Positions 1 to 64,000 of a stretch of 64,000 nucleotides of DNA are shown one piece after another (position 1 is the first letter of the stretch; each line of letters starts with the position of its first letter). This stretch comes from Macrocystis pyrifera (Eukaryota > Sar > Phaeophyceae > Laminariales > Laminariaceae). The stretch lies in the NCBI GenBank assembly GCA_031763025.1, contig JASSKH010000014.1, positions 11,851,201 through 11,915,200 on the forward strand, in the 5' to 3' direction. The notes beneath the pieces are model-generated. The model did no database searches and was not told where the DNA came from. It worked only from the letters and a program-made list of their open reading frames with translations. A program made the translations under genes and the position numbers.

Positions 1-10
1 GTGAGGGTTT

Positions 11-568
11 TTATCGGGGATTTCCCTCTGATGGCCCTTGCGTTTTCGGTTTGTTTTCGCCTATCCCCGAGGCTATTATTTTTGTGTAGAGCCTTGCGGT
101 TCCTCGCCCTTGGTTATGGTCATAGATTGCTATAGCATATTGCTCCTTTATTCGCATTATGCTAGGGGGGATGTTACGGTTCAGGACCGTTTCAGGAGTT
201 ACGACGGCATGCATTTTTGTATCGGTAGGGGCCGCGTCATTTACGCCCCCCCCCAATTTGTGGATGGTTTCCCTTTCGGACCAATCCATCTTGCCACTTG
301 TGGTCTTTGCTCTCGACCTGTGGTATAAAGCAATCAGTTTACCATCTACATACCCGGGAGACCTTCTCCCTAGCGTCAGAAGCACGCTATACCCCTCTGG
401 GACACGTGCGAGCCCACGTCTCGACTCGGTTGGATCGTGGCCAGACTTGAGGTTGGTCTTATTATTTGTATATTTTAGGCATGTGTTGTAATCCTGTTCT
501 ATCCTGTATCTGAAGCGGACTGTCGACGACTGATTTCTTAAAATAGGCTCATGCCCGTGCTGCTTGCC
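11..568 (-). CDS. unidentified open frame, possible exon
   Basis: This minus-strand frame stays open for about 186 codons and ends in a TAA near the left edge. It has no convincing start, and its composition is mixed and hydrophilic. I recognise no domain. A run this long is expected about once by chance in a window of this size, so it may be nothing. No neighbour helps to assign it. Confidence 0.2.
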   Translation of the reverse strand, partial: GKQHGHEPILRNQSSTVRFRYRIEQDYNTCLKYTNNKTNLKSGHDPTESRRGLARVPEGYSVLLTLGRRSPGYVDGKLIALYHRSRAKTTSGKMDWSERETIHKLGGGVNDAAPTDTKMHAVVTPETVLNRNIPPSIMRIKEQYAIAIYDHNQGRGTARLYTKIIASGIGENKPKTQGPSEGNPR

Positions 569-839
569 TCATCCTGACCCAAGACCTCATGACCTATACG
601 CTCCCGATCCATATCACTCCTCCTATATTATATCCGAGCTGTCAAGTGACAGCTCATGCATCGTATGCAGATTATTATTCAACATGACGCGGGAATAAAC
701 CTCCCGTTCATCCCCCCGAATATCCGACTAAATATCCCTCTCCTATAATCCTATGTCAATATATGGAACTCCCTAATATTTGATGTAACGTCTCCGTCGT
801 GTTTCTGAGCACAATCAATAGTCATACTCATACTTTTCG
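569..839. other. no gene seen
   Basis: AT-rich sequence with short open frames only. I see no splice-flanked exon or recognisable repeat. Confidence 0.5.
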
Positions 840-2260
840 GAGCCCGGCCATTTTTTTGTTGTGGGTGGCGATGGCTATTTATTGTTAGACACAATCGCGT
901 ACCAGGTACCTATTAAAGTTGGCGGCAATAGAAGCTTCGGCGGTTGTCAAGAATGGCTGTCGACACGCATCATTCCAAAGCAGTATACAAAAGGGTTAGG
1001 CAATAGTATTTTGCGAAAACACTCCCGACAGTCTGTTGTGGACGACGATGACTATTGATGGATACAATTACGTGTATATTGGTGGCGACAATAGCCGTTG
1101 ATAGGCGAACGCTTTTAGTCTATTGCTCAATTAATTTTTATATATATCGGTTGCTTCCCAACATCTGTTGTTCAGGATAATGGCCATCCATGGAAAACCT
1201 AGTGACTATAGTTAGGGAAGAGGCGTTTTGTCTCCAATGCCGAACAAGTAATGTTCCCTGACAATATCTATCGATAGACAGCGTTGCCAGTCTATTATTG
1301 TCGTTGATATCATCTATCGATAGACAGCGTCGCCAGTCCGTTGTGGTTAAAAGTGTCATATCGATAGACAGTGTTGCACGTCTACTGTGATTCACAATGT
1401 CTATCGTTAGCCAGCGTTGTCAGCCTGTTGTCGCTGACTATCCATTGACACACGCTTTTTCGGAGCTACTGTAGCGGCAATATTGTATTTCCTCTCTATT
1501 GTCAGGGGAAGATGCACGTCTTACCTCATCTATCTTTTCCGTACAAAGTGTAACCGATTAGGAATTACTATTGATAACCGAGTACCAACAACAACAGCAC
1601 AGCCGACAATGCAACACACTTGATCCCTATGATGCCCACTGCGTTGTTGAGACACGCAACGTTGCAGCCCTGCTTCATGCTATGTCTTGCACCGACATTG
1701 CTGCTGATCACGATACATCATGCACTCATTCCATACTGGTGGTGATCGCAAGATGTATACATGACATTGCTGTGCTGCGGCCCAAATATATTGCTGCGTT
1801 GTTTAGTGAACCAGAGTGCATTGCAGGTGTGGAAATAGGCGGGTGATGGTGTCCATCGATAGACATTGTCCACCACAATAGATTCTTGACGGTATCCATC
1901 CATAGCAATTGCCGGCCACGATAGATTAGAAGTCGATAGCCATTGCGGGCCACACTAGATTCAGAAATGTATCTATCAATATATTATAGACATTGCCGGT
2001 CACAATAACATATTTAGAAATGCGTCTATCCATGGCCATTGCCGGCCACAATTATAATAGATTAAGAAACGTGTTCATCGATAGCCACTGTGGACGTCCG
2101 TAGATTCTGCAAACCATCCGTCGATAGCCATTTTCGGTGACCATAGCTTTCAACCCAGGTAATTCAGCAAACTCCTGCCTGAACAAGATGTTGGGGACGT
2201 AACCTACCGATATATATTTCCGACGACACTACGTGCCAATAGATAGCGTTTGACGATGAC
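840..2260. repeat. old, diverged satellite with TCTATCGATAG units
   Basis: A motif close to TCTATCGATAGCCATTGCC recurs with spacings of about 38-53 bases. Four clear units lie at about 1267-1440 (with AGACAGCGTTGCCAG) and six or seven at about 1850-2130 (with GCCATTGCCGGCCACAATAG). Weaker and inverted traces lie at 860-1100, for example GGACGACGATGACTATTGATG. The middle part (1560-1840) keeps only scattered GACATTGCTG words. Units differ strongly from each other, so the array is old. Short frames inside it are not genes. Confidence 0.65.
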
Positions 2261-2597
2261 AATAGGCCCGTCCGTCGCACCAAATTACATTGCTATTATT
2301 GCAAGGTCCATTGTCTCTTGTCCAGGGTTTACTATTGAAAAAACAAAAAAAGTACAATCGAGGCAGCCACCCCTCCCTCCCGAAGCACCGGGTTCGCAAC
2401 AAACAACCGGGGTGTGTGCCGACAGACTGGCTAACTAAGTTGTTCCATGGCTTCAAATGGTTGTGGAGTGGGGCAAGTTCAGAATCAAAGTTATTCGTCG
2501 CTTCGACAAAATGCAGGCGCAACCAACCAACCGTGTCAGGCTTGTTCCATGACCTAATATTAATCGTGGATCTTTGAGACTACTAATAGAGCAGTGT
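2261..2597. other. no gene seen
   Basis: Frames on both strands overlap here without splice signals or a recognisable domain. It is spacer between the satellite and the first SINE copy. Confidence 0.4.
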
Positions 2598-2918
2598 CAC
2601 CGGTGGCTTGGTAGGTGGTCCGCGAGCCCATCAAGATCAATTTCGTGAGTTCGAGTCTCACCGAGTGCATGCTCGTAGGGACTTTTTCTCGCATAAAATT
2701 GATTAGCGGAAGGCGCGAGAGCGTGAGTTAGCTACTACATTCGATGAAAAATCGACGAGCAGTGGGAATGCTGAACCCTATGCGCGATAAATAATAAAGG
2801 CACGTACCGAGGGGGGGAAGACACCTGTGACCACGGCCCACCCAGAAGATCGCTGAGGGTAAATCCTCCTACGAGTTAAGCTGGAAAGTAAAAGTGATGA
2901 TTAAAACACACAAAAAAA
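2598..2918 (+). mobile_element. tRNA-derived SINE, copy 1 (full head)
   Basis: The 5' head is tRNA-like. An A-box-like GTGGCTTGGTAGGTGG (2603-2618) is followed about 30 bases on by a B-box-like GAGTTCGAGTCTCA (2647-2660). An RNA polymerase III promoter of this type drives SINE transcription. The body of about 220 bases runs through GGGACTTTTTCTCGCATAAA and ends in CTGGAAAGTAAAAGTGATG plus an A-rich tail. The same unit occurs on either strand at 3229, 11787, 61767, 62480 and 62845. The sequence identifies it as a SINE; its family name is unknown to me. Confidence 0.8.
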
Positions 2919-3228
2919 GTGTACGGATGTAGCTGATGATTCGTGAGACCTGATCGCTTGATCGATGCAGATACTTCGTACCAGGTATGTATCTGGTATT
3001 AGTTATTGTCATGCTTGCCATCCGGCAATGTGCAGTGTTGTTCTATTAAAAACTGAGGAACAGAATGTGAAGAACTCTCCAGAACAAGAGCGCAGCAGTA
3101 CCATACATACGTATTAATAGTATAGTTTCGGAAAAAAATGACCACCGTATTTAATATATAAGGTTTTGATGGGGTTCAACAGGGGTGCGACGGGCGTATC
3201 GATCGTTGAGTTAGTAGTTAGTAGTGCT
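2919..3228. other. no gene seen; TACCAGGTA motif
   Basis: Spacer between two SINE copies in the same orientation. It contains one TACCAGGTA motif (near 2979) and no supported exon. Confidence 0.4.
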
Positions 3229-3526
3229 ATCAAGATCAATTTCGTGAGTTCGAGTCTCACCGAGTGCATGCTCATAGGGACTTTTTCTTGCATAAAATTG
3301 ATTAGCGGAAAGCGCGAGAGCGTGAGTTAGCTGTACATTCGATGAAAATCGACGAGCAGTGGGAATGCTGAACCCTATGCGCGATAAAAACTAAAGGCAC
3401 GTACCGGGGGGGAGAAGGGACGACACCTGTGACCACGGCTTGTCCAGAAGATCGTCGAGGGTAAAACCTCCTACGAGTGGGCTGGAAAGTAAAAGTGATG
3501 ATGAAAAAAAAAAAAAAAAAAAAAAA
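3229..3526 (+). mobile_element. tRNA-derived SINE, copy 2 (5' truncated)
   Basis: This copy begins at ATCAAGATCAATTTC, so it keeps the B-box (GAGTTCGAGTCTCA) but lacks the A-box. Its body is nearly the same as copy 1. It ends in a clean run of about 23 A (3504-3526), the usual sign of LINE-driven retroposition. Truncation and tail length suggest a fairly recent insertion. Confidence 0.8.
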
Positions 3527-6249
3527 GTGCTCTCAGCCGCCGGTAACAATAAAGTCGGACCTCGCAGTATATACGGCATCAAAACTTTGAACAATGGTGC
3601 CTGTCATAAAATAGCGGTATAGTTATTCACTGGTCTGTGGCGCCGTAATTACGTAGCGATCCATATATCCGGTACTGACGAACACCATACCAGGTACCAG
3701 GTACCACGTACATGTCTATGAGTTAATCCTGCGTTTCTCTCCCCGGGCACATCCGTTGGTGGTGACATTTTAACTTTGAGCTTGTTTTGCGACTCCGCGA
3801 CCTTTTGCGATAATGGTGATGATGGCCTGTCTAGCCGAAACATCCAAGCACGTTGGGGTGCGTGAGACCTTCGACCCGTACACCATAATCCCCTGACGTC
3901 CAACCTATACTGCATGCAGCAGTGCCGCGGCGCCACAGTAGTTCTAACCGAAATAGTAATAAATAATAGCATGCACGTACAGCGTTATATATATATATTT
4001 ATATAGGTGTGTTTCGATATTCAGAACTATTTGCAAGTTCTTGATAAATTTGAGTTGTGCCTTTTTGAAGTGTGTATTCCGATCCTGTTATTTGTATAGT
4101 CGGGGTGTCTATCTCCTGTCGTTCCTGTTGCAAGTACCACCGGTGCCCTTAAGCAGGTCACGTTCGTTCTCGCTAGCGGCAACAAGGACGTGAACACGTC
4201 GTTTTTTCGCTGGAGTTCGACGCATTTTACCCGATATATTTTAAACCCGTACGTCCTCGAACGTTCAAATACCTACCGGAACAGTCATACTCGGTTCAAT
4301 AATTGGTCTGTGAGCCGCAGGTCACGGTACGGAGGGGCCTTGACCAAATCGATCAGACGACAAAAGGTTCCTACCGTGATAAAATTCATCTTTGTTTTCA
4401 CATCATCATATGTCCACGGGCTCAACGCTCCCTCCCGGTGCGTCACCGCCTGGCTAAAGGATCTATGCATCCCAAAGTAATTCGCATGGCGTCCGTCCGT
4501 GATGAGCCAGCAATGCATCCGAACTTCCGCAAATAAATGGTTGTATGTAGTCGTACAGTACGTGACATGTGCTATGAGCCTTCTATAATTTTGGAATTTA
4601 AGGCTTGGCATTTGTGCTTGTTGACGAAGCCAACCTTACGTCCTATACATTTCAGTGCCTCTGCTTCACGCTGGCATCGCCTTGAGCCCCGAGCCTTTGC
4701 CAAATAGAAGATTGATATGTGCTGTCGCGTTCTGTATCAGATGCCATTCAAAACAGCACGACAGTTCATCTTGTCCAGAATCCCCTCTCGTGGAGCTAGC
4801 AGGCGTTATTCCCCACTTCGGTGGAGAATTTACCCGCGCACTCTGTCACAACACATCCGAGATACCAAGCCAGGCCGAAGCACATTCTACCAAGTGAACG
4901 TGAGTCATTAAACAGCGCGAGACACAACAACTTGCATATCAGCAATACGCTTTTCTACTCCTACTCAGTGGTCATAGTAGTCCGCCTTTTTGTTTGATGT
5001 TATCACAGTGCAGAGAAATAACATCGCCTATCTCCAGCCACCTTTTTGCAGTGACTGGTGGCGTGAGCCGCGCCTCTGCGCCAGTGTATTTTTCATCGTC
5101 CCACAGCAAAGCTGACGATCTTTCCGTGGGCCAACATGTCGTACGTGTTTTTTTACCACGGGCAAGACCCCACGAACGATAGCCATGAATAGTGAGAGAG
5201 TACATATCATAGCAGAAACTTAGTTACTTCTACTGTCACAGATGTTCTTGTCATCATCGTCGTCAGTTGCTTCATCACAGCAATCATACCTGGTGTATAC
5301 TACACGGAGCGGTTTGAGGCGCGGGCGTGTACACACCGCTGCACACGAAGAAGAGTTTCTAGTATGGTAACAGGTTGTCCAGGCACTTTTTGTGTTTGGC
5401 TCGAATATTATAGAGTTAATTGCTGACATTCCTGCGCTTGGTGAAGCGCAGAGCGAACCATGTCCATGCTAGCCGCGTTAGTTTCACAGCTACATGCCTG
5501 GTATCAGATGTGCCTGTCACTCAGCCCACCTTCAGAGGGTTCGATGGGAACGAGTTGGTCAACACTTGGTTATATTGGTCTCAACATCGTATCCTCGATG
5601 TACATGAAATATGTACCTGGTATGATCGTGTTCCTATTTGAAGTCGTTGGAGTTCTATTCAACAAAACGGCTTGTAATAAGCGCTGCACACTCTTTCTGG
5701 TCACATGGAACAATAACATAATGCGTCCCTGTTTCGCAAAACCAAATCATGACACACACACGCGCCTGTGCTCCTCGTGGCTTGTTTTATCTGTTATTTC
5801 GTCATGCGTTCGGTCACTGACATGCATGCTGCATATACGTAGATAGAAAAATGATATGCGTGAATAAAACAAATACCTGGCATTTTGACCTTCGGACTTC
5901 CTTGCTTGGATGTCGCCTATAGAACACACCCGTGACAATAATATCTCGTGTCCGGACCTCTTCAGCTCCTCATTGCCGATTGCAGAGATAACTTTTCAGC
6001 ATCGATACTCGCTTCCGTTCACGCCGACGTGAATATCTCATTCTTCTACGTATATGTATCAGCGTTTTCCTCTTTGATTTATTTCTTCGAACAAGAGCCT
6101 GGCTCATTCGCAAACGAAAAAAAAAAACGGGTATTTGAGGTGTTTGCACGAACACATGCCACAACGATATTCATGCCGTCGTGCGTCTATGCTACCAACA
6201 ACACATCACAGCAGAGTCTATCAAATAATACCAGTTCGACAACGATTAT
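3527..6249. other. no gene seen
   Basis: Short overlapping frames only. Three TACCWGGTA motifs occur (two overlapping near 3688-3703, one near 5614). A 128-codon frame at 5460-5846 (+) shows no domain and no start context, and I do not call it. Confidence 0.4.
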
Positions 6250-6335
6250 AAGCTCGATTTGTAAAACTAAATACCTGGTGTAAAATAAGCTCGATTTGTA
6301 AAACTAAATACCTGGTATAAAATAAGCTCGAATTG
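6250..6335. repeat. 37-base tandem repeat, 2.3 copies
   Basis: The unit AAGCTCGATTTGTAAAACTA continues into AATACCTGGTGTAAAAT and repeats at 6250, 6287 and 6324. The first two copies are almost identical, so the duplication is recent. The second carries the exact TACCTGGTA motif. Confidence 0.8.
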
Positions 6336-7363
6336 CAAAAGGGGTACATGTATATTATTAGCAGTAATGTTTCTGTTCGTTTTGTACTTCCTCCAACACT
6401 GAAGTGCTCAAGAATCCATTGCTTGATTTTATTTTTACCCGGCGATGGTTATATATTATTATCCCCCCCCGGGATTTCTCGTGATTTTCGCGCAATTCTT
6501 CGTTAGGGAATGTTAGGTTTTTTTACTGAGCTCGCACAGCCCGGACAGTCGAGATTTTGTATTTGTTATTTCAATCGTGGTTTGGGTTCTTTCATCTATA
6601 TCAAGAACTATAATTTGATATGTTTGTGGTAGTGTTACTAATGGGTCTCCCACGAGAGAAGCCATCACAGTTAGTTACTCCGAGTGCTACTTGTGGGCTC
6701 TGACTTACGTTTTCATTTACGTAGTCTATCTTTCACTTTTCTCCTATCAGATAGATCGAGCTTATAATCGCTGTTGGACTGGTATCAAATAGCTTGTCGA
6801 GTATGTGCCGACCAAAACACGACAAAGCGTACGAGGCGACAAAGTTGGTGAGAGCCAGCATGCTGTCACGTATTGATGCAGCTACGCCAGTTCTCGAAAA
6901 TGAACGAAGACGTCGACGCCCGCCCTACAAAAACAAAATGATCTCGTTCTTGTAGGGTCTCTTGGCATTAGTCCCAAGCTGGCATCACCGAGCGATGAAC
7001 GAGGTACTGCGAATACCGGTGCCCTACAAACCTCTAGTACTCGAGTAGTTGGGAGTATTGTCAGTAGTTTCGAGTTACCCCGCTCGGATGAAGCGACGTC
7101 TGGCTCCCCGCACGATAGGAGCAAGTATCGGAAAGACAACGTAACACTCGGAACATACTTATACCTACGTTGTGTTGTGCAGCCTGACACAGCGGCGGGC
7201 CACGTGCCTTCACCGACAAAACTGCGGGAGACGGCATCGCCTTATGCTGTGACATTGTGTGAAAGACACACACGAACGTTATACCAGGTATTGCAGTATC
7301 GTCATGACATGTTTCCTGTTAACTCTGCTGGCTCTGGAAAATAATACACTGGGTTGAGCCGTT
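6336..7363. other. no gene seen
   Basis: AT-rich at the left, mixed composition at the right. The 102-codon minus frame at 6882-7190 has no recognisable features. Confidence 0.4.
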
Positions 7364-7560
7364 TTAGGTGCGCGTACAAAGACCATGGACTAATAACTTT
7401 AGGATTTATTTGTGCAGCTTCGTGAGTTATCAACCTCACATGCACACATCGACATCCCACAATTAGGTACACGTACGAAGACCACACGTATAAATATAGG
7501 GCTTATTTGTCCAGCCTCCTGCGTGGTGAACCTAGCATGCACACATCGACATCTCACAAT
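7364..7560. repeat. 99-base tandem duplication
   Basis: Two copies starting TTAGGT (7364 and 7463) share AAGACCA, TTTATTTGT and the closing ATGCACACATCGACATC. They differ at about a fifth of positions, so the duplication is old. No coding signal. Confidence 0.75.
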
Positions 7561-9837
7561 TGATTATTAAATTGATACTGGACGTCGTTGAGACGACGTC
7601 AAGCACAATGCCTTAACGCGATCGATATTCCCGTATGTATTCGAGAGCACCATCGTTAAGTTGTTCGAGCATTGATTCAACCCGCATCTTTCTATCTTAG
7701 AGTCGGACACCCTAACTGCACGAGAGCTACGTTAGTTAGAGACTTCACCGGTCGGACTGCAAGACTCTTTTAGCATCGTTGATCAATGATAGTAAATTGC
7801 AAAGAGGTCTCTAACATCATGCGTTTCGTTACCATTCCATGTTAGACTTTTATATTCCGGTACTACAGTAGTAGTACAATATCAGAAGAGAATCCGAACA
7901 GAGTCAATGCTTTGAATCGAAATCAAAAGGTGGCTCGGTGGGTCTTTCGGGTTTTCCCGAGGAAGTCGGTCGGTTTTGATCGGTTTTAAACATGAATATA
8001 CAGAAGCCGAAAACGAGCATTTCTCGGTCGGTTTCTCGTCAAAACCAACCAAATGTTCCGTATTTTGAAGGAGGGTTCGGTGTGCTTGTGTTGAAACAAT
8101 GTAACATGATCATATGTATGGTGTCAAATAAGTTGCCTTCCTGCAGTACTTACATGCGTCTGCTGCCCCACGCCATACAGGCCGATAGACTCTATCAGAC
8201 TGCTGTGGTGCGCCAGACATGCTTGTATTCTGCAGCAAACAAAAGCTACAACTAATAGTTACAGAAAAAGCAGTTGCTACAAGTTGCTACATACCATGGA
8301 AAACATTTAGTAGGATTGTGCGAGGGCAGTTGAATGGGTTGTCATAACGTTGATGGCCTGTCTTTACGTAGTTACACTTTCTTTTTGATGAAGGCACAAC
8401 TTCCAGCTTACACCTAGCGCCATGCAACTCGCATGTAGAAATCTACGTTGTTCAAAGGGGGGCTGTGAGCACGAACAAGTACTATTGTAGGCAGAGGGCG
8501 ACAGTTCGGCAGTTTCGCTGGCGAAGAAGCCAGCACTGCTGTCTGCATTCGACATGATTTATCCCTCGCGGTCTCGCGGCGTCACTGGTCCTGCGCCCTA
8601 CGCCCTGTGCGACTGTTGCTGCCTGCGGCCACTGCTGCTTTTGTGTGCCGTGCTGCTATTCTCCCATGCTGTTATTGTGGGGTGTGGACTGAGTGATGGC
8701 TGTGGGCTGTGTGCTGTTTGTGTCGCGTGTGGCGTATCCATACATAATAATATAGGGCGTGCGCCGTATGGAGCTGCATTCTGCACAATACTTTGTGCAG
8801 GACACTTGTCGCTAATTTCAACCTTGCACGTGGACCCAGCTCAACCCAACCCCAGGATATATTATTCACATACCATACATGCCTTCATACATATATTTAT
8901 TTGTGTTTTGGTGGCCTTTTGAAGGGCTACGCGGCCGAAAGATCCGCCTTGACCAAAACGATCCGCACCCTGCGCAGTTTTACGTGCAGAATGAAGCTGC
9001 GTATAGGTCGATTCAGAAAAATGTCTCCAAAGGGGAGCGTCTAATTTCGACCCATGCGTGGTAAAACAGAACCAACACCCAAACATCCTAGCAGTGGTAT
9101 ATCCCGGGGATCTCGCCCCCAACCGTCCCCGCCCACTCAAACCATAAAATTACACGAACGACAAGAGAAACCGAGAGAGAGACAAGATTCGAAGTACTGC
9201 TGTAGTATCTACCTCGTGATGCTGATACTGCTGCAGTACCTACCTCGTTATGCCGAGAAAGGAGAGTGTCTATGGGCATTATTAGGGCAGGGGACAAGGG
9301 ACACACACCAACCGAGCAAAACCAAGTCGAGTGTCTGTTTTGTTTTTTTTCAACCGCAAAACCGACTTTCGGTTTTCGGTTCTCAAACCTGTACATACGA
9401 GCACGGCGGTCTACTCGTATATGTGTAACGGTTGGAGCCAAAGCTATCCAGGTTGTTCCAGATGAAGATATTTCAGTTTGGTTGGAAGCATACATGTGCA
9501 TGAAGCATTGTTAACATCCAAGCCCACGTGAGTTGGAAGCACTACTACTGTTCGACTGCCGCGGAGCAAAACCCAAAGAAACAATTGTTGGATTGTGAAA
9601 ACACAGCCGCCGACCAGTTATTCGTTTCCCGAGGCAATCAAACCCATGATGGATGAGGATCCTGTACGAAGACATACTGCTACCAGGCATATACGAAGTA
9701 TTTTAATATTGGTCACTTATGCAGAAGACGCCTCAAAAAACAACCAGGGTGCGCACCGTCGGCTCTCCAATTTTCATGTGTCGATGCTCACTACTAGCAC
9801 GATGGTGGTACGTTGTTTTGTTCAAACTTACTAGTAC
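7561..9837. other. no gene seen
   Basis: No exon with splice signals and no known domain. A TG-rich, low-complexity stretch at 8600-8760 gives cysteine-rich frames by composition alone. Confidence 0.4.
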
Positions 9838-9966
9838 TATTACGGAGGTCCATAGTTAATAGGACCTATAGTATATGTAATAGGACCTATAGTATATATA
9901 AAAACCTATATATTTAGCGTTTTTTGCTGCCAATGATTGGTCCTATTTAGTATGGTCCCCCGTAAC
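9838..9966. mobile_element. palindromic MITE, copy A
   Basis: Terminal inverted repeats start TTACGGAGGTCCATAGTTAA and close with GGTCCCCCGTAA, next to a TA on the left. The internal block TAATAGGACCTATAGTATAT is duplicated in this copy, making it longer. It has no coding capacity, so it would need a transposase supplied elsewhere. The right-hand flank reads CA rather than TA, which suggests age. Confidence 0.75.
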
Positions 9967-10566
9967 ATCAACACTTCTGGCTTGAGCGATGAGCTCCCCC
10001 GGTACGAAAGTACCCTAGAGGTATGAGTAATTCACTGGCGATTTACAGAGTATTTATCGCTATATGTATGCCGTGATGAGCATCACATTGTTCACCCGGG
10101 CGCACTTTCCTTTGTCTCGACGTCAGGGATGGGTTGGGGTACCGAGCTCTTCAACCCTTTTAGTACTGCATCACATTTTGGGGACAGCATACTAGGTATA
10201 GATTCTAGTGGTTTGTCCTCGACGGAAGATTGCAGTCCTAAAGGGGTTCATGAGCTTCAGATAATCTCCGGTGCATCCCTTTCGCTTTCGGAGAATGCAC
10301 ACCTTGTATTGCCATCGGCGGCATCACCGCTCGCCCATTGCCACCCCCACCCTTCTCCCCATAATATACTCGATTCGACCGATATTTTTTCAGTCGCCTT
10401 AAGACGCGGCGACGCCGCACTCCCCACCGACCGGTGCGTCCCCTGCATGACCAGCACAAGCATAGGCGGCCCCGCGGGAAGGCGGGGCCTGAAGCTCGTC
10501 CATCAAAATTCTTGGGCAGGGCGTTAGACGTACCCGAAATGTCAACGCCTTGAGTCACTTGAATGC

Positions 10567-10567
<1 letters not shown>
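9967..10567. other. spacer between two MITEs, no gene called
   Basis: GC-richer than its surroundings. A 132-codon frame (10129-10527, +) and an antisense frame of 106 codons overlap here. Neither shows a domain, signal peptide or splice context. Confidence 0.35.

Positions 10568-10603
<36 letters not shown>
10568..10603. repeat. (GAT)12 microsatellite
   Basis: Twelve perfect GAT triplets. Confidence 0.95.
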
Positions 10604-10604
<1 letters not shown>

Positions 10605-10617
10605 CTCGCACATTATA

Positions 10618-10723
10618 ATTACGGGGGTTCATAGTTAATAGGACATATAGTATACATAAAAACCTTCATATTTGCCTATTTTTACGAACAAATTTTGGTC
10701 CTATTTTCTATGGTCCCCCGCAA
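10618..10723. mobile_element. palindromic MITE, copy B
   Basis: Starts ATTACGGGGGTTCATAGTTA and ends ATGGTCCCCCGCAA. The interior AAAAACCTTCATATTTGCC corresponds to the AT-rich centre of the other copies. Slightly diverged terminal repeats. Confidence 0.75.
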
Positions 10724-11786
10724 GAGCTCACTTCCCTGGAATCTTGCCTGGGGTCACACAAACTGGCTGTAATAACAAAATGTATCTCGATGACAGGAAA
10801 GGAAAGAAGTATGAAGTAGTGCCCTACGCACAATTATACCAGTCCAGACGGGAAACGGTACTATCAATAACGAGCTGTGGTATAGCATCCCCCACCACTT
10901 GCAACCACCAAAAATAAAAACAGGAACATATCGATGGTACCACATACATACCCTCGAAAAAATATACCAGGTACTGAACATGAAAACACGAAGAGAGAAA
11001 AGGAAAAATAAATGAAAACAAAATAAAGTTGTGACAGCAACACAACCAACCATATCATAGCAGAAACAACAGGATATGTATATATATATCTGGTGCAATG
11101 GTGCCATGTGGCCCAGCGAAACGAAACTGTACAGTAGGTACTGCTCTGACCTTTGGTCACTGCTGATCCATTGGAACCTCCAGGCAACCGAAAGCTGCCC
11201 CGCTTGCCAATCTGACACATTCCACGAAAACCTTTGAGAAAAAGTATATTGTCGTGGGTGAGGGGAGAGGGAATTGACCCACTACTGTACACATACGAAT
11301 AATAGGAAAGTGGGTCGGTTGCAGACACCCACCCGTATTGAAAAAAATATATTTGGTCTCTTTGGTATATTGCACATGTTACTCTTGTTGCCTCGCGGTT
11401 TTACGCACTGTAGACGTTTATAATAGTACCAGCTGCAGAGTGCGGAACGTAACATGCTGTAGGGGTGTCATGGAGGGGATGTGATCGAGTAGGAAGTGGA
11501 GGGGGACGTTGACATGCCGTACTACGCCCATCACCAGTCGCCACCACACCGAACCCACACACAACACCACATTTTACTCCAATCACCTCAAGAATTCTAC
11601 AACTACTATTAACACAAAGGTATTATCTGGTAGTCTGCAGGCTCTTCCCAGCTCACGCGCTCGAAGTGTTCTGAAGATGCATTGACATTTTCAATTGCGG
11701 TACAGCAGTGGGTGCCGAATATCAAGAAGCACCAATTTGGTGTCCAGGCTCAAACATCTGTTTTACTCATCACTTGTTTTTCACGG
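10724..11786. other. no gene seen; A-rich stretch
   Basis: The stretch at 10900-11100 is A-rich on the plus strand. Read on the minus strand it gives hydrophobic frames of up to 154 codons through T-rich composition. It contains a TACCAGGTA motif (near 10967). It resembles the T-rich repeats at 51.8-52.1 kb in inverse orientation, but I did not find the diagnostic ends. Confidence 0.35.
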
Positions 11787-12102
11787 TGATCACTTTTACT
11801 TTCCAACTTAACTCGTAAAAAGTTTCATCTTCAGCGATTTTCTGGACAAGCCGGGGTCACAAATGTCGTATCCCCCCCCCCCCCCACAGCTGCGTGCGTT
11901 CGTTTCCATCGAACATAGGGTTCAGCATTCCCACCGCCCGTCGATTTTCATCGAATGTTACTAACTCTCTGTCTCGCGCGTTCCGCTATTCGTTTTTTCA
12001 TAGATAATTTTTAAGCGTCCTTACGAGCATACACTCGGTGGGACTAAAACCCACGAAATTGATCTTAGCAGGCACGCGGTCCACGTACCAAGCCACCGAG
12101 GA
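11787..12102 (-). mobile_element. tRNA-derived SINE, copy 3
   Basis: Read on the minus strand it starts CTCGGTGGCTTGGTACGTGG (A-box region) and continues to a B-box region with changes (GGGTTTTAGTCCCA). It ends in GGAAAGTAAAAGTGATC. It is more diverged than copies 1, 2 and 4 and its A tail has decayed, so it is probably older. A run of C/G lies where the other copies have a short G run. Confidence 0.75.
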
Positions 12103-12712
12103 TGACGATGTCCATTTGTTTCGTCCGACCTTAATCCAACTCTGTTGTATACCATTAAGAGTTGGTCCTACTGTTGAGCTGTCTTTCTTGACCCCATTTT
12201 TATATTGTTCGTGCCGATCTGAGCCCAGTTTTCTCAACATAAATGTTCCTTATCTGCGGGGGCCCACTATCTCTCTGCCAGGACAAAATCATTCCAAAAT
12301 ATGTAATTTTCGTGTCTGGAAACACAGACCACGCGAAGACAGACGGCTACGACAAGGAAGGAATGTGCACATCACGTCCCTCTTCCTTTCTTCGGTCGAG
12401 CGAAACTTGGTTCGTCCGCGCATCCGAAGATAATACTTGGCCTTGGTCTGCAGTCTGTGCAGAATGAAATATATCCAACCACGGAGAACCAGGCCACAAG
12501 GGTCCATTGGCCTCGACGACCCGTATGCCACAGAAGGAGTGATATGTCAAAGTCTGTGTATGTCCTTCGGCATGCGCAGGCATCGAACATCATATACATA
12601 TACATAATAACTGATTGAATCGTGCCATGGTCAATTTATCTTACTCTAGTGTTGTCCCCGTTGCTCCGTCGCAGGTATCATCAAAGCCGCCTGTACTTCC
12701 TTCGGAGCAACT
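12103..12712. other. no exon seen; upstream of the LRR array
   Basis: Overlapping frames on both strands without a domain. If the signal-peptide exon at 12713 is real, its promoter should lie here. I see no clear TATA or initiator motif. Confidence 0.35.
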
Positions 12713-12770
12713 ATGCGTGCCGCATTCCTCTTTCTTGGACTTCTTCTCTCCCGCGTTAGCGCGTCTGATG
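12713..12770 (+). CDS. LRR gene unit 1, signal-peptide exon
   Basis: The ATG at 12713 opens MRAAFLFLGLLLSRVSASD, a textbook secretory signal: a basic residue, a leucine/phenylalanine core, then small residues suited to cleavage after SA. A GTGAGC donor follows at once (12771), so the exon would end in phase 1. This points to a secreted or surface protein whose later exons are the LRR cassettes downstream on the same strand. The link to those exons is inferred from order and strand. Reading on through the donor gives 100 codons without a domain. Confidence 0.5.
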
Positions 12771-14785
12771 GTGAGCGAGCGTTAGCGCAGTACCGTGTGT
12801 TTACTGCTGTAGGATACCTGTGTTGCAGTGCGCCTTATAATTGGCCCTGTTTGAATACCGCGATTAAAATATATATCGGTGATGTGGTGCTTGAAATTAC
12901 GGAACATAGTGAGTGGGACTGTACATCGTTGAGGGGATTCCAGCGACGTATTCAAGCGTCCGTGGTTTCAGTAAGGTCAAGTAGATATTGGCCGATACGG
13001 GAGATATGGATGCTGTAGAACATGACAGCGCCGAGTGGAAACCGTTCGTTTTCGCTACCACGTATCAAGTATTATTATTCCTCCAACCGCCGCACCGTAA
13101 CTTCTTCAGCTGATACCACAGCGTCCTTCCATTCCACGAGTTCCCATCGAACCATGGTGTCATACGAATGCTCGTTAGGCTCGAAATATGCGTTGTACGA
13201 TGGCGTATCTCGGCAAAGCAATACAGACACAGACTCTAAACAACGATATGTGGGCTACATGACGCTGAACAAATTCGCTAGGCATTCCACCGGTGAACCG
13301 AGCACATATATATATATACTTCAGTCGATGCGCGCAACTGTGTGTTGCAGGGATGGTTTAGTCCACGGCGAGGACGCAAACAGTTTTATCTCGTTCGACT
13401 GCTCTTCCAACATTTTACTCTAATTTGTCTCGAACCCCATGCCGTTGATGTTGTCACTCCTGCATCTCGTTCCCGTGGCTCTCCAATGACACTGATCATG
13501 GGGACGGGCACTGGAACCTCAAGCGATACCGTGATCACCTCCATCCCCTTCTACAACCGAGTCCATGTCCATACCTAGTGCGTCCGGTAGTCGTCGGTTG
13601 CGTTTGGCTGGCACTACACCCTTTAAAAATATATGAGAAAGACCATCGGATGAGAAAGGCCATAGGTGCGCACCTCGCACGTACCCTATAAAAAGGAGCG
13701 AATCATCAACGTTAGACAATGGCTGGCCGGTTAAGGGATGTTCTTCTCTTCCATGGAGAGAAAACCGCGCCGCACCCTAAGCATCTCAGCCGCAAAAGGC
13801 TCCGATGACACATGATTTAGAAGTTCCCTGTTCGCAACCATCCTATGTGCTTACTACTCGAGCTGCATCGTCCCCGGCGGTACAGTTGTTATACAGCAGC
13901 GTTGGTGTGGAGGTTGGTTGCGTTGATTCAAAGCCCCCGTTGGCGACACTTTTCATTCTGCTGAAATTCACGTTGAAAGCGCCTCACGTGGGTAGGAACG
14001 ACTCGACGGATGTCGACGAGGTGATATAGTACCGGCCCTTCCTCGCGAAAAAGGTATCTAAGCATATACCGTATTGAGGAGGGAGGATGCATGTTTGCTA
14101 TGTGCTCCAAGACCAGAACGCAGGCAAGGGTGGGAGCTGAATTAAAATCGTATGGCATGGTCGACCAAAAATGGAGAAAGCGGAAGCCTGCTTACGGCGC
14201 TTTAGGGTAAGTAGCATGCGCTATGCATCACGCTAGTGCTGCAATGGTCTGACATTTCTGGCTACCTCTCCCCGCCCGTGTTTGTTCCATCCGAGCAGGT
14301 GCAAACCCCTGCTACGATAGGTGCCTGAGTGGCACCAGTATAGTGTGAGTGCTCTCGTTATGGGGAACTATAATGTGTGGTGGCCTGTTTAACGAACGCT
14401 AAAAGCGAATCATATTTCTATGCGCGCAGGGGCGGGACGTATGGAATTGCAGGACATCTCGAATCTATCGATACAGCTGCTTTCGTATGCTTGACGCGGC
14501 GTCAGGCCTTGCAGCTTTGTTAGTACGACGCGTGTGTGCACCACCTGAAATGTCTACAGCCTCACGCACGTCTCGGCAAACGTTGATGGTCAGGTGGTTT
14601 GCACGGAGTGGCCTATTCTACTGGGTGTTCTGCAGATGGGTGGCGTGGGCTAAACGGACCCTACGTGCCAATATACCCGACCACGTGCCATGTCTCAACC
14701 TTAACAATTTTTTATCGCCGCGTGTCGTTTGGGGGTGCACGCTGTTTTATACATGCTACGTTCCAGCAATCTTTATGGCTGCCAG
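12771..14785 (+). other. unit 1 intron/exon space before the first LRR
   Basis: N-terminal exons may lie here, but none can be fixed. A 133-codon frame (13022-13423) has no domain. A GTGAGTG at 14344 follows a frame with stops. By position this part corresponds to 25-26.9 kb and 35.5-37.8 kb in the other units, with weak visible similarity. Confidence 0.3.
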
Positions 14786-14856
14786 CTGACGAATTCTGAC
14801 CTTCCGCAACTGGAGAAGTGCTTTGACGACGTTGGACGCGACAACATCCAATATGT
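14786..14856 (+). pseudogene. unit 1 LRR-like exon a (71 nt, degenerate)
   Basis: A CCAG acceptor precedes it and a GTGAGTG donor follows. The best frame gives LTNSDLPQLEKCFDDVG and then NIQYV, with the FD and final hydrophobic positions of an LRR. The asparagine ladder is weak and the length is one base short of 72. It is probably a decayed member of the cassette series. Classification as an LRR is uncertain. Confidence 0.4.
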
Positions 14857-15212
14857 GTGAGTGAGATAAGGCTCAACCAGGCCAGGTCATATCGCGTCGT
14901 CTCGCTTTGGGGCCGGGTGTTTCTCTCCGACGGGGTACTTTTGGTACGTTCCGCCTACGTTCTACAATATATATATTCGTACTATCGTCTAGTATCTCCC
15001 ACGCAATTCTCGGTACCAACAGTGAATTGAACATCTTGATAGTTATCCACTCACTGACTTGAGGGGTCTATTAATGGTGGGCACTCGCTGTGTCGTGTTA
15101 TGTAACGCTAAACATGCCGTACCGTTCTCGGTTAGATTCGGATATTGACGGTCTCTTGGCGCTAGTAAATTGCCCCTCAACGCCAAGTCTTTCCTGTATC
15201 CGAACCTCGCAG

Positions 15213-15284
15213 GTACCTATCGTCGAACGAGCTGACCACGCTATCTGCAGGACTGTTCGATGGACTTGGGAGCCTCAGGCTGGC
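15213..15284 (+). CDS. unit 1 LRR exon b (72 nt, intact)
   Basis: The exon runs from a CTCGCAG acceptor to a GTGAGTG donor and is exactly 72 nt. It starts with the last base of a codon and ends after the second, so it is phase 2-2. It encodes one 24-residue repeat, YLSSNELTTLSAGLFDGL followed by GSLRLA. That fits the typical extracellular LRR consensus LxxNxLTxLPxxxFDGLxxL. One repeat forms one coil of a ligand-binding solenoid. It is the best-preserved cassette in the array. Confidence 0.85.
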
Positions 15285-15869
15285 GTGAGTGCGTCTTGGG
15301 GTGTTTTGCTCAGAACGATAGGTCCATCTATTGCGGCATAAGCGGCTGTAGTGTTGGTGCCAACTTGTACTCTACTGTAGCATTTAAGATGCTACGGTAT
15401 ACAAAGCCGTTTCCCACCAGTATGTGGCTGGGTCCGATATCCGTCGCACCGTACGGGCTCTGACGAATAGAGCTATTATCAATAGATGCTATAGATGTCT
15501 AGATGGCCGCTCTATGGTTGAACACACGTCTATGCGTGTGCGTCTTATTGCGGTTTCTTCGTGTGTGAGAAACATTTCGGGCAAGCGCAGTCACTTTGAT
15601 CAACGTCGAAATATGGAGCAATTCGGATGATGGATTTGTGGCGGCTTCGCTGTCTCGCTGTGTCGCTAGGGGTTTTCACACTCTCTGCTGAGCTGTTTGT
15701 ACATGTGCCTCTGGCTTGCCCTTCTCGTCAACCATCGCGCACGAGTGGGCGTGTCCAAACACGTGTCACTGTTACCGTTGTGCGGCATAGGGGAGAGTGT
15801 CATCCGGGTGCACCAAGGGTCAGACTCGGAACGACTGCATGTTGTGCGAACGTGCTTTGCTAACCGCTT

Positions 15870-15902
15870 CTCGTTCGTTCGTTCGTTCGTTCGTTCGTTC
15901 GT
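15870..15902. repeat. (TTCG)n microsatellite
   Basis: About eight TTCG tetranucleotides lie directly before the acceptor of LRR exon c, where a polypyrimidine tract would normally be. Confidence 0.9.
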
Positions 15903-15914
15903 GTATCTCTACAG

Positions 15915-15985
15915 CCTTCTCAACGATAACAAACTGAATGCCCTGCCGGCCGGTTATTCGACGGGCTGGAGAGTCTGCAATATTT
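15915..15985 (+). pseudogene. unit 1 LRR exon c (71 nt, one-base deletion)
   Basis: A CTACAG acceptor and GTGAGTG donor frame it. The first half reads LLNDNKLNALPAG. After one missing base the second half reads FDGLESLQYL in the next frame. Adding that base would give the standard 72-nt, phase 2-2 LRR. As it stands the exon shifts frame if spliced in. The intron behind it (GGCTTGATTCACG..., ACCACACATATG) is similar to introns at 37927 and 39327 in unit 3, so exon and intron were duplicated together. Confidence 0.75.
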
Positions 15986-16473
15986 GTGAGTGAGGCTTGA
16001 TTCACGATACGTGGAAGCGATAGGACGAAATATGGCTTCACAGGTACCTCGAACAACCGGTGCTACCACACATATGTACCACATTTTTCCTGTTGTTGAA
16101 CTGTGTTTACCTCGTCCGAGGATGCCATGGCACAGTTGTTGAATCACGTCCAACCCACTCCTATTTCCGGCGTTCCCTCGTTGATGTTCTCGACTTTAAC
16201 ATGAGCGGTGACGACGCTTAAAGAAGGTTCCGTTCTTTCGTTCGAGTGCACGTCTAGTTGCTCGCAAGTGTTTGAATCGCAGCGCGCTCGCAACGTATCC
16301 CTGCTTGTCTACCGTTTGCCAACAAATGGGCTTGCTATAACGCTTGCTGGTGTCGCTTGGCTCGACGTTGTGTTTCATTGATTTAAAAAACAACACTCCA
16401 AATTGAAGCGTGCTAGCCCGATGTCAGCGTCGTTCCCTCCGCCACTGCTTGTGTATCTCGCAATGACGTCAAG

Positions 16474-16545
16474 GTACCTCATGGACAACGAGTTGACGAC
16501 CCTTCCCGGGGGGCTATTCGACGACCTTGGAAGCGTTAGTGACTT
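16474..16545 (+). CDS. unit 1 LRR exon d (72 nt, intact)
   Basis: Acceptor GTCAAG, donor GTGAGTG, exactly 72 nt, phase 2-2. It encodes YLMDNELTTLPGGLFDDLG and then SVSDL, a clear typical LRR with the conserved asparagine, LTTLP and F-D positions. It is the last repeat before the C-cap exon of this unit, and its counterparts are 28317 and 39254. Confidence 0.85.
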
Positions 16546-17060
16546 GTGAGTGAATTTTTCCAACTTAACGAAGCGCTGCGCAATACTCGACCAACAACGT
16601 ATTTGGTTTGGCGGCGGTCATCATCGTGTTAACACGGCGAGAGTGGACGTGAGCTTGAAACATTGATTCGACGATTTTCGGTTGTAACCACCGTCTCGGT
16701 TTAACATGTTGTGTGCCCTCGTTTCCGTATCCGGCCCTCGGACATCCCCCGAGCGCATTCAGTAAGATTCTTGACTGTGTTAGCGTGATTAGGCTTCACC
16801 CAACTTCGACTGGCTCGAGAAGAAAGTTACCGCATGTCGACCACACAGGCTTACTCCAGCTAGATTAAGTACGACAGCATGCATGGACGACCCAATCAAA
16901 CCCACGGTATTTGGACCTTGTTGACAACATAATCCGACATCGAGAATCGGCCATGTACCGTATCTTGCGCTGAGGTCGTCCGAGGATGATAGAGCCCGAA
17001 GGCTGCCGATGAAATTGAGTTTTAATCTTCCTTGCAACGTTCCGTTGTCGTAATCGGCAG

Positions 17061-17102
17061 GTTTTTGCAAGGAAACCCCGATCTGCAGTGCGTCCCCACC
17101 AA
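17061..17102 (+). CDS. unit 1 LRR C-cap exon (42 nt, intact)
   Basis: Acceptor CGGCAG, donor GTGAGTC, 42 nt, phase 2-2. It encodes FLQGNPDLQCVPTK. The pattern of a hydrophobic strand, NP, a hydrophobic residue and QC-VP is the start of an LRR C-terminal cap, which covers the end of the solenoid in extracellular LRR proteins. The counterpart at 39946 (YLQENSDLQCVPAK) has the same length and phase. The one at 28938 is broken. Confidence 0.8.
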
Positions 17103-17750
17103 GTGAGTCCTTGACGTTCGATCAATAGTGTAGCGGGAAAGGGTCTCCGCCGTAAGCTGGTATTCCTTTCATCGATATATATATATATATGGAAGCTATT
17201 GAATCAAGCCCACAGCGTCCACGATGAGTCACATTATTAAACTGTTGCCCAAACAGAAAGGAAACGATTTTTCGTAGTCAAACTTGCACCAGTTTGTTCG
17301 TGCCCACGTCGCACATATACTTGTCGGCCGCTTGATGAATGGTTACGCACGAACTCCACACTGTCTCATAGTTTGAGACTGGAGGTTGTGTATCGTCCTC
17401 TAGATATTTTATGAGCGCCGCCTGGGATGTCACGGAACGACCGGTTTTCCATGTACATCTTCTTTTGAAGTATATTCCCATGCTTGTTAATAAATCTCGG
17501 GAACCGCGAGTTTGGGATTTTGCATCACATCGCGCATCTCCCGTCTTCTACGTAGCCACTGTAAGTCTTTGTGGCCGATCGGTTTCCACCACAGCACTAG
17601 TGCACGTATATCCTAGATTTACGGTCAACCAATGAGTGGGCGTAGCGTGACGTTCACCCAGTTAATTGCTATTCTCCATCCTAGTGAGTGAGAAGACGAT
17701 TTTGTAATGAGACATCACCAATGCGAGCTACGGCGTATCCGACCCCCCCC
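17103..17750 (+). other. unit 1 intron space after the C-cap
   Basis: Holds a TA microsatellite near 17175 and GTAAGTC and GTGAGTG sites (17560, 17688) whose upstream frames I cannot match between units. The block ATTAAACTGTTGCCCAAACAG resembles GTTGCCTAACC at 29110 and GTTGCCCAACC at 40399, which supports unit homology. Confidence 0.35.
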
Positions 17751-17850
17751 TGCCCGCGGCCCAACCGTCCCGCCGTGCCTTTCTTGTCCGACGATACACG
17801 CAGCGTGGCAACCAATGTCAAAACTGACGGCGTTTACTTCGGTCAATGTG
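17751..17850 (+). CDS. unit 1 exon ending VYFGQCG (start unclear)
   Basis: The open frame runs NRPAVPFLSDD through TDGVYFGQC and ends with one base before GTGAGTGG, in phase 1. The corresponding frames are NSPVVPLMVHG through DITYDLCG before GTAAGC in unit 3 (40973), and a related segment ending DISFDQYG before GTGAGCGG in unit 2 (29751). The conserved end, donor position and order show an exon joining the phase-2 LRR part to the phase-1 exon behind it. The 5' border is not conserved enough to place. Function unknown. Confidence 0.6.
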
Positions 17851-18186
17851 GTGAGTGGATGCTCATGCAACTACATACATGGTCGGAAGCTGCGCTGATC
17901 GCGCTAGCTGACGCTTGCCACTAAATATGACATATATTGGCGACGTTTCGAAGCTATTCAGACAGGAGCCGACGTTTGTGCGGTGAATGAAGGGTCCGTT
18001 CTTTTAGCTGGGAAGTAAGTCACGTGGAGCATTCGCAATGGGGCCAAGGAGAGGTTGTTTTGTCTGCGTTGTTCGTGCCATAAATGTGTATGGGTCCTTC
18101 AGTGTTTCTAACTTGAGACTGCCAAAAACGTCCTGCCGCATCTAGATACTGAGAAATCTTCATTTCGTCGTATTTCCTCTCGGCAG

Positions 18187-18261
18187 AATGCACCCCGGAC
18201 GAGGCAGTATTGTGCAACAAGGGCTTCGACTGTGTTGCTGGGGAATCTGGCTACACTTGCG
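18187..18261 (+). CDS. unit 1 cysteine exon (75 nt, intact)
   Basis: Acceptor CGGCAG, donor GTTAGTG, 75 nt, phase 1-1. It encodes (E)CTPDEAVLCNKGFDCVAGE and then SGYTCG. The arrangement C-x8-C-x5-C-x8-C suggests a small disulfide module, in the manner of EGF- or ephrin-receptor-like repeats, but it does not match one family exactly. Exons of the same length, phase and position lie at 30057 and 41306. They share the pattern DC-hydrophobic-(A/P)G-x-x-GY. It probably sits outside the membrane, after the LRR solenoid. Confidence 0.75.
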
Positions 18262-21081
18262 GTTAGTGTGCGGCATCGGTTTCGTTGTCTCAGAGTAAAG
18301 TTGAACAGGGCAAGGACATGTCGTGACTTTAGTAGTGGATACCTGTAGTCTGGAGGCATGTTTCGTGAGGGTAAAACTGTTGATTCTGTCGGCAAACATT
18401 GTGCATCTACCCATGGGGTTGGCAATGTCCTGTTGCTTGTTGGTGTTCGTCCGTACTGGTACTAACACTCGCAGACCACCCCGTGAAAACGCAAGGGGAA
18501 ACACGCAAATCCTCAGAAACCAGCACGCCTGTTTGCCTTTCCTAGGCTGTCTTCAGACACTTTCCGGGAACTTGTCTGAGCGAAGAAATTTCATGCCAAG
18601 TGCCTAGTTCATACCTCGTATAGACTTCCCGTCGTAGGATTCATGAATCACACGACGAATCAAACCATAAATGAGGAAAAGCGCGAGAATAGAGAGCGAC
18701 AGGCCACGATGGACGAGGACAAAGGCACGTAAACCACCGGTTTGAGAAAGGACGTGGGTTTTAGCAAATCAGGGGTCATACCATTTCGAATTCTCCACAT
18801 CTTCCGAAGCCTAACGCCTGTGTAGGTTATGAATTCCGCTCTCCAGTCACCCATATACGGACAATTACACGAAACTCGTACGCACACCACCTAGTGGTTT
18901 CGGTGATGAGTGTTCGTAAGTTGTAGTGTGAACCTCTCGATGGGATCTGTTTTGTTTTTGGGTATCTCTGGTTTACTTGTCGACATGACGGGCATGCGTC
19001 CGACTATCAAACACGAAGGTCGGCCCCCTGGGTGGGGTGTTAGGGTGGCATACGGTGGACACAATCAACCCAACGGGATGCGCACCAGACAAGGTCAATC
19101 AGGAGTAGCATTGGTGTCTGAGGTGCGAAGAGTTTTATGAACGATGCATCATAGGCAAGTAGTCTACTTGCTTCTAGGAAGGCACGACATGTTTTCTCGT
19201 GGCTCGTGTCGAGGCCACCTGATCTTTCACTCCCCGTACAATGGATGCTCGCAAGGTAGAACTCCCGCGCCTCCATTTTGCGTAAGGAGCCAACTAATAG
19301 GTGACGAGCAGACACTGTCTGTCGCTCAGCATAAGATATGGTTTACGCTGTCTGCTGCGCGCAGCACAGCAAGCCGCCTGAACAAGCCGATTTGTAACTA
19401 CCTCGTACTGGAGTGTAGCACTGACGGAACCTCTGAGCCAGAAATATTCATTCTTGTAAATGTGTATTTGTGGCTAACCTACAACTATAGACCCGAGAAC
19501 GTACTGTTTGTGCCCGTTTGTAGGATAATGTACCACCACAGCCTAAATGCTATATACCATGCGCCATGCGATGTTTAGGTACAATTGAAGAGGTGCAACA
19601 ACTCAAACTCCTCGTAAGTACAGGACATTCGTGCCCGTTTAAGTAGTAATACGCTCCAATTTAGAGTACACGTGTATCGTCGTGCAGTTTGTTTTTTTAA
19701 CATCGCCCGTACACATCGTGCGTTTCGGGCGTTTCAATACGACACTCCAGAGAGCGCTGTGCACAAGGCGGGAGTCCAGTTTAATCTGTGAGACGTCTAC
19801 GCGACTGAACCGGTCATCAAAACCATCCAAACGAACGATCGGTGCAAACTCATCTGAAGTATCGCGCCGGAAATCGCTGTTGGAAAGGGCGTGCATCTGC
19901 ACGCGATTACGGGGGATTTCTCGAGAGAGTGCCCGCAGGCAACGTGAGCAGCCGGCATAGTATACATGAGAACTTCAACGGCGCTGCCACGCAGAGGGAA
20001 GGGTTCATTGGCTAAATGGGCTGGGGGAACTGCGACGACCATTCGATCGCTACTTTCATCCAAGGCCCGTCTGGGATATTTACGATTTGTTTTAAGTCTT
20101 GCTGCTCATTGCACTTCGCTGATACCTGATGGCGGGCATGAATGCGGGCGCTACCACCACCTAGACGTGCAAAGGGGGACTTCTAAACGTGCGATGGCTC
20201 GTACATTTCCACCAATTACCACCTCAGTTGATTCATGAGTCGAATCGGTATCGCACGGTGTGTCGTCTCATGTTGACTGAGTACGCATTATCCATACAGC
20301 AGTGAGAGAGAGGAGAGAGCGCCCTAATACTAGATACGACGGTTTCGATATTGAATTCTTGTGGCTTAGCCCTGTTTGCAAGGGATGTGATACCGGAAGA
20401 GAGTGGTACCCCAGTAGAAATCGGGAGAAGTGGGCGTCTGAGGATGGCGACGTGTGCCTGTGTTACACGGGTAGCTTTTCCATCCACTGTTGGCGTGGGT
20501 GGAGCTTTCTGAGCGTGTAGGGAGTCGGAAAGACGTGCTGTGGGGTACGAAAAACTGTACTACCCCGCCCCTGACTTTTTAGTGGGTACCGCAGTTGAAG
20601 CATTCAGGCTGTCTTTATACCCTGTGTTTTTTTTCGAGTGTTTGTCCAATTTAGAGAAGAATCTTGGGCACTGCACGATCCTGAGATGCAGGTACATTTC
20701 ACACGCAACACCCAGGGCGCGAATACGTGTGTTCATCGGGAGTGCCGTGCGTGCATGTACCCCGACATAAACACATGGTCTCGTGGCCACCGCGACCGTT
20801 GCATGCATATATAGACAATAAAAAAAAATGTCCGAGTTTTCGTCAACTGTTTTTTTTGCGTTGACGGACACTCCTGTGCGTCATCTGCAAGATATTACTG
20901 CCCGTGGTGCGACGGTGATGTGAACAAGCGTGTTGACTGGGTTAGACGTTATATACGTGTTGTTCACCTGATGCTTGGGGTGCTCGGTCAAAGGCCTTCT
21001 GTCCGGGGACACGCCCAGAGCTGCCGATGTGAAGTTATCTTCGGAACGTGAGTGCTCCATTTCCATGTGTGGAGTTTAGCT
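18262..21081 (+). other. unit 1 downstream space, exons possible
   Basis: The stretch 19700-19920 is similar to 31640-31740 in unit 2 and 41850-41950 in unit 3 but is open on both strands, so I do not call it. A 72-codon frame at 20302-20520 (+) is rich in C and W (CKGCDTGREW, DGDVCLCYTG) and partly resembles 32160-32230 in unit 2. It may be a further cysteine-rich exon. A GTGAGTG at 21051 follows a frame open from about 20894. Confidence 0.35.
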
Positions 21082-21330
21082 GTGTCCGGCAGCGGGTTCG
21101 GTATCTGTAGATTCAGGAAAGGTGGTAATTATGCCCTCCGTGTTTGCTACAGCGGCATGACGCGTACCCGGGGGGGGGGGGGACTTGGCACGTGCTCCAC
21201 GAGACCCTAGACGTGAGCGGCGGTGGGTTCAGTATCTGTAGGTTCAAGAATGATGGTAATGATACCCTGGGTGTTTACAAACGTGGCTCGACGTGTACCG
21301 GGGGGGGCGAGTTGGCACGTGACGTCTGCA
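21082..21330 (+). repeat. 130-base tandem duplication with a conserved frame
   Basis: Two copies (from 21082 and 21212) each encode a version of GFSICRFKNDGNDTLGVYKRG; the first reads GFGICRFRKGGNYALRVCYSG. A G run of 7-12 bases follows each. A third version, YCAGKDGEDALCVLAKRL, lies at 43087 in unit 3. Conservation of the frame across the copies suggests exon sequence. Splice borders are not clear. Confidence 0.55.
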
Positions 21331-21342
21331 CAAGACGGTAGA

Positions 21343-21395
21343 CTTGATGTTCGAGTGCATCGACATAGACATATCGACCAGGCGTGCTCAGGTTC
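21343..21395 (+). other. unit 1 copy of the EFVDM segment
   Basis: The plus frame reads LMFECIDIDISTRR. The related segments are VNGEFVDMGGSIRR in unit 2 (33150-33190) and WEFVDMDGPI in unit 3 (43200-43230). The opposite strand is also open and conserved (HVDEL in units 2 and 3), so the coding strand is undecided. Confidence 0.4.
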
Positions 21396-23689
21396 AGGCG
21401 TACGTCTCTTGTCTCTGGCGTGACCTGAGCCTGTGAGCTCATGTTGACAAACTAAACCGTAGCCAAAGTCTCGCGCACGTGTCCTCCAAAATACACTTTT
21501 TCCAACTTGCCTATTTCTGCATACTAGACGCGGTTTCTGCGTTTATACTCGTCTTCTACTGTGCCCTGTGAACGCCATGATGTCGCTTTTAGCACTGTCA
21601 TGTCGGCTCCTACTGCCTTCCACTGTGTATCTAAATATTTACACATTTGCAGTCTAAACTTCCTCCGTTTCAAGGGCGACGATTGAACACATTACGGTCG
21701 CGGCCAAATCGCGGTTGACGTTCATGTCTGGCACACGCGCAAGCACTCTTTTTTAGCCCATGCCCGAAGCTATTCACGGAGAGTATTGCTTGAAAACAGG
21801 TACCTTGCTTTCCTAAGCCCATATACTACTTTCCCATGGATATGCCGCTGGTGTTGTAGGGCGAACACGGTGTCTCGATGTGCTGCTTCTCCTTCAAGGC
21901 CGTTACAGATGGCCAAATCTGTCCTTGTACGCAAAGCACACAACACCCGGCAAAGATTCCCGTAGACGGCAAGGGACGTACAAACCCGGCAGTATCTGCG
22001 TTGGAAGTTCACTACCGATTTTAACAGACCGTATTTGTCGTAGAAGGCACGCGGCTTTTTTTACGTCGATATTTGACTTGGACGGCAAGTCGCCTGATAC
22101 AGGCCATTTTCTTTCTTGAAAGGTGAACGGAAAATTAGGAGAAACAATACCCCCCCAACGTCAAGCGACCTAAAACCGGCGGTGTCTGCCTTTAGGGGCA
22201 AGCGGTGACTAACCATCAATACCAGGTTGAGACGACAAAAGGCGATATCGGCCGTGAAGGGCGGACTTTTAAAGAAAACATCCGCCTCGGAAAGAAGCGT
22301 GCTTCTTAGACGACATTATCTGTCTTGGACGACAAACGGCCTCCTAGAAAAAGATGATCGAAACCCTGAACAGGGCACACAAACAGTTGAGAAAAAACCA
22401 CCATCTGAGCGGACAGAAACACCTCGACCCGGGGACACCAACACAAATATCCCACGGAGACCATGCCATGCATTCGGCAACATTCGAATGGTCCAGCTGG
22501 GGTCGCGTTCATTACCTATCTATGTCGTCGCATGCTGAGTATGACCGAGCGCTTGAGGCGGTCGGCGAGCCATCAAGCCTTGGTTGCTGCAAGCTTTTCC
22601 CTTCTAATACAAACGTAGGCCTTCTACTGAGCAATGTCAATTCCACCCTTGGGCCAAATCCGTTTACCTGGAAGGTCGTTTGTATGGGTGGGGTGCTAGT
22701 TCAGCCCCAGAACTAGCCTCTCGCTGGTATCTACATAGATCGCATCAACACATCGCCTGTGCTCCAAACGCCAACCCTTCGCAAACGAAAAGAAATCACA
22801 AACAGATTGAAACTAACAAGTACATACGAGAATTCGGTTGCTCGCAAAGAAGCGACTTACCTTTCAATGCAGATCGCTGCACCCCCGACAAGATAGATGA
22901 ACCCGCAAAAGCACACTTGGGTAGCAAAAGCCGGAGAAATCTTCCGTGTGACGATCTTGCCGTGTGCGTGCGTGCCCCCGAAATTGTTGTTGTCATGTGT
23001 GATGTGCGAGTGTGCATCGTGTGTGTAGTGTGTTTGTTTTTCAAGGGTTCCTACAGATATTGTACAGGCATCATTCGTCAGGAGTACGGATTCCCCGCGG
23101 CTACAAGAACACCTGCCGGTGCCCGGGTGCTGGGTTATCGACGGCGAAATTACCTATAGGTGCCGAGTACCCGCGGGTAATGAGAATGGGCTGGGACCCT
23201 ACCAGTAAGACCCGTCCGGGTATGTCCGCCGGGTACTCGGTCAAGATAGGCAGGCTGACTACCACCATATACAAAAACGGACATTACAACAGTACGGTTG
23301 CGTGTTATGCGGTGCTATGTGTCTACGGTGTAGCCCTGTCTTGACGTTGCCGCAGCGAAAAGCGGGGCTGAGCACGAGGAACCGGCCGTAGATAGGGCGA
23401 AATATGTAAATCGTGACACTGTCCCAGCGGAATAACTATCGGAAATATTGTCAATATATGGGAGAAGTATATCATGGCCCCATAGTAGTTATGTACATCG
23501 CGTTTGAACTACATATATTGCTTCTGTATTCGCCTATCGCCACTGTGTTTTGTGCACTCATCAGGTAACCTGGCACGTCGTATCCCTGCACCTCACATAA
23601 CACGCTTCGTTCCTCGTTTGTACAAATTTCTATGTCCAAGATCCACCATCGGGCGCGTAGACTCCCGTTCAAACACCTTATTCTACTGT
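21396..23689. other. no exon fixed; distal unit 1
   Basis: Two overlapping plus frames (120 codons at 22354-22716 and 159 codons at 22680-23159) are the longest here. The second contains a short hydrophobic run near 22985-23040. Neither shows a known domain or a counterpart I can trace in units 2 and 3. The join between units 1 and 2 probably lies between here and 25 kb. Confidence 0.3.
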
Positions 23690-23856
23690 ATCCCACGATA
23701 TCCTACATTCAAAAGAACATATCCCACGAAGTTTATGCTTGGACGGAGGGTCGGCGACTTCCCACAGCATCCCACGGTGTTTCTCATACCTACCACGGTA
23801 TCCCACGTGCATACGATATCTCCCCCATTTCTCACGGTACCTCACGGTACTCCATG
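23690..23856. repeat. degenerate ATCCCACGGTAT repeat
   Basis: Words such as TATCCCACG, ATCCCACGG, CTACCACGGTATCCCACG and CTCACGGTAC recur about ten times with uneven spacing. A short, decayed minisatellite. Confidence 0.6.
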
Positions 23857-24976
23857 AATACGAGCCTGACGTTCTCCTCCACTGAAGCAATAGCATTCGA
23901 GTAGGTCGCTGCGTGAACGTACTGCTGCACTCGTATACATACTACGTCATAAATGTACGAAACAGTCCTTCCTTCATGCGCATATCATGCTCGAGTCGTT
24001 CAAAGTAACACGACCACAAGGAACATCCCGCTCTGTACGAGCGCACAATTATTCCTCCCCTCGCTCTTTTGCCTCTCGCGCACAAACATGACCGATCAAT
24101 ACGCGGCCCCTATCGCACGTGAACTATTTTGTAGGCATTCAGGCAGAACAAAGGTCCCTTCAACCAAATAACGATAAGCTGCGGAATGATTCGAAGATAA
24201 ATGTTTTTTCATCAGACCTTTTCATAGTGACAATCGTTCTGGGCACTTGATATGTTATGGGACTACAAACGACAGACAACATTTTGTTTTACTGACAAGA
24301 CCCCAACAATGCCCGTTATGTGCAAGCCCCGGTCTATACGTTTTCGCCACGTGTTGACCATCCTGTAACAACAGTAGTGACAGCAAAAGGCTTGTGTGTG
24401 ATGGCCCGCAAACAGTCTTGTGACGAATATTTGCGCTTCCAACGTAAAATAGTTTTTTTTACGTACGAGTACGAGTTTTTCGCGCGGGGGAATAAAACCG
24501 AACTCCTTTCTCGTACGTGATACGCGCGTCAATGCGCGTCTTTCCTCACCTGCGTCGCGCATGAAAACAAAAAATGCTCCGTGGAGCAACCCCGTCGAAC
24601 AAACAGAATGAAATTCGATGTCGATGCCTTCGGGTCGATGCTATCTTCTAACTGCTAGATCAAAGACGCTACGTATTCCTCCGAACTTTATATAACATGA
24701 TGCACGCTCTTCGGAGGTCTTGGTCAACTGGACGAACTCATAGAGACGTCGCTCCGTTGTGGAAGTTGACGTGCTGATTAAACAGCGAGGGCAAGAACCT
24801 GAAAAAATTGTGCATGGGCCGAGGCTCTGTCTCTGTGAAGAGAGATGGCAGATGAAGCACCGAAGTGTTTGTAAATATTATGAATAGTGGTGAAGAAGAA
24901 GGAAATCCATTTGCTTTGAAGTTGGCGTTTATGTCCATTATGGACAAGGTAGAAGCGAGACAAGCGATGGTGAAAT
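23857..24976. other. no gene seen
   Basis: Only short frames; no splice-flanked exon with similarity to the other units. Confidence 0.4.
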
Positions 24977-25086
24977 GAGAGGGGAGGACAAGAGAGGAGA
25001 GGAGGAGGAGAGGAGAGGAGAGGAGAGGAGGAGAGGAGAGGAGAGGAGAGGAGAGGAGAGGAGAGGAGAGGAGAGGAGAGGAAGAG
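24977..25086. repeat. (GGAGA)n purine tract
   Basis: About 110 bases of almost pure purine on the plus strand, mostly GGAGA pentamers with a few GGA slips. The mirror frames on the minus strand (runs of S and L) are not genes. Confidence 0.9.
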
Positions 25087-26942
25087 ATTACCTTTGATGT
25101 ATCATCCGGGACAATGCCCAGGCTACGGGCAAATTTATTCGTAGTTCGTACTGTATTCTGTTTGTTTCTCTGCATCAATCTTTAATAGTAACATCGGTTT
25201 GAGCATCGGTACTTATTGTGATGTATCAGATATACATTACACCTTACTATGAGTAAAACAGACTCGTAATTTGTCCACGTATTGCATGTGCCCCAATTTC
25301 CAAACCTGGATACTCGTAAACGTGTCAGTACGTAGTGACTGCACTTCATAGTGCAGAAAACACTTGTTTCTCAAGGTGATCATGGTATCAGTTGTCACCA
25401 TGAGAACGCCAAGTATGTGATACTGCCTCAGATTATCGGCGGCATGCGAGTCTCGATTTGAGTAAAACAGCTGGATATTTGACGGCTCTCTAATATTCTT
25501 GGCTCTTTCCCAAAATACTTGAACACCGGCTCCCTGATACGATCGCTCTCGCGTCTCGTTTTGAAGACTTTTCAATGAAAGTCAATAATTGTCGAGGGCA
25601 CAGACTAATTTAGAGATATCGGTTCCCACTTTAGGAATGTCGACGCTTGAGACCATGTCCACGTCTCTTGCTTTGGGTCATCGCCCCGTTGATTTCCGCT
25701 GACACCAGACACTTTCATTGCAGTTGGAGCTTGCATGTCCGCCGCTGCCATGAGACCGACCACGGTCGGATGATTGAGGTACACCATTCTTTTTTCGAAG
25801 TGACAATCACCGTGCTGTATTGAAGGAATCTCTTCTGCATGCTCATATTATACTCTTTGTGCCGGTTCGCTTCTCGCGTAAAAATAACGCCTTGTCTTTA
25901 GCGCTAGGTACCGCAGCCGGCCCTACTTCATCGTACAACTGTTAAACATGGTCGCTGGTCTGAATATCAAGGTACAGACTCGCACTCGGACCCGGCCGGT
26001 GACAACTACCAGTGCACAGCAGAGAGCATGGCGCAACGTGAGCCCACTCGTCACGAAGGAGCATGTCCTACCTATTGTTAGTATTACCTAGTGGTATCTG
26101 CCAGATATAAATATATACACACATGAAAATACGCGAACAACGGAGTAGTTTCATAACCGTACACGTTCCCAGCGTATGGAGGGCAAAATTCGGTTCAGTA
26201 GTATCTGCAATTCTGGTCAGACATGCACGGAGTACTGAGTGGAACTGCAGAGGCCGCCACCAGAACGGCGTGCAGGTGGTGTACTAACCGTTAGTGGTAT
26301 ACCATTTACGCGTTGTCTAATGTCGTTTTTGGTGCACTGCGGTAAACTCGTCGCGTTTCAGCAATTTCTGCAACTGCGTCTAAATGGATGAAGACATCCT
26401 GGACGTTGCGTGGTGGTTGGATGAAACTGGACGGGACACAATCAATTTCTTGTCGTGAATGATAAACGAGAGGCCGATTATTCCATGATCGCCTTGCTTC
26501 GAGCTTTGACCTTGAGTCCTTCCGGATACGTGAGCAGCGGTACCAGAAATCAAAGTGATTTCGAGATATGTTCCATCTACGTTCTATAACACCGGTGTCC
26601 GTACTTTCGACACGTGTCGCTACTCTATGGTGGGCGTCGATGCGGCATATGTATGTTTTGAGCCGTGCACAGATTCCTGCAATACTACAGAAGCGACAAT
26701 TCCAGATGTTGAGCCAGACCCGCCCTGGTCGGTTGAGATGACGGCGAGGACTTTTTTTTGTCATGTTAAAATCACTTCGTAACTTTCACGGACATAGGCG
26801 TGATATGTGTGGCCGGTTTGCATGTAGCAATGTTATCGCGCGAGAGTTGCCCCTCATCAACGCGACACCACATGTGCTGTGCTTTCCCAACTGCACGGTC
26901 CGTGAACGTGCTCACTTCTGCTAGGTATATGAACCTCGACAG
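25087..26942 (+). other. unit 2 space before the first LRR
   Basis: Possible N-terminal exons, none certain. A frame at about 25950-26037 (YQGTDSHSDPAGDNYQC) ends before GTGAGCCC and could be an exon. Another cysteine-rich frame lies at 26555-26782. I cannot match either to units 1 or 3. Confidence 0.3.
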
Positions 26943-27014
26943 CTTTTCAGGAGACAATCGTCTGACTACTCTCGCAGGCGATAGTTTTCACGGGCTTGTA
27001 CACCTGATGTGAAT
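26943..27014 (+). pseudogene. unit 2 LRR exon a (72 nt, stop at residue 23)
   Basis: Acceptor CGACAG, donor GTGAGTA, exactly 72 nt in phase 2-2. It reads FSGDNRLTTLAGDSFHGL then VHLM, an evident LRR, but codon 23 is TGA. The length and phase are still perfect, so the stop is a later point change. This unit would not make a full protein if the exon is used. Confidence 0.8.
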
Positions 27015-27590
27015 GTGAGTATGTGTTGGCATGTGTTGAGCAAGGAGGATATCATGCCTCATTTTGGCGTAGATGGGTGCAGTGTTCCTTCAAACTACCA
27101 TCCCTACATACTCAGTGTCGTTTTGTGTCAAGATGCGATAGGATTCGACGTACGTCATGCCGCACGCGCTGCCACGGATTGTGACCACCAATGAACGCTT
27201 GGAATATAATAATTGCCGCCTATATAGTGCGATACGAAGATAGTAGTTCGTCGTTTTGATTTGAATCTATTATTTAAAGGCCATACTGGGCAAACCTTTG
27301 CCATTTCGAGAAAATCGTACTGCCAAATGCTTCCGTGCGTTTGAATTTTAACGATTCTCGCGTCGCCATGACCTGAATCAATCTGCATCTCTGGCACCCC
27401 GGTAATGTCTATTTCGCGGCACTTGTCGCCTATGTGCCCCCCCCCCTAGTAGACGTGACTGGCAAATTTGCATACCGAAAAAAAGGCAACACGCACACGG
27501 GCATTATTCACATTAGAGGTGGAGTGAATTGTTCACGACGGGCCGGCCCTTTCACCCCACTGCTTGCATCTCTGCTGTAAAAATGTTCAG

Positions 27591-27662
27591 AAACCTTGAC
27601 GACCTTCAGCTAAGGGACGTTCCGTCTCAGCGATTAGACGACCTTAAGAGGATTGGATAATT
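27591..27662 (+). pseudogene. unit 2 LRR exon b (72 nt, stop at residue 23)
   Basis: Acceptor GTTCAG, donor GTGAGTA, exactly 72 nt in phase 2-2. It reads NLDDLQLRDVPSQRLDDLK then RIG, with TAA at codon 23. The LRR pattern is weak (LxLxxVPxxxLDDLxxI). Its identity rests mainly on length, phase, splice sites and place in the series. Confidence 0.65.
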
Positions 27663-28316
27663 GTGAGTATGCCTTCCTTCGCTTAACGCGCGAGCGGTTG
27701 CCGACAAATAGCTCTAATGATTCCCACATACAATCGCCAACGTCACGATATCAGCGTAAAATGTTTCCTGTCGGAATGAGGTCCCTTCGTTGAGGAACCG
27801 TTTGTTGGTGCATTTGGGATATAGGGGGAGGATACTCTCCCTTACGTATCTGAGGTCGTTGTAACCGATAATGATGAACACGAGAAGACCCACCTGACGC
27901 GGGAAGAAGGAAACAAGTGACAAGGTTGAACCCTGCAGACTTTGCTCACGTCGTGTTTGGGCCAGATCATTGCCCCGACGCGGTATACAATCGCGATATA
28001 CGGACGGCGGTATAATGCGGTTTCTTTTGAACCACTATTTTCTGCTTTGGTTCGATGTGTGCACTACAGACCAATGTCGCCTCGCGCCACGATTGTCGAA
28101 GACGTGGAATTTGAAACGAAATTGAGACGTCGACACATCACCCTCGCCGACGCAATGCACAGCATGCTGAGACAGGCTCAGGTTTGTCGGGAGATCGGGC
28201 GAGTGTGAGGAGGGCACGGGTATTTGCTGTGAATGGACTGTGACGTGCTAACCAAAAAAACAATATTGCGGCCCTTAACGCTTCCGCCACTTCTTTCCTA
28301 AACAGAACATCACCAA

Positions 28317-28388
28317 GTACCTTTCGTACAACCAGCTGACCATCCTGCCGGAAGGGTTTTAAAACGATCTTGGAAGCTCTTACAAATT
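28317..28388 (+). pseudogene. unit 2 LRR exon c (72 nt, stop, lost acceptor)
   Basis: It reads YLSYNQLTILPEGF, a TAA, then NDLGSSYKL, an unmistakable LRR counterpart of 16474. The phenylalanine codon at residue 15 has become TAA. The acceptor position reads CACCAA rather than CACCAG, and the donor is GTAGGT. A cryptic ACAG lies 12 bases upstream. Three separate changes show that this cassette is dead. Confidence 0.8.
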
Positions 28389-28937
28389 GTAGGTGCGAGA
28401 TAGAGGTCTCCCCACAAATCGTTGCCCGCAGCTTGCGTTTCGACTACCCGCCAATCTTGTTTCAGTGCGGGTATGGTACATAAATGGTGGGAGACGTAGA
28501 ATCTAGGCTGATCAACTATTCCCACGACTTTCGTGAGTGGCGGTGTCTCTATTGATGTTTGGTTCTACATTGTAGTTCCCTTTACGATCTTCTGGCATGC
28601 CGTTACTGTCTTGGCCGGGGCGTTTTGATGACCTTTGCGTGACGGGGCGTCGTCGACCCCCGACCGATCCGACTCGATATTAGAGTTATCATGAGCTGAC
28701 CACTTTAGCCAATTTCGGATTACGTTCAATCCTACGTTGTGGACACGAACGACCTCACGTTATACGAATTGTCGGAGCAAGGAAGTATACAATCCGACAC
28801 CGACTGTCACTGCATTGTCCTGATACTGCTGTGCATGCCGAACGTCTGCACACCTCCACCATATATATTCATGGCTGGACAGTGCTGGAGCAACAGGATT
28901 CACGCTATGTGCGACGTTCCGCTCTCAAAACCGGCAG

Positions 28938-28980
28938 TTTTTTAAATAGGAAACCCCAATCTGCACTTCATCCCAGCAAA
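28938..28980 (+). pseudogene. unit 2 LRR C-cap exon (43 nt, frameshifted)
   Basis: Counterpart of 17061 and 39946, framed by a CCGGCAG acceptor and GTGAGTC donor but one base too long. AAACCCCAATCTGCA still matches the NP-hydrophobic part out of frame, and an early stop appears. Degenerate. Confidence 0.75.
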
Positions 28981-29649
28981 GTGAGTCAATGGCATTCTAT
29001 CAATGGTGGAAGATGCGTATATTGATGATATCGTGGTTTAACTGGATGTCATTCCTTTCTGAAGGGGGAGACATATATTGTTTATCCTCTATGACGGGAG
29101 TCATAATGACGCAGTTGCCTAACCTAAGAGTAAACCACTGCGCCTGCTGAGCTGGTATCCAACAAGTTTATGCCCTCGTTGAATACATACGTGTTGACCT
29201 GGAGTTGACAATTCACACCACAGGTTTGCGAATTGATCCGATAACATGATATTGTTCAATGTATTACGACCGTTTCGTGCTGATGACGGTCACGGGGGAA
29301 CCGGATCGTGACAAGGGGGCAATTTTCCACCTTGGGTATTTGTTTCCGATACCGGGGCTTAGTAATATCGCGTCACACCGCGCAGCCTCGGCCTGCGGCG
29401 TAGGCAGCGTGGGCTACGTTGTGCCGACCCGTTTCCACCATACAAGGTATCGAATATACATCTATGCTTTCTTGATGTCGACAGAACATGCGGTTGGCGG
29501 AGCGTTCATCTTTTTCCGATGGTGGGTCCTAACGATTTATGGCAATGCGAGAACACAGCCCCCCGATACAGTGTATCCCTCCCCCTCCCTCCGCGTCCCA
29601 AACGGCTATGATCATACATGATGACGAGTCCATCCGCCCTCCCTCGAGC
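28981..29649 (+). other. unit 2 intron space
   Basis: Matches unit 3 in patches (GTTGCCTAACCTAAGAGTAA at about 29117, compared with GTTGCCCAACCTGAGAGTAA at 40401). No exon fixed. A 120-codon frame at 29259-29621 has no recognisable features. Confidence 0.35.
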
Positions 29650-29751
29650 CCCAAAAGCACCGTTTTGCCTTTTTTGTTCTGCGTTGCCCCACGTTCGACA
29701 CAGCGGTGCATCCCGTGGTTCATACTGATGATATCTCCTTCGACCAATACG
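29650..29751 (+). pseudogene. unit 2 exon ending DISFDQYG (frame disturbed)
   Basis: Aligns to 17751-17850 and 40874-40973. The first part reads STVLPFLFC in one frame, and the last part reads HTDDISFDQYG in another, before a GTGAGCGG donor at 29752. A small insertion or deletion between them has changed frame. The phase-1 end is kept. Confidence 0.5.
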
Positions 29752-30056
29752 GTGAGCGGGCGATCTTGAAACTGCACTAATAGTCAGTAACTAAAATGCT
29801 CGCGCATGCAAACGTGTGATGATGCATACGTGACATTCGTTGAAACTCAAAGCAGTGCTGCATTCAGGAATCGACACTCGTGCAATATCGAACAACCTCG
29901 GATACATTTTGGAAAGAGGTGCACAATATCCAGTGGTCGTCAAGCCTCTACAAAAGGTTGTTGTTTTTCGATTGATGTCGAACACGGGAATGGTGGAACC
30001 CAATCCCCTCTACAATATGGGTTTTTACACTGAATATTCCTTGGGCCTTAACACAG

Positions 30057-30131
30057 GATGCAGTCAGTATATCGATATCCGGCACGAAACAATCATCGAC
30101 TGCGTGCCGGGGGAATGGGGCTACTCTTTCG
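30057..30131 (+). CDS. unit 2 cysteine exon (75 nt, open)
   Basis: Acceptor ACACAG, donor GTGAGTG, exactly 75 nt in phase 1-1. It encodes GCSQYIDIRHETIIDCVPGE then WGYSFG. It keeps two cysteines and the DCVPGE-GY core of units 1 and 3 and has lost the other two. Open although the LRR part of the same unit is broken. Confidence 0.65.
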
Positions 30132-31390
30132 GTGAGTGTGGTTTATCGGCCTTGTTGCTTGGAACAAAACCGTGAGATGACGGAGATCCGGTGTTTCTAG
30201 TAATGTAACACATGGTGACTGAAACCTGTTGACCAGATGATATTGACGCACAGTATGCCTCCACCATTAGAGCGCAGGGTTGGCGTTCGGGTATTCTGGT
30301 GCTGCGGCAGATTTACAATAACACACGAATCGAAGAGAAACCAATTTTTGTATCGAATACATTTGACATCCGCACGATTTTTTCCGGTGGGAGGTGCGGG
30401 CCAATATAGCGACATCAAAGGTCCACCGCATATACGAATTGTTTCAGAAACAATCAGGAGTCGCACCTCATAATAGGTCGCAAATGCTGACAGAGGTAGA
30501 CGTAGAAGGCACGAATGCAGGCCAACCACCGTTTTCAAAATGGACATGGGCCTTAGCATGTGCAGAGGTCGCCGCGGCGTGCCGCTCAACCAATCCCTAG
30601 TTCCCCAACTAAGCTTAGATTTGAACTCTCCTCAGGGTTTGAGCCCGGTTCTCTAGGCACTCATAGACGGGAGTTCATGCGACTACAAGAAATCTACCGA
30701 CACTTCAAAAACACCCGGCGACGTTCGTCGGTGATGAGTGTACGTAGGCTGCACAGTGAGTCGCACGTTGGAATATTGTTCAAGCATCGGCATACCTGTT
30801 TTGTTCCCCGCAATATGACAGGTTTATGCATAAGCGATCGGGCGCCGTGCCGAAACAGAGTGCTGAAAGAGGTTCTGCTGGTATCTGGGCCGCGGGGAGT
30901 TGCATGAATCAAACATGAAGGCGAAAATAGTGTGTTGCTGTTTTTCCGCTATACCAGTGGAGCTCGTTCGCCGTCTCGAGGCCACCACAGAGACGAGGTT
31001 ATGTTCTTGTACATTGGAAAGTTCCTTCAGGCCACCAGCAGACGTTGGTGCCCTAATTTGAAGCAGGTGAATACCTGGCAAATATAGATTTTTCTTTTTC
31101 CCGCCCTATATGTTATTATCTAAGTCCTCTGTGACACCCAGCATGGTCAGCCGTCTTTGTACGTCTTCGTTGCACTATTTATGTCTGCTGCTGGTACAAG
31201 GGTTAAACTAGAATATGTTTATCTCGTAAATAATTAGTTAAGGCTGATCTCAGTACTATATTGACAACGTAGTGCTGTGGCCTTTGACTTTCCCGAACCT
31301 TAAACAAATTGAACTGCTGTGTAACTTATATTCAGGTAGCATCGACAAACAAGAAACTTTCAGCCCCGAAGATGTTCGTTCTCCTTTAGG
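30132..31390. other. no exon fixed; unit 2
   Basis: Overlapping frames of up to 130 codons on both strands, without a domain or a clear counterpart in the other units. Confidence 0.35.
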
Positions 31391-31498
31391 TATTACGGGG
31401 GACCATAGTAAACAAGACCAAATATTGTTGTAAAAATACCTAAATATATAGGTTTTTATGTATATCATAGGTCCTGTTAACGGTAGACCCCGTAATAG
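31391..31498. mobile_element. palindromic MITE, copy C
   Basis: TATTACGGGGGACCATAG at the left and CGGTAGACCCCGTAATA at the right, with TA on both sides. The AT-rich centre reads AAATACCTAAATATATAGG. It sits inside unit 2, and I see no copy at the matching place in units 1 and 3. The insertion therefore follows the unit duplication. Confidence 0.85.
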
Positions 31499-32360
31499 TC
31501 CCGAATGGAGACTTCGTGAAACGTTTTGTATTTCCGTCTATACCCTCGAACCGCTCCCGGACGTGTCGTTGTTCTTTTCAATGCAGAAGAGGATTACCAC
31601 ATTCCGGGACCCTAACGCCATCTGTCGGCCATCCATTCGACAGACCGGGTCGATAAAACAATCTCCACAAACAATCGATCGAAACGCACCTAACGTATGG
31701 TGCCGGATATTGCCGTTGGGAGTGGACAAGTGCTCCCCACAGGGTGAGACAGGACACCCCAAGATGACACCTTCAGCCAGCGCGCGCAGCTCGTGGAGTA
31801 ATACAATATACCTCTACCGGTTGTGTAACACGAGAAACGGTGCTCGTCGCACAGATTGTCGTGGAGGGCTGCGACGGTCATGCAATCGCTTTCCCTATCC
31901 ATTGCCTGGCCAGCGTCTTTGCATGTTGCGTAGTGCCTATGCGCTATTGTAGATGGCACGACTGACAATTGGTAGCGAGTAAGAATAAGGTCACTACGAT
32001 GCAACCGCCTCGAACTTGAATAGGCGACATGGTGGGTGTCAGGCGGTTCATAAACGTCCACTAAATATCACCCTGGTTGATTCATCGGTCATGTTGGCAT
32101 TGCACGTGGTACGGCGTCGTCTTTACTGAGGAAAGGGAATTCATCCAGCGGGTATGTGCAGGGTATGGCACCGCCGCAAAAGAGAAGATGTCCTTGAAAA
32201 CTACCAGCTGGTGACGTAGCCGTGTTTGCGCAGTGTGTCATGCGGGAACAGTATGGCGTGCCTGTAACAGGTGTGGCTTTACCATTGTTGAGGTGCTACT
32301 GTATTTCGCGGATATTATGGTCTTCCAGTGTAAAAGCTGGAAATACTCAACAACCACGAA
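31499..32360. other. unit 2 conserved but uncalled space
   Basis: 31640-31740 matches 19850-19920 and 41850-41950. Both strands are open, including a 123-codon minus frame (31690-32061), so I cannot choose a strand. A possible donor GGTGAGAC lies near 31742. Confidence 0.35.
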
Positions 32361-32532
32361 GTAGGCTTTTATGGACTGCCGTACAGGTACAATACCTCTG
32401 TTATGTTCGTCGCATCATTTAGAATGTACCTGATGTAGTGGGTGAAGTGGGCTTTGATGGATTGCCGTTCAGGTACAGTACCTCTGATATGTTCGTCGCA
32501 TCATTGAGAATGTACCTGACGTCGTGGGTACT
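32361..32532. repeat. 86-base tandem duplication
   Basis: Two copies start GTAGGCTTTTATGGACTGCC and GTGGGCTTTGATGGATTGCC and both contain ATGTTCGTCGCATCATT. About one tenth of positions differ, so this is younger than the unit duplication. Confidence 0.85.
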
Positions 32533-33119
32533 GCAAGAAAAGAGGCATGCAGGCTATTTTTAAGATATGCGCATTTTCGAGTGCATGACCTATTTGGATA
32601 TCATTCGTGGGCACGATAAAATATGGAAGTGTAGGCGAGTTCGAAAAAAGGGGGCAATAGCAGGCGTGCTGATCGGGACTGTCGTTGGGTGCATTTGGTC
32701 CATGTTCACGTGCGCACCGCAAAGGAGGCAACTATACATATATAGAGGGTGTGCTACTAGTTTGATGTTTCGGTGAATTTCGATGGAATTGACGAAACCC
32801 CATGTGTGTGACATGCAGGCGTTTTCTGTTCATGAAACGACTATATTAAGAGCAGGAGTGCTGACCGGGTGAGACGCTCGATTGTGGGTTGCGCGTGGTC
32901 TTTGAGGGGCGCAGCTGCAGCCGCTACATCCGGGACTCACCCACAACTACTGACGAGGCATTTGAGTACTTAATCCTATGGGTGGAAGGTCTGGTTGGAC
33001 ACAGACTAGAGCCGCCGTTTCCGTCATCCGGCGCTCGATCTTAGGTTTAACGAACTGTGGTGTGACTGCCCCGTGTGATTTGTGAAGCGTGTTGACCCGA
33101 ATATAGGTGGTAGCGAGAT

Positions 33120-33239
33120 ATTGCGTGTACTGCACGGGGTCGTAGACGTCAACGGCGAGTTCGTCGACATGGGCGGATCGATCAGGCGCTGTTTGGATCG
33201 GCGGTGCTATCTTGTTGATGGCAGTGAGGGCAGTGCGTA
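33120..33239 (+). other. unit 2 EFVDM / HVDEL segment, strand undecided
   Basis: The plus frame reads LHGVVDVNGEFVDMGGSIRR and on to a TAA near 33240. The minus frame reads QTAPDRSAHVDELAVDVYD within a 99-codon frame. The same segment at 43175-43240 keeps the minus frame open (QTSDRSIHVDELPPLVYD) while the plus frame has two stops. That favours a minus-strand gene or a decayed plus exon in unit 3. Confidence 0.4.
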
Positions 33240-34429
33240 AAAACACATGTGACCCAATGTAGCGAACTCACTCGTGGCCTTGGGGAGCGCTCGAGTGTGT
33301 CCTGCATATCGTGATATATGTCCCTTCGATTTTCTTCATACTGTACGTGATGCATACCACGGTACATGCATGATTTGAGAGCACCACATTAAAAACGCCG
33401 ACGCGCAATGCGAGGGGAATACCAGAGCAAACGCACCCTGCCAGCCACACACCTGGCAAATGCTGCTGTTAGCCGACCACTTAAGGTACGAATATGCTAC
33501 AACGCCGGGCTGACGAGCGAGGTTGAAATGGACCAGCGGTCTGGTATTGCGGTCTCGGTTGCAATCAAGGGTGATGGCTTCGCGTCTGTGAGAACTCCGT
33601 TAGTCTCCGAGCGCAACTTGACTCTCAATGCAGCTGAAGACAAGCTTCGGCCACTTCGTCTCCAAACGGATGCGCTGGCCCCGCCCTGCGACCTACTGGC
33701 GGCTACGCCCTCGTTCTTTACCTCTCCTTCCTCAATTGGATCGTCAACACGTGGCGAACACGTAGAGACGGGGGATTGCTTAATGTTCAACCGTGTTTGC
33801 TTAATGTTCTGTAATACCAGGTACTAACAGAAGCCAGGATGACTCAAGAACGTTTTCGGAGAAAGTTTTCATTTGTCAACCATTCCGTAATTTTATTCGA
33901 AATATGTTTTAATGCGCCTCAGCACCGTCTAATTGTACGTTCCGAACATAAATGGTCGTGGGAGATACAGGTCAAGGATCGATTTCCCTAGAGCATGCCC
34001 TTGGTACAACAAATTAGGCGAGGAGCAAAAGGAGGGAGCAAGAGGTGTTCGTGCGTAATGCTGGTAGGATGTAATGTGTGGTCGAGTTGTTTTCCTGGCC
34101 ACGAGCACAGCATGGCGAGGACGACTTCGTTGCTGCTTCCTGATGTACCATACGAATACAGCACCACGCCAATGCAGCGGCCTTTTATGATATCCGTTCA
34201 GTTCGAAATAACGTCATACTTGGTTTCGTGCGATACCATGAGGTGCCGTAGACATCCTTGATATAACATGGTGAGTACCGTATGAAGGTCGATCTCAACG
34301 AGGAGTGTTTTTCAGTTTGTTCTAGAGTTTCCAGCAAATTCGGTATTTCCGTATGAAAAATCCTAAAAGTACCGAAAATACTGAACCACAACTAAAAAAC
34401 AGTCCTCGTTAAGATCGACCCCAACACGG
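33240..34429. other. no exon fixed; distal unit 2
   Basis: A 139-codon plus frame (33408-33827) and a 97-codon minus frame overlap and have protein-like composition, but no domain or splice site settles the strand. A TACCAGGTA motif occurs near 33817. Confidence 0.3.
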
Positions 34430-34755
34430 AAGAAAGCACACCCCGGTGATAACATTTCCCCACTTAATTATCATCGGGTGTGCTGTTGTGGAAGGGTGTG
34501 TTATTAACCGCATCCCCGGGGATAAACACCACGCACGAGAGCCGGGGTGTGGTAACGAGGGTGTCTGACAACGAGCGGGTGTGCTAACGGCATGATTGGT
34601 ATATGAAGAGTTATAAGACCTCCGCCAGATTCAGGGGGTGTACTAATGGGAGGGTGTGAAAACAACACATCGGCGGGAGTGAGTCTGAACAGAGCCCGGC
34701 CAGAATGCAGGAGGTGTGATAACAAGGGGGGGTGTTAGCAAAGCGTGTGCGAACA
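34430..34755. repeat. GGGTGTGNTAAC minisatellite-like array
   Basis: At least eight variants, such as GGGTGTGTTATTAAC, GGGTGTGCTAACGG, GGGTGTACTAATGG and GGTGTGATAACAAG, are spaced 20-60 bases apart. Inverted relatives (AACACGCCCACA, ATACACGCACAC) lie in the modules at 35.5-37.3 kb. Gene-free. Confidence 0.6.
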
Positions 34756-35500
34756 CATGAGAGACTGTGGTATAAAACCAATTTGTTTTAGCATTCTCAC
34801 TTACTGACGGTGATGGTAAGGCACTCGCTTGAAACCCGAGGATAACATGAAATATCCCCGCCTTGCTACGATACCGTAAACCCGTTACCGATACCGATAG
34901 CGTACAGGTACTCAGTCATGAAACCCCAAGGGTCGCACCTCGCAGACCTTGTCCCGCCGAAAACCAGACTGCTTCCGTCTTGATATGAAGCCGACATTTC
35001 TAGCGCACACCCAGCACAACAATCTCGGTAGTGTGCCGTTAATGTTACGACAACAGTGCGTTTTATTTTGCTGTAGACATTCGGTAGGTATACGAAGTCG
35101 AAACGGTTTTATCGCTGAAAAATCAGTACAATACAAAAGAGAAAAACAATCAAACAAGTGAAAACGAAGCGGAAATACAGCGATAACAAACGAGGAAAAG
35201 AACGGAACGCAAACCAAAAGATTACCGGTATTGCCGGTACGGTACAGCGCATATTGCCGTACCGATATATGCTATCATAAAGGTACCTGTGGCGGCATCA
35301 CCCGTGGACTTGCCAATGCTTCAAGCCTAACGGTACTCATTCACAATATCTGCAGAGATTTGATGAATACCGTATGTTACCTACGGTTACCTGCTGATTT
35401 CATGAGCGACTGCACAATTTTGTTCTTTTGTAGACGCTAGACCAGCCAGACGTCATACCGTGCCGCCGGTAACGCGAGCTGGGATGCGTGCACCATGCCA
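34756..35500. other. no gene seen
   Basis: Boundary zone between units 2 and 3, with short frames only. Confidence 0.4.
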
Positions 35501-35703
35501 CTATGGACCACAACGGTTGACCCCGCCAGGTGTTACAAGCAGTACCATCGGATACTAAACACGCCCACACGCACTCATACCAAACATCTCGTACCGCCTG
35601 TACCTCGCAGCAGGTACTGAGTTACGTGCACCATGTTATTATTGAAAGCAACAGTTGACTATTTTGGTATCCCCTCTCTCTTTTTCGGTGTTGTGGTTTG
35701 TAG

Positions 35704-35845
35704 CAACTGTCCCCTCGTCATATCTGGAAGGAGTTGTCGCCTGCGTTTCGGATGAACGCCTCGCCCCTTCGTTCAATCGACATCCGGTTCTGGCCAGGCA
35801 AACAGCAACCAGTACAAGTGCTGATAACATCGTCAAACACCTCGT
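35704..35845 (+). CDS. possible exon ending NIVKHLV
   Basis: Preceded by TTTGTAG and followed by GTGAGTG, this 142-nt frame reads VPSSYLEGVVACVSDERLA and on to NIVKHLV. The copy at 36730-36872 keeps 31 of 49 residues and has lost the acceptor AG. The minus strand is nearly as well conserved (THEV-DDVI--C--CCLP-QN), so even the strand is uncertain. No family recognised. Confidence 0.35.
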
Positions 35846-36729
35846 GTGAGTGACCAGAAGAGCCAAAGTAATCAACCTGCTAGCAGTAGTCGGTCCCCAG
35901 CTCCATACTGCCTTTCACGTAACACCGGCGTCATCGCCAGGACGCTTTTGCTACCTGCGCGAGTTCTGATGTTTTTTTTCCGTCAAACAATTTGGCTTTT
36001 CGCTCTTGTAGTCTCTTATTTCGGCTTCTTGCGGTTTATTTGATCTCTTCTCTTTTTGGTGATTGCGTTCGAGAGTATATTACCCGCCGCTTCTCCAGCG
36101 CGTTGCGCGGTGAGACTGATAAAACAGCCGCAGTAGGTTCACCCGCAGTGGGTCCGCGCGGCGCAGGGGATTTCTCGTATTCTCTCGGTCCGCCTAGTTC
36201 GCCCTGAACCGCAAACGCGGTTTGCGCGCCGTGGACTCCACGGGTCATGACGACCGTGGCGGCGACACCTCGTCCCCTCGCAACTCCTCTTGGCGTAGCG
36301 TTCGTCCTCGATGCGGCCGTCTGGGAGGTTTCAGCTGAGCGACGTCCGAGGCGGTGGCGTTGGCTTGTGTTTGGCAGGGGCCGAGCGCTTGCGAGGGATC
36401 CTGATCAGTTTGCGGGACTTCAGCCCCGTCGACGACGAAGAGGAGTTTTCTAGAGAGGAGGCGCCGCCGCCGCGGTCGTGGTGAGCCTTGGACTCCATCG
36501 CGCGCGAATCGCGTTTGCGATTCGCAGTGTCCACGTGTAATCGACCACAGACTTGCAAGTTCGAGGTAGTGGAGTGGGTTATGACGTACCGCATCTTCGA
36601 CCCATTCTCCGACTTCTCCGGATTGCTTTTGTTCGTGCACGAGTTTTCTATGAATCTTCATATACGGTCCTTCAGTGTGGGCTAGTGTTATGGTATGTTC
36701 TCTCCCCTGTTGCGATGGTATGGTTTGTA

Positions 36730-36872
36730 CCAATCGTCCCCTCTTTATACCTGGCAGGCGTTATCATCTGCTTTTCTGATGAGCGCCTCGCCCTTTCGTT
36801 CAGAAGTCATCAGATTCTGGCGAGGCAAGCAGCAACTAATACAAGATCCTATAACATCGTCAAGCACCTCAT
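36730..36872 (+). pseudogene. second copy of the NIVKHL exon
   Basis: It reads VPSLYLAGVIICFSDERLAL and on to NIVKHLM, before a GTGAGCG donor. The acceptor position reads TTTGTAC. It probably arose by the roughly 1-kb duplication and then decayed. Confidence 0.35.
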
Positions 36873-37275
36873 GTGAGCGACCTGAACAGAGCCGAAGGCA
36901 TCAACCTGCTGGCCGTAGTCGGTCCCTACATCCATACTGCCTGGCACTTAACATGACCCAGCCAGCCGTTACAAGCACTATCACCGGATAATTATACACG
37001 CACACACTCACGCATATCAACCATATCGCACCTGTACCGCGTACTGGGATACGTCTACCATGTCGTTATGAATAGTAACCCTTGACCCAACCAGGCACTA
37101 CACGCACATCACCCGAAAACATAAAACACTCCCACAAACACGCATACCATACATACCATACCTGTAACGCGTGCTGGGTTACCGGCACGTCCTACGAGTC
37201 GTTTGGGACCACGATAGCTGACTTCATCAAGCGATACAAGCACTACCACCAAGTAAAGAATAACACGCCCACATG

Positions 37276-37854
37276 AACTCATATGCAGTAGCAACGTCGG
37301 TCAAGTCAACAGGAGGTGGCTCATCAGCCCCCCCGCCAGCATCCTCATTGGATCCATCCCCGCCTCTCGATCCCCCGCCCCATCCCACTTCTTCAACATC
37401 ACGGTCCTCTTGCCCCTCCGCGACTGGCGCAGCAGTTGCCTCCATGCTGGTGTCCATACCGTTGCGGGTTGATAGTGAATTGTGAATGGTATCCATCCAC
37501 CAGGTGGTGTGATAATTGGCGGGTTTGACACTGTTTCAGGCGTACATGCGTAGGGGGTGTGGTATCTAACGTACAGCTGGTGATAAAGTGACGGTAAAAA
37601 AAGGAAGTAAAATATATATTACCGGGCGTGCTTGTGTGTGGGGGGGTGTTATCTAAGGGTGAGGTGCTTTCTGATAGGCAGCTCCCTGTTGTGACATGTA
37701 TGCTCATGTCCCGGAAACGTATGTCGACGTTGTACGGCGAAAATGAGTGTACTGCCTTGGTGCACGGTAAAACAAAGCATGTGTAAAATGAGCGATGACT
37801 GACTGGTTGACTGCCCGACCCTTTATCCGCCGCTTTCCATTTCGGTGCCACAAG
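37276..37854. other. space before unit 3 LRR exons
   Basis: No plus-strand exon seen. A minus frame of 245 codons (37399-38136) runs through here and across LRR exon a. It is rich in S, T, H and R, has no domain, and I treat it as chance. Confidence 0.4.
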
Positions 37855-37926
37855 ATCTCTTAAAATCAACGATGTGGGCGCCCTACGACTCGGGCCATTC
37901 AACGGTCTTGACAGTCTAGAACACTT
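37855..37926 (+). CDS. unit 3 LRR exon a (72 nt, intact)
   Basis: Acceptor CACAAG, donor GTGAGTG, exactly 72 nt in phase 2-2. It encodes SLKINDVGALRLGPFNGLD then SLEHL. It has the F-N-G-L and final L-x-x-L positions of the LRR and no stop. Its sequence differs strongly from the cassettes of unit 1, while the intron behind it (GTGCGGCTTGAT, ACCACACATATAAG) matches the one at 15986. Confidence 0.75.
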
Positions 37927-38441
37927 GTGAGTGCGGCTTGATGATCCTTGCGTCGGGGCTCGTACATAATGTGAGATAAATACTGCCCCGAACAACCAGC
38001 AGTACCACACATATAAGTCTGACACTATATTCAACACTGAGTGTTTCTCGTCGCAATGTGATCTACTCGTCGGGGAACATAATAGTACCCGAGAATGATA
38101 AATTATTGACCCACCGATCCATTCGTGTTGAAGCAATTCCGCAACAGGTCGTATCGAAAGGAGAAACGGCGCTATTGGTTGTGACGTTGTTAGTGATCGA
38201 GTGAAGGGTAACTTTTGACTCCTATTTCGCTTGCTGCGTATCCCGGCTTGGTGACCATTTCCGGACTAATGCTGTTGTGTTTTAGTTCGTCGTTGCTTCG
38301 TTTCAGAAATTGAGATCGGAATGAACGGCGGAAGCATGGTTGGGGCCTCGTTCAGAATGTGACGTGCGAGCCGAACTTCGAGATGCAGCTGTCTTCTACT
38401 CCCCCTGTTCCTGCCTATCTGGTTCATACCAACTTCACCAG

Positions 38442-38513
38442 ATTGCTTTCGGACAAACCCATGGCATTCTCGACAGAAGAGATATTCAACAACCTCCGAA
38501 ACTTTGACACCTT
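38442..38513 (+). CDS. unit 3 LRR exon b (72 nt, intact)
   Basis: Acceptor TCACCAG, donor GTAAGTG, exactly 72 nt in phase 2-2. It encodes LLSDKPMAFSTEEIFNNL then RNFDTL. It is open and keeps the F-N-N-L and closing L positions. The LTxLP part is replaced by MAFST, so it is an atypical repeat. Confidence 0.7.
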
Positions 38514-38668
38514 GTAAGTGGGCGATGACAGCAGGTCTGAATTTGTTTCCCTGAGCTTATTCAGAAGTGGTCGATGTATTGGGAATTCCCATTCACTCGG
38601 TTTGGGCGCGAAGCGGCTGCAGGATTGTTCAAAAGTGTCAAGTTGCTTCGAAGTTCCAGTTATGCATA

Positions 38669-38781
38669 CTATTACGGGGGTCCATAGTTAACAGGACCAA
38701 ATATTGTTAGTAAAAATACCTAAATATATAGGTTTTTATGTATGCCATAGGTCCTGTTAACTATGGACCCCCCCGTAATAG
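38669..38781. mobile_element. palindromic MITE, copy D
   Basis: The cleanest copy. TATTACGGGGGTCCATAGTT and its inverse AACTATGGACCCCCCCGTAATA enclose ACAGGACC...GGTCCTGT and an AT-rich centre, flanked by TA on both sides. It lies in the intron between unit 3 LRR exons b and c. The matching introns of units 1 and 2 lack it, so it inserted after the duplication. Confidence 0.9.
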
Positions 38782-39252
38782 AAGGTATTGTGACAGGCGT
38801 TTCGTCCAAATATGGCTCGATACGACGTCTAGTATGCGCTGCGTGGGTATCTAGCCGGACCGAGCAACGCCAGAGGATGTTTAACGTTGGCGAATATTAT
38901 GAGCACGTTTTCTTTTATGTACATTATACATGCCTGTGTATTCGTATGAAATTCCCATGATGGGCAGGCGAGGAAGTTCGGACACATCGGACTGTCGTGC
39001 GACATGGTTATGAAACTTTGGACACTTGCCTCGCACTTGTCGCTAGCCGATTGCCAGCTCCGCGATTGCTGACATATATATAACTCTAAAGCCCCGTCAA
39101 GGGTAAACACCGTGATGTCGCCTTGATAAGTGTGATAATTCACGGTTTATGGCGAAAATGAGTGTAACACACGTTTATACGATGAGCAAACGGTGGGGTG
39201 GATTCACAACGACTGGCCGACCCTTCCTTTTCGCTGCGGTAAGCACCATAAC

Positions 39253-39326
39253 GTTTCTTGCGAACAACAACCTGAGTGCCCTACATCGCAAGCGTTTTTT
39301 TTCGAGCTTGTGAAACTACAACAGTT
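39253..39326 (+). pseudogene. unit 3 LRR exon c (74 nt, frameshifted)
   Basis: It reads FLANNNLSALHR, then after a shift around an eight-T run FFFELVKLQQL, before GTGAGTG. Its length is 74 instead of 72. No AG stands at the expected acceptor (ATAACG). A clear LRR by its LANNNLSAL core, but broken. The upstream residues TIT match NIT before 28317. Confidence 0.75.
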
Positions 39327-39945
39327 GTGAGTGTCAATTGAAGCATGTTCGCGTGGGAGAGGTTGCCGAAATATCACCCGACTGTTACCCTCAATTACCA
39401 GAACTACCACACATATACGTCAGGTACTTCCAACCGAAATGCGGTTGGTTCGACATGGTACGTGATGTTGCAGGTTTGAACTGGAAACTGACCCACGCAA
39501 GTGTAAGTTTTTAACACTGTCAGGGGTTTCTGGCCGTATAAAAAACGTGCGGTACAAGTAGTTGTACGTGACCGGGGAGTGGGTGTCGGTACAGGTGGCT
39601 TCTGGGGAACGACACCATTGACAGCGCCGTCGTTTCGCTCAAGTGAATGTCTAGCTGTTCCCACATCGTTCGCTCGCGTCTCGACCATCGCGTGTTTGTG
39701 CCTGGTGACAAAATAAATGCTTAAGCACTATCACCAAGGACTTCAGGTCTACAGAAATAAAGGCAATGCCGTGTAACTCGACACGGACTAACCCTGTAAC
39801 TTTTGGATGACCTCGTGCGATACAAATAGTCAGTGCACTGTTGCTGTAGGGTACCCTCAAGTTGTGCAGGGACGATAACTCATGGACACGGCTTGGAGCT
39901 ACCGGATTCATGCTGTCTGTAACGTTCCGCGTTCTTATTCAGCAG

Positions 39946-39987
39946 ATATCTGCAAGAAAACAGTGATCTCCAGTGCGTGCCCGCTAA
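39946..39987 (+). CDS. unit 3 LRR C-cap exon (42 nt, intact)
   Basis: Acceptor CAGCAG, donor GTGAGTC, 42 nt, phase 2-2. It encodes YLQENSDLQCVPAK, close to FLQGNPDLQCVPTK of unit 1. The two differ by four residues over 14, so this exon is under more constraint than the repeats before it. Confidence 0.8.
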
Positions 39988-40873
39988 GTGAGTCGCCATC
40001 GTTCCGTGAATGCAGAAGGGGTTCGCTTATATTTGATAAAATATGCATGACACGGTGGCGGTGCACCCTGAACGGTCCGAGGTTCTCGACATGAAGATAT
40101 ACATACCCAAAGCACCGACTGACTGTAGAAAGTTACTCGCAATGCGATAGAGAAGCCTATGTGAGCGTTCGTACACAGAATACAAATTTTCCATTTCAAA
40201 AGGGATGAGTAGTTCCACGGTGTAGAGAGATGGCCGGGTAGCAATACGTTGTGTACGACGTGCCGACTCTGTCAGAGCTAGCGTCAGGGGTTACGGGTAT
40301 GTTTTCATTTCGAACGAAGGGTGGCACTACCGTCATCGTGCGTGTTTTGTTCCTAGCATCGAGCGGGCGTCCACCGTGGCGGGCGGAATGGTGACACCGT
40401 TGCCCAACCTGAGAGTAACCGATTCTGCATGCACAAATCAGAGATGCTATCCTGATTAGCACGTCGCGTATGTACACCTCACCCTGATGTTGGCTGTCGA
40501 TCCCGTTGTTTTACCCACGGACCCGATGACATCGTCTTGCTCGATGACATATCATAGATCGGTACTGGAGACGTGCACTATCCCGTCGATGGCAGGTAGA
40601 ATATGTCTCCACGTCTGCGACCAGGTCTCCGGTGTGATCAGTTTGGTATCACATCGAGTAATCTTTGCCGTCCGAGTATCCAAGGTAGATTGAAATGGCC
40701 GATCCATTCCCACCTCAAAGGAGTGCGTGTTGTTCCCATGGGAGCATTTCACATTTTGGATGGCCGGCCTACCGTTCGGCGGCTTCTTGTCTTCCATCAT
40801 TGAATGTGAAACGTCCAACAGGTAATCATATATCACCCGTGCCTTTTACAACGTGTCCGACGCCCATTAACTC
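39988..40873 (+). other. unit 3 intron space
   Basis: Patches match unit 2 (GTTGCCCAACCTGAGAGTAA at 40401). A minus frame of 94 codons (40552-40836) overlaps, with no domain. Confidence 0.35.
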
Positions 40874-40973
40874 CGCCCGGTGCCTAACTCTCCCGTCGTG
40901 CCACTGATGGTCCATGGTTTTCGAAACGGCGCAACCGAGGTGGTTGTTAATGACATCACGTACGACCTGTGCG
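40874..40973 (+). CDS. unit 3 exon ending DITYDLCG (start unclear)
   Basis: The open frame runs PVPNSPVVPLMVHG through NGATEVVVNDITYDLCG and ends in phase 1 before GTAAGC. It corresponds to 17751-17850, with the conserved words P-x-VP and Y-x-x-CG. The 5' border is not placed. Confidence 0.6.
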
Positions 40974-41305
40974 GTAAGCAGAAAACAAACAGCGGTCTAT
41001 CAACTTCGAACAACTTGTGCTAATGTTTTAACCCCACAATAACACATACCAACGTTGAAGTTCGAGGTGATAGTGCAAGTTGAAATGGATAATCATGCCG
41101 TACATTAACTCTCAGTTACGTTGACCTGGAAAGTGTGCAGTATCGATCGGCCACTATAGCCTCTTCGAGCTTTATAACTCCTTCTGCATTTCTTGGCGTG
41201 GTGGACATGGCTGATCTTCCATTCTGTAGTTGAGACTACAACAAAGGTACTTTCGCATCCAGATAGTGACGTACCTACATTTTTCCTTTGCAAAACACAT
41301 GGCAG

Positions 41306-41380
41306 AATGCACCTCGGAAGAGTGGAGTTTAGTCTACAACGGCCCCGACTGCATAGCTGGGATATCTGGCTACGCTTGCA
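41306..41380 (+). CDS. unit 3 cysteine exon (75 nt, intact)
   Basis: Acceptor ATGGCAG, donor GTCAGTG, exactly 75 nt, phase 1-1. It encodes (E)CTSEEWSLVYNGPDCIAGI then SGYACS. It has three cysteines: those at both ends and in DCIAG match unit 1, and the second cysteine of unit 1 is absent. Open and apparently usable. Confidence 0.75.
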
Positions 41381-43080
41381 GTCAGTGCCCTTCGTCTTCC
41401 TATTGCCTGAGCATGTATTTAAAACGGGCACGGCAATGCAGTGTACGCAATAATGGACGGCCTGTTGACTGTACGCTTCAAAGGTGATTTCGTTGACAAA
41501 CATTATGCATGCAGGTAAGGCTTCATTAATTGTAGTGTCTGGTTGCATTACAATGGCACGGTTGCTGTCGTTCGTAACTCATCACCTAAGCACAAGTTAA
41601 GCCCGATATGGATCACTGTGTGCCAAATTGATGAGATGTTTTGTATTCCAGTCCTTCGGGTCGAACTCTTCATCCGCCCTCCACTCCAGCAACTTCGTCT
41701 AAACACCTCCCGTTCTTGGCGTGCATTCAACACTCAAAACCTAACTCTGGACGAATGACTATCCACAAGCTGGCAGGCTCGCATAATCTGTCGCCCGTGC
41801 GTCCGAATGGCATCGCTCTGGAAACCGTCCACGGGAATAATTGGCAGATACAGACTCATGATACCCGGCAGAATATTGCACGTGCACAGGGGCGGGCTTC
41901 GCCGCACACGGCAAGGGGGGAGGCCCCGACAGGACGCCCCAAGGCAACGTGCGTAGCCTGTAGAGTGCTTCATAATGGGCATGTCGGCGTTGGTACACGA
42001 GGAAGCACGTTCGTCAGTCCACGCAGGGAGGAGCGAACTGCGGTGGTCAACTAGTCGCTCCCTCGTTCCGATGTCTGGATAAGACATTTTCATGTTGTGT
42101 AGGACCTGCGCACCAGCTCACGTGACTGGTCAGTCGTACTGCGGCAAAAGGGGGGGGGCGTCGAATTCCAGTATAGCTTCTGCAATTTCACTAAACATCG
42201 CCCAGATCGATGCAGTAGTAGTGCTAGTCCTGCACCCGGCAAGGCCGTGTTTGGATTCATCCTACGGATTACATCCCTATCGGATGGCGTCGTAGAGGGG
42301 GACCCCGCGCCAGGGACTACACCCTTTCGTAATACCTCTCGGTGACTTAGACGAAGGTATAGGGTGCGAGGGGACGGGAATCGTAAGACATTGCCGGGTT
42401 GATGCGGATTGAAGCTCGACTCTGTGTGACTGCATGGCACGTGTATCGTTTTCCTTGCCTTCTTGAGGTGGCAAGTGCTCAACAAGCGTGGTGTAGGCGG
42501 GGAGCGAGTGCCATAGGGGTGTAACCCTTCCCCGAGAAGTCTTCCTCCCCTGAGCATATGGTTGCGTTGTTGCATCGACCTAGAAATGCGTGCAATTGTT
42601 TTATATATAAATATACTTATCAAAACTGTATGGTCGAATTAGATAGTATTCGTGGGCACCTAGCGGTCATCAGCTACGGGCGTAGGACTTCATTCAATGC
42701 GTTGGGCACGCGCGAGCGGGTCCATCGAGACCGCCAGCGTTTACGTGTTCGCTCACCTAAGTACATGTCTTCATGGCCACCTCAAAAAGGGCAAGCCTAT
42801 ACGAGCTGTTGACGACATGCAACTATGTTGATGTTTTTGACATCGTTGGTTGGCATTGGTGAACCATCCTGTGTATGGGATGCAGGTGAAATTATTCGCT
42901 TAAACCGACTCAGGTACGAGCAAGCGTGTTTCATGCGTGATACGTCGATATATGGGTTGGAACGTGGTCCTTGAAGTGCGGAATTGGAGCAGCTTTATTC
43001 GGTGAATCTTTGGGGGATTTCTTCGCAGAGTGAATGCTTGTTTCTGATGGTGAGGAGTCCAGCCGTATCCGCCATTGGGC
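41381..43080. other. unit 3 downstream space, exons possible
   Basis: 41850-41950 is the counterpart of conserved stretches in units 1 and 2, strand undecided. A 177-codon minus frame at 42090-42623 and a 119-codon one at 41734-42093 have no domain. 42920-43000 matches 32870-32930 of unit 2. Confidence 0.35.
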
Positions 43081-43240
43081 CCTCTATGTACTGTGCCGGC
43101 AAGGATGGTGAAGATGCCCTATGTGTTTTGGCAAAGCGGCTTTAGGTGTATGCGGCGTAGAGAGCTTTAAGGAAGTGCACGGTGTCGTAAACTAGGGGTG
43201 GGAGTTCGTCGACATGGATGGACCGATCTGATGTTTGCAG
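43081..43240 (+). pseudogene. unit 3 counterpart of the KNDGNDTL and EFVDM segments
   Basis: 43087-43140 reads YCAGKDGEDALCVLAKRL, a relative of ICRFKNDGNDTLGVYKRG at 21231. 43175-43240 carries the EFVDM segment with stops on the plus strand, while the minus strand is open (SIHVDELPPLVYD). Confidence 0.4.
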
Positions 43241-45184
43241 TCCCGGGCGAGTCTGTAGTTTCGGGGCGAGGCTTGAACTTGTAGGTATATGTCGACAACC
43301 TAACCTTTGGTCTTCGTAGCCCCACGGATGTCCCGTGTAATGCATTCATATACCTATGCATATCTCTTAAGCGTAAGTCAAACATCGTAGGCTCTCGCGT
43401 TCGGTACTGTACTCCCTTGACTCCAGAATGTAGTCCGTGAACGCTCATGTCCACTCCCACTGAACACTCTGATATATGAGGACACATCGCCGCTGTCCGT
43501 TTAACATAATTTCTCGTTCACATCCGATGCTCATACACCGTACGACCTTCAAATTCTGGCGGCGCACAGCCTGCTGCACAAGCACGCGCACGTACGTCGC
43601 TAGTCAAAATGTTGTATTCCGTCTTTTCCCGGATCTGGTAGATGAAACGCAATTCACACCGGTACCATATACGCGCACGTATATTATACTTTACGAATAT
43701 ATTTTACCTGCGTGGTTTTGTTCCCGAGTTTTTCATCTCTTCCGCTAGACTCGTTGTCGTCGTGAATTGTGCGCGGCCTATCATTTTTCGATTTGATTTC
43801 GAACCAATGCTTGAAAACTGATTAATCCTCTCGAACATTACGTAATCCCTACGTGAGACTAGACAGCCCGAACACCGGTTTCAGATTATTTTCGCTGTGT
43901 GACTAGGGCCTTTCTTTGTCATTCGGCGGCCGTTCAATGTTGTATTCAGCCACCAAGACGCTACTGTGTTAGCAGCGTCTAAGGGCTTTACCTGCACGCC
44001 TCTCCTTCTCTTCACGGCCGGATAGGTTTACAAATTTCTCAATGCCATCCCCTGAACTGCCGGATAGGGTTAGAATTTTCTCAATGCCATTCGCAATGGT
44101 CAGCCTATTGACTCGAAAATCGAAATTGGGGCGTCAAACCATGTACCGTGTTTTCAATTTCTTCGATGACCTTCTCCGTTTGCTCGCCTCCTTCTGCGCA
44201 AGAGCTTGCACATCTGGTGCTTAGCTCCGTAACTGTCACCACTTGGCACCTCATAAGGTCAGTTTGCCCGTGTCGGGAGGGGGACGCTCACATGACAAAC
44301 GCCCCCCCCCCCCCCCTGCCCACCCGAGAAGATAGTATTAAAATGCGTTGGAAATGGATGCCTGCCGCTCCGTTGGCACAAGGTGGGTGGAGGAACAAGC
44401 ATTTGCATGAAACGGATATCGAAACAATCCAGGCTGGTGTTTTCAAGGAGTTGGCGTCACACCTACTCGCGTCAAAACTGGAAACAAAGTTTTCGTCGTC
44501 CCGATGTACGTGATACCGTGCCGACAACGTGTGACACGGTTGATATCGCCGGTGATCAAATACTGATTGTTCGAAACGTAGTCTCAGCGAATCTCTACGC
44601 GAAATGATCCCTGAAGCGTCTTCCGAGGCGTACCTGAAGTTAGCGAGAGCTTGATTTGCCCTTATACGAGTACGAAACATTGGAGAAGCAGTCACATATA
44701 ACATTTAATAAACGCCGGTGGTCACTCGGTAGCACGGGAAGACGAGCATATTCGGCACCATCAAGTGACGTTACTGCCGCGGGGGGTATACCTATTACCG
44801 GTCATGTAAACGTCGGACATTGGCAGGCTTTTCCAGTAAACCGTGGCGTTACGCTGGGACCGCAAAACATTACAAATCTTCTTCCAGCAATCCGCAAGCA
44901 AAATACCGCGCGAAAGGTCCTCAAAAAACGCATGAAAACAAACGAACTCTTCCGGCGCTAGTACTTCCGGCTTTTACTGTTTACCAGATGCCGGGCGAAG
45001 TGCCGTATACTCCCCAAGACTTTCCACCCCGGCCCCTGTTCTCTACAACATATCTCTTATAAGGTAGTGACAAACGTTACGCATTTTAATATCTCAACAT
45101 GCGGAGCCGTCTCTGAAGACAACGTCTAGGAGCATAGGTAGTAAAACCCTGCCTATGGATTTCTTCCTCGGATCGCCTCGTCAG
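43241..45184. other. no gene fixed; end of unit 3
   Basis: Frames of up to 138 codons overlap on both strands around 44148-44704 without a domain. A 15-C run lies near 44304. No exon similar to the units. Confidence 0.35.
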
Positions 45185-45262
45185 GTTCCTCAAGAGCAAC
45201 GACCTGACAATGCTTCTCGCAAGCCTTGTTCTTCGACCTTGGGCCTGGATCGTAACCGGTAA
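45185..45262 (+). pseudogene. unit 4 fragment: broken LRR exon
   Basis: After a CGTCAG acceptor the frame reads FLKSNDLTMLLASL, and then in another frame FDLGPGS and a stop. It is an LRR with its second half shifted. No good donor follows. Confidence 0.6.
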
Positions 45263-45613
45263 CGCAGTGGGCGCCACCACGCCGTTTCCCGCTCATATCA
45301 TCACTGCAAGAAGCACGCTGGACATGCTTACCTTTGGACCTATGGCCTGTGTGTGCGTATCACCATCGCAACCCGCTGATCACATAATGTCTGATGTGTC
45401 GCCCCGGTTAGAAGTCAACGGAATCTTCGCCAAGTCGTGAGAACGTGTCACTGCTGTTGTAATTTATTGCAAGACGATGTTTACTATCAAGACGCGAAGA
45501 TAGCGTAAACACTTTCCGGTGAATATTCCCAGTGGGTAGTGACCTTCCGTCGCGTGACTTAAGATGTTGAACCGATGATCTATTCGATTTTGTCGCCCGA
45601 CGTTAGGGACGGC

Positions 45614-45688
45614 TCACGTAGTTCCGACGCTATGTTCAATTCTCAGAAACAATATTTGTGTGCTCCTGGGCGGTGGGCTACACATGCG
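45614..45688 (+). pseudogene. unit 4 fragment: broken cysteine exon
   Basis: The end reads VCSWAVGYTCG before GGTCAAGGTAAG, matching DCVAGESGYTCG of 18187. The left part holds a stop and the acceptor is missing. It lies only 430 bases from the LRR fragment, compared with about 1.7 kb in unit 1, so the material between has been lost. Confidence 0.5.
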
Positions 45689-46655
45689 GTCAAGGTAAGA
45701 ATTACTTTGGTGGACAACAGATAGAACCCCTAGCTTCTGCGTCGGTGTGCAGTGTACCTAACTGTGAAGCACGTCGCTTTGCCTCTAAACAACCAGGGTT
45801 TGTCATGAAGTGAAAAATTGCTTATCGGCTCGACACAATCGATAGTACAGCCGTCTACGTGCGGTGCGTTAACCAACAAAAACAAATTGAAGTGCAAGCA
45901 AAGCACGGATGGCACAGCTGTGCCAAACGTCCGTCAAGTCTGGTTCGAAACAACAATACTGCTGACGTGTGATGCAGCTAATGTGAATACTGATGCTGTA
46001 AAACGTTGACTATGGTTAGTGCTAAGATTAATCTATCAACAATGTTCGTGGCGTACGATTCGTTCTGCCTCGTGTGGAAATGTCTTGGGTATTCACGTAA
46101 AAGGCTGTCAGCTCAATAGAGCCTGTTTCAATTCAATGTACCGACGCCAGACCTGCACCACCGGAAAGCAACTACGGCGAGGGCACGTAAATGTCCCCTA
46201 ACATGAAGGCTGGGAGTTGGCTGACTATTCGTCGCCAGCTAGGTACTAGTTGACTAGGTAGCAAATTTAGTTGCGGCGGTGCCAGCTATCTCACTATTTT
46301 CAACCTTGGGGATTTCTTGCTTGTACGAAGGCTTGTTAGGTACGGGGCACGTATTTCCAGTCGTCTCCAACCAGTATTACCACTAATGTAGCTGACTTAG
46401 ACGCCGCGAGCACACGGAGAGGTTGTCTGCACTTCATGTCGCATAAACATATCGCCTTCGACTTTGTCTCTATCGTTAGTGCGTTCAGTGTCCCGCGGTT
46501 GATGAGCACCTCTGTCTCGGGTGTTTGAGCGATGCTCGCACCAGGCTGCGTGTCTATTCAGCGAAGACCATGAGACCCAGAAATGAAGCACAGATTCGTT
46601 TTGTGTGTTAGCTGGTAACTCATTCAATACCATTGTGAGTATGGCATGGTATTTG
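45689..46655. other. no gene seen
   Basis: Short frames only. Confidence 0.4.
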
Positions 46656-46766
46656 CTATTACGGGGGTCTATAGTTAACAGGACCTATGGCATACATAAA
46701 AACCTATATATTTAGGTATTTTTACTAGCAATATTTGGTCCTGTTTACTATGGTCCCCCGTAATAG
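46656..46766. mobile_element. palindromic MITE, copy E
   Basis: TATTACGGGGGTCTATAGTT at the left, ATGGTCCCCCGTAATA at the right, TA on both sides. Its centre is in the opposite orientation to copy D. Confidence 0.85.
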
Positions 46767-49700
46767 CTCAACTTCGAACCCTCCTTGAAATTGCTGAATC
46801 GCGGGTGATTAACCATCTAATGTCTATGCTCCTGTCGTAGAAGAGGTCCCGTGTTTGTGTGCGTTATTTTTTTGCTAATTTGCTGGTGTGAAACTGCGAG
46901 CCGCACAAGAGTGAAACCGAAACGACGAAATGTAACGCCAGTGAGAGACCTCTAAAACGGGGACGACATGCCTATATTTCTGGTGCATACCCGTACAGTC
47001 TGAAAAACTGAGACCACCTTGAACAAATATGTTTCGCGATAAAAACCAGTGATAAACCCTGCCGACGTTTTTTACATTAGCGACTCGTTGCGATAAGAAC
47101 TTTTGACGAAGCATTGCCCCTTCACCAAATTCGGGGGCATATTGACGAGGTGAACGCCGTTGCTTGCTTCGACAAACCCGAAATATATGTTTGTTCTACG
47201 TAGACCTTACGTAGACGTGTTCGTTACGTAGGCGTTTTTGTCGTTACGGAGAAGGTGTAGCTGCTCCAAAGTGATCTTCCTCTGCACGCTGGGTGAGTGT
47301 AGCAGGCAGCTGAACCTATGCACCTAGTGGGGTTGGGCCTGTATATATCGTCGACTGGCGACGACTCGTACCCTGTCCCTCCGAATCATTGAAGAAACAA
47401 GACGCACAGCGGTCAGAACATACGTCCTTCCGTATCATGACCCCGACGACCAGCATGTGCTCAAGCCGTGGCAGGTTGCACCATGTCGCAACGCGCGATC
47501 CTACCGAACAGTTAGACCTGCCAGACGACCTGAAGTGGCAAATGTACATGGCCAATGACCGCCATGATACGGGCCCTGATAGCATAGGCGTCTTTGGCGA
47601 GACGATGGTGCCTACTGTCAACGACGAGACGGCATTCCCATCATGCAGGGCAGGGCGGTGTTTGTGGGACGCAGGAATACTGTGAGTACAGCCACTACGC
47701 GACCACGCTCGCGGATATATTCTTCGTGCCCAAGCGGCGGAAATATTTGACAAACTTCACCGTAGCTTTCTCTCTCTGCATACGACGTCTTGGATGCATT
47801 ACGATCGACTTTGGTTTCCGTGCGTTTGAAGACCTTGTGTGCCAGAAGGATGCTTGAGAAAGACCTCTTTCGATACGTTTTTTGACAATCTCAATTTTTC
47901 CCCTTGTCTCGGAAGAAAGCGGACTTCATATTCGGCTCGCCACAACAAGTGCTGCTGCCGGGGATTGAAAATTTACGTTTTCTGGTAGGTTGAGGCCGTA
48001 GTCTACTAACTGCCAAGAACTTGGGTGGGACCACTATACACACAATATAACGCTTGTACCTCGAAATTGTGCAGGCTATCGTTCTGCCTCCGTTTAATAC
48101 TTGCAGATACCATACACATGTATATACAATACTGCGAGAGGCATACACACGACACCGATGCGAATATCTTTCACGGATTTGTCCCCCTCTCTCACCGTCT
48201 CGATACCCCTCTGAATGAACCACTTGATAACAGATTGCGTCAAGGGCCCTCCTGAGCATCGTGTTTGCCTACGGGCAACATCCCAAGTAGGTTCACACCT
48301 ATATGCTCAGACCCCATCGGGCCTACGTGTCCTATTCTGGACCTGTGGGAATATTTGCTGGCATCGGAATCCGTAGGTTTTCCCTTGAGATGCGTCTGCC
48401 TTAATATGGTTAAGCGAGGCTAGTCGATATGCCACCAAGTCGGAACCGAGGTTTCTGCTACTGCTATTTTGTTTAAGGCTAGGCCTCATGCAGCAAAATA
48501 TTTGTGGATTATGGGCACCACGTGCTCCCTTCTCAACCGAAGAAAAATGGGTCAATGCCAGGCACATGTGAGCTGTACGCTTCTAGAATGTGCCTAGAAC
48601 ATATGAAGATTCGTCCAAGCACTTTTTTCAAGGCCAGCGAACGTGTAAGCGGTAGATATAAATAACGGTAGTAGGAAGTAGCAAAGCGTCTGTGATAGAC
48701 AGTGTAAGACCAAGGGTTGGAGTAGTGGTGACGATTGCTGCCATGGTTAGGGATTATATATTGCATCAAAAGAGTAGTGCCGTTCTGTAATACAGAGTAC
48801 ACAGCAGCGGGCTCGAATTTCTCGGGCTGTACGGCATCTACTCGAAAACGATTCTCTAGATTTTGTTTAACGTTTTACCATCATGATCTCGTTCGTTAGA
48901 GTTAGCATCTGCCGCATTTGCTGTCTAGTTGTGTTTTAGGACATATATTCCGGGTTCGATCTTTAAATGGGATTGCCGTTTCACCTTGTCGATGTCTACT
49001 CTATTTTTTTGAATTTCCGTATTACCCGTTGGTACAATATTGAGGATCAAGCTTGCTATGCGCCGTTTCCCTGCGGCCGTTGACTCATTTTGCGGAACCC
49101 GTTGTATCTGGCACCGGGTGGGCTATAGACAAGATGCTCATGATACTGCAGTGGTGGATACCTTCCCGTATATGCTAGGCCTCCGGCAGACACCATCTAT
49201 TTGCTGCCTACGAATAGCACGTGCAACCTCTGTAAGTAGCGAGATAGGAAAGTACTGCTGTCAGTGGCGCTGTTGTAGTACTGTACCTGGTATGTAAGAA
49301 AGCTCGCAAGCGTGCCGGCGCTCGTGTGAACGCTTCGATCGGAGGCCAGATATTTCGCCGGAGATGGGCATGGACAACTACTGTTCATAGGAGCAAGACT
49401 CCTGTGGAGGATAAAGTGCAGGGTAAAGGGCTGGACAACTACGAACGACTGCTGCTGCAGTTGGTCTACTGTTGTTTTATCGTGGAATACACAACTGGGA
49501 GATCCACATTGTCGAGCGTTCGGATAGAAAGGTGAAGACAGTGCTTTCGATTAAGTTTGAATGGTTTTGACGTTTGATCGGCACGCCTTTAAGGGTTTCC
49601 GTGTTGACGTCTGGCAACTACTTGGGACGGAATTTGTGATGTGCATTTCGCGACGCGTTCTGCGGGACCCATCGTATCTAGCTTGTTGTAGGTGGTAGGC

Positions 49701-50110
49701 TGGCTCTTTGTTATCCTGCTGTGGTTGATTCTGTTCTACAACTAACTCGGGCGTAATACTGTGTGGTGAAGCATTTTTTATCGGCGCCACCTGTCTCCAG
49801 AAGCCGAATCTAAATGGTATCTGGCCGGCCGGTGTCGTCCCGTATAATAATGATATCAGATAAATACGGACACGAGGCTTGGGATACTCAAGAAGCAGCT
49901 CATGTACCTCATGTGTGTGCCTGAGCCAAATGTATAGCTCGTGCATGTGTTAGACTAACCTCTCCTATCCTGCCAACAAGAAGTATAAGGCGGCATGTCA
50001 CGTCCCAAAAACGATGCGTCCCTACGACAATGCTTATTCCAAAGAACTCCCATCCCACCTGAAGGTATTCAAGACCACGTCAGACAATTGCGAAAAATTT
50101 TAAGAGTTGG
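46767..50110. other. no gene fixed
   Basis: Words resembling the cysteine exon appear at 49090-49140 (FCGTRCIWHRVGY) and more weakly at 49660, perhaps further decayed unit pieces. A frame at 47389-47685 ends before GTGAGTAC. No exon can be matched with confidence. TACCTGGTA near 49285. Confidence 0.3.
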
Positions 50111-50340
50111 TTATAGTAATCGGTGAATGGAACGCTTTCCGCCACATTTATTACCCAGTCGTCGCACTGATGGCGAAACGGCCATTGATAGTCCGGCAAC
50201 GATTCCGCACAAGACCCACTTTGCTGAGCACCATTTTTTCTTATTCTCAGTCCATTCATTATCTCTCCCTCGTAGTCGTACCTCCTCTCCGGGGTCAGGC
50301 AACAGACTCTCCCCGCCCCCTCTCCACGTATGGTTTCTTC

Positions 50341-50400
50341 CTTCTCTATTATCGTGAGAATTCATCCTTCCTTCTCTATTATCGTGAGAATTCATCCCTT
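50341..50400. repeat. 30-base tandem repeat, two copies
   Basis: CTTCTCTATTATCGTGAGAA followed by TTCATCC occurs twice, almost identical. Confidence 0.9.
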
Positions 50401-50495
50401 TTCCTTCTTTTCTTGCCGTTTCGCGTCGAGTTGCGCCCACGCCCGTTTCGCGCTCCCAGCACTTGATTCCTTTTTCATTCAACAAAACACAGATA

Positions 50496-50567
50496 TACCA
50501 CGGCGGGATTCGAACGCACGAATTCCACGCTAGATGCATTCCATGGTATCAACTAGACCACCGAGGA
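50496..50567 (-). tRNA. tRNA-like sequence (pseudo-tRNA or SINE head)
   Basis: On the minus strand a 72-base unit has an A-box GGTGGTCTAGTTGATACC and a B-box/T-loop GCGTTCGAATCCCG at the canonical positions. The T stem pairs with one mismatch, but the acceptor and D stems pair poorly and the base before the would-be anticodon is not T. I therefore see a tRNA-derived sequence, not a working tRNA. The pyrimidine-rich 50110-50495 next to it could be the body of a second SINE family. Confidence 0.45.
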
Positions 50568-51714
50568 GAACGACTTCTTTCGTTATAATTCACGGCAAAT
50601 CGGCAGTGTTCCGGACACACTGCTGTGCACTACCCACTGCAGTAAAGACCAGTTTTGTCCTTTGTACCAAAAAAACAGATTCTGCGTTAATGGCCAGCAT
50701 TTGTCCTTCGCCCAAAGAACGACAGCATCACATTGCCCACATATTTGGTTTTCGTAAAGAGAGGTTTTTCACGCTCACGAGGAGATTGTCTAAAACCAAC
50801 CGCATAAAACCCGCAAGTGCACGACGTCATCGTGAAAATACACACCTAAATCCCCATTGGGGAAGGAATGTCGAAACAGTACACAAGTACTGAACACTCT
50901 AAATGAGACTTGCAGAGTGTTATTGTAACCCAAATGGTATCGTTTAGGTACCCCCGATGCACTAAGGGCGCTTGGTACCGCCACATGGGAGTGTCCCCAC
51001 GGAATACAAGAAGCAGTAACTGAACAAGGTCCATGCTGTCTCATTGTTCTGTAACATCTTACGAGTACGCTGTTGACATACACTCTTGAAGAAATGCACT
51101 CAATCATGTGGTGAGATGCTCTTACAGAAAACTAGACCAGGGACATATTCCTGCTTTTCCAGTATGTGGCGGTTTGGTGCAGCGGCGCATCGTTACGTCT
51201 GGGGCCAATAGGCCTCCAAAATCGCTATACGAGTGCAACCGTGTTGTTGCAGCTACGAAATGCGAGCAATTCAGTTAAATGTGAGGGCCGATACTCCCCC
51301 AAAAGTCGCGTCAGACGTTACTATACCTTCTTGAGTTTCACAAAAAAAGTTTTCGTGCGATAAATGAAGTCAAGCAGACACAACAACACAGCTGTTAGTT
51401 GCTGCTTGCCCCACTCTTTTGACAAAAAATATCCCCATGAATAATATAATAGTTACAGTTGATACACTAGTACGGCCTCGACCTAATATAACCATATAAT
51501 AAGGAGATGTGCGTCGCCTACGTTGCTTCTGTATCGTACCACGTCGTACGTGCCCTTCCACTCCTGTTCCGCTGCCCCGTTATTATGTGGTTGTTAACGT
51601 TGCTTAAACGAAATGCCAAGGTTGAGACGATAGGTTTTCATCTTGTCGCGCACACCACGCATTCGTACCTGCTTTGCTTGTTTCGTACTGTCTAACGCCG
51701 AGAGGCCGGGCATA
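50568..51714. other. no gene seen
   Basis: Frames of up to 119 codons overlap on both strands. No domain or splice-flanked exon. Confidence 0.4.
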
Positions 51715-52330
51715 GTTGACGAACGCTGGACGATGGTGGCAGTCAGGGTAGCAAGGTACCAGGAGGACCAGCTGGGAGACCCTGGTTGTGCTACTCGTAC
51801 TATAAACTGCTGCCGCTACCTGGAGGATGCTTTGTGCTTTGTTTGGTTTGCCTGTTATGTTCCCTTGGTTCTTAGTCTTACTCTGTTGATGACTCGTGGT
51901 GCTTTTCTTCTCTTTCTTTGTTTTTCCCAGTTCGTTTTTTTCAAGAGTATGCCAGATCCCTTGCCAGGGGGGGGCACTATGTTTTTTTTTCGTATCTACC
52001 AGGTATATATTTATTCATTTTTCTTCTTTTTCTCTTTCGAATTGTTTTTTTTTCGTTTTTGTTTTGTTTTTTCTCTCTGTTGCGTTTCGTTTCTCTAAGT
52101 CGTGGAATGTGTATCTCCTGCCTGTCGTACGCAGCAAGATGACACGGCATTGCATTGCATACGTGGCAACTTAGTATCTCTCTCTGTGGCGTAGCTTTAT
52201 GACAACAGAACTTGTATCTCTCTAGGATTGAAGAATCGGCACAGACACTGGTTGTGCTGGATGTCGACGGGTAGAAAGAACGGTTTAATGTGAAGAAATC
52301 ATCAACAACAACAACAACAACAGCAAAATA
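51715..52330 (+). repeat. T-rich dispersed repeat, copy P1
   Basis: The left block GTTGACGAACGCTGGACGAT to ACTGCTGCCGCTACCTGGAGG matches 61090-61215. The T-rich middle contains TACCAGGTA. The right block GTCGACGGGTAGAAAGAACGG then TTTAATGTGAAG ends in (AAC)n and matches 59706-59800 and the reverse of 63356-63475. An (AAC)n end suggests a retroposon tail. Not classified. The hydrophobic frames inside come from T-richness. Confidence 0.55.
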
Positions 52331-52736
52331 CTACATATCTATGTACCTACCACCGGACAAGAATGCTTTGGTTCTTGCCTGTACACGCACGTAAGGCAGA
52401 TCAAAAACAGCCGCTGTGTTCGCGAACGAGAAGATGAATCCTGGCATAGCCTTCCCTCATCTGACGGGAATGACCATTCTAAAAAACCTTAGATATTTTT
52501 CTCTGCCCTCTTCGTCTCTTCTTGCCTCCCGTCTGGCCTTCTCGCGACGTCGTTAAGCTGGCCCGTCAGCTTGACACCTCAAAATATTGGTCGTACCAGC
52601 AAACAGCGATCTTGTTCTCGGGACTCGAGCTTTGCTTCATTTTTTTATTCTTTTTTTTTTCTTCTTGTTATATATTCCTTTCCTTTCTTTCTTCTGTCTC
52701 TTTTTGTACTTTTTTTGGTGTACAAGTATCAATAGA
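52331..52736. other. no gene seen
   Basis: T-rich at 52630-52710; no exon. Confidence 0.4.
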
Positions 52737-52846
52737 TATTACGGGGGTCCATGGTTAATAGGATCAAATATTGTCGGAAACAATATGTAAACATATAGTT
52801 TTTTATGTATACCACAGGTCCTATTAACTATGGACCCCCGTAATAG
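52737..52846. mobile_element. palindromic MITE, copy F
   Basis: TATTACGGGGGTCCATGGTT at the left, AACTATGGACCCCCGTAATA at the right, TA on both sides, AT-rich centre. Near-perfect terminal repeats. Confidence 0.9.
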
Positions 52847-52921
52847 TACCACCATCGATATATATGTGGCTGGTGGTGCTGTTGGGTCACAAGTGATACA
52901 GGATGGTATAGCACAGCTCGT

Positions 52922-53053
52922 TATTACGGGGAAACATGGGATATAGGACCAAATATTGTTTGTAAGAATAGTAAAAATAAGTAACAAAATAATGTTGGTT
53001 TTTTTGTGTGCACCGTAGCTCCTACCAGGCATTTATTATGGTCCCCCGTAATA
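52922..53053. mobile_element. palindromic MITE, copy G
   Basis: TATTACGGGGAAACATGG at the left, ATGGTCCCCCGTAATA at the right, TA on both sides. The centre is longer and more diverged than in copy F, only 75 bases away. Confidence 0.8.
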
Positions 53054-53629
53054 GTACCGTTTCCCTTACGGGCTTGCACGGGCTATTACTATTATTACTA
53101 CATTAGTATAATAGGAGTACTGCTGTGCGCGCTATTTCGTACTTGTTTGTTATGTCTCATCGAGATACATTTATTTGTGTCACAGCCTGTTTTTGTGACC
53201 ACAGCCAGGGTTCGGCGGAGTGAGAACATCATCGTCATCACTGGCATGTGTCCACGTATGATTGTGCCTACGTATTACGTACTGCACGTATCTAACGCAT
53301 TAACGAACGAACGTCACACGACTTACACTCTCGCCGTGTCGTACCAAGTGCGAGTATGAGATCAGGATTGCGCGAGTTATGTTTCAACCATTCGAAAGGG
53401 CGTTGTGGTAGCCAAACTACCCTCGCCATCAACTATAGACAAGCTCAGAGCAAGTAATTGTCGGCATGACGGATCACTTGTAGGCAGTTCGTGAGGCGGA
53501 ACAGCGCCATAGCCGCGCCGCAAAAGATGTATATATAGTAATCTCCAGAACAAATACTTTACCCCCAAACGCGTCGGGACACTGGAGAAAGTATTTTGGT
53601 CGTCCACTTCCACGAAAAAATGCTTGATA
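53054..53629. other. no gene seen
   Basis: Spacer between a MITE and the fossil retroelement; short frames only. Confidence 0.4.
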
Positions 53630-56600
53630 TTAATTGAAGAAGCCGAAATGGTTGGGGCCCTGGCCCGTCCCCCCCCTGCATGCGTACGCCTTCCTTACCC
53701 CTATATAAGATAGCCGGAGGGAAGAGAGAAAAGGGGGGGGGGGGGGGGGGGGGGGTCGCCTCGTCCCTTTTCGCTTGCTTACGCCTCCCCCCCCTCCACA
53801 CAAACGAAACGCGGTCGACCTCCTTACCGGTCGCGCTCCGCTAGTGGAACGCCTCCCCTCACGAGACCGCGGTCCTTTCCCTCCTTCGTCCGGATATGTG
53901 TAAGGACTGTTCGGGTACTTTGCAGCCTCCCAAGCGGTCCTTACTATACCGGGCGGAGTAGCACCTATAGTGTTTAACCCCATCTCGTCCCTTGTCCTGG
54001 CTGTCTCTCAAACTCCCCCCCCCCCCATGCTCCAACACCTCTGATACTCATACCGGGTCTTCCATGTTAGCCCTAACGTACACCATAAACGAGTCCGACG
54101 ACCACCCCCCTTCTTTCTTAATCACTGCCTCTCGCACTCTTCTCGCGGCCAGTCTGGTTGCCCCCCCTTTTCTCCCCGAATGCAACGCGAATTCTTCCGG
54201 AATCAGACTTGCCCCCGCTTCTCTCCCCTCTTCCTTCCACCTCCTCCCTACACTGGCGAGACCCTTCCTCCAGCACTGGGTTGCCTTCCCCCTGGCCCGA
54301 CCCTCCAACCGTCCGTTCATCGATATGACATCAAAGGGGCTTCCCTTGTCAACTCCCCGTCATTGTACATTTCGAAAGCTCCACCAATAGCCCCACTGCC
54401 CCTCCTTCCTCTCCTCCACCCCGTCCTGATCTTGTACTGACTAGTACCGCTCCTTTTTTCGTTGGTCTCCCTTCGATCTCCAGAATCTCACCTCTACCTT
54501 TTTGCTTCCGAATGCTACCCTCCGCCAGTTGATCGTTATCTCTGAAAAACGCGACATCCCCCCTCCTTAAGCAGTATACATTGTGATACACCCCTCTCTC
54601 CTTGGCAAACAATTCCGACGCTCGCAACATAAATAAAAAGGACAGTGCCAGACCTATCCATAACACACCCTCCCCCCTTCCCCCCATGATGCAGTGCTTC
54701 CTTGCATCCCCTTCAGCATCCCCCAAGTCAAGGGTCTTCTGACCCTCTGCTGACTACCCGCCTCTTCCTGTGCCCTCTTGATACCTTGCCTCACCGATCC
54801 GAACAATGGGTTACTCATGGGCACCGAAAGCCCCACGAACAGCTCATGGTAGAAATTAATCGCCACTAACTTGCCTACTACCGTCGACTCCTTGTTCTCT
54901 TTTTTCTGCGCAGCAGTACCCCATGAACTCGACCAACTCCCCCACTAACTCCATCTCCCCCATGTCTTTCTGCAGCCAACACCCCTTCCCGACCAACGAT
55001 CTCCAGCTCACCCACATCCTCCAATTCGCCTCGTCAGTTTTCGAGACGAAGCTGCAACTCTTCCAAATGCGTACTCTCTCGCAATATCTCCGAACACACT
55101 AGCTGCCCCCCCGATCCCAGTTCCTGCACCTGCCAAGCGATTTCGGGACATTCTGCGTTCAGTTTCTCGGGAATCTGTTCCTCTCGCCACCTAGTCAGAC
55201 CATATGCCCACCGGTTACCGACCCCCCCGTACGTGCCTTGCCTGAAACACCACCTTCCCCTTGCTTCCAACGCCCCCATCATTCTCATCAATGCCCCTAC
55301 CCTCGGTTGTTTCTTACCCCCCCCACGACACCTCTTTACCGAGGTTACAGCTGCTTCGTTATCTGCCCTCATCAAAACTGCCTCCCCCTTCCTACCCGGG
55401 TCTCTCCCCCTTCATGTCTACCATTACGAACGCCGTCACCACCATGGCCATGACCTCCAACAGGTTAATGGAAATTAAATCAGCTACCGCCTACCCCCCC
55501 CTTATCGCACGTTTCTGCACCTCTTCTGGCAGAGCGAATTTTCAGTACACCCCCCGTTTCCATGCCCAACCCCCCTATCGCTGTCAATGAAGCGTCCGAA
55601 AACCAGTTCTACTCGGCCGCTGCTTCACGAAGCTGAAGGACGGTGCTGTTATGCTCTCTCCCCCGTACCCTCCCCCCGTCTCAAAAAACCGATCTCCACC
55701 ATCCCACGTCTGCCATGAACTCCCGCGACAACAGTAGAACTCGTCTCGCTTCCTTCTGCTTTCTGAACCTACCCCACGCACCCCCCCCCCCCCCGCCCGC
55801 TCCACCCCATCAAGATGCATATTAGATAACTGCAGAAGCCGACGGACGAAGTACCGTCCGGGCCGGATTACAAAGGATGCGTGGTGCAACTTCCCTGCTA
55901 ACACTAGCACCTCCCTCACCGTTGCCGTCTGCCGCCCTCAATCTGCCAATCGCGCTGTGTCAACATCGTACCCCAACACCTCTTGTTGCGTTGCCCAGCC
56001 TGTCACCTTCTTTTTTTTTCCGAAAGTAACGGCTCCTCCCCTTCTGCCTCTCGCTCATAGCCTGCTCGTGGATTCCCGCTAGCGATCGAGACAAGTCCAA
56101 ACACCGCGCCCCTTCCGGATCCCACTGAACCTCTACTGAGATGGCATCATCCCTAAAAACAAACCCCAAAGGCTGGGTCGTCCTGCCCTCCCCCGTTCGC
56201 TGGCCGCACTACGCACTCTGCCGGCCACTGTGCTACTGGACGCCCCGTTGCCTGCGCAACCGTCACATGCCCTACCGCGCGGTCTCCCGCCCTCGAGAAC
56301 GACCCGGATGCTCTCGTGGTGTTGCGTTGCGCATGCTGCATCGCGGCTGATATCACGCCCCACCACCCCAGACTACCCCCCCTCCCCCAAAACTGCAAGC
56401 GCAAATCGACGCAAAGGTACTCCCCCAATACGTACCCGGGACACCCGCAGTCCCGGAACCGTCTCTGCTTGCTTCTTTGGGAAACCAACCGCCCTGCCCC
56501 CGGCCACATCCGCAACCGCTTTTCCCACACTGCGTCGATAAATTTCTGCGCGCTTAAATGGTTTCCGTATGCATGTTCCTGTGTAAGGTCCCCCCCTGGC

Positions 56601-57655
56601 CCAACGTCTACCGGTACCCCCCCACGCGCGCTATGTGCCTCAACTTGTCGATTTCCGGGAATAGGTGCTTGTCCCCGAAAAACGTTTGTACGCGCTCTGG
56701 GTCCATTTGGGGTGCTGTCAACGAACCCCCCAACTATTTCACAACCCTCCCTACCCCCTCTTCTTCCGCCCCGGTTACCCGCGACAAAACTGCCCCAGCC
56801 GTCGTAGCTAAAACTCGCACCAAACTTGCCGCCTTCGCCGATTCCCCGACACCTTCCCCAACAACTCCTGTGCAACCTCCCAACGCTTCTGATCTTCAAC
56901 GCGCCGGCCGGATCTCGCACCTGTTTCTGACAAAACCACCGCGCACTCCCTCCCCCGAAGCCAAAATGGTCCCTCTGCGCGAAATTCCGCACATCAATGT
57001 TGCTCAGCGCTGCTAGCTGCTGTGTCCCTTCCCCCTTGACGATGAAAGTCCCTGTAATCGTACCCAAGGCCTCCGCCGAATCAAAGGGTGGGGGTTTCCC
57101 ATCCCCGCGCACTGATGACCAGACCACTGTTGTGCGGTTGCTCTTGCGCCACATCGTCTCCGCTACTGATGGCTTGCTTCCCCGCTCCCCGCTTCCCCCC
57201 ACCCCCATCCTTCCCCCCCCCCCCCTAACCTTGCAACCCGGACGAGAAATTCGATGCTCCCCCCCCCCCCCCACTGCGGCCTGGTGCTGAGTAATGAACG
57301 GATGCCGTCCCCCCACCCCGGAGCTGCTTCGTGCTGCGGCTGCCGGTGCAACCTCCCTGCTCCCCTCTCCCACGGACTTGTCACCTCCCCCGCCCACCCT
57401 CGCTGTCCTTCGGGTGCCCCCATCTGCCGCTGTCGCGACCCCGACACGTCTATCTCCCCACTCGCTTACATCCCCGAACCCCCCCAGGCCTGACTGCTGC
57501 GGCTGCTGTAGCCGCATGCTTGGCCGCGCTGTTGCTGCTGTCGCGGGTTCGGTACTCCCCCCCCCAACCAACCCCCCCCCCCCCCCCCCCCCCCCGCGCG
57601 TTTTCCCTGCCGCTTTGCTCCGATGCCCACCCTTGCTGCAGCTGCTGCTGCTGTG

Positions 57656-57739
<84 letters not shown>

Positions 57740-58440
57740 TGTATGCCCACCCTTCTTGCTGTGGTGCTCACTCTTGCTGTAGCTGCTGTGGTGTGCCCCG
57801 GCTATGCGGCTGCTGCAGTGCCTACCCCTGCTGCTGCTGCTGCGGCGGCGGACCTCCCGGGCCCCAGGGTGCCTGTGAGGGCCGTTAAAGGTCGTGAGCT
57901 GATGGCTAGCCCGCCTCCCCCCCGCCTCTTGCTGATACGAACTCCCTCCCCTCGACCATGGGGGGCCTTGAAACTCGTTTCCGGGGGAAAATTGGTTGTT
58001 GCGCTGCGATGGGGCATGTTGTATGGAGTTGGACTGCTCGCGGTTCCCATACGAGCCGTTCCCATGCCTCCTACCCGACCGCATGTGAGTTCCTTGGTGT
58101 ACTATCTGGCTACCCTCAAAGTGCACGTTCCTACGCGTACCCAGGCTACTCAGGGTATTTGCTCGCACTCTACCATCGTCGTTGTTGCCCGTCCCTCCTG
58201 CTGAAGACTGATCGTCCTCCGCGTTACCGGCCGCCCCGTTCCCTTGGGTCGACCCCCGGCTTGGCCCTGGGCCTCCCACAAGATTGTTGTGCTGCTCGTC
58301 CTGCTGCTGTATCGCTGTAAGAGGTTCCCCCATCCTGCTCGTCGGCCCTCCCAACGCACAGGCTCAACGACTGTTGACCACTTGACGACTCCTTGACGTC
58401 CCTTCCCCTGTAAAAAAACAAACAAACAACTAGACGACTC
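53630..58440 (-). mobile_element. fossil DIRS-like (tyrosine recombinase) retroelement
   Basis: Read on the minus strand the order is: a glycine-, serine- and arginine-rich gag-like part (about 57-58.4 kb); a middle with reverse transcriptase/RNase H-type sequence (RNase H motif DNEAAVTSV near 55.37 kb); and a tyrosine recombinase with ALSFLFMLRASELF and HSGRKGGATRLAA (54.0-54.7 kb). That order is typical of DIRS-type elements. The strand is strongly G-rich throughout. It is broken, with roughly five or more breaks, and no terminal repeats were recognised, so the ends are approximate. Moderate age. Confidence 0.75.
57658..57739. repeat. 82-base C homopolymer
   Basis: An uninterrupted run of C on the plus strand, next to CTGCTGCTGCTG and shorter C runs, within the gag-like part of the fossil element. 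It is G-rich on the other strand and able to form four-stranded structure. The length may be affected by sequencing error. Confidence 0.9.
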
Positions 58441-59689
58441 ACTGACGTCCCTTGCCCGGTTCTATTCAGCTCGTGCAGGGCCTTGCCCGTCAGCTATCTA
58501 TCCTGGATACTCGCTGCACCGACGACCCCACTTCACACCGCTCTACCGCTGCTTGCTCGTATCTGAACTGCGTTGGTCTTCCTTCATCAATCATCCGGAA
58601 CTTCTATTATTTTGCATTCTTACCCCCGTACTAAACATCCGTTGTTATTATATGGGAAACCCTCCGAAACCGTCTCATTCCTTCACTGGTTTATCTTTTC
58701 TACCCGTTACCCTCCAAACACCAGGTTGCCCCTACGACAACCTTCCTCTTTTGGCGGTCCGTGGTCACGAAGCGGGCTCGAATAAAACTCTGGGGTGGAA
58801 TATGGCCTTATATATTTTTTGAATGATGCTCGTATTAAGACCAGAATACGGCCAATAATACTGCAGTAGGGTCAGATAAAAATTGTACCAGGTATTCCTG
58901 AGACGAAAAACATGAAGTGGGATTTGCGTACGTACATCTCAGATGCGAAGTGTACGATGTAGGAACCACAGCCGAAACCGAGAAGTTGGTAGTGAGGGCG
59001 TATAATTGACCCGTATGGGTCATAAATTGCTCTAATATATATATATACCAGGTACATACGATATATATGACTAAACGTTAAAATTAAAAAAGAATGAAGA
59101 CGGGTGATCAAGCCAGCAAGGGTTGCACGGAAACCTGCCCTTGGCTGTTCCAAGTGGAATTATATGCTGCTGCTATGTATAATGACCGGGAGTTAGTAAC
59201 AAGAGCGGGAAGTGATACCATAGCTTAGGACGCCAAAAACAACCAGTAGGGGAAGATGGGGGGGCAGCCATACTGATACTGCTGCCGACCATTGCAGAAA
59301 CGGTATGAGAGTGGGCGGCTAGTTATCGGTTCGACTAGCCCTTGAAATCTTGTGTCGTTTTATATATTTTGGTTGCCGGGATCTTTTTTTCGTTCGTGTT
59401 GCTTGGTGTGTTCAGCCGCTGCCTTTTTTTATTGAGCACGGATGGTTTTCTTTCAACAACCTTCCCGATCTCCCTGCATCATTTATGAAATGTCTCATCT
59501 TACACTTTTTTGGTTGTTCTGTATTTTGGTGGTATTTTGTGCTATTCTCGCTTGTTGTGCTGTTTTCTTCTCGTGCCCGGTACGTTGGCATTTCACTCCT
59601 CCTACGGTATTATCAATGCATATATAATAATAGCGTTTTCTTCATTTTTTGGTTTTCTGTCTCTCGCAGTAGTCTTTGACCACTGAATG
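58441..59689. other. no gene seen
   Basis: T-rich at 59340-59680 with two TACCAGGTA motifs near 58887 and 59047. The 109-codon frame at 59350 is a composition effect. Confidence 0.4.
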
Positions 59690-59810
59690 CATATCTACCT
59701 CTATAGGATAGAGACTTCAGACGGAGCCTTGCTTGGTGTACTGATGAAGCTGGGTAGGAAAAAGGCAGTTAAAATGTGAAGGAAACATTAACAACACCAC
59801 AAGCGATCGA
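59690..59810 (+). repeat. T-rich dispersed repeat, copy P2 (3' end)
   Basis: GGTGTACTGATGAAGCTGGG then TAGGAAAAAGGCAGTTAAAATGTGAAGG and AACAACACC match the ends of P1 (52.25 kb) and P4. The T-rich 59340-59680 before it may belong to the same copy. Confidence 0.55.
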
Positions 59811-59989
59811 CACGTTATATGTATTACTACACGAAGAAGCGGTGTAAGACGTGCCTAAATTACGAAGGCATGAAAGACAGACGTGTTTTTCACACGCACG
59901 TCACTGTATGTCCCAAAAGCTAAAATACTCTTGAACATATATTTCGCTGAATATTATTTTTACTACGACACCTACATGAATGAACTACC

Positions 59990-60770
59990 CAGACCCTATA
60001 CCTAGGCGTCATTATCGACGAAAACGGTTACATGTCGCTCGAAATCGACCGACGAATTCGTCGCATGCGGGCATGCTTCAAACGATTCGTCCCGGGGTTG
60101 TGTGACAGGACGATCGCCTCGGTTGGTCTGAGAGTACGAGAATGATGAAGGCCGAGTGGTTGAGACGCTGGTGTCCGATTGGGTGTCATGGACCATCCAA
60201 GTGGAACACGTCGCCAAGCTTCGAACAGCTCACCACGGTGTTTTCTTCCGAACCATCGACTTCCACCGCCGACGTGCCAACCACACGCCACCCTCTCGTA
60301 CGTAAAGGCCCTCAAAATTGCGCCAAGATCGAACAAAAGGGTATAGGGCGGCTCTTGTTTGCGGGGGCCGTGGCACGGCAAAGCAAGGAGCGACCACGAA
60401 ACCAGTCGGGAAACGATTGGGACGATAGCTATTCGGGAGAGCCTGAGACCTGGCGGCTTGGCATGGATGCATAATCCACGGCCGGCCGTAGGGAGTTCCG
60501 ACACACCGAAGGGTCAGCGAAACTCTTCTCAGTGTTTGGGTCTCAGACCCTGTTTTGGTCAACTGCAGCACAAATGCGGGGAACTTGTTGTGGGGGAGTC
60601 CTTGACACAGCGGAACGGTTGACGGTGAAATCGCACAAAAATGAGGCTCAGCCAGTTGATAAGGCCGTCAGTGGGGCCCAAGGGAATGGGGGCAGGGGAG
60701 GCAATTGGATTAGTAGGAGGAATCCGGCCAAGGGAATGGGGACAGTGGGGGCAACAGTAGGAGGATAAAA
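59990..60770 (+). pseudogene. LINE (non-LTR) reverse transcriptase C-terminal fragment
   Basis: Pieces of one protein lie in successive frames: YLGVIIDENGYMSLEIDRRI (from 59999), then VVETLVSDWVSW and HHGVFFRTIDFHRRR (60153-60280), then RLLFAGAVARQSKE (60345-60390), then FGSQTLFW and VLDTAERLT (60535-60630). YLG-hydrophobic followed by a basic helix and the LFAGAVAR block is the end of a LINE ORF2, after the catalytic domain. At least three frame changes and an early stop show a dead copy. The upstream RT core is absent, as in a 5'-truncated insertion. No A tail was recognised. Confidence 0.75.
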
Positions 60771-61089
60771 TAAGCAGAAGAGGACCAAAGTTGGACAAAG
60801 ACAGCCGACTGGGTAGTGAGGCATAAGGGCGACTTGGTAGTAAGTAAAACATGTCTATTATGCTGTTCGTGCCGCTATCCGCTGCTTGCATCAGGTTAGG
60901 AAGTGATATTCCTTGTTTTATTTTATGTTTCGCATATTGACCCTCTCTCTGATTTCTTGACGCTGTTATTTTTTCCCCGTTTTTCTTCGATGTCATCCTT
61001 TTCAATGGAGTCTTGTGGTGTGGGTGGATGACGAGCATGCTGTGTTTGATTCGTATTGCCCAACGCATCTTCTCCAGGGGTGAAAGGGG
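60771..61089. other. no gene seen
   Basis: A minus frame of 180 codons (60559-61101) runs antisense to the LINE fragment and shows no domain. Confidence 0.4.
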
Positions 61090-61290
61090 GTTGACGAACA
61101 AACGGACGGAGACGGCAGACAGGATAACAAAGTACCAGACCGACCATTAATTAATTGCGGTTTGAACCTGTCCATGCTGCTCGTACCACAAACTGCTGCG
61201 GCTGGCTGGAGGGTGTCTCTTTTTGTATTTCATGTTGTTTTTTTTCGGTTTGCCTGTTGCTTTTTTTTGTGTTGGTTTATAGTTTTACTA
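61090..61290 (+). repeat. T-rich dispersed repeat, copy P3 (5' part)
   Basis: GTTGACGAACAAACGGACGG, ACAAAGTACCAGACCGACCA and CTCGTACCACAAACTGCTGC match 51715-51830, followed by a T-rich stretch (GGTTTGCCTGTTGC as in P1). Confidence 0.55.
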
Positions 61291-61766
61291 CGTATCTGTA
61301 TACGAAGTATATATATTATCTTGTTCTGTATTGTCTGCCATACATAACCCCTCACGGGGAGTGCGACACATGTTACTCGTGTCATTCGAGTTCGTTTTCT
61401 CTCTTTTCATGCTGAAATATTTGTGTGACGTGCCTGTCACATCCGGTATAACGGCTTGGTATTGCAGTGCCTATTCCGCTATCTGGATAACAGGGCGGTG
61501 AATATTATCAACATTTACAGTGTCCGTACGCAACTAAGAAGGTTCGTTCTAATCAGGAAACGTTTTTTCCAGAACTTTCAAAGTTTGACAATAATTGGAG
61601 ATATGTATCAAGATACGGAGGCGGTCTGTCACTATTCGTGAAATTCTTCATAAGAAGCAAAAATATCATGTTCGTTAAATCTCGCATGCCTGGCAAGAAA
61701 AATCAGGATATTCTGGACGGCAGGCTCCGGTGAACACAACCACAGCCACAGCGATACTGTGCGCAT
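61291..61766. other. no gene seen
   Basis: Short frames only. Confidence 0.4.
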
Positions 61767-62098
61767 ATTTATTTATTTATTTATTTATTGTTTTCATCAC
61801 TTTTACTTTCCAGCCCACTCGTTGGAGGTTTTACCCTCGACGATCTTCTGGACAAGCCGTGGTCACAGGTGTCGTCCCTTCTCCCCCCCGGTGCGTGCCT
61901 TTATTTTTTGTCGCGCATAGGGTTCAGCATTCCCACTGCTCGTCGATTTTCATCGAATGTAGCCAACTCACGCTTTCGCGCTTGCCGCTTATCAATTTTT
62001 TATGCAAGAAAACGTCCCTATGAGCATGCACTCGGTGAGACTTGAACCCGCGAAATTGATCTTGACAGGCACGCGGACCACCTATCAAGCCACCGGAG
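61767..62098 (-). mobile_element. tRNA-derived SINE, copy 4 (full head)
   Basis: On the minus strand it starts CCGGTGGCTTGATAGGTGGT (A-box) and continues to GGGTTCAAGTCTCA (B-box), then the common body, and ends in GTGATGAAAACAATAAATAAATAAA. The tail has evolved into an (AAAT)n microsatellite. Head and body are close to copies 1 and 2. Confidence 0.85.
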
Positions 62099-62479
62099 AC
62101 GCCGATATGGATGGGTGTGTCGCATACGCACGGCGTGTGGGCGGCATCGTTATACCGTGGGATCTGTGCGTGGTGTCTGTTGTGTGCCGATATATGCCCA
62201 GACTGTGTGCTCACAGCTCACGAGGGCCTGGGGAAGAAACCGGGCAACTTTACTGGCCGCTCGTACTGAAACCAGGGATATCATCTTGTCCACTCCCCCC
62301 GCTGCAAAACAACTTTGAGCGCCCGCCAAGCGCTCCAGCGTACACGGATCGGGCCGAGACCTCGACAAATGTGTCTGGCCGGGCGTTTGGTGTCCGTCTT
62401 GGTGGTTTGACGAAAAGTGCCGTACAAAGAGAGAAGTTGGCAAAAGTATGAACATGTTTCAAACATACGTATACATATG
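62099..62479. other. no gene seen between SINE copies
   Basis: A 149-codon plus frame starts inside the SINE (62002-62451) and is not a gene. No domain. Confidence 0.4.
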
Positions 62480-62810
62480 TTTTAATCATCACATTTTTGA
62501 CTCTCCAGCCTAACTCGTAGGAGGCTTCACCCTCAGCGATCTTCCGGACAAGCAGTGTCGTCCCTTCTCCGACCCCGGTACGTGCTTTTTTTATTGTTTT
62601 GGTCGCGCCTAAATATTTAGGGTTCAGCATTCCCACTGCTGGTCGATGTTGGTTGAACGTAGCTAACTCACGCTCTCGCGCTTTCCGCTGCTACTGCTGT
62701 AATATTTTTTTTCCCCCGGAATCAAGTCCCTACGAGCATGCACTCACTGAGACTCGAACCCACGAAAATGATCTTACTAAAAACGCGCGACACCCAGCAA
62801 GCCACCGGGG
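62480..62810 (-). mobile_element. tRNA-derived SINE, copy 5
   Basis: On the minus strand it runs from CCCCGGTGGCTTGCTGGGTG through GGGTTCGAGTCTCA and the common body to the AAAATGTGATGATTAAA end. More diverged than copy 4. Confidence 0.8.
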
Positions 62811-62844
62811 ACGTAAAACAAAACAAAGTCACCCACCCAACTAA

Positions 62845-62917
62845 CCTCCTACGAGTGGGCTGGAAAGCAAAAGTGATGAAAAAAAAAAAAAAAAAAACAA
62901 ACAAACAAACAAACAAT
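62845..62917 (+). mobile_element. tRNA-derived SINE, copy 6 (3' fragment)
   Basis: Only the last 35 bases of the body (CCTCCTACGAGTGGGCTGG, AAAAGTGATG) plus about 19 A and (AAAC)n remain. It lies tail-out next to copy 5 in the opposite orientation. A strongly 5'-truncated insertion. Confidence 0.8.
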
Positions 62918-63355
62918 CCACTGGTTGTGCCAGTATTTCGCCAACCCAAATAACAAGACACGAAAAAAAAACTGACCCACACAGAAGATCCCCTGAAACA
63001 GCGCATGAAAATGTGATATTCCATGGCACCACAGACCAAGGAAGGGGTGGGGTTGTTTTGTCGTCCAGGATACATTTTTTTTTGTGCTATTAATAGTTGG
63101 TGAAGTGACGAAAAAATTCAACCGGATGGATCATACGTTACGTACTCCATCCATTTCATTTATGATGTGTACTCAGTTTGGTATGGCTACACCCTCAACT
63201 AAAGAAAGCATTTCAGATTTTGGAGACTACACGCCATGTTCATTCAGAAGAAGTTTTTATAATTGCAGGTCCATGGGCAAAACACTGCTCGTGGCGTTTT
63301 AGTTGCTTGGGTAGCATGTTAATAATTTTGGCCCAAAAGCGACCAGCTACGTATA
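62918..63355. other. no gene seen
   Basis: Short frames only. Confidence 0.4.
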
Positions 63356-63388
<33 letters not shown>

Positions 63389-63475
63389 CGTTGTCTTCAC
63401 GTTAAATCGTCCTTTCTACCCAACTTCATCAGTACACGCTGTGTCCGTCCTGATTCCTTATCCTAGAGAGATACT
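63356..63475 (-). repeat. T-rich dispersed repeat, copy P4 (3' end, inverted)
   Basis: On the minus strand: GGTAGAAAGGACGATTTAACG then TGAAGACAACGAC and (AAC)9. This matches the 3' ends of P1 and P2. Confidence 0.6.
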
Positions 63476-63826
63476 GACTCCGGGGTTGCAGGCTGTGAGA
63501 CAGAGGAAGACCAAAAATAATAATACATATGTATACACCTGGTCATATGTATACCTGATTTTGGTCAAAACAAAAACGAAAGCTGTGAGATCGAGAATTT
63601 CGTTGAAACTATCTTCGCAAGCTGTATGTATACGTGGTACTGAGATCGCGCGTACTACGGGTTTATATGGCCTCATTCATGAAGGTTACACAGCCAGTCG
63701 GCATGTGAGCAAGACAAAATCTGATCCAGAAGCTGCAGAGTTGCAAAAGCGGGTGCGTCCATATTTGAGGAAAATGGCGAAAAAAAAGCAAGTACGTAAT
63801 GTTCCGAGGGTTGCACGTACAGTAGT
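63476..63826 (+). other. possible coding remnant, not called
   Basis: The 136-codon frame at 63441-63851 has a basic C-terminal part (AAELQKRVRPYLRKMAKKKQ) of protein-like composition but starts inside a repeat and ends inside a MITE. No family recognised. Confidence 0.25.
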
Positions 63827-63961
63827 AGTACGGGGGATCATAAATAAATAGTAAATAGGACAAAATATCGTTATTAAAAATAGTAGGTGAATATGTACTT
63901 TTTTGTATTTACCATCGGTCCTATTTACTATATTTCTAATAATCGTCCCCCGCAATTATTA
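63827..63961. mobile_element. palindromic MITE, copy H (diverged)
   Basis: TACGGGGGATCATAAATAAA at the left, TCGTCCCCCGCAATTATTA at the right, with GTAAATAGGAC and GGTCCTATTTAC as inner inverted arms. An older variant of the family. Confidence 0.65.
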
Positions 63962-64000
63962 ATAGTAGTTCGCCACAGGGGTGTATCAGTGTTGGGGATT

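Follow-up and report, generated by a model that had tools for sequence, protein, structure and literature searches.

Organization of the three tandem units

The window, which is the whole 64,000-nt stretch of Macrocystis pyrifera DNA that was analysed, carries three collinear LRR units on the + strand (Table 1). A self-comparison with sensitive scoring returned kilobase-long matches, mostly of 52-64% identity, and the same-strand similarity among units 1-3 reached E values down to 3e-38. The unit-scale self-similarity expected from a dot plot was thus present under sensitive scoring, while default self-blast gave one exon-scale inter-unit match only (18113-18268 to 41230-41387, 72%, E 3e-13).

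Nine LRR exons were placed in units 1-3, six of which are exactly 72 nt long (72, 71 and 72 nt in unit 1, 72, 72 and 71 nt in unit 2, 72, 72 and 83 nt in unit 3). The C-cap exons measure 42, 43 and 42 nt, and the cysteine exons 75 nt in each unit, in phase 1-1. Start-to-start spacing was 11.60-11.90 kb between units 1 and 2 (7 exon pairs) and 10.12-11.25 kb between units 2 and 3 (5 exon pairs). The initial annotation had described three tandem LRR units, with each LRR on a phase-symmetric exon of its own as kelp LRR cassettes and a 42/43-nt C-cap followed by a 75-nt phase 1-1 exon, and this description was borne out by the collinear + strand matches, the placed exons and the profiles built outside the window. 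Its exon rule and its tandem repeat also stood, but its numbers were revised, as it had counted ten LRR exons with seven of 72 nt and had given spacings, close to those measured, of 11.8-11.9 and 10.0-11.2 kb. The fixed cassette length holds for most exons but has exceptions: four units downstream of the window have a last LRR exon of 81 nt. That first reading had missed three exons, at 14299 (46 nt), 14767 (90 nt) and 17804 (47 nt), as well as the relic at about 44.4 kb. Searches of the window for tRNAs and for Rfam families reaching the gathering score both came back empty.

Table 1. Exons and exon relics of the LRR units in the window.
Feature	Position	Strand	Remarks
Unit 1 exon 1, signal-peptide-like MRAAFLFLGLLLSRVSASD	12713..12770	+	58 nt, phase 0-1; top signal-peptide profile match in the window
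Unit 1 two-cysteine N-terminal exon	14299..14344	+	46 nt, phase 1-2; resembles U0 exon
Unit 1 LRR N-cap exon	14767..14856	+	90 nt, phase 2-2; profile match
Unit 1 LRR exon a	15213..15284	+	72 nt, phase 2-2; profile match
Unit 1 LRR exon b	15915..15985	+	71 nt, broken frame
Unit 1 LRR exon c	16474..16545	+	72 nt, phase 2-2; profile match
Unit 1 C-cap exon	17061..17102	+	42 nt, phase 2-2; profile match
Unit 1 linker exon (X)	17804..17850	+	47 nt, phase 2-1; profile match
Unit 1 cysteine exon	18187..18261	+	75 nt, phase 1-1
Unit 2 N-cap relic	26362..26454	+	93 nt as bounded; in-frame stop
Unit 2 LRR a relic	26943..27014	+	72 nt, stop; by itself within the range of shuffles (25/200 reach it)
Unit 2 LRR b relic	27591..27662	+	72 nt, stop
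Unit 2 LRR c relic	28318..28388	+	71 nt, stop
Unit 2 C-cap relic	28938..28980	+	43 nt
Unit 2 linker exon relic	29704..29751	+	48 nt, altered frame
Unit 2 cysteine exon relic	30057..30131	+	75 nt, open, cysteines lost
Unit 3 LRR b	37855..37926	+	72 nt, open
Unit 3 LRR c	38442..38513	+	72 nt, open; LRR signal weak
Unit 3 second LRR b relic	39244..39326	+	83 nt as bounded; stop
Unit 3 C-cap exon	39946..39987	+	42 nt, open; profile match
Unit 3 linker exon relic	40929..40973	+	profile match at 40928; acceptor AG absent
Unit 3 cysteine exon	41306..41380	+	75 nt, open; two compensating indels flank one lost cysteine
Fourth relic, LRR resembling downstream array	44400..44468	+	acceptor AG absent; profile match

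Unit 1 shows a single lesion, the frame break at its 71-nt LRR exon b, and forms one open frame throughout when this exon is omitted. The protein spliced in this way matched Pfam LRR_8 (PF13855) with 42.7 bits and an E value of 4.7e-11, the curated cut-off being 27 bits. Since the accessible part of the assembly description mentions Racon alone for polishing, the break in exon b could reflect a mistake of the assembly. Unit 2 is a pseudogene, stops or frame changes occurring in six of its seven exons (N-cap, three LRRs, C-cap and linker). Unit 3 is a relic without a detectable 5' part, as signal peptide, two-cysteine exon, N-cap and LRR a were sought and none was detectable; its linker relic, when aligned directly to unit 1, did not rise above shuffles (58/200).

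Profile searches and controls

Profiles were built solely from loci outside the window. They ranked the LRR, C-cap, N-cap, linker and signal-peptide exons of the window first. The eight best matches of the LRR profile on both strands corresponded to seven unit exons and the relic at 44400; scores of 51.0, 49.7, 28.4 and 25.9 exceeded the best of 40 Markov shuffles (20.6), while scores of 20.1, 19.4, 15.7 and 12.3 fell below it. The C-cap profile scored 51.8 and 41.2 versus a null maximum of 30.2, the N-cap profile 64.0 and 32.4 versus 24.0, and the two profiles based on one seed each scored 47, 37 and 36 versus 35 (linker) and 38.0 versus 34.0 (signal peptide). The window cysteine exons were not recovered by a cysteine profile from the downstream units.

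General searches were less specific. The plant-type LRR expression gave six matches in the six frames of the window, none within unit exons, and a looser expression matched two exons of unit 1 plus one unrelated site. When 72-nt AG..GT candidates were scanned, the LRR exons of unit 1 ranked under many chance candidates, such naive scans being non-discriminating. An LRR_1 search returned no match in the kelp genome and none in the control genomes either.

The upstream relative and the downstream array

A relative, here named U0, lies 26-34 kb upstream and is intact as far as traced. Its 11 exons show AG at 10/10 internal acceptors and GT at 11/11 donors, consistent phases and no stops, and its cassettes are already contiguous in the assembly. 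U0 was traced through its cysteine exon and is incomplete, the coding end beyond lying outside the trace. The spliced protein matched Pfam LRR_8 with 158.5 bits (3.4e-47), above the same cut-off. All five of its LRR exons are 72 nt in phase 2, compared with three LRRs in unit 1, and the single b-c block of unit 1 aligns with L2-L3 as well as with L4-L5 of U0. The difference supports an in-frame gain or loss of cassettes, in agreement with what had been proposed for the locus. Over 159 codons the comparison of U0 with unit 1 returned a dN of 0.33, a dS of 1.11 and a third-position excess (binomial p 0.0011), a pattern which shows purifying selection between them, as judged from one pair at high dS with LRR b excluded.

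Further same-strand LRR units span window coordinates 103 to 192 kb, four of them, spaced about 12.05 kb apart, sharing 96.7-97.9% identity. The idea that the youngest of these units carry hypervariable exons was considered and rejected; their exons are almost unchanged, thus giving no recent sign of diversification. When the downstream units were searched with signal-peptide, two-cysteine and linker profiles made from U0 and unit 1, no counterpart emerged. Only the subgroup described here yielded a signal peptide and a linker, and secretion is not extendable to the wider family because the downstream units gave no signal-peptide counterpart.

Across the genome, 57 N-cap matches were obtained at E<=1 on 16 contigs, 31 of them at E<=0.01; the 26 with E above 0.01 include U0 and unit 1. 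Forty-three of the 57 are grouped, two or more together. A same-strand cysteine exon occurs 3.4-13.3 kb downstream in at least 23 of the 57 places, while among the matches listed 34 places have no cysteine exon and none of the 57 has one within 16 kb on the other strand. Related exons are spread over the kelp genome.

Origin and possible function of the units

The locus combines its exon anatomy with collinear units, of which units 2 and 3 have decayed, and with a recently amplified cluster downstream on the same strand. Units 1-3 are very probably old tandem duplicates of a single gene type for a probably secreted LRR protein, whose spare copies decayed. The gene product would consist of a signal peptide, a two-cysteine segment, an N-cap, 3-5 LRRs of 24 residues, a 14-residue C-cap, a linker and a cysteine tail. 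The encoded protein is probably secreted: the putative signal peptide of U0 and unit 1, read by eye, is conserved between both, and the signal-peptide-like first exon noticed in the initial annotation is present in unit 1. Since N-cap, LRR and C-cap exons are all in phase 2-2, cassettes can be added or removed in frame, and intron-intron recombination might do so, while tandem duplication would multiply whole genes and leave spare copies to decay. The protein may act outside the cell and bind a ligand on its LRR face, and the label of receptor for this gene type is putative.

A membrane-anchored receptor, with its transmembrane and cytoplasmic part encoded by further exons located past the cysteine exon and ahead of the following unit, is possible but rather doubtful. 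Because of its phase 1 end, the cysteine exon must be followed by further coding sequence or a read-through stop, and the similarity of U0, unit 1 and other units extends kilobases past this exon; however, no hydrophobic exon common to the units was recognised and none of the blocks looked exon-like, in two tests of which neither is strong. No transmembrane or signalling exon was recognised 3' of the cysteine exon. A shared terminal transmembrane exon was rejected, the candidates differing between units, and a short 3' exon common to U0 and unit 1, suspected by eye, was unsupported.

It is quite improbable that units 1-3 are all working parts of an active receptor locus exchanging cassettes and skipping the broken ones. 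Skipping of symmetric exons would keep the frame, unit 1 is open once exon b is left out, and GTGAGT or GTAAGT still ends many decayed exons. However, with lesions in nearly every exon of unit 2 skipping leaves almost nothing, and unit 3 shows no detectable beginning. The view of the three units as a working locus was therefore abandoned, and the lesions rule out that they are all intact genes, unit 1 having one frame break.

Relation to ROCO genes and other LRR proteins

LRR-ROCO GTPases of brown algae were reportedly the subject of an earlier study (Zambounis et al. 2012). The 72-nt phase-2 LRR exon is already published for these genes, as the accessible part of Teng et al. 2024 (PMC11378527) describes one LRR per exon of 72 bp in phase 2, except in groups 3 and 4, with varying cassettes. 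Relics of LRR-ROCO genes would share this exon rule, but are a most improbable source of the units, disfavoured by exon anatomy and by distance to the Roc matches listed: LRR-ROCO proteins run on into Roc-COR, whereas the kelp units have a signal peptide ahead of the LRRs and a C-cap, linker and cysteine exon ending the LRR run. The nearest of the 63 Roc matches listed is 297 kb from any N-cap place, which is not proof, as just 100 candidates were scored, introns split the domains and Roc also matches other small GTPases; a single listed match (1.38 Mb) falls on this contig. The COR search gave no match anywhere in this genome, hence no weight was put on COR near the units.

According to the same partial source (PMC11378527), Saccharina japonica has 15 sequences outside ROCO with LRR exons of 72 bp, most of which consist of LRRs alone and which may form a reservoir. 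They resemble the kelp units in having shuffling-type LRR exons without Roc-COR, but caps, secretion and arrays are unmentioned in that part of the text. The combination of signal peptide, N-cap, LRRs, 42-nt C-cap, linker and cysteine exon was not found in open-licence PubMed Central papers.

Exon shuffling has been put forward as a source of diversity in the LRR and TPR receptors of brown algae, a debate resting on ROCO and NB-TPR genes. As a tentative proposal, kelps might hold a large germline repertoire of secreted cysteine-capped LRR proteins for extracellular recognition, separate from ROCO/NB-TPR and evolving by tandem gene amplification and in-frame cassette gain and loss, with the window at its birth-and-death edge. 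If true, this repertoire would be so far undescribed. Arrays in which young near-identical copies occur together with old decayed ones make it possible to measure how cassettes are gained, lost and selected, and also to test inherited versus tissue-made diversity.

Many animal extracellular LRR proteins carry cysteine caps. Acid labile subunit, LRRC15, chondroadherin, LGR4 and lamprey variable lymphocyte receptors have 24-residue LRRs like those of the kelp units, and the matches of U0 to such animal proteins in a PDB list fall mostly within the LRR part. Somatic assembly of the variable lymphocyte receptor kind completes a germline gene by inserting LRR cassettes, and in U0 the cassettes already adjoin each other in the assembly. 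A scan of viral contigs with U0 returned no relative, and a phage tblastn with the LRR composite gave a single matching record, a Leptospira phage LRR protein.

Exon Organization and Decay of the Tandem Units

Unit 1, the first of three tandem LRR gene copies on the + strand, showed the exon order reported in the table, with GT-AG borders at all eight introns and consistent phases except past the 71-nt exon (LRR b). This sole defect could be an assembly error, since polishing with Racon is described for the PacBio assembly. Unit 2 contains an N-cap, three LRRs, C-cap, linker (lying between C-cap and cysteine exon) and cysteine exon, while unit 3 comprises three LRRs, C-cap, linker and cysteine exon. 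The repeats described in the initial annotation were recovered, their number being corrected from ten LRR exons, seven of 72 nt, to nine and six. A stop or altered length affects 6/7 unit 2 exons, the cysteine exon of this unit being open but with cysteines lost, and two of the six unit 3 exons are broken (the second LRR b and the linker). Upstream in unit 3 the signal peptide, two-cysteine exon, N-cap and LRR a were undetectable, their best alignments being reached by 32, 189, 92 and 164 of 200 shuffles respectively. With these lesions, the idea of an intact locus had to be abandoned. Two placements are weak when taken alone, namely unit 2 LRR a (25/200 shuffles reach its score) and the unit 3 linker (58/200 by direct alignment; third rank by profile).

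Default self-comparison of the window returned one exon-scale match between units. Under sensitive scoring (E up to 10), the 12-49 kb region gave 45 same-strand and 7 opposite-strand pairs, and the unit-scale same-strand similarity, for which a self dot plot had earlier been proposed as a check, was present, including the 11.85-kb diagonal. Unit-scale diagonals account for many of the strongest same-strand pairs and also cover introns and the stretch past the last known exon; other pairs are unrelated repeats, e.g., at 35.7/36.7 kb and the palindromic elements. The duplications are old, because identity along the diagonals is mostly 52-64%.

Profiles built from sequences outside the window were scanned on both strands against the maximum of 40 shuffles. 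The top eight LRR matches corresponded to seven placed LRR exons and a relic at 44400, four exceeding the shuffle maximum and four not, and the C-cap and N-cap profiles gave two matches each above it. The one-seed linker profile scored 47, 37 and 36 (shuffle maximum 35) and the one-seed signal-peptide profile 38 (maximum 34). The cysteine profile made from downstream units missed the window cysteine exons, whose identification relies on unit-to-unit alignment: for units 2 and 3, 0/200 shuffles reached the alignment score, and units 1 and 3 share 72% over 161 bp (E 3e-13, default self-comparison). Since the cysteine exon leaves the reading phase at 1, it has to be followed by a read-through stop or by additional coding sequence; 3' of this exon, no hydrophobic exon common to the units was recognised and no conserved exon-like block stood out, and the product may be secreted or membrane-bound.

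Coordinates (window numbering unless a contig is named) and composition of the features
Feature	Position	Details
Unit 1 5' exons, in order		signal peptide 58 nt; two-cysteine exon 46; N-cap 90
Unit 1 LRR exons, in order		a 72 nt; b 71; c 72
Unit 1 3' exons, in order		C-cap 42 nt; linker 47; cysteine exon 75
Unit diagonal	19646-20416 vs 31492-32266	shift 11.85 kb; E 2.8e-38
Unit diagonal	19695-21173 vs 41698-43157	shift 22.0 kb
Unit diagonal	17518-18495 vs 40642-41596	shift 23.1 kb
Unit diagonal	32394-33326 vs 42439-43368	shift 10.0 kb
U0	-33821 to -26612	11 exons, 715 nt, five LRRs
Downstream N-cap exons	near 103, 122, 134, 146, 158, 170, 180 kb	
Near-identical tandem LRR units (L011-L015 and neighbours)	119169-168555	four units, two LRR types alternating
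LRR units on two contigs	G000:C195:8446751-8461255; G000:C207:10141190-10155703	near-equal spacing, equal scores
Direct repeat, 270 bp	35658-35924; 36684-36953	78%; upstream of unit 3, whose 5' part is undetectable there
Palindromic element	9872-9968, 10616-10728, 31389-31500, 38667-38783, 46654-46768, 52735-52848, 52921-53052	both orientations
Interspersed repeat, ~300 bp	2596-2918, 3227-3525, 11774-12109, 61772-62106, 62478-62813	five copies, 71-92% identity (self-comparison)
Open stretch	56153-58363	- strand, 736 codons

The Upstream Relative U0

Within the 300 kb of flanks examined around the window, the upstream relative (U0) carries the same seven exon types, is stop-free with consistent phases, has a 72-nt cysteine exon and appears intact as far as traced (11 exons; 3' end not found). 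U0 and unit 1 align over 2.9 kb (54%, E 2.5e-64), and the block formed by the fourth and fifth LRRs of U0 (L4-L5) gives a second alignment to the unit 1 b-c block, showing that a b-c pair of cassettes was added or dropped with the frame kept. The initial claim of in-frame change holds for this pair. Recombination within introns would be the means, and extracellular ligand binding is the putative role of the protein. Over 159 codons (omitting LRR b, U0 L2, L4 and L5, and split codons) 91 residues are identical, with dN 0.33 and dS 1.11, and six introns forced into global alignment showed identities of 0.48-0.56 vs 0.41-0.46 for reversed controls. These values indicate that the gene type was under purifying selection during part of the time since U0 and unit 1 split.

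Downstream Array and Genome-Wide Distribution

Over 364 kb, an LRR profile whose seeds included sequences from the region itself scored above threshold at 66 places. Of these, 64 are + strand, and at 44 an AG and a GT enclose precisely 72 nt. Four downstream units are mutually 96.7-97.9% identical, in steps of about 12.05 kb, their last LRR exon measuring 81 nt and their cysteine exon 84-87 nt. For ten exons of these units, each copy was set against a single reference, leaving aside an eighth LRR-like segment per unit that has no AG acceptor (e.g., 152262). Lengths were equal in 26 of 30 comparisons (17 without any change, 9 differing by one or two substitutions) and changed in four; the change in exon A1 of one unit, D135, looks like a local-alignment artefact since the LRR profile scan reads this exon whole. 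These 30 comparisons gave no sign of recent diversification in the four units.

The genome searched, in which the window is G000:C194:11851201-11915200, comprised 537,376,219 bases on 223 contigs (Table 1 of PMC10498591 gives 537 Mb and 223 contigs for giant kelp, Macrocystis pyrifera). At E<=10, a composite query returned at least 149 matches across many contigs, many of them weak, and a downstream-type N-cap query found 57 places on 16 contigs at E up to 1, 56 stop-free and 31 at E<=0.01. U0 (E 0.018) and unit 1 (E 0.17) were among the weaker places, and unit 2 was not among the 57. At gaps below 150 kb the places form 28 groups, 14 of which have at least two members and hold 43 of the 57. 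No fewer than 23 places are followed, 3.4-13.3 kb downstream, by a same-strand cysteine exon (16 pairings from composite-query matches alone, 7 from exons read in flanks); among the matches listed, none was found for 34 places, and no place had an opposite-strand one within 16 kb. The similar units on contigs C195 and C207 may reflect either a split assembly or segmental duplication of recent date.

No downstream counterpart was found with the U0 and unit 1 profiles for the signal peptide, two-cysteine exon and linker. Because neither signal peptide nor linker was recovered there, we propose only tentatively an undescribed kelp germline repertoire of secreted, cysteine-capped LRR proteins, changing by tandem amplification and in-frame cassette change and possibly serving extracellular recognition.

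Relation to ROCO Genes

The rule of one LRR per exon, cited as known in the initial annotation, agrees with published work (Teng et al. 2024, PMC11378527), where each LRR exon is 72 bp and phase 2 in ROCO genes (LRR GTPases with Roc-COR) of four brown algae, groups 3 and 4 excepted, and 15 non-ROCO Saccharina japonica sequences carry such exons; the cassette rule is therefore already known. These shared exons could make the units relics of LRR-ROCO genes, but the nearest Roc match, among the 63 listed of 100 scored candidates, is 297 kb from an N-cap place in a search blind to introns that also matches other small GTPases. We consider this origin highly improbable, though slightly less so because the Roc search is limited to those 100 candidates. 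The S. japonica sequences are described as mostly LRR only, whereas the kelp gene type has caps and probable secretion, an architecture not found in our literature searches of open-licence PubMed Central papers.

Other Features of the Window

The open stretch on the - strand overlies an 82-C run of the + strand (polyglycine) and gave no hit to Pfam at E<=0.001. The palindromic element (97-132 bp, seven copies), with ends like TATTACGGGGG...CCCCCGTAATA, resembles a MITE, and one copy sits between two unit 3 LRR exons.
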